Source: Mytilisepta virgata (taxonomy: Eukaryota > Mollusca > Bivalvia > Mytilida > Mytilidae). Taken from it: 64,000 bases of DNA. Made by a program: the position numbers and the translations under genes. The notes below the pieces were generated by a model. That model was not told the origin of the DNA. It saw only the letters and a program-made list of their open reading frames with translations, and did not search any database. The stretch covers positions 61,025,978 to 61,089,977 of the forward strand of contig CM051518.1 in assembly GCA_028015205.1 (NCBI GenBank). The letters run 5' to 3'. Positions within the stretch are counted from its first letter, which is position 1. Each line of letters opens with the position of its first letter. Below, in pieces: positions 1 to 64,000 of this stretch.

Positions 1-1212
1 TTGGTTTCCATATAAACTGCTGTCCTTCTGCCTATTTATAAATATGGTACTGCACTAGATCATCATCATTCTAGTCTTTTTATGGCCTTTGAAATTAATT
101 TTGAAGTAGCACATTTGATACTGTAAATCTTCCGTTGGCAGTTAGGACTCTGACCTAGTTATCAGATAACAACAAGCATTCTTGATATGCTGATTTTTTA
201 AACCTGTTTATTTTAGTTCACTATGCAAGACCATAGATTTTCAATTGCCATCATCTGGTCACCATTATTAAAAATAGAAAATCAGCAGAAGTATTAAAAA
301 CTACTTGGCAAGTAGGGACCAAAATTTGATGAAATGGTCTTTGAATGTTGTCTCACCATATCCTTACATTTTCATGTGTATGTAATGTATAAAGAATTAC
401 AAAAGCATGTAGGCTGTAGGCTTAGCACATACAAGTAATATTCATCTTTCTAAGAATGACAAGAAATCTCAGATGTTTACTTTCTGATCGTGACTCAAAA
501 ATTTACTGAAAAAGTCAACTTTCTGATAAATAATGACATCTGACATCTTACGGGGGAGACTAACGTATTTTTTTCCCAAACTGCTTAAGTTTCTTTTAGA
601 ATTGTTTCAACCATACATTGTACATTCCCCAAATTTTTTAACATGCTGTTAATTTTCAAACTTTCACTCCTAACTTGGGAAAATCTCATCCCTGGCTATT
701 TATGATTATCACATGTATGTTTTGAAGAGCTGAAAGTTTATTTTTTTTATTAAATTAAACTTTTCTCTTGAACTATACAGATAAATCTGTGGTTGAAACC
801 AATATTTTTGACAATTCAATTATTGAAGAAGTATTAGAATAACTATATCCATTATCTAACTTTGAAATGCCAGAATCAATTAAAAATTGATAAAATTTTG
901 CAGAAGTGTCTTAGTGAAGGATCATACATATGCAATTACATCCACTGGACAGGACCTAGTTTTTCCTTGACTATCTGACAAAACAATATTCAGATGTGTT
1001 AAACTACAAATGTATTTCTAACTCTGCTATTTTAAAAGGTTTTTTTTTTCACAGTAGCTGCATTGGACATACATCATGGAAATAATTTGTTATGTCATAT
1101 CAGACCTTGAAATATATTTTTTAATCATGCAGAAGAGGGAAATATTAGGTCCAATGGTCGACTGTCTTTGAAGATGCATTCATTTATTGGTAATTCCTCC
1201 TGATATGAATTT
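1..1212. other. AT-rich non-coding DNA, no gene recognised
   Basis: No open frame here resembles a known protein and no RNA gene was recognised. The first coding exon of the flippase gene, which should encode only a short N-terminus, could lie here or further upstream, but I could not identify it. Confidence 0.5.
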
Positions 1213-1226
1213 TATTACCTCCCCTG
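1213..1226 (+). repeat. solitary end of a TATTACCTCCCCTG MITE
   Basis: The 14 bases TATTACCTCCCCTG are the terminal inverted repeat of the complete element at 6032-6241. Only one end is visible here, so this is a truncated copy or a chance retention of one terminus. Confidence 0.45.
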
Positions 1227-1298
1227 ATTTAATAAATTATGGTCATGTGTTACTAAGATATATAAAGTTCTGTAGTTGTAAAAAGTTGAACAAAATAT

Positions 1299-1562
1299 GT
1301 TATGTTTGTTTGTTTAGTTGGGGTTTTATGCCGTTTTTCAGAACATTTGGCTATTTTGCAGCCAGTTTTTATTGGTGGAGGAAGCCAGAGTACTTGGAGA
1401 GAACCACGACCTTCAGTAGGAAAATTGGCAATCCTTGTCAATTAAGATCAGAGTCGAACACGCTCAGCCACAGGTGAGATTCGAACTCACAACCTCTGTG
1501 TTGACAGGCTAGTGATCATTAGTCATTACGAACTACGTAGACCACTTGGCCACCGAGGACCC
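1299..1562 (-). mobile_element. tRNA-derived SINE, minus strand
   Basis: Read on the minus strand from 1562, the sequence starts with a tRNA-like head. It has an A-box-like TGGCCAAGTGG and a B-box-like GAGTTCGAATCTC. A non-tRNA body follows (GGTCGTGGTTCTCTCC, then CTTCCTCCACCAATAAAAA). It ends in a TAAAACCCCAACTAAACAAACAAAC-type tail, which is written here only in outline. A pol III head, conserved body and short A-rich repeat tail are what mollusc SINEs with conserved central domains look like. The family name cannot be fixed from this copy alone. Confidence 0.7.
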
Positions 1563-3110
1563 TAATCAGCATACATTGTATCTTCCAATTAAGAACAATT
1601 AGCATGGTAGCTTTTATTTGTTATATACTTATATAAAAAACTATAAATTTAATAATATACATTATTTCATTCAGTTTTTATGCTAGGTATATATTTAATT
1701 TTAGAATACCCAAACAGAGCCATTTGTATTTTGGAAATGTTGTTTGGGCACATAAAACACAGATCAAATTTCAGTCTTTTTTCTTTCATGAAAACAAACT
1801 ATTTTTTTTTAAATAGTAACCACACCACAATCAAACCATTTTTTTTCACATAATATTTTTAACTTTTTTTCAGAAAAAAAAACCCACACACACACAAAAG
1901 ATGAATGATCTGTGTCTTTGAGTAAATAAAAGCAAATTAGATATCAGAATTATTTCGATATACATGTACACTCAGTGGCCATAAAGGAGTTCAGCTTTCT
2001 TTGAGCATAAGTTTGCTTTACCATACTGTATGTATTATTCTGGACAAAAGAAACCCATCTACAATGTATGGAAAAATAAAAAAATACAACCAAAACAAAA
2101 TACCTCCCTACTGCTAATTTATAGTGTGAATGTAGTGATTAGTGCTTTGGTGGTCCCTAGTGCACTAAGTCAGGTTCTTTCTTGTGTTTTTATGAACCAG
2201 ATTACATTTACAGTTTGAACTGATTTATTTGGTCCTAATATGTTTGAGGGACAACAATTCTAATGTGCAAGATGCATTCAGGGTTCTGGATTTCCCATTT
2301 TGTCACCTATGGAAAGTGATTTTTTAGTGGTAACTTATCTGTTGCCAAGTGATATATATGCTTTGTATAAAATTTATTTAACACAATCAAGTCTCACTAT
2401 TGCTTTTATATCCAGTATCAGTATTTTTGACAGTCTATCTCTAAGTATTCTAGGAGTTTTTACATTAGGAAGTTGATATAGTCATCTTTTTGATATTCGT
2501 AAAACATCATCTCATATGCAACAAAAGTTGATTTTTCCAAATAAGAATCTTTCTAATACAGAACTTTGATGGAGAACCCAAATTTGGTACTTTCTCTCGT
2601 TATGAAAGTTTACCGGTAATAACATCATATTGTCTTAATTTACATGCAGTATAATATAAGTTATATTTTGAAGTGTTGCTTATTGATTTCTAACAGATTT
2701 GTGCTAGATTTTCTTTTAAATCGGGGAAAGCAAAATATTCATGTGGGAAAATGATTTTTAGGTTATTACTTTCCTGTGGAAAGTAGGAATGTATGAAAAA
2801 TCATATATCACTGCATCTAATATTTCCAGCTTATATTTATAAATAAGTTTCACAAAATGTTTTAAACTGTGTTAAAAGCAGTTATGTTAGAACAAATTTA
2901 TATAACCCAGTATTATGTGCAAATTTAAAAGAATGAAAAGATTTTCCTCGACTACTGTCAACAGTTATTAGTGAGTCAAGAAAAGTCTTGGTTCACAAAA
3001 CTTGGATTGTATTGACTTTAACATTTTTGACTTTTATCACTACTGATTTGAAATTTTTTTAAAGGTGCACTTTCATTGCCTCAAAAATGGTATCATTAAA
3101 TTGAATTAAA
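1563..3110. other. AT-rich non-coding DNA
   Basis: Contains poly-A/T runs and a short CA-rich stretch near 1885. No coding exon, RNA gene or repeat border could be supported. Confidence 0.5.
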
Positions 3111-3272
3111 TACAGTTGACTGTCGTTATCTCAAACTCTTTTATCTCAATACTTCTGATATCTCAAAGTAATGTTTTGGTCCCTAGATTAAACTTTTCAC
3201 TATATTTCCTCCTGATATCTCAAACTATTTTTGTTGGTCCCTTCCACTTTGAGATGATGAGAGTGAACTGTA
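3111..3272. mobile_element. small TIR element (MITE) with TA ends
   Basis: The left end TACAGTTGACTGTCGTTATC is matched in inverted orientation by the right end GATGATGAGAGTGAACTGTA, with a few mismatches. The interior repeats 'atctcaaa' words. TIRs starting with TACAG and bounded by TA suggest a Tc1/mariner-type non-autonomous element. Related ends occur at 37832-38002 and 50712-51191. Confidence 0.65.
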
Positions 3273-3789
3273 TATGTTTTTTAAATACATGTAAGGCAAT
3301 GAAAGAATGTTTCCTATATCCTCAAAAATACAAACAAACAAACAACTTGACCCGCTTTAATCTTATAAGAAGCAAATAACTCCTAATCCAAACATTGAGT
3401 AACGTTTCAATTTACAAATCTGCTTAATGATTGATTCTCCATAAAAAAAATTTCCCTTGAATTTCACTTGTTATTTCTATCTGAATTGTATATCCCTTTT
3501 CTTTCTAAAAAAACCTGTTACTATGATTAGGCTTTGATCCAATATTTAATTTGGATTTAATGGAACAGGAGTGTATCCATTTTTTTGCTTTTTGCTTGTT
3601 TTATTTTACTAAATTATAAATTTTAACTTTTTATTGTCTATAAACTGATTCAAGCACCATATCCTTTAATTATTTTCCTGGTCAAGATAAACTGTTACAC
3701 TCTGCTGAAAGTTTAAAATTGATAATGTTAAATTCTCTGAGAAGATAAACACTTTGATGTTTATTTTCTTTTCATCGATTTTATGTCTT

Positions 3790-5284
3790 TTTAGCTCACC
3801 TGGCTATTGCCAGGGTGAGCTTTTGCCATCACTTGGCGTCCGTCGTCAGTTCGTCGTCCGGCGTCCGTCGTCCGTCCGTCGTCCGGCGCCTGTTGTCCGG
3901 CGTCCGTCGTCCGTTCGTCGTCCGTTCGTCCGTCGTTAGCTTTTCATTCAAACATCTTCTCCTCAGAAACCATTTGGCCAATTCCAACCAAACTTTGCAT
4001 GAGTGGTGTATGGAAGGTCCTCAACAAAGTTTCCTCATTTAGTTCTGATTGGTCAAGAAACATGGCCACCAGAGGCAATTCTTGTTTCTGATTGGCTGAT
4101 TTTCAAAAATCTTCTCCTCTGAAACGGCTGGGCAGATTGGATAGAGGCTTCATAGGAAGGATATATGACATGTCCTCTACAAACAATCCTCATTTTATAT
4201 TGATCCGATGAAAAACATGGCCACTGTTGCTAAAAATAGAACATAGGGGGTAAATTGCTGTTTTTTGTCAATAACTCAAAAACCGTTACAGATATCGAAA
4301 ATCTGACAGGGTAAAATTGATCAGCATGACAGGATCTACGTACCCTGAAATTTTGAAGGAAATTCCAAAACCCATTTAGGAGTTATTGCCCTTTTTTCGT
4401 CAAATTTTCAAAGTTTTAACATTTTTCGTCATTTATCTCCAAAACTATTTGAGATAGAAGTGAAATGTAAATTTGAAAAATGTTTGCCATGTTGAGATCT
4501 TCCTACCCTGAAATTTTAAAGGAAATCCCAAAACCCATTTAGGAGTTGTTGCCCTTTTTTGTCAAATTTTCAAAATTTTTTCATTCAAAAATCGTCTCCT
4601 CTGAAACCGCTGGGCTGATTGGTTTGAAACTTAATTGGAATGATTTATGACATGTCCTCTACAAACAATCCTCAATTTATTTTGATCTGACATAAAACAT
4701 GGCTGTCGTAGCTAAAAATAGAATATAGGGGTGCATGTGTTGTTTTGGCTTATAACTTAAAAACCGTTACTGATATCAAAAATCTGACATGGGATAAAAT
4801 TGATCAGCATGACAAGATCTACCTACCCTGAAATTTTGAAGGTAATCCCAAAACCCATTTAGGAGTTACTGTCCTTTTTTTGTCAAATTTTCAAAATTTA
4901 ACATTTTTTGTCATTTATCTCCAAAACTATTTGAGATAGAAGTGAAATGTAAATTTGAAAAATGTTTGCCATCTTGAGATCTACAATTTTAAAGGAAATA
5001 CCAAAACCCATTTAGAAGTTATTGGTTTGTGTAATTTAAGGTCGGGTTCTGTTACATTTATTTAAGGTTCACCCTTATTCCTGGTCAATTTTATCAACTT
5101 CCTGCCCGGACTACCACCATCAGGGAACATATTTTAACATTATACCTTATGAAAAATAAATCTTCAACAAATTTTCTCTGAACAATTGAACCAATTGCAA
5201 CAAACTTGGTCAAATAGTTGATTAATTGTCCAATGAAAACCAGACTCCAGGTGAGCGATACAGGCTCTGGTGAGCCTCTTGTTT
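3790..5284 (+). mobile_element. AGCTCACC-type non-autonomous repeat, copy 1 (helentron-like plan)
   Basis: The 5' end folds as GCTCACCTGGC-tatt-GCCAGGGTGAGC. It is followed by TTTTGCCATCACTTGGCGTC and a long CGTCCGTCGTCCG microsatellite. The body has two roughly 490-bp units, each starting near 'tctcctctgaaac'. Near the 3' end, CAGGTGAGC is the reverse complement of the 5' GCTCACCTG. A hairpin AGGCTC-TGGT-GAGCCT and the terminal CTTGTTT come next. Small frames inside (for example 3754-3939 and 3815-4042) are products of the microsatellite, not genes. Confidence 0.75.
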
Positions 5285-6031
5285 GCTTTGAGGATGCCAA
5301 ATTTTTCATTCACACTTTAAAATAGAGCTTGTCATTCTTCAGAACTAATCAGTTATTGTCCAAAACTCTATGTAAATGAGCACTCAAGGTAATATAATTT
5401 CATTATCTTACAAATAATGACTTTTGTGGGTATTTTAAAAAACTGTTATCGGTTAATTTAACTACATATTTGATAATAAAAAAGATAAAGTACCATACTT
5501 GTTACAATGTATGGAAAATTTAAATGTATTTTTAACAACTGAATAGGAAGTTTATCAGTGTAGACAAGTCTTTTCATGACTTAATAGGTCATGAAATAGG
5601 ATTCATTTAGTCATCTGTTATATTCGTATTTTACTATTTATTTACTATTTTTTTAATTATTATTCTTGTAATAAACTTATGTTGTTTATTTTCATGTCAC
5701 AAGCTGTACCTTCTGTTTGCACTGCAAATGAATTAAGTTTGAATAATACATTAAATAGTTTATCATTTTGTAATTATTATATTTATTTTGAATAGACATA
5801 TAGTTTTAAAGTACATGTATTGTGTCTAGTTACATTTTGTTGCCTTATATCATGTTTAATTTAGAAAACATAAAAGCATTTTGTTCTTTGCACCAGACTT
5901 CTTGGATAGAACTTGCTCTGTGTTTTATATAATCAAACCTTCACGTATGGATAAAGGGTAGTCAAGCTGAGGACAAGAAAAAAGTGTATTTTATACAAAA
6001 GTTTAAATTGATTAATTTCCAATTAAGTATG
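5285..6031. other. AT-rich non-coding DNA
   Basis: No coding or structural feature is recognised between the repeat ending near 5284 and the MITE at 6032. Confidence 0.45.
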
Positions 6032-6241
6032 TATTACCTCCCCTGTTTTTTAACTACCAAGTACATGTATATCAAAATCATGTTTATTCCTACACTAAAC
6101 AACTGTTCCCCTGCATGGGGTTAATTGTGTAAGGGTATTTATACAAATGTATGTTATATAATTTACATAACAGATTTTAGACAATTATACAAGTACAATT
6201 TTACATATATAATAATTAGTTAGAAATCAGGGGAGGTAATA
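6032..6241. mobile_element. 210-bp MITE with perfect 14-bp TIRs
   Basis: TATTACCTCCCCTG at 6032-6045 is perfectly inverted as CAGGGGAGGTAATA at 6228-6241. The interior is AT-rich and non-coding. A solitary end of the same family lies at 1213. No transposase is present, so it is a non-autonomous element of unassigned superfamily. Confidence 0.7.
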
Positions 6242-7216
6242 AATGTTACATGTAAACTGGAAAGTGGTTAGTTTACAAGCTTTGTTTATAAACTGTAGGG
6301 CAATTATATTTTGGCATCAGACATAAACAAATCAAAGTTTAACACAATAAATAAAACTTTGTCCAAGAAATAAGATTCCAAAATAATCATGATAATGTCA
6401 AATTTTTTTAACAAAACATATAATTTTAACAAGTTGTTAAAAATACTAATTATGTGAGAATTTATTATTATGTATTATTTGCAGAAATTCTGAAATGGAA
6501 GAGAAAGTACAAAAAAAGACAACCAAAAATGCAACTAAGTGCCTGTTAAAATACTACTTAAAAATTTTATTTTCCACAAATTCAAGATGATCACTACTTG
6601 TTGAAACTGATTCAGTTGATCATTATATAAATAACAAATGAATATAAATCATAATTACTTATGTTAAAAATATAGAAACAGTTTTCAGCAATAAATCAAG
6701 TACATGTAAAGAAGTAAAAATATTACAAGGTATCATAAATTTGAGAAATGCTGATTAAAAGTTTTACACTTCTGTTATTAAAAGTATTTTCGAGTGTTTA
6801 GTGGTAAAAAAATATGCAGGTGTCTGAGTATGTTTTTTTCAAATGAAATGAAATACTGATATGAACAAAATGAGAAAATATTTCAATTTCAGTGAAATAT
6901 CTATTTTGAGTACTTTTTGATGATTGTCTTAAGCGACTAAGGTCTGTTTAAAGTCCTTCACATATTGTGAAACACTTATTATTCGTGGTGCACCAATTTT
7001 CGTGGATTTCATGGACTTGCACGAATTTAAAAAGCAAACAAAATATATATTTTCAATTGTTTTATCAAGAGGTATGGATAAGAGTGTTGACAAGGAAGAA
7101 TGATTTTAGTTTGCAACAGGAAGAGATTTGGGCTTAGATAAATTATTAATGAATACTCCAAATGAGATAATTTCTTTGGTTGTGTTTTTAGCATAGGCAG
7201 TAAACAAACTCCGATC
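6242..7216. other. AT-rich non-coding DNA
   Basis: Nothing supportable is seen except possible 5' remains of the retroelement that becomes recognisable at about 7217. Confidence 0.4.
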
Positions 7217-7533
7217 ATATTTAGATTTGTCTCTTGAAATAGACAATGAGGGACATTTGAAGACAAAACTTTATGACAAACGTGATGACTTCAACTTTCC
7301 TATTGTTAACTTTCCCTTCTTGAGTAGCAATATACCAGCATCGCCTGTATAAGGCATCTATGTTTCTCATCTTATGCGGTTTTCAAGGGCATGCGTGAGT
7401 TACTCTGACTTTCAACAAAGAGGATTACTGTTGTCACAAAAGCTTCTTAACCAGGGTTTTATCAGGGATAAGTTGATGTCATCACTTAGGAAATTTTACA
7501 GTCGTCATCACGAATTGATGGATTTGTGACTTC
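7217..7533 (+). pseudogene. C-terminal fragment of a retroelement reverse-transcriptase protein, broken
   Basis: Translated on the plus strand the frame gives YLDLSLEIDNEG, then LYDKRDDFNFPIVNFPF, then SNIPASPVY followed by an in-frame TAA, then GIYVSHLMRFSRAC, and it ends LRKFYSRHHELMDL-stop. I recognise this as the C-terminal region of RT-type proteins common in mollusc and other invertebrate retroelements, but I cannot name the clade. The 5' part (fingers, palm and catalytic aspartates) is missing and the TAA interrupts the remaining frame, so it is a dead fragment. A 5'-truncated relative at 31675-32063 starts further into the same sequence. Confidence 0.6.
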
Positions 7534-7775
7534 CACCAGAATGACTTTGTTGAACTTCACGGCGGGTGCCGTATACGGTGCAGGAACTGCTTACCCTTCC
7601 GGAGCACCTGGGTTCACTCCTGGTTTTTATAGGATTTCGTGTTGTTCAATGTTTTTTAGTTTTCAATTTTTATTTGTTGTGCTTGTGGTTGTTCATTTGT
7701 CTTCCCGGGTTTGTCTGTCCAATGGATTACGTTTTTTTTTATTTGCTCCTGAAGTAAATTTGTCCTCTTTCTGAC
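7426..7775 (+). mobile_element. 3' end of a retroelement, copy 1
   Basis: From 'attactgttgtcacaaaag' to the 'ccaatggattacgttttt' region this sequence matches 31678-32063 plus 32423-32480 at high identity, including the long non-coding 3' tail. Two copies with different 5' truncation points and a shared 3' end suggest target-primed reverse transcription of a non-LTR-type element. The frames at 7526-7774 and 7566-7757 lie in this tail and are not treated as genes. Confidence 0.6.
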
Positions 7776-8026
7776 AAGATTTTGTTTTGAACAAGCCTCT
7801 AATGGTGATTAATTAAGATAATAACAGTATTGCACCTGTTGGATTTATTTAACATTCAATTTTAAACTTTTCATCAAGTTTAACTGGCCTCATTTGATTT
7901 TTGTATGTTTGTTTTTTTTTTTAATTTTAAATCCATGAAATTAAGAACCTACAAATTTGTATTTTTGCCCCAATCCCAGAAAATTGATGTCAACGAAAAT
8001 AACTGCATTCACAGTATACTTCAAGA

Positions 8027-9252
8027 TTTATTATCCCTCCGCTTCAGTGAAGTGCTAGGATATTGTTTTGCTGTTCGGAGTCCATATGTATGTTAGTAAT
8101 GACCAGGATAATCTCAGTAACCACTGGATGTAGAAAGATGAAACTTTGGCCATTGATTGCACTGTGTTGGGACTGTGCCAAAGGTTTCGGAATTTGAATA
8201 GTGCCCCATGGGGCCAGGCTACAAAGGTAGCATAAGGGTACATTATTCCTTTGTCACGCAACTCCTCTCAGCCTCAGGTTATTTGGAATACAGAACTGAA
8301 AGTTGGCTCAGAAATTGCCCTGTCAATGTAGATTGTGCCAAAGGTTTTGGAATTTGAAAATCTCCCCTTTGGGGCTGGGCTACAAAGGGAGCCTAGGGGT
8401 ACTTTATTCATTTGTCACGCAACTCATCTCAGCTTATTTGGAATATAGAACTGAAAGTTGGCCCAGAAATTGCCCTGTCAATATAGATCGTGCCAAAGGT
8501 TTTGGAATTTAAATAGCGCCATGTGAGAGCTGAGCAAAACGGGTGGCCAAAGGGTACATTATTTCTTTGTCATGCAATGCCTCTCACATTATTTGGAATA
8601 TGGAACTGAAGGTTGGCTCAGTAATTTCCTTGCCAATTTAGATTGTGCCAAGTGTTTCAGAATTTGAATAGCGCCCCTGGGCGCCGGGCTACAGCTAGCC
8701 TTAGGATACACTGTTCCTTTGTCACGCAATTCATCTCATGTTATTTGGAATATGGAACTGAAAGTTGGCTCAGTAATTGTACAACTTATTTAGATTGTGC
8801 CAAAGGTTTCAGAATTGTTTTAAGATGCAGTTCCAACTTTGGTAAATTTGCTGGAAGTCTCAAAGACCTTTTAATACTTTTTTGGTTTTTGACAAGAAAC
8901 CATGTATTTTCACATCAGCAGTAACACATATTAGGATCGTCTAGATGTCACAAATATCTGATTCCAACTTTGGTAAATTTCCTGAAAGTGTCTAAGACTA
9001 TTATTTTTGGAATTTTACTTAGCAATTATAGATTTTTTTTTTATCATATTAGCTTTAAGACTAATCTTGATCAGTTGAATTTCCAAATATGTGATTCCAA
9101 TTTTAATAAATTTCCTCAAAGACTACTTTATTTGTGATTTCTACGTAGCAACCATATATATTTGGAATCACTATAGCAACAGCACTAGTTTAGATTGTAT
9201 GGATTTCCAGAACAGAAGAGTAGTGCGAGGATATGCAGTGATGCAACTAGTT
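8027..9252 (+). mobile_element. TATCCCNCCGC-type repeat with ~157-bp tandem units (degenerate)
   Basis: The start 'ttattatccctccgcttcag' resembles the 5' end of the element at 11455. From about 8170 to 8830 the body is a tandem array of about 157-bp units marked by 'tgccaaaggtttcgg aattt' and a GCCCC..GGGGC..GGGCTAC core; the same core recurs at 11920 inside the 11455 element. The 3' end has GTGCGAGGATAT, roughly complementary to the 5' end, then a mini-hairpin GCAGTGATGC and ACTAGTT. The unit length is close to bivalve satellite-bearing helentron-like repeats, but no sequence comparison was possible. Confidence 0.55.
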
Positions 9253-9260
9253 CCCAGTAT

Positions 9261-10323
9261 TTTTAGTTCGCCTCAACAAAGTTGAGGGGGACTAATGGAG
9301 TCACCCTGGCGTCCACAACCTGTTCTCAGTTACTAGTTGACAAAGGGTTATCTATTTTTGTGTGCAGGTGCACGTTGAAGAGACTGACCATGTATCATAA
9401 GATGGAGGTCACATGACCCATATTACACGGTTGGCTGGCTTTTAAGTTTTATGTCAAAAATCAGTTTTAACATGCAAAATGACCAACAATCATATTACTT
9501 AGTGTGAAGGTGCATCACCAAAATTAGGTCACTGACCTACTTATCACACTTCATTGACTAAGGTTAAGTTTAACGTCCGAGTTCAGTTCTCCGATACCAA
9601 GGGACCAACATCATATTACTTGGTGTGATAGTGCATCTCGAGGAGTAACACAGCCTAGCGACCGACAATCATATTACTTGTTGTGATACTGCACATGGAG
9701 AGTAACATAGCCTCCCACCAAAATTAGGTCACTCTGACCTACTTATTGCGCTTCATTGACTTAGGTTAAGTTTTACCTCCGAGTTCAGTTCTCCGATACC
9801 AAGGGACCTACAATCATATAACTTGGTGTGAGGGTGCATCTTGGGATTAACATAGCCTCCACCAAAATTAGGACACCGACCTACTTTTCTTGTTTCATCA
9901 ACTTTCGTTAAGTTCTACGTTAGAGTTCACTTCTCTGATACCAAGGGACCTACAGTCATATAACTAGGTGTGAGGGTGCATCCACCAAAATTAGGTCATT
10001 CTGACCTATTTATTGTGCTTCATTAACTTTTACGTCCTAGTTCACGTCTCCAATACCAGAATAAGGGACCTACAATCATATTACTTGGTGTGAGGGTGCA
10101 TCACAAGGAGTAACACAGCGTTCCCCCAAATTAGGTCACCCTGACATATTTATCGTGCTTCATTTATTTAGGTTAAGTTTTATGTCAGAGTTCAGTTTTC
10201 CGATACCAAGCCACCTTCAGTCATATTACTTGCTGTAAAGGTGCATCTCAGGGAGCTACAAAGCCACACACCAAAATTATCGGGGGAAATGGGGCGAACT
10301 TTGTAATCGTACATTTCTAGTTT
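9261..10323 (+). mobile_element. AGTTCGCC-type non-autonomous repeat
   Basis: The 5' end folds as AGTTCGCCTCAAC-aaa-GTTGAGGGGGACT. The 3' subterminal GGCGAACT (10293-10300) is the exact reverse complement of AGTTCGCC (9265-9272). The element ends TTTCTAGTTT. The interior has about five imperfect tandem units (about 150-220 bp) with the words 'accaaaattaggtcac', 'tgacctacttat' and 'catattacttggtgtga'. The plan matches the other shared-plan elements although the terminal sequence differs. Confidence 0.7.
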
Positions 10324-10453
10324 CTATTTGTTTTATCACATCCTGCCTTGCAAGTCAGTATGGCAGTAGGACACAGGTATCTTGACTTGTGAGGATACTT
10401 TTATCATAGCTTGAGTGTATTTTTACCCACCATATTTTCTTTATTTATCACAG

Positions 10454-10579
10454 GGTTGTAGAAAGAAAACTATACAAGGTGATAGAACTGTTTATGTAGA
10501 TAACAAGCAACCACCTGGGGAACATTTGGAAGTTATAATACCTCAAAAATACCCAGATAACAGAGTTATCTCTTCAAAG
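10454..10579 (+). CDS. ATP11: flippase exon 1 (first found)
   Basis: Borders are cacag/GGT and AAG/gtaagac; phase 0 at both ends; 42 codons. It encodes RTVYVDN and [13 protein letters not shown], the cytosolic N-terminal signature of ATP11 proteins. In vertebrates this segment is the second coding exon, so a short start exon should precede it. Three more in-frame copies of the donor follow directly (see the array at 10565-11150). Confidence 0.9.
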
Positions 10580-13500
10580 GTAAGACACTTAGATATCACA
10601 GTTATCTCTTCAAAGGTAAGACACCTAGATATCAAAATTATCCCTTCAAAGGTAAGACACTTAGATATAGGTAAGACAATTACCGTGGAAGTTATAATAA
10701 TACCTCAGAATACCCAGTTAGCAGTAATCTCTTCAAAGGTAAGACAGTTACCATGGAAACATGTGGAAGTTATATAATAATACCTCAGAATAACCATTTA
10801 GCAGTAATCTCTTCAAAGGTAAGACAGTTACCATGGAAACATGTGGAAGTCATAATAATACCTCAGAATATCCAGTTAGCAGTAATCTCTTCAAAGTAAG
10901 ACAGTTACCATGGAAACATGTGGAAGTTATATAATAATACCTCAGAATAACCATTTAGCAGTAATCTCTTCAAAGGTAAGACAGTTACCATGGAAACATG
11001 TGGAAGTCATAATAATACCTCAGAATATCCAGTTAGCAGTAATCTCTTCAAAGTAAGACAGTTACCATGGAAACATGTGGAAGTTATAATAATACCTCAG
11101 AATAACCAGTTAGCAGTAATCTCTTTAAAGGTAAGACATTGCCAATGAAACAGATGAAAACTATAATACGTAACAAATGCCCAAATATGGGGTGGTATTT
11201 CAACAGTAAGCATGATAACATCATGAGCTATAATGTAAAAAATAACCCTATATAACAATAATCAGCTGTATAAGAGCCATCCTTTTATTGTGGTAGGAGT
11301 TAAAATTTTATGAACATTTTTGATGTACCAGTAATCAAAGTTAGCTTGCAATAAGAATGAAAAGAATCATCCTAAATTTGCTTACTCAGCAAGTCAATAT
11401 AAACAAGTGGTTAGGTCTGTTTTATATTTCTCATTGATTTAACTTTAGTGTTTATTATTATCCCCCCGCTTAGCGAAAGCGGGGGGATCATGTAATACAG
11501 TCCGTCCGTACGTACGTACGTACGTACGTCTGTAGTGGCAAGGCATATCTCTGAAACGGTAAAAGATAGAAACTTGAAATTTGGCATCATGGAAGAGTAT
11601 ATGACCCACTAGGGAATAGACCCCTTAAAATTGGAATTTGACCCCTTGGGGCCAAATTATGAGCGAAAAACGAATTTCGCGATATCCAATAAATGGAGAT
11701 ATCTCCAAAAGTGTTAAAGCTAGGATATTGGAACTTATGTCACTACTTATATTGCCTTTCCCAAGTTGAAAGAGGGTATCAAAATTTTGGTCCCGCCCCT
11801 AGGGGCAATGCCCTAAGGAGTTAAAAAATGTCTAAAAACGATTGTCCAAGAACTCCTCCTACACCGTAGAAGATAGAAACATGAAATTAGGTACACTAGT
11901 AACACTTGAAGAGTTGTCTGTGCCAAAGGTTTCGGAATTTTGATTTTTGCCCGGGGGGTGGGGCTACACCCTAATATGTAAAATCTCAAAATATGGTAAG
12001 ATCAGTTCATATCCCCTCCCCTTAAACATATATATTTTTATTCCACATTTAAAGACGAGTTACATGGTCACCCCCGGGGGTCAGCCCCACCCCCCTCATT
12101 TACAAAATTACAAGTTATCTCAAAAACAGTTAAGATCCCCACCCCTAAACCATATATATTCTTAGTGGGCATGACAAGACAAGTTTAATGGTCATCCCCG
12201 GGGGTCGGCCCCACCCCCCTAATTTAGAAAATTACAAGTTATCTCTAAAACAGTTGAGATCCCCACCCCTAAACCATATATATTCTTAGTGGGCATGACA
12301 AGACCAGTTGAATGGTCATCCCCGGGGGTCGGCCCCACCCCCCTCATTTACAAAATTACAAGTTATCTCAAAAACAGTTGAGATCCCCACCCCTAAACCA
12401 TATATATTCTTAGTGGGCATGACAAGACCAGTTGAATGGTCATCCCCGGGGGTCGGCCCCACCCCCCTCATTTACAAAATTACAAGTTATCTCAAAAACA
12501 GTTGAGATCCCCACCCCTAAACAATATATATATTTAATGGACATGACAAGTTAAGACTTACATTCATTTGATGTAGGCCATTCCAATTTTATCCATCTTA
12601 AAACTTTTGCATTCGACTTTGTCCGAGCAGTAGAAGTCCAATTTCATATTTCTGTGTTGTTTCTTGATATCCAAAGATCAGTGTCAAACTTTTTCTCTAT
12701 TTATGCAATTTGAAATTATGAGGGGTTCAGACTTTGTGCATTCTGACTTTGCGGGGAGCGGGGGGATGTGCAATCTCTGATTGCTGCGTTTCATTTTAGA
12801 TAATCTAGTTTGTATGCACACAGTTCAATCAAGAAGATGCATCTGTAAATGTTTATAATCATTAGGTGTTTCTGTACAAGTACAAATCTTTTTGGCTAAT
12901 GTTCAAAATTTATGTTTTTTCACTACTTGAATTGCCAAAATTAACCATGTTAACAGTAAAACAAATAAATAATTTTTTTTTGCAATTCCTCCTGTTTTTT
13001 TTTATATTTAAGTTTGTATCTAATCTTATATATACAGTCAAACCTGTCTATTAAGGGCACCCAAGGGACCAGAAAAAAGTGCCTTTTATGAGCAGGTACC
13101 CTCTATACTGAGGTTAATTTTACATGCTTTGTTCATGAATGGGACTTTTTCACAGTGCCCTTTATAGACAGTATTTGCTATATAGAGGTGCCCTTTAAAG
13201 AAGGTTTGACATGATATAAAATTGAAATGAAACGTTTTTATGAAAGAATCAAAATTTCTTTTTAAATCATGTAAATTGAAATAAAATGTGTGTAAATTTT
13301 CAGTGCATTTCAGTCATGTGTGTCAGTAGACAACTATTTGTAATTTTATTTCCTCTCCAGCATTTTCAATATACACATATTCATAACAGTGAACTTTAAC
13401 TTATAAAGTTATAAATTTAAAAAAACAGAAAAAAATTTCAAATTGAAATCGGCCAACTTCTCGATTGGCTTTAGAGAATGTTTTTTTCAGCTAATCACCT

Positions 13501-16500
13501 CAATGGTATCGCCTAGGGTGCAGAAGGTTGCAGGTTCGATACGCTGTCGAGTCAAACAAGACTTTGAAATTGATTTATTTGTTTGGAGTCAGAATAGTGT
13601 GGCTGGGATGACATGTATTCCTGTCAACTTTTATTTTTGACCTAGCATGTTAAAAATCCGGCTTAGTGTGTGGTTCTAGTACAAAGCATGGCTCATATTC
13701 GCATCACATCTGTATGATATACCGTTACATTTGTACTTGTAATGATTGCCACTGGACTTTTAACAATAATCCATCCATTTTAAACTTTTATCCTACATGT
13801 ATATTTACATGTACAATGTGTATACTAGACTGCATGAATGGTAACCCTGAAAATCTAGTTTTAATATTTCTCTTTTCAGTATACAGCGTGGAATTTCCTA
13901 CCAAAGAATCTGTTTGAACAGTTTAGGAGATTGGCAAATTTTTATTTTCTCTGTGTTGGATTTATTCAGGTAAGCATGACTAAAAATTCAATTTTGATTT
14001 TAAAAATGAGAATACAAGTACATGTATTTTATTGTGATTCTTTGGTTTTCATTCAGGTTGTGAAATAGTTCCTTTCCCATTACGATTTCAAAGAACGTTT
14101 GCCTCATACATGTACCATAATATGAAACCAGATATCTAGCTTTTATCATTGCATCAATTTATGGAAAAGGTATCAGCTTTTTTAAAAAAACTGAAAGCTC
14201 TCCCACACACCCTGATTTATCAAAAGTTGTAATTTGCCATCACTGTGACTGTCGTCCGTTTTAGTAAATTTTCTGAAACCACTGGCCCAATTGGGACCAG
14301 TTTTGGTGGAATAGTTGTTGTATTGGGTGCAGCATCCCTGATTTCCAATGACGAGGACTGTCAACCAAGATGGCCACCACTGCTGAACTTAGTTTAACAT
14401 AGGACCCTATGGGAAAATTAATTTGAATATCCTCTAGACTGAAACCACTTGGCTGGTTCTTTCAGAATTGTGTCCAATGACCCTGTTCATGACTCAGACT
14501 GTGAACCAAGATGGCTGACACAGCCGAACTTATCTTAGCATAGGATCCTATGGGAAAATTCATTTTAAAATCGTTTTGTCTGCAACTACTAAGCCAATTG
14601 GAACCAGACTTGGCAGCAGTGGTCCTCTTGTATTGTCAACAAAGATGGCCACCACATCATAGTTTATCATAGGACCCTATTGGAAAACCAGGCAAGATGC
14701 CAACTGCACTTAAATGTTTAGTCCTGCTCAGGGTGGTGAAGTTAAATCCAGGTGAGTGATTCAGGCTTATGAGAGCATCTAGTTTCATAGTACCATGATA
14801 TAATGCATATATACATGTACCCATTGCAGGATGATTCTCGCATGGGTATACGTTATTTTTTTTATTATTATTTGACTCACTGAAATACAAATGATACAAT
14901 GATTAGAATTTTATGCAGAAAAAAACTGATAATGATTATAACCAATTGTTGCTTTTTGTCAGTTGTATAACAAAAGTAAGGTTTTATAAAACCATTGTCA
15001 AGTGTCAGGAAATGTATTTTATTATCTCATCTTTTATAAAGATTTTATCCAGTTGTTTTGGAAATTATCAGTTGATTTGTAAACCTTAAATTTAATGCAT
15101 ATTGTTTATTTTTTGTATAGAAAATACTTAAATAGAAATATTGATATGAATTTCATAATGATTTGGAAGGGAAAAGTTGGTGGGGGGGGGGGGGGGGTGG
15201 GGGAGATAAAATATTGGTCATTTAAGTGGGAAAGAACCTTAACAATGCATATGTTAAAACAGTTAATACCTCAACGTGATTTTTGATGAGTTCCAAGTAT
15301 CAGACTATCCTGACTCTGTTGTGATTATGTTTGTGTTTTGTGCTCTTTTAAGTTATTGTTTGTTTGGGGTCCTGTCTGTTGGGTAGGGTTTATTTATTGG
15401 CTTGTCATTGTTGACCTTTCCTGTTATCCATTTTGTTTTTCACTGTTTGAAATATTTAATTTCTTAATTGACATCAATTGGAGTAAGATTTGATTTATGG
15501 ATATTATTACCCCCATGATAAGTAAGCAAATATAATAACTACTGTAAATTCGGAAATTATTGCGAAAAATGCGACAGGTTTGTAATCGCAATATTTTAAA
15601 CTCGTATTTTGGAATTCTTTATATGAATGAAGTGGGATTTTTCTCAATTCGCAAAAATTAAAATCGCATTTTGGTCTTAAATGACAAAATCGTAATAATA
15701 AATGCACGCAATAATTTCTGAATTTTCAGTATAGAAAATCCTGGTTAAATCAGGAGTAATTGATTATTTTCAATATTTGACAAATTATGTGTGCAACTGC
15801 AGCAAGACACATTATGTATAATATTTTAATTTAATTGGAATTAGCTCCATAATTAAGCTTAAGTTGTTCAACCCATTGAATATTTATTTACAGTTGATAA
15901 TAGACAGTCCAGTCAGCCCTGCAACTAGTATTGTTCCATTAGTGTTTGTTGTTCTGGTAACAGCAATTAAACAGGTAACCAGTGTGAATTATATTTGAAT
16001 ACTTATAAGCTCAGCTGGACTGAAGATTCATACGAGCTGTTGTCACTTTTGAAAATTTTTTAAACTATGGTCATTTTCCTGTTTTATTTATTCTTTAATA
16101 TAAGAATTAATATTGTAGATTATTTTATTCTTATGTTTAATGATAAAGATAATTATTGCAACTTTGTTACTTTTAACGTAATGTCATATTTTCCGTGATG
16201 CTGGCAAATAGTGGTAATTTTGATAATCTTTACTGTATCTCAACCCATGGAAGATAATTTTATTTATCCTTGAATTTTGCAAATAACTAATTGTAGTGGG
16301 GAAATTGCAGGCTCATGGGAATATTGTTTTTTTATACATTGATAAAGGACGACATCAAAAGATCAATGTCGGATAAAAAACTTAATTCAAATAGTTTGGG
16401 GGGGGGGGGGGGGGGAGGGGTTAAAATCGCTGCAAATAAAAGGCATCAAATCATATTAGAAAGCAAATTTTTGGCCAAGAGTTTTGGGGCAAAATCAAAC

Positions 16501-19500
16501 ATAGTATATCGATCGTGAATTTTGAATGATTATAATTTAACAGTGCCTTTTTTGATGCATACTAAAAATGCACATCACTTTTTTCCAATATTTTTTAAAA
16601 GTGATGTCCAAGTCAATATACAGAACAAACATACATTGTTGAGGAAAAACAGGACGCATGATACAAAAAGTATACTCTCAAAGCATATGCCCATATTGGT
16701 AAATCAATTTTTCCCAAATTAAGTTAAGAGGGGGGGTGGGGTGGTCAGTGAAAAAACTATGTGAATTAAGTTTTTTATCCTACATTGAACTTTTGATGTC
16801 GTCCCTAAAGGGATCCTATAACATTCCACGAAGCCATATTTGTTACTTTATTACAGGGCTATGAAGATTGGCTAAGGCATAAATCTGACAATGAAGTAAA
16901 CAACAGGGTTGCCTATGTTGTCAGAGATGGAAAGGTTGCTCAAGTCAGATCTATGGATATCAAAGTAAACATATATATGTAGATCTTATTTGTGAGATAA
17001 TTTCTAATTTATCTTAAATTTGTATTCATCTTAATTTTATTAAGTCATGGACATTTTATTTTCAGAATTCAGAAGTCACAAGATAATAGTGTCATGTATT
17101 TTTACTTCATAGATTTATCCTAATCCGTGTTTTCTCTCTTCGTGACAGTGTTTATTTAAAGGTTCTATTATTTAAAGTTCCTTGCTGTGAGCCATTTGTG
17201 CTTTTGTTATCACTTCGCATCAGTTGTAATGTACTTGTCCATTTTCATTCTATAGAATTTTCACATTTAAACCTTCTGCTCTGAAACAATAGATTCAAGT
17301 AGAAAAATATATTAAATTTTACTGTCCTGACATGAAAATATACACCCTTCACTGAAAGATTTCAAAATCTCATAATTACTTTTTTTTCATCATCAGACAC
17401 TTAGCAAATCTCATGTGTGATAAAAAAATTTGCCATCCTACATCACTCTTTACAGGCTTTAAAAACATTGTGTTGATATAATTTTTTTCTCATTTTGATT
17501 TTATATTATCTGTAAATGTTTAAGCATGATTTAAAACCTCAATAATTTTGTCTTCAATTCAAACATTACTAAATAAAAGCACTAGAGTAATATTTATGAC
17601 GGATATTATACTAATCCTTTATCAAACACTGTGACATAATAACATATGTACATTTCTCTCGATTAAAATATGAAATTAAAATAACAGTCAGGCATTTCAC
17701 TACCTGTGTCAGAAATATTTACTTACACACAGATTAACCCTAATAATTACATATATATTAATTATAGATGACCGAAGGCCAGTATTGTTTAGTCTCTGTT
17801 TTAACTGACCATACATTTCATTAATTATATACTACAGAGAGCAGTCTAAGGGAGACATTATTGCTGCATCATTTTTAGGTTTCAGTATTTTTATTTTAAT
17901 CTTTAGATTCTATGAACTTATAAAGTTGTTGTTATAATTTGTAACATTTCAAGTCGGTCCTTATGTTCTAAGTGTATATTTAGTTTTATTTAGCTGTTTT
18001 AAAAAAATATTCTAAGTGCTTCATTTTGGGTTTAAGTATATATTCATTTCCAATGACTGTCACAGGATGTACGTTGGAAATTAAGGATAGTCAATTTTGT
18101 CTGATATTTCAAACAAGTCCTTCGTGCAACAGACAAACAGCTTCACATCCTTAAAGTACGGTAAATGTTATTTTCCTGTAATGGTCATTATGACAGAGAC
18201 AAGTTGTTTGAAAGCTTTATATTTCTGAAGTATTTCACATGATCTTTTACTGAGAACAACAAAACTTTGTAAGGAGAATTAATTCGCTGTATCCTTTCTT
18301 CCAGAGTTTCATAACAAAATGTATAATGAAATGCATATTGATGTACATGTTAAAAAGCATATCACTAGGCTAAAGTTTTCACAAAAATTTGTGCAACTAT
18401 TTTTGTCTCGCCTGCGACGAAAGTCGCTGGAAGCGAGACATAGGTATAGCAATCCGGCGGCGACGGCGAAGGCGACGGCGACGGCGACGGCGTTAACTTT
18501 TTGTAAAACCTTAATAACTTTTAAAGTATAATACTTACAATGTTCATCTTTGGTCCACAGGTGCATGAAGTGATGACCTTTTCAGCAGCACATTTTTAGA
18601 TGACTTTGACCTTTTTTTCATGGTTCAATACCCACATAAACATTGCGACATAGTTTTACATTCAAATCCTTTTCTCAGAAACTATAATACCTAGAGTTAT
18701 TATATTTGGTCTACAGTGAGATCTATATGGGTACATGCCAGTCTGACACCTGTCATTTGTCCTTGACCTCAATTGCACGGTTCAGTGAACTTCGAAAATC
18801 TGCGACATAGTTTTACATTCAAGTCCCTTTCTTAGTAACTGTAATGTTTAGAGTCATCATATTTGGTATATAGTAAGATCTATATGGGTACATGGGAGTC
18901 TGACACCTGTCATGTGTCCTTGACCTCAATTTCACAGCTCAGTGACTTTGTCAATTTTTTCTTCTAAAGTCCATTTTTCTGCAACTACAATGAATAGACT
19001 CATCATACATGGCTTATAGCAAGATCTGTATGGGTACATGCCAGTCTGACACCTTTCATGTGCCCTTGACCTCAATTTCATGGTTCAGTGACTTTGTCAA
19101 TTTTTTCCTCAAAAGTTTATATTTCAGCAAGTGCAATGACTAGATTCATCAGATATGGTCTATAGCTAGATCTATATGGGTACATGCCAGTCTGACACCT
19201 GTCATGTGTCCTTGACCTCAATTTCATGGTTCAGTGACTTTGTCAATTTTTTTCTTTAAAGTCTATTTTACAGCAACTACAATGAATAGACTCATCATAC
19301 ATGGCTTATAGCAAGATCTGTATGGGTACATGCCAGTCTGACACCTTTCATGTGCCCTTGACCTCAATTTCATGGTTCAGTGACTTTGTCAATTTTTTTC
19401 TTTTACAGTCCATTTTTCAGCAACTGCAATATCTAGACTCGCCATATATATAAGAACTTGCCCACCTCATATTTTCAGATTGATCACTAATGTTTTAATT

Positions 19501-22500
19501 AGGGGATAGACAAACAGGAAGGGGGGGGGGGGGGGGGGGGAGAAGTATAACTTTGTGTATAAAGTTCCATCTAGTTTTTTCTCTTCGAATGGCATACCTA
19601 AGATAATTGATACAAAACTTACATGATTATGTATATAATCTATTTGAGAAAAAGTATTTTGTTGATCATAAAACCAAAGATCTTGTTTATTAAATTTTTT
19701 GATGAGGTCAGTTTCTGACATATGGCTTTTGTCCTTGACCTCAATTAATTAATTGCTCAAGTAATCACATAACAGCTTTCGCATGTCTGTTTCAAATGTA
19801 CCATAATGGTAGGCAAATGATAGCATGGTCTTTGATAGTGCATGTTATTCTGGGTCAAGCGCGGACAGGCGAGACATCTTTTAGGGTCCACACTTGTTTA
19901 TCATTTATAGTATTATCCTGATGGTTGATCAAAATATAAAATCAATCGATTATGGCCAAAAAAGCAATCATCAGGCCCAAAAATACATTTCTGATGAATT
20001 GGTAAATTTTCACTTCCTCTTCAATTTTTGAGTTAAAAGGTGAAACAGATTTGAAGTGAAACTTTATGTGTTTTGAAACAGACCATAAATTTACGGATAA
20101 TTTGGCAGTTTTACCCAAAACATTGATGTTATATTTGGTCTGTTTAAATTTGGTGCTGTGAGACAGTACTATGTTTAATTTTGGTTTTTTAGAAAAAAAC
20201 AAATCAAGAAATAAGATAAAAATAAATTTGATTAACAGCGTTATGGTAATAATCTCACTACAAGTTGTCATAATTAACAATTAATGACTCTTGTTTTAAA
20301 AAATTTAATGTTTTCATAACACAGATATGATTACAGCAGTTTAGCTTTGACAAATTTAATATCAGTCAAAGAATTGCAATTTAAATATCAAAATTTATAA
20401 ACCTTCCAGATTAAAACCAGTTGAAAATATTTTGGAACTTTATTTTTTCGTATTTAATTTACCGGTAGTTAATGTGTTTATTTTTGGCACATTCACAACA
20501 TCTGCCAAATAAACTAAAATGTAACCACAGCCAAAATATCCTTTATAAATATAAAAAAAGGAAAGATATGGGGTAAGTGTCAAGGAGACCACACTCCATC
20601 TCTGTAGGAAACTGAGGAAAATTTTAAATCTAGAGGTCTCCACAAGGCCTTCAAATACTTCTTAAAATTGACTTAATAACAGAAAAAAATATATATACAT
20701 GTATATATAAAAATCTGAGTAATTTTTGAAATATTTTATATAGCCTGTAATAATTATTTCTAATGGCAGGAATATTTTGTCATGAGTTTTATTTGTTATA
20801 ATTTCTTCCATAAAAAAAACCAGTTGTATTTGTAAATTTATGGATGTATTGTATAATAGTTTTATTTTATTTACTAACTTACGAAACATACAAAAATCAA
20901 TAAATAATATATCACGACACATCTATGTTTATGGACGACAATATCTTAAAGGCTACAGGGATCAGCTGTCTGACAGATTTCATTATAGTATTTTATGGAC
21001 AGTCATTTAGTTCAGTTGAGGATCTGTTTGGTTCTGTTTTGTTATAAAATGTATAACCGCTGGATGATGTGTTTATAAATATAACAAATTATATATTAAT
21101 GAATTTTCACTATCATAAAATTCTGTATCCGTGTCAATTTCAAAGCTATAACATATTTTAATGGACAAAGTAAGGTTAAGAAATTATCTATAATCCTTTT
21201 TTTTTTAACAAATTTTCGTTTTTTAAATGAATTATATGAATGAATGTTAGGATTAATGGAAGGAAGTGCCTTTTGTGAGAATTGGAGGATTTTCAGTTTG
21301 CTCTGCTAGAGTTATGGGACTTTTTTGGCAAGTTTCATGGGTGTTAGGATAATTTGTTTATGTTTCTTAGAATGTCACAAGAAATAAAAGCATTCGGATG
21401 ATAATTTAAGATTTATGCAAAGTTATGAACCTAAATCCTAACAGATGGTCATGTTGTCATTGTTCAGGTGTTTCTCAAGAGTCATCACTTTAGTTATTTC
21501 ATAATTTAACGATCATCCATGATTATCAAATTTTTCACAAGTTTACAAAATGCATGCTAGGGGTGAGGGGGTTTCAAATTCAACATTTTTAGCATAGGTT
21601 TTTTAAAAATCGGTATAAATGTCACTTCCGTCGATATTTCGGAAAAAGGAGAATACATGCTAGTGATAATTATAGAGTTCATGATGCTGACAAAGTTCTG
21701 AACAGTATATATGGTGACAAAAAGCCAACAAACGGCAAATCTCTTCACCATGTCAACATATGTCTCATGCTCTGGACTTGGTATATACATTTTCAAGGGG
21801 TATAACAATGTCTGTAGATCCTCTATCTGATTAAGGAGTGGTACTTGTTCACAGCAAAAAAAATTGCTCTTTGTAAACTTGTGAAAAATGTTGACAATTA
21901 TGGATGACCCCTAACAGAAATAAAAATTTTCTTTAGTATTATTACAGTCTAGGGGAAATCATATATTGGAAAAAGTCTGTATTATATATACAAATGTAAA
22001 AAATTCTTGCCAAACAACACTGATTAGTGAAGAGATGAAAATGACCATTCCTATCAAAGTAATTATCATGATAATCAGTTTCACAGCAAATCACCTGTTG
22101 AAATAGATTACATGGGACAGGTGTAAAGGGTTACCATGCCCTGAGTAAATATACCTGACCTAGCTAATTTGATTAAAGATGATTTTCGTAATCTGTTTGC
22201 AGTATCTATCTTTTCAATTTGTAAGGAGTGTATTGCACTTTATAAAATTCTTTGAAGAACTTGGAAGATTATATTTAAATAATTTAGTGCTTATTTTTTT
22301 TTAAATAAATATAAGTCTTAAATAAAGTTTTTAAGTACCATTGCACATCTGTGTTTCCTTTTTTAAAGTTTTTTACAACTTTATCTTTTAGGTATTTAAA
22401 AATATTCACAGCCATAGGTTAAAAGCAACCCTTCCTGTATGGGATGATACAATATTGAAGCCTTTTTTAGGAGGAAAAAGGGGGGGGGTTTGGTAGAGTT

Positions 22501-25500
22501 ATATTTGTAAATTAAAAGTGCAAGTGAAATGAAAATCTATAACAAATAAATAAAAGAAAAGATATGAAAGATACACAAAAGATGTATAATTACTTGTAGG
22601 TTGGTGATATTGTAAAGGTGAAGTTAAACCACAGTTTTCCATGTGATCTGGTTATGTTGTCATCAGATGATCCGGAGGGGAAATGTTATGTCACTACAGC
22701 AAATCTAGATGGAGAAACAAATTTAAAGGTGACCACATACTGTCATATAAAACAAAATCTCACAAAGTTTCAGATATATCAATTGCAACAGATGTTTCGA
22801 AATTTTTATAGAATTTTATGACATTGTAATATAGAAATGCTTTTATAGATAATGTTCTGGTCCAGAAGGAAATGATTTATCACATATTGAAGAGTTTTGA
22901 TTTACTTTTCAGTTAAACATCAAACATTGTAAGAACTTCACTTATTTGCATTAACAGCAAGCATTTTTATGTCTTACTTATATAGATTCATTCGTTTGAA
23001 TTGATACCAGTTTTCTTGGGTAAAAAAGAACCATTTTGCAGGATAAGTGAATTGTTTGATAATCCAACAATCACACTTATACAAACATTTAAATTTAATA
23101 TATGACCATTTGCAATTTTTTTTTATCTGAATGTTGCAGACACATTTTTGTATACCAGACACAAAGCTCTATCAGACAGATGATGATTTTAGTTCTTTAC
23201 GTGCCTTGATAGAATGTCAGCAGCCTATACCTGACCTGTATAAGTTCGTTGGCAGAATGACTGTTTATACTGGTGGAGAAAATGTGATGAGGTCTTTAGG
23301 ACCAACAAATATTTTACTCAGGGGAGCCAGACTTAAGAATACACCTTATGTTTATGGTATAAAGTTATATCTATAATTTTTTGGAATTTCATAAATTCTA
23401 GTTGCCGGAATGTAACATTTATTTTAGCATATTTGTGAGTTTGTCGGGGATTGCATACCTAATGTATCAATTTGGCGGTTTTGAAAATATAATTTTGATA
23501 ATTGTCGTCTGCGTTTAATACAACTTCCCAAGGCAAAATGTGTCAGATTACTGCCCATTGCAGTTTCATTCAAAACCTTTACATGATACATGTATATCAA
23601 ATTTTAATTATGAACTTTTGTATGAGTTGGTGAGACAATATCCCATGTAAACAGAAACAAAGCTCCATTTTTATGCAATTCGGTAATGAATTTTGATTAC
23701 AGGGTTATAGTTGTTGGGGTTTCTTGAATAATTACATCTCTAACAATTTCACTTAATGTTTAAAAAAAATTCAAAACAAAACAGCTGCGAATGAGTTTAC
23801 CCAAGTGCAAAGTAGAGAAAACATATTTTCTCTACATACAATAAGACTTGTTAAATAACTACTGCTTGTAAACCTTGGTCCTTGGAACAGATTTTATTAC
23901 CTGATTTTGTTCATTCATGTCTTCCAGAGAAACAAAAGCATTTCACCTATGGAATTTTTCAGTGTAAAGGGAAATAATTCTTCCCATGAGATTTTACTAA
24001 ATTAGTATTACCACTTTCTTTTGAGTCAGATATGTACAAAGAGAATGAAAAATAATTAAAATAATAGTTTTAACACATTTTAGGCTAGGTCCAAAGTAGT
24101 CAATTCAGTTTGTTAATTTTTTTAATTTTTCATGTGCTTAAATTTTTCTATTGGAAATTCCCCAGTTAGAATAATTTTTTTAGGTTTAAAAATATAACCT
24201 TTACAAACAATCATAAAATTTTTATGTTTTCTTGGTTGACTCTACAAGGTTAATTAACTGACAAGAAATTGTCTTATATTTCTAACATGTATAAATTCAA
24301 AATGCCAAATATTCATTGTTTGAACTAATGTTTCTAGACAGTTGAGAGGAAAAAATTTTTATTATAAGAACTTAATCATTTATTTTATTTAGGTTGTGCA
24401 ATTTACACTGGACCAGAGACTAAAATGGCTTTAAATTCCAAAGCTAAATCTACAAAGTTCTCTAGGGTAGAAAGGTAAAGCAAAATGTTTTGTACATGTA
24501 TTTCCTTAGCATTAATCTTTATCATAACTTTACGGTTTACAGTATTTTGTTATTTTGATTAATAAGAAGAAAATTTAAACAGATTATTTTTCTGAAACCT
24601 TATTATCATCCCCCTTTCAGAATCGATAAAGCGAAAAATTCTCAGAAATTCAAATATTGGTATTATATAGCTGATTATGATCAAAAGTCATCATTTTTCT
24701 AAGATTTGTGCTGGTTTGAAATATGGATAGAAATTAAATATTAGCACGTAGTTTGAATTTAGTTTACTCTTATATAACTTCTCTGAAAAATCAGAAATAT
24801 ATTAAGAAAAAAATGCTTGTTTTTATTACATTTACACACTGGGTTTTCTGGGATACTCGAAAAGTTTTTATTGTGTTTTGTAATATTTATTTCAGAGGAC
24901 TAAATACATTTCTGACAGCTTTCATTGTGATATTATTATCTGAAGCCTTACTGTCTACTATACTGAAACATTGGTATGTTCGGCATGACTTCTTACAGAA
25001 ATCTTGGTACATTCCAGAGGTATACAAAGAAAAGGAATTAACTGTAAGTCTATATTACTTTGTTATGTAATTTTATGTGAAAATGAGAAAATACAAAACT
25101 ATAATCAATGTTGACAAGTAGTAATCATTTTTTTTAAGGATTAATGAATGTAAAAATTCAGTTAATTAATATATGATTTCTGATACCATTGTCATATGAT
25201 TTGTACATTCAACATTTCTGATCCATTGTCATATGATTTGTACATTTGTCATTCCATTGACAAAATGTTGATTTGTACATTTGTGATTCCACTGTCATAT
25301 GATTTGTACATTTCTGATTCCATTGTCATATGATTTGTACATTTCCGATTCCATTGACATGTTGATTTGTACATTTCTGATTCCATTGTCATATGATTTG
25401 TAAATTTCTGATTCCATTGTCATATGATTTGTACATTTCTGATACCATTTGTCATATGATTTGTACATTTGTGTTTCCATTGACATGTTGATTTGTACAT

Positions 25501-28500
25501 TTGTGATTCCATATTGTCATATTATTTGTACATTTGTGATTCCGTTGTCATATGATTTGTACAATTCTGATTCCATTGTCATATGATTTGTACATTTGTA
25601 CATTTCTGATTCCATTTGTCATATGATTTGTACATTTCTGATTCCATTGTCATATGATTTGTACAATTCTGATTCCATTGTCATATGATTTGTACATTTG
25701 TACATTTCTGATTCCATTGTCATATGATTTGTACATTTCTGATTCCATTGATATATGATTTGTACATTTCTGATTCCATTGACAAGTTGATTTGTACATT
25801 TCTGATTCCTCTACATGGTTGTTGTTTCTTCAATATTTATACCATAAATTATCTCCTTTCATTTTTATATGACAAAATTTTCACATTTTCCTAGAAAAAG
25901 ATTTTTTGACCTGTTTAGGCTAAAAGTAGCATGATATATATATATTAAATTGAAAATCCATCATATTAACATACTACATGTATTTATACTTTCGACTAAC
26001 TTTGCTTGTGGATAAAATTTCTTAGCCTAGTTTCACTAAATTAATGATAAATGAGAAATGATTTTTTAATGAAAGAAAATATGCCTTCTACTGAAATACT
26101 TTTTTTTAGTGTGAAATAAGTTGCTGACAAAAGTGATAAAAGACTTAGACCTTTTATTAGCTCACCTGGCCAAAGGCCATGTGAGCTTTTGCCATCACTT
26201 GTCGTCCGTTGTCCGTAAACTTTCACATATTGAACATCTTCTCTAAAACCAATGGAGCAAATATGACCAAACTTTACAGGAATGATGTATGGAAAGTCCT
26301 TTACTAAGATTGCCGAAATTTTTCCGATCCGCCAAAAAACATGGCTGCCAGAGCAGGACATAGTTTAACATTGGACCCTATGGGAAAACATGTTAAAGTT
26401 CATCTCCTCTGAAACTACTTGAGCAAATTTAACCAAACTTTACAGGAATGATGTATGGAAGGTCCTATACTAAGATTGCCGAAATTTTTCCGATCCGCCA
26501 AAAAACATGGCTGCCAGAGCAGGACATATGATCGGTTTAACATTGGACACTATGGGAAAACAGGTTAAAGTTTATCTCCTCTGAAACTACTTGAGCAAAT
26601 TTAACCAAACTTTACAGGAATGAGGTATGGAAGGTCCTTTACTAAGATTGCCGAAATTTTTCTGATCCGCTGTAAAACATGGCTGCCAGTGCAGGACATA
26701 GTTTAACATTGGACCCTATGGGAAAACATGTTAAAGTTCATCTCCTCTGAAACTGCTTGAGCAAATTTAACCAAACTTTACAGGAATGATGTATGGAAGG
26801 TCCTATACTAAGACTGCAGAAATTTTTCCGATCCGCCAAAAAACATGGCTGCCGGAGCTGGACATAGTTTAACATTGGACCCTATGGGAAAACATGTGAA
26901 AGTTCATCTCCTTTGAAACTACCAGAACAAATTTAACCAAACTTTACAGGAATGATGTATGGAAGGTCCTTTACTAAGCTTGCCGAAATTTTTCCGATCC
27001 GCTGTAAAACATGGCTACCAGCGCAGGACATAGTTTAACATTGGACCATATGGGAAAACATGTTAAAGTTCATCTCCTTTGAAACTACTTGAGCAAATTT
27101 AACCAAACTTTACAGGAATGAGATATGGAAGGTCCTTTACTAAGATTGCCGAAATTTTTCCGATCCGCCAAAAAACATGGCTGCCAGAGCAGGACATAGT
27201 TTAACATTGGACCTTATTGGAAAACATGTTAAAGTTCATCTCCTCTGAAACTACTTGAGCAAATTTAACCAAACTTTACAGGAATGAGGTATGGAAGGTC
27301 CTTTACTAAGATTGCCGAAATTTTTCCGATCTGCCAAAAAACATGGCTGCCAGAGCAGGACATAGTTTAACATTGGACCCTATGGGAAAACATGTTAAAG
27401 TTCATCTCCTCTGAAACTACTTGAGCAAATTTAACCAAACTTTACAGGAATGAGGTATGGAAGGTCCTTTACTAAGATTGCCGAAATTTTTCCGATCCGC
27501 CAAAAAACATGGCTACCAGAGCAGGACATAGTTTAACATTGGACCCTATGGGAAAACATGTTAAAGTTCATCTCCTCTGAAACTACTTGAGCAAATTTAA
27601 CCAAACTTTACAGGAATGATGTATGGAAGGTCCTATACTGAGATTGTTGAAATTTTTTCGATCCGCTGTAAAACATTTCTGCCAGCACAGGACATAGTTT
27701 AACATTGGACCCTATGGGAAAACATGTTAAAGTTCATCTCCTCTGAAACTACTTGAGCAAATTTAACCAAACTGTTCTGGAATGATGTATGGAAGGCCCT
27801 TTAGAGGGATTGCTCATTTCGTTCGAATGGGACAAACATCATGGCTGACAGCAGGAACATAGTTTAACATACATGCCTATGAAAAAAAACATATTTTGAT
27901 CATCTCCTCTAAAACTATGATAGCAAATTGAATAAAACTGTACTGGAATGATGTATGGAAAGTCCTTTACAAAGTTGGCTCATTATGTTCAAATCTGAGA
28001 AAAACATGGCCGCCAGAGGGGAAATACTTTTAACTTAGGACCCTATGAGAAAAAATATATTTTGATCATCTGCTCTGAAACTTTTGAAGCAAATTCAACC
28101 AAAGAATTAATGGAAGATTGTAGAAGCATTTTGTCAGGTGAGCGATACAGGCTCAGCCCACTGAGCCTCTAGTTTGTCATTGTCATTTCTTCATTTTCTG
28201 AGTCAAAAGTCATGAAACTAATCAGGAAATATGTTGGTTATATGGAGGACCAAAATACTTTTGACAAATCTGACAGGTCAGTTTTAATTACTAGATTAAA
28301 AGACTTAATCAAACAATGATGAGACTCCTGTTTTATTTTTATTTCAGTTTAAAACAGCTTTAGAAGATTTCCTAGCATTTATGGTGCTATATAATTATAT
28401 TATACCTATATCATTGTATGTTACTGTAGGTAAGTCATTCTCCATGTACAATGCGTCATTGGCCAGATGGTCACAAGTGTATTAACGATTAAGAAATATC

Positions 28501-31500
28501 CAAATTACAAAATGAGTGGGTTTTCTTCACACTATAATAACCCATTATCACGTTCATACAAAACTGAAAAGATACAAGGCTTGGATCATTCTGGAGTTTG
28601 CAACATATTTCTCAAATATAAGCAACAGACATCACTTACGGAAAAAAACCATAAAATTTTACCTTACCATATATAATCCAAAATTTTTAATTGAGAAATA
28701 ATCCACTGTGAATTATTTCTATTCTAATGGGACAGTTTCTACGACATTTTGAAACGCCGCAACATAGGTATTCAGACACGAAGACGCCATTACACAACGC
28801 AAGTACTACTATGATGTAGTTAAACCTTGTGGGAAACTTGACTATGACGTTGCCAAACAAGCGGTCTGACATCTGTGATGTTGGAACCAATACATGTATA
28901 TCCATGTTTAACCATGGATGTAGACTGAATGTTTTTGAAGCAGGTCACATTAGAATTGAATTTAGAAAAGAATTATAAAAAGTAGACTGATGGATATGTA
29001 AGATATATAAATCAAATTATTTTTATTTTTTCTCCTATTCTTGACGTGTTTAATCGGTGGTATAAAAATAAATAATATTTTTAACCACTTCTTGGTGATT
29101 AAATTTCTACATGGGAATTACTGCCGTTTTTTCTACAGTTATTGGAACGATAAACTAGAGAAGTCCCGAAATGACGTCTATGTAAACAAACTACATAGCA
29201 ACGACATTTTCTTGAGGTTTTTGTCGAAAATCATAGGAGAAACAGATTCTCCTTCAATTTACTTGTGAGTTATGGAATTTCACTATCTCGGGTGGAGAAA
29301 TTCCATAACTCACTCGTAACTGAAGGAGAATCTATATTTACACACCTGTTACTGCTTGAAAATTTTTCATATTAGTAAGATTTTATTTTAATATTTCAGA
29401 GGTACAGAAATTTGTAGGTTCCATGTTTATAGGGTGGGATTTGGAGATGTATGATGAAGAAAATGACCAACCAGCTAAAGCTAATACATCTGATTTAAAT
29501 GAAGAACTTGGTCAGGTAAAGAAATTGAAATTTGCATGTTTTCTATCATAATAAGATGCATGAATAAATATATAATTTATAAAATGTACATGTATATAAC
29601 CATTTCAAACTTGAAAACCCAACACTATACATGTATAAGCAATATGTCATTGAAATGGACTAAATACAATTATTATACTTCTTGTAAGAATGTCCCTTGA
29701 TAATTAGAATACTTTAATTTGGCATAGAATTGATCTATCTTCTGATAGTCACTACTTCTGTCTCAAAAGTAGTGGCCTAATATGTCAATCAACGTTCTGT
29801 ACACTTGAGTAGATGGAGCCAATGTATTGGTGGGCGGAGATAATCATTATTCATATCTGAATCTTCATAGCGTCTTATGATAGGCAATCTGCACATTACT
29901 TTCAAACAATTATTGACAGTCAGTATAATAATAATGTCGTGTTTAGCATTAGCTATGCGAAATAGTAGCCTTGGTTGAAGACATAGTGCACTCCCCTTCA
30001 GGTTGTGCACTATGTCTTCAACCTTGGCTACTATTTTCACATAGACAATGCTAAACACAATTATTATATAAATAGACAAACATACTTGAAGAGACAATTT
30101 ATGTATTTTTTAAAATTTTTACTGAAGTAGATTTATGTGTGTATCATATTTGTCTATATCGATCTGTTTTGCTCTTCAAAATCTGTATAGGAGCCGTGTG
30201 GCATTGGACAGATTTAACCTGAACATAAGGTGATGCAAAGATATCCATTATGTACTAATGTGTGCACCAACATTGACCCGAATACATAAGGATCATTTCC
30301 GGTTAGCTTGAAAGAGGCCAAAAAAGCTATAAATTTATATAAATAAATTGTCAACAATGCAATAATTTCTTTACCAAATTTTCTTTACATAGTTATTGCA
30401 AAATACCAATTCTATGTACGGTAGATCTTCGATAGCTCGACACCAAGGGACCGTCAAAATCTGTTCAAGTTATCTGTAGTTTGAGTTACTGAAGTTAGTT
30501 CAAGTAGGGAAAATTGACATTTGCCATACCATGTACGAGATGATATAGCTGATCATTTCCATGAAATAATTTTAAATTAAAAAATTCGCTAATTAACAGT
30601 CATCAGGAATTCTATAACATCAAACTGAAAAAATTTACCTATCAGACTAATCTGTTTTCATCACATTTTTTATTACATTGAGTGTGGTGAAATACAGTCA
30701 TTTCAGAGTTTAAGAAAATATGATAATTCTCCAGTGAACAGTTAAGTTATATTTCACTGTAAGAAAGCCAATGACATTACTATAAAAATGTTGACATGTA
30801 GTTACATAAAAAAAACATAATCCATTGTATTTTGTCATTAAATCTTCTTAATTTGTTAATCTAATAAACGACTGATCTTGAAATTTAAATACCAAAAATC
30901 TACATCTCTTACAACACTGATTTTGTTAAACTCAAATTGCCTCCGAATTTCGGCTGTTTCCCCTAAAGATAATTTCCCAGATTTGCATATTTAATTTTCT
31001 AAATTAGAAAATTTTCCAATGTGGTGAATATTTAAATCGATCTTCTACAGTGGCCAATGTAACGTTTTGTTTACATTTAGTCTCTTCATCAATCCAAACA
31101 TCGTAGATCAGTGCACAAGAGATTTAGACTTGCTTCGGATCCGGACTGGAGCATTCCAAATCCGGAGCAGATACGATTTTCTAGTCAGAAAGTCTATACC
31201 TAAGTTCGTCTCACTCCCCTTCAAACAGACTAATCTTTCATTGTTAAACAATCCATTTTACCTGTATATAAGTATATATTTTTAGATATATTTTTCAAAA
31301 AAATACAATAAGTTTTCCCAACTTAAAAGGAGGCAGCATTAAAAAAATAACAAAATCACTGTTCAATTCATTCACATGAATTAATATGTTGTTGAGTTAA
31401 TCTTTGTAGATTTTAGGTATCCGAATTTCAAGATTTGTAATAGTATAGATATTTGATCTTGAATAGATTATTAGTGTTAGTTTTTCACTTAATAGGTAGA

Positions 31501-34500
31501 GTACTTATTTACTGATAAGACTGGTACCCTGACAGAGAATGATATGCAGTTCAGGCAGTGCTCTATTAATGGTATGAAATATGAAGAAGTGGGAGGAATG
31601 TTGTGTAAAGTGTCTCCATCTGGTGAACAAAGTATGCCTGTTCTTGTCCTGTCGGTAAGTGAAACAGTTATTTAAGGGATTACTGCTGTCACAAAAGTTT
31701 CTTAACCAGGGTTTTATCAGGGATAAGTTGATGTTGATCACTTAGGAAATTTTACGGTCATCATGTTAAATTGATTGACCATTACAGTGTTCCAATATCT
31801 AAGATGATTCTTGGACCTTTTCCCAGTGTTGTAACCTTTCATGTGCCTCCACCAATTTGTGACTGCTCCAGGACTGACTTTGTTGAACTTCACGACAGGT
31901 GCCGTATATGGAGCAGGAACTGCTTACCCTTCAGAGCACTTGGGTTCACTCCTGGTCTTTATAGGAGTTCGTGTTGTTCATTGTTTTTTAGTTTTCTGTG
32001 TTTATTTGTTGTTCTTGTGGTTGTTCATTTGTCTTCCTGAGTTTGTCTGTCCAATGGATTACGAACCGCCTCGGTGGTCTTGTGGTAACGTGCTCGCCCC
32101 GAGTGCGGAAGGTCGCGGGTTCGATCCCCGGCCGAGTCAAACCAAAGACATTAAAATTGGTATTTGCTGCTTCTCCGCCAAGCACGCGGCATCTAAGAGT
32201 AAGAGCAAAGACTGGTCGGCTCGGAGTCAGTATAATGTGTCCGAGTGAGGTGATATGTCTTCCTGCGGACAATTACCTCGTGAGCTAGCACATTAAAAAT
32301 CCGATTGAGCGTGTCGGTCTAGTACAAAGCAGGGATCATATTCATTATCATATCAACATGTTCTCGTCCTGATATGCACCTGGTTGCCACTGGACGTTAA
32401 ACAATAATCATCCATCCATCCATCCAATGGATTACGTTTTTTTGATTGCTCCTTAGGTACATTTGTCCTTTTTAGGACACAGGAAATTTCTAATAGGTCT
32501 CAATTCACAGAAAAGATTTTACTGAACTAAAAGATTTTTTAGAATTGATAGTTTTTTAAAATGATTATTGTACTACAGTAGCACAATATATCCATATTTA
32601 TGAATAATATTTATTTTTCAATGGTCAATTCTAAATCAAAGTTTTTTTTCTTTAACCTCATGTTAAAATGGAATTTTATTGAAGAAAGCACACCTTGATA
32701 ATATTAACATTTATTAATTATATATATTACAAATATACAAAAATTTTAGATGTGTCTTTTCAATTTTTGTTAAAGGAATATATATAAGTTAAGGAATCTT
32801 AATACTTTCTGCTACGGTAAGCATAGCAGAAAGTTATCAGAAATCACTTAAAGTCTGTATACATTATACAATTATTGAACAGTGTTGAGGGATATAGCAA
32901 CAGATATTGACTATTTTCCAGACGGTTTAGCGGAGGGAAATAGTCATATGTCGAGGGACTAATAAAATTGCTATATTCCAAAACAGCTGTTCAATAATTG
33001 TTTTATTATACCAAAAATTGCAAATTTCTCTGAAATGTTGAAAAAAAAAACCTGTGATTACTTAGAGGTATGGACAAAATGGAAACCATGAAAATCTTAT
33101 TGACACGCCCTTTATCCAAAAAATTGTCCAAAAACATGCCCATTATTGTGATGTTGTCCAATAGAATTTGTCTGCAAAAAGAACTATTGCCTGGGATAAT
33201 AGTTAAATAAAACTATTACCCCGGGCAATAGTTCTTCCAACTCGAAAAGCGATTGAACAGTTACTTTACTGAATACAGTTTTACATAGTAAAAACGTACT
33301 GAGGTATTATAAATAAAATTGATGTATCAGTATTTTTGTACTTTTACATTTATGTATAACAATTGTGAGCTGTACATTGTAAATGCAATTTGAAATTTGA
33401 AATTCTAACAACAATAAGCTAGAAGTCGTAATTTGCTGCAATAGATTTTTATTTGCATTGAAATTTGTGTTTATATACATGTATATAATCTAAATGTTAT
33501 ATGAATGCACATCATATTTGTTTTTGACCAAACAGGGAAATAGTAAATCCTCGAAGGTAAATAAAACCTTATTGCTTACTTTTAATCTATTTCCACTTAC
33601 ATTTGACTTAATTTAAATAAAGAAAATATATTTGGATGATTAAATAAATTGTGAATTCAAAATTGTAAATTAATGCATAAATAATTAGTTGAATAAATAA
33701 ATAAATTAAAATGTTGCAAGTTTTAAGAGCACACATTACATTCTGTTCAGCCAGAAAATAATATGAAATTATATGAATGCAAACCATATAAAAATGAAAT
33801 ATTTAGTAAATATAATTTAAACTTTCCATATAATCTCTGAGACTTTAATACTGCATGACACATCCTGATGCTATTGTGCTTCATTCTTCTGAACCATCCT
33901 CACATGCTGCACATCCATTCCCGATATACTTTCCTTTAACTCTGGATTCATATATTTTTAAGCTTTTTATCTTTAAGTTTATTTTTTTTTTTTAATTTAA
34001 TAACTCAATTTGAAATATTGATTTCGTCAAGTGCATGAGATGTATAAAACTCAAAATTCTCCTCTTCTTAAATCAGTATATATTAAATTCCAGCAGATTG
34101 ATATAATTCAAAAGAAATTATAAAAATCAGCTGCTTACTTGTATAATGTCCAATCTATTTATAACAGCCAGAGATAGAAGAATTCTTTGCCTTACTTGCC
34201 TTGTGTCATACAGTCCGAGTTGACCATCCAGAATTTCATCAGACTGGGGCCTCTTATGTCTATAGCAGTACGGGTATGGAATATGAATACCAGTCATCCT
34301 CTCCCGATGAAAAAGCCTTTGTTGAATCATGTAGACGGTAAGTAATAATGGTCAATATTATTTTACCACTATCAGCACAACTCCTCTGACATGGTATGTT
34401 GGATGTTTATGAAAGTTGGTACAAAGTTAGATCCTGATGTCTGTATGTTGATCTGGTTTCTTGAGTTTCTGCAGAGTTGAATAGCCTTCTGAGCTTTGTA

Positions 34501-37500
34501 AATCTGACTGTCCAGTATGTCCTTGTCAGTATGGCCTTCTGAGCTTTGTAAATCTGACTGTCCAGTATGTCCTTGTCAGTATGGCCTTCTGAGCTTTGTA
34601 AATCTGACTCTCTAGTATGTCCTTGTCAGTATGGCCTTCTGAGCTTTGTAAATCTGACTGTCCAGTATGTCCTTGTCAGTATGGCCTTCTGAGCTTTGTA
34701 AATCTGACTGTCCAGTATGTCCTTGTCAGTATGGCCTTCTGAGCTTTGTAAATCTGACTGTCTAGTATGTCCTTGTCAGTATGGCCTTCTGAGCTTTGTA
34801 AATCTGACTCTCTAGTATGTCCTTGTCAGTATGGCCTTCTGAGCTTTGTAAATCTGACTGTCCAGTATGTCCTTGTCAGTATGGCCTTCTGAGCTTTGTA
34901 AATCTGACTGTCCAGTATGTCCTTGTCAGTATGGCCTTCTGAGCTTTGTAAATCTGACTGTCTAGTATGTCCTTGTCAGTATGGCCTTCTGAGCTTTGTA
35001 AATCTGACTTTCCAGTATGTCCTTGTCGGTATGGCCTTCTGAGCTTTGTAAATCTGACTTTCCAGTATGTCCTTGTCAGTATGGCCTTCTGAGCTTTGTA
35101 AATCTGACTGTCCAGTTTGTCCTTGTCAGTATGGCCTTCTGAACTTTGTAAATCTGACTGTCCAGTATGTCCTTGTCAGAAGGCTATACTGACAAGGACA
35201 TACTGGACAGTCAGATTTACAAAGCTCACTGTCCAGTATGTCCTTGTCAGAAGGCTATACTGACAAGGACATACTGGACAGTGAGCTTTGTAAATCTGAC
35301 TGTCCAGTATGTCCTTGTCAGTATGGCCTTCTGAGCTTTCTAAATCTGACTGTGTAGTATGTCCTTGTCAGTACAACTCTTCTTATGCATCATATAACGA
35401 TGTAATGTTCTTAATAAAAAATTTCCAAGTTCAAAACATAAAAATTTCTAGATCTGGATCCACTAAATAAAACTGGATTAAAGTACTTGTCATAATTTTT
35501 GAAATCTTTATAGTTAGGCCATTTATTTTTAATAAGTTGGTTTATGGATCCGCCGACCCGATTTTGCCGTTTTGAAGAAAAAAAATAAAATTGAAAATTT
35601 TGGTTTTTTATTAGCGCCGACCCTCTGAATTCAGCCATCCAAAAAATAAAAATAAATTAAAATCCTTTTTGCATCAAAATTTCATAAAAGATTATATTCC
35701 AATTCGTCTAAAACTGGGACTACTATACTTAGTATAATAGTCCCAGTCTAAAAATAGATTATCCATCAATAAAATACTTGTAAACAAGATCCAAAAAAAA
35801 ATCTATTTATAGACGTGAGTTGATGCCAATTTCCGAAATAAGTTTTATGAAACGAATTCTTAATAGAATCCATGCGGTTTTTAAGTTCGTTTTGTATGAA
35901 TATCTTCATTCCGTAAGATATCGAATCCACTCATTTTATGCTGTAGTTGACGAGTCGGATCCCTTAAAAAGGGAACGGTCTACTGAACAACTCCTTTCAA
36001 GATAGATGTTCTGACATTTGGGTTTCAATAGAGGGAATTAACTGATCATTTGCAACCTTTGTACATTTGGCAATATAACCAAGATTGTTCAAAAGTACAT
36101 GATTTTCCCTCTTTTTTTTTCTTTTTTTTCCCGACCGACCGACCCTATTTTTTAAAAAAAAATTATTAAAAACAAATTATAAAAGGCCTTATACCCCCTG
36201 CAAACAAACTTTTAGGGGGGTATATAGGAATCGTCCGTCCATCTGTCTGACCATGTACCTTGTAAGCATAACTCTTCCTAAATCGTTGAATGGATTTTGA
36301 TGTAACTTTATATGAAGGTTGGGCATAATATGTAGATGTGCATGAAGCAAGATAGTTATCACTGGATGCTTGCAAAGGGAGATAATCCAACTTAAGGGTT
36401 TTACATGTTTAAAGCTTGTAAGTGCAACCCGTCCTAAACCGTTCAATGGATTTTGATGAAACTTTATATGAAGGTTGGGCATCATATGAATATATGCATG
36501 AAGCAAGATAATTATTTCCAGATGCTTGCAAAGGGAGATAATCCAACTTAATGGTTTTACATGTTGAAAGCTTGTAAGCACAACTCTTGAGTATTGCAAG
36601 CAGTGGGTAACACTCATTGAGGTCACTCACACTTCTAGTTTATCATTAAATTTCAAAATACTAAGTGGAAATATTTTTTCAGATATGGTATCATATATCA
36701 TGGATTAAGAGATGGTATGATGGAGGTAACATTTAAAGGAAAAATGAAAAGATATGAACAGCTACATGTACTAGAATTTGACCCCACTAGGAAAAGGATG
36801 AGTGTTATTGTTAAAAATGAAAATGGTATGTTATTTTGTATTCCAAATACATGTAAAAAGTGAAAGTTTTAGACTTACTGTGTAATTTTCGAATCAATGT
36901 TGTTTCAAAAATCAAATTTGTAGATTTTCAAAAATTTCAAGTTATAGCCATATAGTGAGAACTATACCTTAATTTTTATATTTCTGAAATGTACAGTATC
37001 ATTTTTTTATCTCATTACGTAAATATATTTACTCAACTTGTCTTCTAAGAAAATAGATTTTACGGAAAATATGTACTAGTATTTAAAAATTACACATCTC
37101 ATCTGAAAACTTCTTTTCAGATTCAAGTGCTCATAGAATAAAGCAATTAAATCATTAAGCTATAGTATTTAGCTCTGTTATGATGAAGCAGAAAGTAATA
37201 CAATTTATCTATGAAAATTTTTTTTTTTTCAAATGCTTAGAATTTATACTTTCAGGAGAAGTGTATCTACTATGTAAAGGTGCTGAGTCAGCAATTTTAG
37301 ACAGAGTGGTTACTGGAGAAAAGCAGTCAACATTACAACATGTTAATGAATTTGCAGCTGTATGTGAAATTTAAATTATTACATCGAGTGTGGTGAAATA
37401 CCGGGATTTCCGAGTGAAATCAAATTCGATAATTCACCCAGTGAAATCGAAAGTCACTCTAGGAAGTGACGTAACAATAGCCGTCGCCAACGACGTTGCT

Positions 37501-40500
37501 ATACAATGGTCAAGGCATAATCATATAAAAACACAATCCCTTGTATTTTCTCGTTAAAATGTCTGAATACAGGGAATATTTCTATGTAATAAACAGACTA
37601 ATTAATCTTTAAATTCGAATACCAAAGATCTACAACTCGTGACCGAAAAACACTTATAATTCACTCGAATGGAACACTTAACACTTTGATCTCCTACTCT
37701 AACACTTTGATCTCCCAATCTATATACAGTATTAGTATACTATACAAGAATATAGAAAATAATTATAAGAGGCTAAGTAATTGGGAAAAATGCGAGATTA
37801 CCCAAGCATTTTCCTCCAGTTCTGAACCAAATACAGTTGACTCTCGAACACATTTAAGTCGAAATTCCGGGTAACTCAAATTATCTGTTTGGACCCTCAA
37901 CAGCAGTAAGTATACAGATTTACACTGATATCTCGAATATTTGCTTAATTCGAACTAGATTTTCAGGTCCCAATGGATTCGACATAACAAGAGAAGACTG
38001 TACAAATATTTTATATATTTTCTCCCAATCTAACACATTCAACTCCAAATCTCAAACTTTCAACTACAAGTTTTACAATTTCATCTCCCAGTCTCACACT
38101 TGCAACTACTTATTCAGAAAGTGTAAGAGTATGGCTATAGAATTTTAAACTAATAAAGATTAAGGAATCAGCCAACTCCTGTGGACCTCTTAAAATAAAA
38201 GTTAACTTTGTAGAAAAAAGTTGATTATCTGAAAACATATTGTAAAAAATTGTATGATATGCGGGTATAATTTATTTCAAAACTTTGTTATTTAAACTTT
38301 ACAAAGCAGTATTTAACCAAAATTGATGAAGTACACAGAATAAGTATGTTATCAAACACTAATAATATTCAAAATATCTAATTTTAGCTTGGTCTTAGAA
38401 CATTAGTGTTATCACAAAGGAAATTATCAGACGAAGATATAGCACTGTTTGATGCCAAACTCCATGAAGCTAGAACGTCATTACAGAATAGAGAGGAAAA
38501 GCTTGCCGAGGCATTTGATTTTATGGAGAGAGAATTACATTGTTTAGGAGCTACAGCTGTAGAGGATAAACTACAGGAGGATGTACCTAAAACCATTGCT
38601 TCTTTAAGAATGGCTGGTATTAAGGTTGGTTTAGAAAATACCCTTGAAAAGGTAACCTTTTGAGGATCTATTTAGGATGTTTTTGATTTCTTTTTAATGG
38701 CTAATTCAACAGAAACAATATGGTTGTTATATTTGCAAATTACATGTTGGTGGATGGCTCCCAAAAGGAGAAACCAGTTTTGCTGTCAATAGGACAGCTT
38801 GTTTTGTTTTATTTTATGTGTTTGTGTTTGGGGGAGGGGGGTACCTAGATGACGGTAGTGATTTTATAAGTATAAAAAATGTGAGTCTTATATTATTTAA
38901 AAGTAAAACATATATTTCATTTTATGTTATAACTGCCTGTCTCCCAAGCTATGGTGATTATAGGCCTGTGTTTTTTATTTCATTAGAAGATTATTATTTT
39001 CTCAGGTATGGGTGTTGACAGGAGACAAAGAGGAAACAGCTGTCAATATTAGTTATTCTGCTGGACATTTTAAACCAGGAATGATAGAGTTAAGACTGAC
39101 AAAGATAACTGAAAATTTGGAATGTGCTGAAATCATTAGAAAACACATGATGAGGTAGATTATTCATTGATACTTTGTGATTCCTATATAACCTGAAAAC
39201 CTATATAAACTGTAGAAATCTCTTACCTCTGATGTTTTGACATTTAACAAGTTTCTAAGAAAAATAGGGCAGTTTGGAAGATTTTCTTTTTAAATGGATT
39301 TTTCGAAGCAAAATGGACCCTCATCCAAAACATGCAAACATCTGTGGATGTGATGGATATGGGCCATTATCTAAATAAGCCGTTAGGCTTGTGAGGGTTT
39401 TATTTCAATATTTGTCTACAAAGTAGCCACATGTCTTTGCTATTTAAAGAGACTAAATGTTTTAAGTAATTTTATGCACAGACGGACATCTCTTTTAGCC
39501 TTAGAAGTTTTCGGTCCGCGAGACTCGGCTGATTTAATGACTTTTCTAGTATCAGTGGCCTTCTTTGGCTTTTCTGTTTTTTCATCAGAATTGCTAAATC
39601 CAGAAAAACTGGATTTGCTATCGTGATCTGATGTAACATCGCTTAAGGTGGAATTGTTTCGAGACAATCTGGTGGACAATGTCCTTCCTCCCAACACATG
39701 GCCTTTGTGACAAAAAGCGTGATACCTTTGCACGCATCACCTTATATACTACCCAGATGTCTGTCCGTGCATAAAATTAAACATTTAGTCTCCTTAAATA
39801 CCAAAGACATATGGCTACTCTGAAGATGAATATTTAAATTAAATATTAAATATCATGCTTTATGATAGATAAAGTATGGTTATTAGTGTGATGTTCTTCA
39901 GGTGGATATCAATGCATGATACATTATTCTCTGAAAGTTATTAAATCGTTAACTACAATGTACATAATATTTATCTTGGAAGAAAAAAAACTTGCTCAGA
40001 TGGTGAAAATCGATGAAGTGTGTAATTTCTTGTTATCTTGTAAAAGAATATACATATTATTGAATAGTGAAGTGGAAGATATAGAAGTATTTCCTTTATT
40101 GAAGTCAGTAGACTTGAATTTTCATCTTTTGGATTACTGTAATTTTTTTCTTGCCAGATGGATTTATTTTTAACATTCAGAAACTCTTATGATTTATTGT
40201 TCATGTAGAAGAAACCTGAGGATGCCAATTTGTATTTTAAAATGATAAAACCAAAATATCTAGAAAGTTAACAAATTTGGTAACTTTAGGGTTAATGAAA
40301 ACGGTAACCATTAATGAGTTTTCCATAACTATTTAGAAAGTTTGAACTTGAGTTTATAAAATTTCATCATTTAGTAAACAGAAAATTTTTTTAAAAATGT
40401 CAAGTATAAATGTTATAATGAACATATGGTAACTTTCTCAATATTTCAGTGCTGAAAATCACATAGGTCAAGGAAAGCAGTGTGTGTTAATTATAGATGG

Positions 40501-43500
40501 CTCCACTTTAACACATGCTCTAGATGACCATGGTGAAATGTTACGTGAGCTTGGCCATCTGTGTGTAGCTGTATTGTGTTGTAGAATGTCCCCTTTACAG
40601 AAAGCTGAGGTAAGTCTTGTTATACCCCAGCTTTTGAAAAAAGTTTTTGGTGGGGAAATGAAATCCAAGATGGCCGCCACTGTGTTACATAGTTAGCATA
40701 GAACCCTATGGGGAATACATACAAATAGCTTCTTCTCAAAAACTGTCTCACACAAACATATTAAATCATGCACAAATGATCCTAGGGTGGTCCTCTACTA
40801 ATTTTGAGTTTTTGGTGCTGATCTGAGATCCAAGATGGCCGCCACCGTGGAATATAGTTTAACATAGAACCTTACAGGAAATACATACAAACATCTTCTT
40901 CTCAGAAACCGTCTCACACATAGAAACCAGATCATGCAGGAATGATACAAGGGTGGTGCCCTATAAGTTTTGAGTTTTTGGTGCCAATCCGAAATCCAAG
41001 ATGCTGCACTGTGGAACATAGTTTAACACAGAACCCTATGGAAATACATACAAACAGCTTCTTCTCAGAAACAGTCTCACACATTTAAACAAAATCATGC
41101 AAGAATGATACTAGGGTGGTCCTCTAAAAATTTTGAGTTTTTGGTGCTGATCCGAAATCCAAGATGGCCACCGTGGAACATTGTTTAACATAGAACCCTA
41201 TGGGAAATACATACAAACAGCTTCTTCTCAGAAACCATCTCAAATGTTTAAACCAAATCATGCAGGAATGTTACTAGGATGGTCCTCTCCTGGTTGAGAG
41301 TTTTTGGTGCCAATCTGAAATCCAAGATAACCACCACTGCAGAACATAGATTAACATAGAACCATATGGGAAATACAAACAGATTTTCTTGGAAGTCATT
41401 CCACAGATTTAGACCAAATCGTACACAAATAATACTAGGGTGGTTATCTTCTAATTTTGAGTTTTTTGTGCTGATCTGAAATTCAAGATGGTCCCCACCA
41501 CAGAAAATTCTTTAACATTGGACCAGATGGGGAAAATGTTTTAAAATTCTTCCTTCTCTGAACCATTTAAGCATTTAAAACAAAACAAAATTTGCTGGAA
41601 ACCTCATTTAAGAGTCATCTACAAAATTTGTTTTTGATATATCAGGTGAGCAATCTGGTTTAGCTAAAAGGCTATGTGATCTTTTGCCATCACCTTGCGT
41701 CCGTCGTCCGTCCGCATTTCACATTGTGATCTTCTCCTCTAAAACCACCAGTCTAAATGGAACCAAACTTGGAAGGAATGTTAATTGGATGGTTCTGTAC
41801 AATACTTGTTTTTTTTTGTGCCGATTAGATATTCAACATAGCTTCCAAGGGCAGATAATTTATTCTGATTGGACTTATCTTTAAAGCTCTTCTTAATATC
41901 AGAAACTGCCAAGCTAATTGGATTGGGTTCCTTGGATGAACCTCTACAAAATATATATTTTTTGTGCTGATCGGAAATTCAAGATGGTCACCACAGCCAA
42001 ACTTAATTTAATATTGGACCCTTTGGGGAATTTTGTACAAAGGTCTTCTTGTCAGAAACTACCAAACCAATTGAAATGTTTTTGATTTGTGAATGATCAT
42101 TTGATAGACCACTAAAAAACATGTTTTATGTGCCTGTCGGAAATTCAATATGGTCGCCAAAGCCAGACTTGGTTTAACATTGGACCTTATAGGGAAATTT
42201 ATACAAAGGTCCTCTTGTCAGAAACTACTAAGCCATTTGAAATTTTTTTATATATGAACAAGCATTGGATGTACCTTTACAAATGATATGTTTTTTGTGC
42301 CAATTGTAAATTCAAGATGGCCGCCACAGCTGGACTTTTTAACATTGGACACTGGAACAATTCTTTACATATCTTATCTAGAAGTGCTGGACAGTGTTGA
42401 ACAATTCCTTGCAGATACATGTATTATGTAGAAGCACTTTGTTAGTTGTGGTCACCTAAAATCCAGGTGAACAATTCAGGCTTCATGGATCCTCTGGTTT
42501 CAATTCTGTATCTCTGTTTGCTTATTTTAAACCTTCCCTAAAATCTTTTTAGTTTTCCCAAGTTTGAAAAGAAAACTTTTTCACAGATTTCATCATAACA
42601 TTACATCAGGATCTTTGTAGAGATTTTTTAGCAGAATTTATTTTGTGAAAAATATTGTTATGTAGTTGTGCACATTCAAAACATTTTACTGGATAGTAAA
42701 CTGCAAGTGAGAAGTTATAGTAGGGAAAGTTTACAGTAAAACATAGCATGTTTGAACACCCAGAGAGACTGACTCGACATCTAGAGTAGTTTAAAAGATC
42801 AAAGATTTTTAGAAAAAAGACTTTGGAAACTTGAGATACTAGATGTGAGGAAGAGAATTGAGAAACTTTAAGATTCAACTGTATTTCAATACAATACATA
42901 CATGAACTTTTTTCCCAACATGATATTGTGTTGATTTTATATCAAGAATTTATTCAGGATATCCTTTCTTACTATACGCCAACTGGTATTCCACCCTGTA
43001 GAGTTATGTGGAAATCTCCATACAATGGCCTGCTCTGACTTCAGAAAAGTTAATGTAGGATGAGGGATCTATATTATCAGCAGATTTGGACGACCTGAAG
43101 TTATCACTGACATCACAATGTTTTGAAACAATGTTATCTCGTATTAAAAATACAATACAGATACAGTAGATATTGTAAATTATCAAACGCTTGCCACAAA
43201 TATTAAACCTATTGCCTTGTTTGGGTCGTTCATTTGCCAAAAAAGACTTCATATTGTGACTCACGGATCATTTATACTTATCTGTGTATGTAATTGATTG
43301 TTGATTATTATTAGGTTGTCAAATTAATTAAGAATGGTAAAAATGCTCCTGTGACTGCAGCCATAGGTGATGGTGCCAATGATGTTAGTATGATACAAGA
43401 GGCCCATGTTGGCTTAGGTAAGAGTGTCAGCATTTAAAGTTAATAAATAGTAATATCAGAATGATAAAATCCACATAAAATTGAAGTTCATTCTTTCCAA

Positions 43501-46500
43501 AAATTTGAATTTAGGACATACCTGAGTATTATTAGAAATGAACTTTACTTAAGTACAGGTTTATATTCATCACTTTATGAAGTACATGGGATACACAGTA
43601 GAAAATTCTACCACCAAGGCACCTGCAAGAAGAACTATTGTAAAGACCTGACAAAGCTCTGCATTTTATGAAGTATTGGTAAAAGCTATTCTAAGATCAA
43701 AAAGTCATGTCAGTACACACTTATTTATGTGTGCATGTGGAGTGAACTGGGTTTTATAGATTATTTTTGAAAAATTAACCATGAAGTTGACACATACTTA
43801 CTCTTTTCTATAATGTACAAATGCATGGCAAAAATGTTAAAATAACATTATTAATACTTGCATAAATGTTTTTATTAGAAATTTTCATATTCATTTCTTT
43901 GCAGGAATTATGGGAAAAGAAGGGAGACAAGCAGTGAGAAATAGTGATTATGCATTTTCCAAGTTTAAATTTCTGATGAGAATTTTACTGCTCCATGGCC
44001 ATTTCTTTTATCACAGAATATCAACACTTGTCAATTATTTCTTTTATAAGGTATGTGATATTTACGTTTAAGGATTATGCCCCCTTTTTTACTTTAAAGC
44101 TAATAAAACTGATGACTGACAGGATATTCAGGCATGCAATGCTGTCAGTGTTGTTTAAAAAAAAAGTGCTAATGGAAATATATTGGTAAAATTAGATGAG
44201 AAAATTTGAGTAGTCAGATATATTCAAGCCCGTCTCAATACTGTTTTTATCATTGATAAAGGGTATTTATGTGCTAAATGGATAATGTATTTTATTTAGA
44301 AATAAGGCTAGCAATAAATGTAAGTACCCTTGTTTAAAAATCATAAATGTCTCTTGTATTGTCTAAATTTTCTACAAACTTTTGTACATATTCATGTAAT
44401 TTTTTTTTCAGAATGTAGCATTTATTACAGCCCAACTATTTTTCATGTTTTTCTCGGGATTTTCACAACAGGTAAGTACCATTTAAATGAGATAATTTTG
44501 TGTGGTTAAAATGTATGAATACATTGTACATTGAAGAACTACTTTGTGCTGAAAATATTATATGGTGAGCAAAGATAGAGAGAAAATGTATTGTAATATA
44601 TTTTACCAATGACTCATCTTAGGTAAAAATGTTACCTTATCCAAGCATCATCAGTGATGTGAAGGATAAGGTTCATTATATGAAGAAGCCTAAGGGCTTC
44701 GAGGGTTAATAAGTGAACCTTTACTTTATGTCAAGGCCGCACGCCTTTTTTCACAGCTGAGTGATTTTTTGTATGACCACTGCACTATATAAGAACGTGC
44801 AGAGACCTAACCAGTCTCTTCTTTAAAAAACCAAGCCGTCATGGGCATTTATTGGTCTGAAAACTTCTTTTTGGGATGGGCATATTATTGATTATATAAT
44901 TTGGGAGGGTACATATTAACCCTCGAAGCCCTTAGGCTTCTTCATATAATGAACCTTATCCTTCACATCACTGATGATGCTTGGATAAGGTAACATTATA
45001 TATCATAATCCTGGGCTTGCTCAGGTTAATAAGTGAACTCTTTGTAGCTCCAATAAATGCAACTTCCAAATGAAATGATAAGAAATAAATGGAAATCAAT
45101 AAAGAGTTGATCTCATGTACATTACCACTAAAAAACTTGAACAGAGATATAAACAAAGAAATTCCGCAAATTATAAATATCTAACACAAACTGATTTGAA
45201 AATCAGTCAAATAATTCTGACTCAAGTCTTATTCTGTTTTTAAAACAGACAAGTCTTTGCTCTTAAGCCTTTATTCCACATACCTGGCAATTTTTATCAA
45301 ATACCAAAATTAAGTCTAATTTGACGTAGTATAACATGTATAAAGCAAAACTTAAACTTAAAATTCTTGAAGCAAAGAAGATATCTACCTATGTAGAAAA
45401 AATAAAAATATATGATTAAATTCTTTTAATATTGTCATGTATTATTATGCATCACAAGTAAATACAACATAATTGGTAAACAAGTATTTTTAATGTCCAT
45501 CACTAGTTCATAATCTTTAGTATGTCCATAAGAAAAACGCAACACGATATATATGTAACATCACTAATGTCCAGTAGCTATATATATCCGTCACTAAAAT
45601 AACATTTTGAATAACGGTTCCTCCATCTCCAATCTGTTAGTCCCTCAAAGGCAGTACATCTCCTGATGCAGAAAAACTCTGGAACTGTATCTGAAAGTCA
45701 ATGTCAACATCAACATGATCAGGCTGTAAAAGTATGATTAAATACTGAATGAACATAATTTGAATTTGTATTGTCTACCTCAATATCCTTACAGTAAAAC
45801 TTTTTGAAGGTCTGAGCTGATGCCCAATTCGCTGTTTTCAGAATATCATTTAATGATATACCTGCTCTTTTAGCTGCAGAAGAAGATGCAGATCTATATG
45901 AATGAGCTTTAAATTTCGACACATTTATGCCTGCATTAGACAGTACCAATTTCAGCATTCTAGCAATTGAACAGCTTGTTACAGCTTTAAAAGTTTTGAA
46001 TGAAATGAACAATTTACTACTTTTTCTTAAGTCTTTAGTTCGGTAAATATAATGTTTTAAAGTTTCAACAGGACAAATTTCTTTTTTCTGAAAAACAGGA
46101 ATAATAACATCTTGTCCTATGTTTTTGGGTCTTGTCGTCTTTAATAAAGTTGCGACACGAAAAATAAATGATGTGCCTGTACTGTGTACAGAGTTTAAAT
46201 TGAGACTTGCAAGTGTTTGCGATCTTTGAGCTGATGCCAGAGCAACTAAAGCAACACATTTTAGAGTTAACATTTTTAAATCCAAATCATGTAAAGGGTA
46301 TAGAGATCCTAAATAGCTCAATACTTTGCCAACATCCCAAGTAAACAAGTATCTTGGTCTTGGTGGTCTAAGATTAAACACACCTTTCAAAAATCTTTGA
46401 ATATAACTGTTATTTTCAAAAGATAAGTTACCCAACAAAGTCAGTGTCTGACATATTGCTGATTTGTGACTATTTATACAGCTATAAGATCGTCCTTTTT

Positions 46501-49500
46501 GAAACAACATAGACAGATAATCTAAGAATAACTTTACAGATCGAGAAGTGGGACTAGCTTGTCTCGAATTACACCACAAAATCCAGCTTCTCCAAGAGTA
46601 TTCATACTGAACATTGGTTGACTTTCTCCAAGATTTAAGAAAGATTTTTGTAGTTTTGTCTGAAAAACCTTGATTAAGGAGATGTTTCCTGAAACAAGAC
46701 AGGCGATAAGAAACATTTTTCTTGTGTTCATTGTGTGTCTTTGATTGTTGTGTGGTAGAGTTAGCAAGTTTGACAACTGAGGCAATTTTACAGGAAAATC
46801 TATTAATGATTTCAATAACTTTGGATACCATAACTGAGTTGTCCATACAGGTACGATTATAATTGCCCTGCTTACCTGATCGTCTTCTATCTTTTGAAGT
46901 ACTCTGCTGATTTGACTGAAAGGAGGAAATATATAAGGATATAATTCATGCCATGAAAATGAAAAAGCATCAGTTGCATAAGCATCAGGATCTGGAAACC
47001 AGCTTACAAAATTATTCAATTGTTTATTTAGCCTTGAGGCAAACAAATCCGTATCTGGGATGAAAAAATGTTTGGTTACTTGATGAAAAACAGATTCATT
47101 GAGTTTCCACTCTGAAGTGTCATTAAAATTTCTTGATAAATTATCTGGTATAATATTTTCTTTCCCTGGAATATGAACAGCAGAGAGTAAAACTTTGTTT
47201 TTTATACACCAATACCATATTTGTTTTGTTATTTCTAATAAAGGTAAAACTGATCCTCCTTGATTATTTATATAATTTACAGCAGTTGAACTATCTGATT
47301 TTACACAAATATGTGTTCTTTCTAAATGGCAGCAAAGTGATATTATGCTAAAATAGATTGCTTTTAATTCTAGAATATTAATGTGTAAACGCTGTTCTTC
47401 TAAACTCCAATGACCTTGAGTTTGTTTTCCATGAAAAACAGCTCCCCAACCATTGAGGGAGGCATCTGTGTGTAAATAATAACTAGGGGAATCATTTCTA
47501 ATAGGTCTCCCGTTTACTGTTTTAACATTTTTTAACCACCAATTTATTTCAGATTTGCCTTCTACCGAAATATTCATATATGAATTGAAATTATTATTTG
47601 ATGTATGTAAAGCTCGTGTTTTGTCTAAATCTAAATATCTATGAAACAAGTGAGAATACTGTACTGCATAATGCGCAGATGAATAAAGTCCTATTAATTG
47701 TGCCAGACTTCTAATTGATACTTTGTGAGCTTTTAGTATATTCTTTGACAGTTCAATTATTTTCTGTACTTTCTCCTCTGGTAAAAATACCTTAAATAGT
47801 ACTGAATCTATAATATATCCCAAAAATGTAATTCTGTTTGTTGGAATAAAGACAGATTTTTCAATATTAATGTCAAAACCAACTGACTCTATAAAAGTTT
47901 TAACCCTTTCTGTATTTTTGATAGCCAAATCAAAGTTTTCTGCTTGCAAAAGGGAATCATCAATGTAAAAATATGAATCAATACCCATACTCCGAATATG
48001 TGAAAATATTACTTTCAGTATTTTTGTAAATACTCTTGGAGCAGAAGCAATTCCGAATGGTAGACATTGAAATTCATATAATTTTTCATCCCATATGAAT
48101 TTTAGATATTTTCTATCTGATTCATAGATTGAAATGGAAAAATATGCCTCTGTCAAATCCAAAGATGTAAAAAAGCTATTTTTTGAAATTCCCTTTAAAA
48201 TCAAATCTAAAGTTTCTTGTTTAAAATGGTGATAGCTAATAAATTGATTCAATGTTTTCAAATTAATGACTGGCCTAAATTTACCATTTTTCTTTTTTAT
48301 TAGAAATATATTTGAAATAAACTGTTCTGATTCATCAAAAGATTCTTTGATAGCACCTTTATCAAGCATATCAACTATTTCTTTATCAATAAGCTCCTTT
48401 TCCTTATTGTTAAATTTTATAGGAACTGGAATTTTTTCCTGAACTGGCTTTTTATCAAATTCTATCTTATATCCCTTAATTGTAGAGATAATCCAATTGT
48501 CTTTGGTTAAATATTTCCAATTAGAAATAAAGTTTTTCAGTTTACCTGACTTTCTTTTAGTTTTTGAACTTTTATTTCTCACCTTTAGAATCTTCTTTTC
48601 TGACTGTAGCCATTGGGTCTGTTTCCTCTCAATTGACCCCTCTGATAACTTTGCCTTGGCTGATAGCCCCTTCTGCCTAAAAAACGATTTCTTCCTCTGA
48701 AATTACCTCTGTAGCTGGAATTTCTACCATAGCTGCTTGTTATGTTCTTGTTAATTTTGTTAATTTCATTAATATCTTTTAGCCTCTTGCCTACATCATC
48801 ACCGAAAAGGTTACTACCTACATCTTCATTGCGATTGCAAAGTTGGTGGTACTTTCTATCAATGTGTGGCTTCAAATACATCCTTCTTTTAATTGACAAC
48901 TCAAAATGTGTATTACTCAAAATTGCCATTGCTTTGGAAATGTTCTCTCGCATCATTTTTACATCTGGAGTTTTGGATTTGAGAATTTCTGCCACTTTTA
49001 TTAATGGTACCATGCCACACCCTAAAGATTTTTGTATTGTCTGAAGATTCAAATCTGACGTTTTTGCTTTACGTTCGAGAAACTGCCATATCTCGGCATT
49101 AACTGGAGGTGCTACCAAGCTCTTGCAATTCACTGGTATTTTCATTTCTCTTGTCATTACTGACACATCAGATTTCTTTTTACAGATACTGTCGAAGACT
49201 TTAGCCAGAGATGGGCTGACCTCTTCATCATATTTTTCATCATCCTCAAAAATTTTAGGTATTTCGTAATCAAACTCATCATCTGATGCAACAACTTGTA
49301 GTTCATTCTCCTCATCAGAAAATATATTATAGTTGTTGTCAATCACCTGTTCATCAGCTACCGACTCGTTCTCTGAAAATTCCATGTCAGCTAATCTAGA
49401 ATCCATACTATCTGGTCTTTGTGACTGTTCTTTATTCTGATTTAACGTGGATACCAAAGTGTCTGATAAACCTTTAAACAGAGTTTTAAGTAATTCCGAC

Positions 49501-52500
49501 TGATCTGGATTATTCTTTGTAGTAGTTTTCTTTACTGTGGCTGCGCGAGGTTTCGTAGCCTTCGTAACCTTTCCACGTTTTTTCACCGGACTTACTATTA
49601 TTCCACTCCCTGATGGCAACTCATTGTCCACCTCAGTCACCTCTCTTTTATGTGTTTTTTGTTTACTGACTAGAGCCTTGCCTTTTGCAGTGTTGACACT
49701 CTTTTTACCTTTCACTGCTTCACTTTCAATCTGTTTTTGTTTTTGTGTAACTGCCATTCGGATATCCTCGGCAATTAATACTTGTGCTTCCGGGTTATCC
49801 AACTCCGGGTCAATGTTCTCAATTTGTGAGAAACCAGAAAACGAAGCGTCAACTTCTTCGTCCGACGCAAATAATTTCAATATTTCATCTTCATTGTCAT
49901 CACTGGCACTGTCGCTTAAGCGCGATGTACAGCGCGACATAATTTATGTATTAAACAGCTGACAGGTTCTGTCAAATCTTGAAAATTTTATTTTCAATAT
50001 GTATCCGATTCGGATAAAATATTTTACAACAGAGTCTGTTGCAAACTTGTAATTTCGTGTTTAAATCGATTCGACTTATTCCACGTGCGGCCTTTTAAAA
50101 TAAAGAGACTGGTTGGGTCTCTGCACGTTCTTATATAGTGCAGTGGTCATACAAAAAATCACTCAGCTGTGAAAAAAGGCGTGCGGCCTTGACATAAAGT
50201 AAAGGTTCACTTATTAACCTGAGCAAGCCCAGGATTATGATATATAATATTATATTTTATACGAATGTAAGGATATGGGGTTATCATTGGTGAGACCATC
50301 TCATGAAAATGATAATGATGTAACTTGTTGTCTTTACCTATACCGTAAAATGCACTAATTGCCCCCCTAAAAATTGTTAAAAATTCAACAGTAGTAATCA
50401 ACCCCCTTCCCTCAAATAAATACAGCATTCCATATGGATACCATCAAAAAGATAGACAAGATGGGATGTTTACTTATTAACTCTTACTCCATATCCTTAC
50501 ATTTTCTAAATACAACCAAAGAGAAGTAAAAGAATTTGTCATGGTTCAACCCATTGTGAGATCTCAACCGTCCCTCTAAACAACAATAGACAATAGAAAA
50601 CAATCCATGCTATGTCAAAGACTTTACATGGCAATAACAAACAGATTGCAAATTTATTGTGTAATTAATCCTTTAAATGTAATAATATTTTATTTTGGTC
50701 ATTGATTGAACTACAGTCGAACTTCAGTAGCTCGAACTCAGATTTCTCAAATACCACCTATGGCTCAAACAATTTTAAAAGTCCCGTAAATTTTCCCTTT
50801 ATTTTCATTTTAAAAAAACTTTGATTCCCCAAACAATGAAAAGTCAAACAAAAAGTTTGGTTCGAATAATGATAGAATTGTGTATTTTACCTTTGAAAAC
50901 TCGAAATCAATAATTGAATAGACAAGTGTGTTGAACTTCTTACAGATGTCATAAAAATAGATTGTCTGACAGGTAAATGTTCACAGTTCGATGTAATCAA
51001 GATGTCATAATTATTGTTAATTAGTGATTAAAATGTTTAATTTTAATTAAAAAAAACATTTCATGGTAATAATCAGTTGTACCAACTTGTATGCAGTATG
51101 GCACTAGAAATTTTTCATACTTGAACAAAGATCAGTAACTGGAACAGATTTTGACAGTCCCTTGGATATCAAGCCATCAAAGTTTACTGTATTTTTTTTC
51201 TGTTGGTCAGTTTTCCTATTTCAATCATATTTTGATTGGTTTTGAATTTTTAAAGTTTAAGTTATTATTTGATGATTTTCACCTAATATTTTGCAATTTT
51301 TGAATTTTCACATATTTTCTTGATAATTTGCACTTTGTTTTAAATTTCAGTCATTATTTGATAGTTTTTATTTGATGTTTTACAACATTACAATGACATC
51401 ATTACCCATATTCCTGTACAGTTTATTTGAACAACATACCAAACAGTCCACATTGTTAGAGCATCCACAACTTTACAAGTGAGTAACATTTTAGTGTATG
51501 GTTTCATGTCGTTGCTGTTTTGTGAATTGTTTTTCCATTTGATTGTATTGGTCATGAAATGTTGTCTTGTAACTGTTTTATCTACCTGTTTCGTTACCTG
51601 TATGTGTATTGTTAAGAAAAGTTGTTTTTTTGTATTATTTAGGTAACATATCCATGTTGGGAGATATTTTATTCTCATTGCTTAGCAATGCATGAAAATT
51701 TCTCCTGATCTTAAGACATTTAAATTGATAAGTGCTTTAGTATTGTTTTGTTGTCTTAAAGAGGAAGGAAATTTCATTTCCAACTTCTACATTGGCAGAT
51801 ATAATAGCAGTGTACGTGAGGGTTAAGAAAAGGGTGTACAATTGAATTAAATTACTATATACATTGACAAAAATGTCTTCTTTATATTGAAATATATTTT
51901 TTATATAGTTTGCAATTTAATTTTAAATGCAGTACTGGTTTTACATCAATATCTGTTGTTAAAAAAAAACCATTTATCCAATGAAATGTGTGCCCTAAAC
52001 AAATTTATTTACAGTCTAAATAGTTTGTGGAATTCGTTTATCTCTGTAATTCGTTGGAATTATTGTTTTGCGGTTGGTAAATTTCATGATTTTATAATTT
52101 TCTACCAGGTTTTTCTATGGTTTGGCAATGTATGGCAGATGGCTGCTAAGGCCACACCAAATTGATTTTTAGTTCTTTGAATTTTTTTAATGGCAAATAT
52201 AGGTGCGAGCAGGCGAGAGTTTAATTTTAATTTTTTTTCTTGAGGACCAATTTTTTCAGGCGAAGATCAAATTTACGTGCGGCACAATATTTTTAAACTA
52301 AAATATTGCAACAAATGGAAAAAATATCGGTATCTTTTACCAAATTTTAGGAGCAGACGAACACCTTGTGTTTATTTCTTGAAAAATGAAGAAATTTGGG
52401 TGAATTTTCAGCATTTTTTGCTAAATTAAGTGGCAAAAAAATTTTTCCTCAAATTTACAAAGTCTGAAAATTGGAGCGGCGAAATCCAAAGAACGAAAAA

Positions 52501-55500
52501 TCAATATGAAGTGGCCTAATGATGGAAAATCCAGTTTGATTTCTCATTACTTGGCTAGTAATAATACATTATGAAATTTTACATTTCATTGTTTGAATTT
52601 CTGGTTCTTCTTATCCCACAAAAAACCATGAAATTTGTACCCATTGGAATATGATAGATCTTTAGTAACTGAAAATATACAGAAAATTTCTGACAAAAAA
52701 CAAAACAAAATCCATTGGTGTGATTTGATAAGCACTTGAAATTTCATGTAAATGCACAGTAATGTTGTTATAGTTTGGTGAATTTTTAGCATTTTAGCAT
52801 TAGATTTTGCATGGAGTTTTTATATTTCAGAAAAATATCAAGAAATCACAAATTAAGTAAAAAATATTTCATACAGTGGAATGCTTTAGGTAAGAATTGT
52901 GGTATATATAATAAGACAACCTAAAATAAATTCTCTGATTCAAAGACAATTGATTTTTCAAAAATGTCAAGGTAGGCAGGGAATTTACTTTGTTTATTTA
53001 TTTTTTAGCTCACCTGACCCAAAGGGTCAAGTGAGCTTTTCTCATCACTTGGCGTCCGTCGTCCGTCGTCCGTCGTCGTCCGTCGTCCGTCGTCGTCCGT
53101 TAACTTTTACAAAAATCTTCTCCTCTGAAACTACTGGGCCAAATTGAACCAAACTTGGCCACAAGCATCATTAGGGTATCTAGTTTAAAAAATGTGTCCG
53201 ATGACCCCGCCTACCAACCAACATGGCCGACATGGCTAAAAATAGAACATAGGGGTAAACTGCAGTTTTTGTCTTATATCTCAAAAACTAAAGCAATTAG
53301 AGCAAAACTGACATGGGGTAAAAATATTCATCAGGTCAAGATCTACCCGTCATGAAATTTTCAGACGAATCGGTCAACCCTTTGTTGGGTTATTGCCCCT
53401 GAATTGTTAATTTTAAGGAAATTTTGCAGTTTTAGGTTATTATCTTGAATTTTATTATAGATAAAGACAAATTGTAAACAGCAAAAATGTTCAACAAAGT
53501 AAGATCTACAAATAAGTCAACATGACCAAAGTCGTTGATTGACCCCTTATAGGAGTTTTTGCCCTTTAAAGACGGCATCCAGCGTAAGCTATCCTTTAAA
53601 GATCTTTTCCTCTCAAACCACTGGGCCAAATGAGACCAAACTTTGGTGGAATGGTCCTTGGGTGGCCCTCTTCCAAAATTATGTCTGGCATCCCCGACTT
53701 CCAACCGAGATGGCTGCTGTTACTAAAAATAGAAAAAAAAGGGGGGTGACTTTCAAAAATCTTCTTATATGAAACTAGAAGTCCAGTTGCAACCAAAGTT
53801 GGCAGTAATAGTTCTTAGGAGGTTCTCTTTCAGAAATATCTCCAATGACCCGGACTGTTAACCAAGATGGCCGCCACAGCCGAACTTAGTTTAACATAGG
53901 GCCCTATAGGAAAATTCATTGAAAAATCTTCTTGTCTTAAACCACTTGACCAATTGGAACCAGACTTGGCAGCAATGGTCCTTAGATGGTCCTCTTACAG
54001 AGGTGTGTCCGATGACCTAGACTGTCAACCAAGATTGCCGCCACAACCGAACTTAGTTTAACATAGGGCCCTATAGGAAAATTCATTGAAAAATCTTCTT
54101 GTCTGAAACCACTTGACATATTGGGGCCAGACTTGGCAAAATTGGTCCTTAGCAGGTCTTTTTTCAGAAATGTGTCTGATTTCATGGACTATGAACCAAG
54201 ATGGCCGCCACAGCAGAACTTAGTTTAACATAGGACCCTATGGGAAATTCACTCAGAAATCTTCTCGTTTGAAACAACTAAGCCAATTAGAATTAGACTT
54301 GGTAGCAATGGTCCTTAGATGGTCCTCTTTCAGAATTTTGTGCGTTGACCCAGACTGTCAACCAAGATGGCCGCCACACCCGAAATTAGTTTAACATAGG
54401 GCCCTATGGAAAAATTCATTGAAAAATCTTTTTGTCTGAAACCACTTGACATATTGGAGCCAGACTTGGCAGCATTGGTCCTTAGGAGGTCCTCTTTCAG
54501 AATGTGTCTGATTTCGTTGACTGTGAACCAAGATGGCTGCCACAGCAGATCTCAGTTTAAAATATGACCTTATGGGAAATTCACTCAAAAATCTTCTCAT
54601 CTGAAACCACTAAGCCAATTAGAATTAGACTTGGTAGCAATGGTCCTTAGATGGTCCTCTTTCAGAATTTTGTGCGATGACCTAGACTGTCAACCAAGAT
54701 GGCCGCCACACCCGAACTTAGTTTAACATAGGGCCCTATGGAAAAATTCATTGAAAAATCTTGTTTCTGAAACCACTTGGAATATTGGAGCTAGACTTGG
54801 CAGCATTGGTCCTTAGGAGGTCCTCTTTCAGAAATATGTCCGATCACCCGGATTGTAAACCAAGATGGCTGCCACACCGACCTTTGTTAAATATTGGACC
54901 CTATAGGAAAATTCATTTAAAAATCTTCTAGTCTGAAACCACTTAGCCAGTTGGAACAAGACTTAGCAGAAATGGTCCTTAGATGGTTCTCTTTTAGAAA
55001 CTGGACTAACAACCAAGATGACTGCCACAGCTGAAATTAGTTTAACATAGAATCCTATAGAAAAACCATCCAAATTGACTGCAACACTTAAATTTTTAGA
55101 TCTGCTCAAGGTGAAAAGTTAAATCCAGGTGAGCGATACAGGCTCTTGAGAGCCTCTAGTTTTATTTCCTGTAGAAAGAGGCAAGGGATTTTCAGGTTAG
55201 GTGTTTATTTTGGCGACAAACAAATCCATTTTGAAGCCATTCACTTCTATGACATTTTGATTAGACATACAGGTTATCTGGTTTCAGTGCCTCAAATTTT
55301 CTCCATTTCCTATTCAAATGTTCGTCTCCAGAGCTGTTCCACTGAACAGATAGTATCATCCATGGAATAATTTAGAGCAAATATTCAATGTCAAACTCAC
55401 TGCCATGATCGTATCAGCTGCTTATTAACTTTCATTTTGACTTTGTCACACAATTCTTGAAAATTGAGTCATGGTTGGCAGATGTTGAAAAGTACTTTTG

Positions 55501-58500
55501 GTGCCAAATTTCGAACTTTAATTTTACAAAAAAAAACCTAGGACAGCGGCAGTTTTTTTCCAGAATGAAATAAAATTGTTCCATTGGAAACATTTGAAGT
55601 GGGGTGGCGGATTCTGAGAAACAGATATTTAAGTTTATATAACCTAAAATAGACAAAAAACTTGATTATGTAAAAAATTATGTAAAAAAAAATTAACTAA
55701 ATATTAATGAATTACGCCTAAAAATATTGCACATTGTAAAGAAATTTTCAAATGATCATGGGAAAAGGGTATATTACCCATTAATATGACCATAAAAATA
55801 AAACAGTTTTAAAGTTTATCAATTAGTTATAGCAAATTTCTTGCATTAGCTAGTGAAGCAAAACTTTACATTAGAATGAAATGTTTATTACACAAAGGAA
55901 TAGAAGTACTGTAAAAGCAGAAATTTCGTTTGGAATTTAATTTTGTAGGTAGGTATAATCAACGAAAATTTATTCCCAACAAAATACGACCCTTTGTTAA
56001 ATTTGGAATCCACCAAATTTTTCCCCAAGAAATCATTATCAGAAAGGAATTTTAACCAAATGAAAATTAGTGGTTTTACAACATTTAACTTGTTTGACAT
56101 TGCAAAAAAGGTGTGCTTGTTGAAATTTTCTTTCCACATACCATGGTTCAGTTATATAATTTTTGGCATCACAAACAAATCTTTTTACATCATGTGATTT
56201 GTGCCTTTTGACACCAGTAATAGGAAATTTGTTTAAACTATATACATTGTTATTCATAACTAAATATCTTTCTCTTTGTACAGGCCTATGGCATGCAGTT
56301 GTATTTTTCTTTGGAGTTTTTCTTATGTTTGATGGTGATGTCACATTTTACAAAGATGGGAAGGTAATTTACTTTTCCAATAATATACACTTTGCTTTTG
56401 TCAACTAAAACTCTTTTTATCTCCAATATCCTGTTAACTCAAGGTAATCTGTCCAACTCAAGATTTACTTCGTACAGTACTTTTACATTCCTTTCCCCAT
56501 TTTGTTTTGAAGCAAAAACAAATTTTTGTCAAGAATTAAGAGTGGCGCTGAAAATCTAAGAGTGACAGACCTCAGTATAACTATTTTATTCATGACATCT
56601 GAAATTTTGTCATCCCTTCAACCATGAGTTAATGAGAGTAATCAATAGTGCATGTCAGAATTGCTCATAATCTAATATATCTGATTGATAAAATTTAGGG
56701 GTCATGGTTTGACCTTCTTATGTATTTTATGTAAATAGACAGTGCTTCCATTTTTTTTCTGAAACATGTACATTAAATTACTGTCTTTAATATTTTGTGA
56801 ATAACAATTCAAAGGAAAGAAGTAATATGGTGGATAAATTCTTTACACAAAATCCATACAGAAGTCAACCAAAGTAACAGCATTTTATTGCTGTTCATCA
56901 ACTGAAAGTCACAGTTTGTCCTTCAGCACAAAGTAAAATCTTGCAACTCACTCAAGTTTAAAGTCACAGTTTGTCCTTCAGCACAAAGTAAAATCTTGCA
57001 ACTCACTCAAGTTTAAGATGTCCATATCAATAATAAGTTTATTTTTAAGTATGGAACACTAGTGTGAAATTTTAAATAAATTATTATCTGTTATTTTATG
57101 AATTAAAATTACTTTAGGAATACTTGCCTGACTTCTGATTAAATGATTCTGTTTAGGAAAAGATATTTTGTATGAAGACATATAACCACTAAGGCCACAT
57201 TAAATTGATTTTAGTTCTTTGGATTTTTATGCCCCGCCCGTAAGGCAGTCCGGGCATATAGTAGTTCGGTCTGTGCATCTGTCCGTCCATATGAGGTTAA
57301 GGTTCAGGTTTAAGGTAGTTTTTATACGCCCAGCAAAATTTTGAGAGAACGTATTATGGTATACAAATGTCCGGCATCCGTCTGTCCGTCTGTCCGTCGT
57401 AAACATGTCGCACCGTAACTTGAGAACAACTTATCCAAATTTCATGAAACTTAACATAGTTGTTTCTTATGATGGTCAAACGATCTGTATACTTTTTGGT
57501 GAAAATAAGATTAAAACCTTTTGAGTAACGGGACTTTGTAACTAAAGCAGGGGTGTGTTTTTTTCACATGCCGCGTCGTATCTCATAAACGATTTATGAT
57601 TATTGCTTAAAACTTTACACACTTCTTAGTTATATTAATCTAAAGATCTGTATACTTTTTGGTGATGATTCAAAATTTTATTTTAGAGTTATTGAGTTTT
57701 TTGTAAAAAAAAAAAGGGGGGGGGGGGGGGGGGGGGGGTTTCACATGTCGCACCGTATCTCAGAAACTATTTATGATAATTGCATAAAACTTCACACACT
57801 TGTTAGTTATATTAATCTGAAGATCTGTATACTTTTTCGTGTTAATTCTTTATTTTATTTTTGAGTTATTGAATTTTTATTGAGCTTTTTGGTAAAAAAG
57901 GTAGTCTTTTTTGGTCACATTTTGTGCCGTATCTCTATTGCTTAAAAGTTTACACGCTTATGTTTTGCTGGGTTTCCATATGTTTTTTTCACAAGACGAT
58001 GGGCGTATCATGCGCTCGTGGCACAGCTGTTTATTCATGAAGGAGTTATGATATCATCCTGAAACTTTGTACATGGATAGCTTGTGATATGAGCAGCAGC
58101 ATTTTGATGTGAAAAGGATGCTGTGACCTTAAAGTCATGGGTCATCGACTTTGAATTTCTTTATGAAATTTCAAAATAGAATCCAGGTTCAGGTTTAAGG
58201 TGCAATGTAGTTTTTCATGAAGGAGTTATGGTATCATCCTGAAACTTTGTACATGATAGCTTGTAGTATGAACAGCAGCATTTGGATGCAAAACGGATGC
58301 TGTGACCTTGATGTCATGGGTAATCGACTTTGAATTTGTTTATAGAATTTCAATATAGGCTCAGGTTTAAGGTAGTTTTTCATGAAGTACTTAGAGATAG
58401 AATTTCATCTGCCCATATCATTAAGGACTTCAAAGTCAACAATATGCACATTTAATTCTATTTACTAAATACTTACATCTTTGGCAGGGCATGTAGTGTC

Positions 58501-61441: not shown

Positions 61442-62026
61442 GTATGTAGCTGTACATGATACAATATTAATGCTGATCTTGTGAATAGAATAATTAGTGT
61501 CTTACTGAGTCTTGTTACGATTTGATTACTAAACAAGATTTCTTGGGCATTCTGACAGTTTTTGATGTTAATCTAAAGAATATTTGTCTTTTATATATTA
61601 AATGAAGTATGCTTGTCTTCTGTCAAATTCATTTTGTGAGTTTTGTGTTTAAGTAAAAAACTTTGAAATTATTCACATATGGCAGATATAAATATAAAAA
61701 AATGTCACTTCAAATTATTAAAGCATGACACCTTTAAATAGTTCATTTAAAGTTTATTTTTGGACTGGGCCTGATTATTTACATTCAAGTTCTGCAAAAG
61801 TAGTGCAATTTTTCTGTTAAGTAGTGTTGATTTCCCGAAGCATATACTTTGAAAAATGCTAGAAATTTACAACTTACTTTGTCAGTAGAGCGACATTGAC
61901 AGTTTTTCTTGGCTTAACAGCTTATAGTATATTTTGAACATCATTGATTTATCAACTATTACAAATTATTTTCACCCCTTCCTGTTAATAATTGGAAAAT
62001 TCTTTTGATGGTTATATAAAGTTATG
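61442..62026. other. intron 27 or 3' region, no exon found
   Basis: The exon coding the rest of the flippase tail could not be recognised here; ATP11 tails are poorly conserved. No polyadenylation site could be assigned with confidence. Confidence 0.35.
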
Positions 62027-62035
62027 TATAGAAGT

Positions 62036-62730
62036 TACGGAAGCCCATTTAGGACCTACCAAAAATATAAATTTGTAATTCGTAATCACGAATTAAATTC
62101 GTTATCACAATTTTGTGTAACTCGTGATAACGGATTAAAATCGTTATAACGAATTGTATAAATCGTGATAACGAATTGTTATTACGGATTAAACTCATTA
62201 TATCTAATTTGTAGAAATAGTTATCACAGTTTTTTTGTAATTCGTGATAATGGATTAAATTTGTTATTACAGATTAAATTCGTTATAACAGATTTGTTTA
62301 AATCGCGATAACGGATTAAATTCGTGATAACGAATTAATGGAATTCATTATAACAAATATAATTCGTTCTCACGAATTATACAATTTGTTAAAACGATTT
62401 TAATCTGTTATCAAGAATTATAAAAATCTGTGATAACGAATTTAATCCGTAATCACGAATTACAAAAAAACTGTGATAACAAATTACACAAATTCGTGAA
62501 TTTAATCTGTGATAATGAATTATACAATTCGTAATCACGTTTTTTTAATCTGTTATCACTAATTACAAAAAAATGTGATAACGAGTTTAATCCATTATTA
62601 TGAATTACAAAAACCTTTTATAACTAATTTCAGAAATTAGTGATCACGAATTTAATCTGTGATAACGAATTCCACAATTCGTTATATCGAATTCAAATTA
62701 TATTTTTGGGAGGTCCTAAATGGGCTTCCA
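62036..62730. mobile_element. foldback element with 9-bp target duplication
   Basis: The 9 bases TATAGAAGT occur exactly at 62027-62035 and 62731-62739. The arms GGAAGCCCATTTAGGACCT plus 'accaaaaatataa' and 'ttatatttttgggagg' plus TCCTAAATGGGCTTCC are inverted. Between them are about 40 copies of a 14-16-bp word (TTCGTGATAACGAATT and inverted or point-mutated forms) pointing in both directions, so the whole element can fold. Nine-base duplications are typical of Mutator-like elements; there is no transposase. Confidence 0.85.
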
Positions 62731-62929
62731 TATAGAAGTAGTTTTTGTCAGGCAATACTTTGTTTTTTTGTGTGCCATTCTAATTCAGTAAAATTTACTG
62801 AAAATATGCTTGATTTTGACGAGATCCAACACTGCTTGTTTTTATCTCTTCTCATTGTACAAGGCCTTACATTTCTTCTTTTATATGTATATTGCATGTA
62901 TGATCTCACTTTAACCCCTGTAATCATCA

Positions 62930-63060
62930 AATGGTTTATTGCCACTTGGTCCAAATCCACTTGGTCTATGATTGTACCATTCCCATTAGGTCTATAACCA
63001 GAGGCATTTCCCATTCCTTCTACTCAATTTGAATAAGAGTTTGTTTACTAGGGAACCAGA
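62930..63060 (-). repeat. inverted single copy of the 63340-64000 repeat
   Basis: 'agaggcatttcccattcc', 'tctactcaa' and 'gtttactagggaac' are the reverse complement of one subunit of the array at 63340-63940. 'ccacttggtctatgattg' and 'attcccattaggtctat' are the reverse complement of its far end (63945-63990). This makes a large inverted structure with a 280-bp spacer. Confidence 0.75.
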
Positions 63061-63339
63061 TACATTTCCTGTTTTGAATTGTTGATATAGGCATTATGTA
63101 ATTACAAATTAAAATCACTTCATTTAAAGTGAAAGTTTGGGACCTGTTCAATTAGATTTCACCTCATCAATTGTTAAAACAATAAACTATACAATTTGTA
63201 AATATTTCATACATTTGACTTTAATTAGACAATTGAAGCCATTTAATTAATGCCAATAATGTTGGCAATCCTTATGTTATCATTTACAGAAAATTATTAT
63301 AAAATAGTGTAATTTTTTTTTTTAAAGATGTATTTTTTT

Positions 63340-64000
63340 TTTATATTTAAACAATTAGACAAAATGGGAAATGCACCTTGTTACTTAGTAAACACACTCT
63401 TATTTTAATTGAGTAGACGAAATGGGAAATGCCTCTTGTTCCCTAGTAAATACACTAGATTTAAACTAGTAGATGAAATGGGAAATGCCTCTGGTTGCAT
63501 TGTAAACACACTCTTATTTTAATTGAGTAGACGAAATGGGAAATGCCTCTTGTTGCCTAGTAAATACACTAGATTTAAACTAGTAGATGAAATGGGAAAT
63601 GCCTCTGGTTGCATTGTAAACACACTCTTATTTTAATTGAGTAGACGAAATGGGAAATGCCTCTTGTTGCCTAGTAAATACACTAGATTTAAACTAGTAG
63701 ATGAAATGGGAAATGCCTCTGGTTGCATTGTAAACACACTCTTATTTTAATTGAGTAGACGAAATGGGAAATGCCTCTTGTTGCCTAGTAAATACACTAG
63801 ATTTAAACTAGTAGATGAAATGGGAAATGCCTCTGGTTGCATTGTAAACACACTCTTATTTTAATTGAGTAGACGAAATGGGAAATGCCTCTTGTTCCCT
63901 AGTAAATACACTAAATTTAAGTAAGTAGACCAAATGGGAATTTTTTCATATTCCACAGTAGACATAATGGGAATAGACCAAGTGGGATATTACCCATCAA
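63340..64000 (+). repeat. 114-bp higher-order minisatellite, runs to the window end
   Basis: Period is exactly 114 bp over five units (unit starts 63411, 63525, 63639, 63753, 63867). Each unit is two related ~57-bp halves: 'gagtagacgaaatgggaaatg' + 'cctcttgtt' and 'tagtagatgaaatgggaaatg' + 'cctctggtt'. The ends are more diverged than the centre. The last 40 bp ('gggaatagaccaagtggg') match the inverted copy at 62930. Confidence 0.93.

What the first reader, a model, noticed from the sequence alone, without database searches (positions are those of the whole stretch)
3790..58524. A set of repeat families with one shared plan but different, self-complementary ends
At least seven terminal types (AGCTCACC, ATCCCNCCGC, AGTTCGCC, GTCTCGCCTG, TATACCCCC, ATGCCCCGCC, ATACGCCC) occur in 64 kb. 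Seen directly in the better copies: the first 8-10 bases of the element recur as reverse complement just before the 3' end. Exact pairs are 11460/12758, 18405/19866, 9265/10293 and 57324/58001. All have a T-rich left flank, and most a CGTCCGTC-type block, tandem units of about 120-190 bp, and an end of CTAG/CTTG followed by TTT. Several have a 3' hairpin. Helentron-like non-autonomous elements are known for 5' ends complementary to a 3' subterminal site, a 3' hairpin and T-T insertion. So many terminal types sharing one body plan in one window suggests fast diversification of ends recognised by one replication machinery.
Basis: partly seen in the sequence, partly recalled or inferred. Interest (0 to 1): 0.8.

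Follow-up and report, generated by a model that had tools for sequence, protein, structure and literature searches.

The report
Rolling-circle transposon families with self-complementary ends
The repeats are known-type jumping genes (short, dependent relatives of Helentrons) whose many different ends are each matched by a complementary copy inside the same element, and where a host gene could be recognised they nearly always lie in its direction.

Summary
Nine elements of seven terminal types lie at 3793-58521; in each the first ~10 bases recur as reverse complement near the 3' end, and in most also in a 5' hairpin. A detector demanding this anatomy finds 7 elements on + and 0 on -; 60 shuffled windows gave 1. 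Own 3' partner is best for 7 of 7 window types, 11 of 11 with four more from nearby, though types were partly chosen for complementarity. This is the anatomy of HINE/DINE-1, non-autonomous Helentrons, described from mite, fly and oyster with several end types per genome (PMC4067079, PMC7492417): new members of a known kind. The genome holds at least 150 Helitron Rep matches, many in long open frames; none could be tied to these ends, so 'one machinery' is not shown. All nine are on +; 20:3 over 264 kb (20:4 with one found later); 15 of 15 pairs within 20 kb on C1 agree; 17 of 18 lying in five recognisable genes are sense. The sample is small.

The parts
3793..5281 (+). HINE, AGCTCACC type; 5' hairpin 3793-3821, GTCC block 3835-3937, 3' subTIR from 5248 (CAGGTGAGC), 3' hairpin, CTTG|TTT
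8033..8850 (+). decayed HINE, ATCCCTCCGC 5' end plus 155-bp array; 3' end not found, end coordinate approximate
9265..10320 (+). HINE, AGTTCGCC type; 5' hairpin 9265-9293, 142-bp array, 3' subTIR 10293-10300, CTAG|TTT
11460..12808 (+). HINE, ATCCCCCCGC type; 5' hairpin 11460-11488, 124-bp array, 3' subTIR 12758-12767, hairpin GCAATC/GATTGC, CTAG|TTT
14339..14787 (+). HINE fragment related to the AGCTCACC type
18405..19896 (+). HINE, GTCTCGCCTG type; 5' hairpin 18405-18439, CGGCGA array, 146-bp array, 3' subTIR 19866-19875, CTTG|TTT
26159..28172 (+). HINE, AGCTCACC type; 5' hairpin 26159-26187, 166-bp array of 11 units, 3' subTIR from 28135, CTAG|TTT
36190..36638 (+). HINE, TATACCCCC type; 5' hairpin 36190-36224, 156-bp units, decayed 3' subTIR 36600-36609, CTAG|TTT
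40621..42400 (+). read by eye as two abutting decayed HINEs: 163-bp array ending in AGGTGAGC near 41645, then an AGCTCACC-type 5' end near 41660; outer borders approximate
53007..55159 (+). HINE, AGCTCACC type; 5' hairpin 53007-53037, 166-bp array, 3' subTIR from 55126, CTAG|TTT
57229..58521 (+). HINE, ATGCCCCGCC type, interrupted by the next element; 3' subTIR 58483-58492, hairpin GTGTCC/GGACAC, CTTG|TTT
57324..58029 (+). HINE, ATACGCCC type, nested in the T run of a tandem unit of the former; 3' subTIR 58001-58008
10446..59030 (+). host gene: exons of an ATP11C-like P4-ATPase, first to last recognised exon (borders approximate); HINEs between them are intronic and sense

Best explanation
These are HINEs: non-autonomous Helentrons moved in trans by Rep/helicase proteins that the same genome encodes. 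The 5' terminal ~10 bases pair with a local inverted copy to make a 5' hairpin, and are also complementary to the subterminal 3' copy, which lies inside a short 3' hairpin region. Most likely the Rep cuts single-stranded DNA at the hairpin-marked ends; the 5'/3' complementarity brings or matches the two ends before joining, so a change at one end must be matched at the other while the bases themselves are free to drift. That would explain many end types with one plan. Insertion is between Ts without target duplication. SHOWN: anatomy, own-partner matching (with selection caveat), T-T sites, Rep matches in the genome, local co-orientation. INFERRED: trans mobilisation, role of the pairing, ssDNA target. 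Sense orientation inside genes is best explained by transcription, either through exposure of the non-template strand as target or through loss of antisense insertions; I cannot separate the two.
For: 7 elements found by the detector against 1 in 60 shuffled windows. For the 7 window types the true pairing is the only 1 of 5040 arrangements that reaches the observed sum; 0 of 200,000 random arrangements for 11 types. First-10 matches 103 of 110 to the 3' copy, 93 of 110 to the local inverted copy. Two pairs of types differ by one 5' base with the matching change at the 3' end: GTCTCGCCTG/CAGGCGAGAC vs GTGTCGCCTG/CAGGCGACAC, and ATGTCTCCCC/GGGGAGACAT vs ATGTCGCCCC/GGGGCGACAT. 5' 38-mers fold (RNA energies) with z -3.3 to -5.3 in 7 of 9. 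Flanks share only Ts in 10 of 11 types, TTATT in one. The nested copy at 57324 sits in a T run whose uninterrupted tandem paralogues are at 58199 and 58364. Rep domains: 150 scored of 317 candidates, all listed ones over the family cut-off, many long open frames; the search's 14 control genomes gave none. Anatomy as in PMC4067079 and PMC7492417 (passages).
Against: No Rep gene was tied to any of these ends. PF14214 was not used to tell Helentron from Helitron, and the endonuclease domain was not looked for. 3' 50-mers do not fold better than shuffles by energy (z -1.9 to +0.4 in 9 of 9), although at least five (three AGCTCACC copies, 11460, 57229) show a clear short hairpin by eye. 57324 (z 0.6) and 57229 (z -1.5) have weak 5' hairpins.
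Confidence: 0.87

Rival explanations
1. MITEs or other terminal-inverted-repeat DNA transposons.
For: Inverted repeat between the two ends; earlier authors filed DINE-1-like elements as MITEs (stated in PMC4067079).
Against: The 3' copy starts 30-52 bases inside the end, not at it, in the window types; shared flanks are Ts, one TTATT; third copy in a 5' hairpin.
Confidence: 0.04
2. Several unrelated Rep lineages each with its own fixed end sequence, no coevolution: end diversity is simply old family diversity.
For: Window bodies of different types do not align. Scored Rep matches span E 1.5e-62 to 1.8e-25 with frames from 169 to 2892 aa.
Against: End types differing by a single matched base pair point to stepwise change that keeps complementarity.
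Confidence: 0.45
3. Co-orientation comes from local segmental or tandem duplication rather than from insertion or selection.
For: On C1 three 3' flank pairs link the + run (0.9-1.12 Mb) to the - run (1.57-1.76 Mb) as an inverted duplicate and one links two copies within the - run (18 copies compared); one of the 15 close pairs elsewhere is a 3.9-kb tandem duplicate; the other 14 were mostly not tested.
Against: In the window and in L081, L082 and L084 the co-oriented elements belong to different families. Pairs 5-50 kb apart in the 264 kb are 73 direct to 14 inverted for HINEs, against 32:15 for other repeats, or 13:9 without a tandem gene cluster at 126-151 kb; the control is itself somewhat direct-biased at that range, so the contrast is moderate.
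Confidence: 0.2
4. Co-orientation only mirrors strand composition (T runs commoner on the sense strand).
For: T5+ runs 258 against 196 A5+ runs in the masked window.
Against: With that ratio 20:3 still has p 0.003 and 9:0 p 0.013, counting elements as independent; not computed for 20:4.
Confidence: 0.1
5. Orientation follows replication fork direction (lagging strand), not transcription.
For: IS608, another HUH element, uses lagging-strand ssDNA (as cited in PMC4778049, passage).
Against: Agreement is complete within 20 kb but gone by 50-100 kb (9 of 28) outside the duplicated stretch, gene scale rather than replicon scale. HINEs are sense both in + genes (ATP11C-like, SET, FERM) and in the one named - gene (ZC3H15-like), so the strand test rests on a single - gene.
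Confidence: 0.12

Closest known systems
HINE (Helentron-associated INterspersed Elements), e.g. HINE-Mo-1 to -7 (PMC4067079) and Cg_HINE in oyster (PMC7492417)
   Same: 5' subTIR, nearby complementary IR, GTCC-type microsatellite, satellite-like array, 3' subTIR, 3' palindrome, TT insertion, several families per genome
   Different: Different end sequences; here end matching is tested across types and the elements are co-oriented with host genes. The Cg_HINE paper says both orientations occur in the assembly (passage); the passages read test no relation to genes
DINE-1/INE-1 of Drosophila
   Same: subTIR, IR nested with the 5' subTIR, microsatellite, 3' stem-loop, TT preference (PMC4067079 passages)
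   Different: its conserved core was not looked for here
pearl / CvE / MgE elements of bivalves
   Same: comparable architecture according to PMC7492417 (passages); MgE is reported from HSP70 introns of a mussel (title in a reference list only)
   Different: sequence not compared here
IS200/IS605 (IS608) HUH elements
   Same: works-like comparison only: hairpin-marked ends and pairing-based end recognition (recalled)
   Different: bacterial, small Tyr transposase; not a family assignment

Membership tests
HINE (non-autonomous Helentron) | 5' subTIR repeated inverted near, not at, the 3' end | tested here: met
   9 of 9 window elements, about 30-52 bases inside; 36190 decayed, 7 of 10
HINE (non-autonomous Helentron) | short inverted copy next to the 5' subTIR | tested here: met
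   7-10 of the first 10 bases matched within 50 nt in 10 of 11 types; ATACGCCC only 6, no better than chance; strong fold in 7 of 9 window elements
HINE (non-autonomous Helentron) | 3' palindrome/stem-loop | tested here: inconclusive
   clear stem by eye in at least five of nine; energies not below shuffles
HINE (non-autonomous Helentron) | insertion between T and T without target duplication | tested here: met
   flanks share only Ts in 10 of 11 types, TTATT in one; 36190 has a single T on the left; paralogous empty units for 57324; no orthologous empty site available
HINE (non-autonomous Helentron) | microsatellite and central tandem repeats | tested here: met
   arrays of 124-179 bp units; GTCC block in 7 of 9 by eye
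HINE (non-autonomous Helentron) | shares ends with an autonomous Rep/helicase/endonuclease element | tested here: inconclusive
   Rep domains abundant; their flanks could not be fetched, so ends not compared
canonical Helitron | 5' TC, 3' CTRR, insertion between A and T | tested here: not met
   5' ends start with A, G or T, T-T sites, CTAG/CTTG/CTG ends

The most novel reading that the evidence does not exclude
Helentron-type insertion is steered by transcription: the element enters the exposed non-template strand of expressed genes, so its orientation records the direction of transcription, while its ends are recognised by DNA-DNA pairing and so can drift freely as long as both ends drift together.
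Probability: 0.25. Interest if true: 0.78.

Novelty: new member of a known kind. Interest (0 to 1): 0.5.

Why it matters
The end types are a natural mutagenesis series: paired single-base changes at both ends say which positions must match, which bears on how Helentron Rep proteins find their ends. The gene-wise co-orientation, if it holds genome-wide (15,051 exact 3' ends of one family alone), would give a direct test of where Helentrons get their single-stranded target, a question left open in the Helraiser work (PMC4778049, passages).

Tried and rejected
First scan with 8-mers only was too noisy and was dropped. Pattern searches for AGCTCACC ends in viral contigs: 5 loci with the exact 17-mer, by eye all unrelated; none for the 5' hairpin pattern. 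In genome contigs, by eye 1 of 34 loci was real: L029, 34% GC, in a Bathymodiolus symbiont assembly, very probably host DNA. Blastn of one element against phages: nothing. The long strand runs on C1 0.2-2.0 Mb (26 of 28 +, then 20 of 20 -) first looked like replication domains; 3' flanks showed an inverted duplication, so that stretch was left out of the claim. Exon frames without a Pfam match: 4 of 8 proteins (three ATP11C-like exons and the polymerase-like frame), 6 of 10 (three more gave only sub-threshold matches), 4 of 5 (the fifth sub-threshold), 1 of 3 (one more sub-threshold); one PDB search was empty. The L085 gene stayed unnamed and was not counted. A minus-strand detector hit inside the L084 array is in a GC-rich tandem unit, judged chance. 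Paper searches aimed at a published orientation bias of Helitrons/HINEs listed nothing that reports it by title or abstract start; passages of PMC4067079, PMC7492417, PMC4778049, PMC9341512 and PMC13286980 did not either; no whole paper was read.

Full report
WHAT IS THERE. The window is G000:C11:61025978-61089977 of a 1.03-Gb genome. Nine elements have both ends defined: AGCTCACC at 3793, 26159 and 53007; AGTTCGCC 9265; ATCCCCCCGC 11460; GTCTCGCCTG 18405; TATACCCCC 36190; ATGCCCCGCC 57229; and ATACGCCC 57324, nested in the last. A tenth (8033) shows no 3' end, 14339-14787 is a fragment, and 40621-42400 reads by eye as two abutting decayed elements.

IS IT MORE THAN CHANCE. Requiring TT, a terminal hairpin, a complement of the first ten bases (at most one mismatch) and CT[AT]G|TT within 300-3500 bases gives seven elements on + and none on -. 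Sixty shuffled windows gave one hit on + and none on -.

CO-VARIATION. For the seven window types each 5' end matches its own 3' region best; of 5040 arrangements only the true one reaches the observed sum. Four more types come from nearby DNA: GTGTCGCCTG, ATACGACCGC, ATGTCGCCCC, ATGTCTCCCC. With these, own partner is the strict best in 11 of 11 and 0 of 200,000 random arrangements do as well. These four were found by a filter that allows one mismatch; all four match 10 of 10. GTCTCGCCTG and GTGTCGCCTG differ at one base and so do their 3' copies, in the complementary way; likewise ATGTCTCCCC and ATGTCGCCCC. The local inverted copy next to the 5' end is kept less strictly (93 of 110 against 103 of 110 first-ten matches). 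The shuffle control is therefore the cleaner evidence.

WHAT IT IS. Passages of two papers describe the same anatomy as HINE/DINE-1, non-autonomous Helentrons: subTIR of 11-15 bases, nearby inverted copy, microsatellite, tandem array, 3' subTIR and palindrome, TT preference. The mite has seven families and 21 subfamilies, the oyster eleven elements, with end changes specific to each element. So the finding is a good, independent rediscovery. None of the 150 scored Rep matches lies in the window; its long frames are a DIRS-type retroelement. The genome does hold Rep domains: 150 scored of 317 candidates, many in open frames of 1800-2892 aa. I could not fetch their flanks, so the link between Rep and ends stays inferred.

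ORIENTATION: THE NEW OBSERVATION. All nine elements, and all eleven library-matched intervals in the window, lie on +. In the next 200 kb the count is 9 + and 3 - (a narrower library gave 9 and 1); a further - element, GTGTCGCCTG at joined 109219-108805, was found later. Over 264 kb that is 20:3, or 20:4. HINE pairs 5-50 kb apart are 73 direct and 14 inverted; other repeat pairs at 5-50 kb are 32 and 15, or 13 and 9 without a tandem gene cluster; over all distances the controls are 54 and 58. The genome-wide pattern for the AGCTCACC 3' end has 7503 forward and 7548 reverse copies, reversed-pattern control 0. So there is no global bias, only a local one. Only the first 100 places (C1, 0.2-5.73 Mb) were listed. 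Close pairs (<20 kb) agree in 44 of 44. A stretch at 0.2-2.0 Mb contains an inverted duplication (4 homologous flank pairs among 18 copies compared); leaving it out, 52 copies give 15 of 15 under 20 kb, 18 of 30 at 20-50 kb and 9 of 28 at 50-100 kb. At least one of the 15 is a tandem duplicate.

Seven stretches were fetched around or between such copies. L081 and L082 hold only - elements, L083 and L084 only + elements, and L081, L082 and L084 are of mixed families (apart from one chance hit in L084); L087 holds only -, L088 only +, L085 none. The stretches were chosen for close AGCTCACC copies, so the agreement of the other families is the informative part.

HOST GENES. In the window an ATP11C-like P4-ATPase (E 1.5e-134 for joined exons) runs on + from about 10446 to 59030. 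The exons align in order; the first (6 bits) and last (17 bits) are weak on their own. 9 of 9 HINEs between them (eight intervals and the nested one) are sense; 7 of these lie downstream of the first strong exon (16809). In L082 a ZC3H15/Tma46-like gene (E 1.5e-30) runs on - and 3 of 3 HINE 5' ends in its introns are sense. In L088 a SET-domain gene (E 6e-9) runs on +; 1 of 1 between its two exon-like frames is sense, though the second frame has no significant match. In the FERM gene (E 7e-5) 2 of 3 intervals downstream of the recognised exon are sense, one antisense; its end was not found. In L029 a HINE and a second 5' end inside it lie between two exon-like frames of an unnamed gene without Pfam match, 2 of 2 sense. 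Total 17 of 18, in five genes and two species. Elements in one gene are not independent, so the real sample is five genes, of which the named ones are three on + and one on -.

MECHANISM. Steps shown: complementary ends, T-T sites without duplication, Rep domains present, local co-orientation. Steps inferred: Rep acts in trans; the hairpin marks the cut; end-to-end pairing is what selection preserves; single-stranded target. Sense orientation could arise at insertion (non-template strand exposed by transcription; Helraiser integrates more in highly expressed genes, PMC4778049 passage) or by loss of antisense copies. An idea only: the AGCTCACC type reads TTTTTTAG at its 5' end and CAGGTGAGC near its 3' end, which resemble splice sites in sense direction (recalled consensus); the other families do not, yet are sense too.

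VERDICT. Ordinary in kind, real in its main details, with one unexpected pattern that deserves a genome-wide test.

Noticed in passing
window 45719-49943 (-): DIRS-type element: tyrosine recombinase (PF00589), RT (PF00078) and a third frame.
   Followed up: partly
L084:1208-1514: Six copies of the same HINE 5' end, 60-63 bp apart, in front of one 3' end: repeated 5' termini.
   Followed up: no
L045:6302-10000 (-), continuing into L046: Open frame of 1471 aa resembling a Polinton-type DNA polymerase B by eye; the L045 part has no Pfam hit.
   Followed up: no
L029: Contig of a Bathymodiolus symbiont assembly that looks like host DNA, carrying the same HINE families, including ATGTCTCCCC.
   Followed up: partly
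G000:C1 about 0.9-1.84 Mb: Duplication, partly inverted (or unmerged haplotype), with 95-99% identical flanks.
   Followed up: no
L087:1826-7588: 3.9-kb tandem duplication including a HINE.
   Followed up: no
L048:970-4512 (-): Single-frame Toll-like receptor, LRR plus TIR; the segment around it (78-200 kb of the joined sequence) has only three HINE intervals, all on -.
   Followed up: no
window 34484-35321: 50-bp tandem array with an inverted stretch at its end.
   Followed up: no
G000:C6 and C7: Many of the listed Helitron Rep matches lie on C6 and C7.
   Followed up: no
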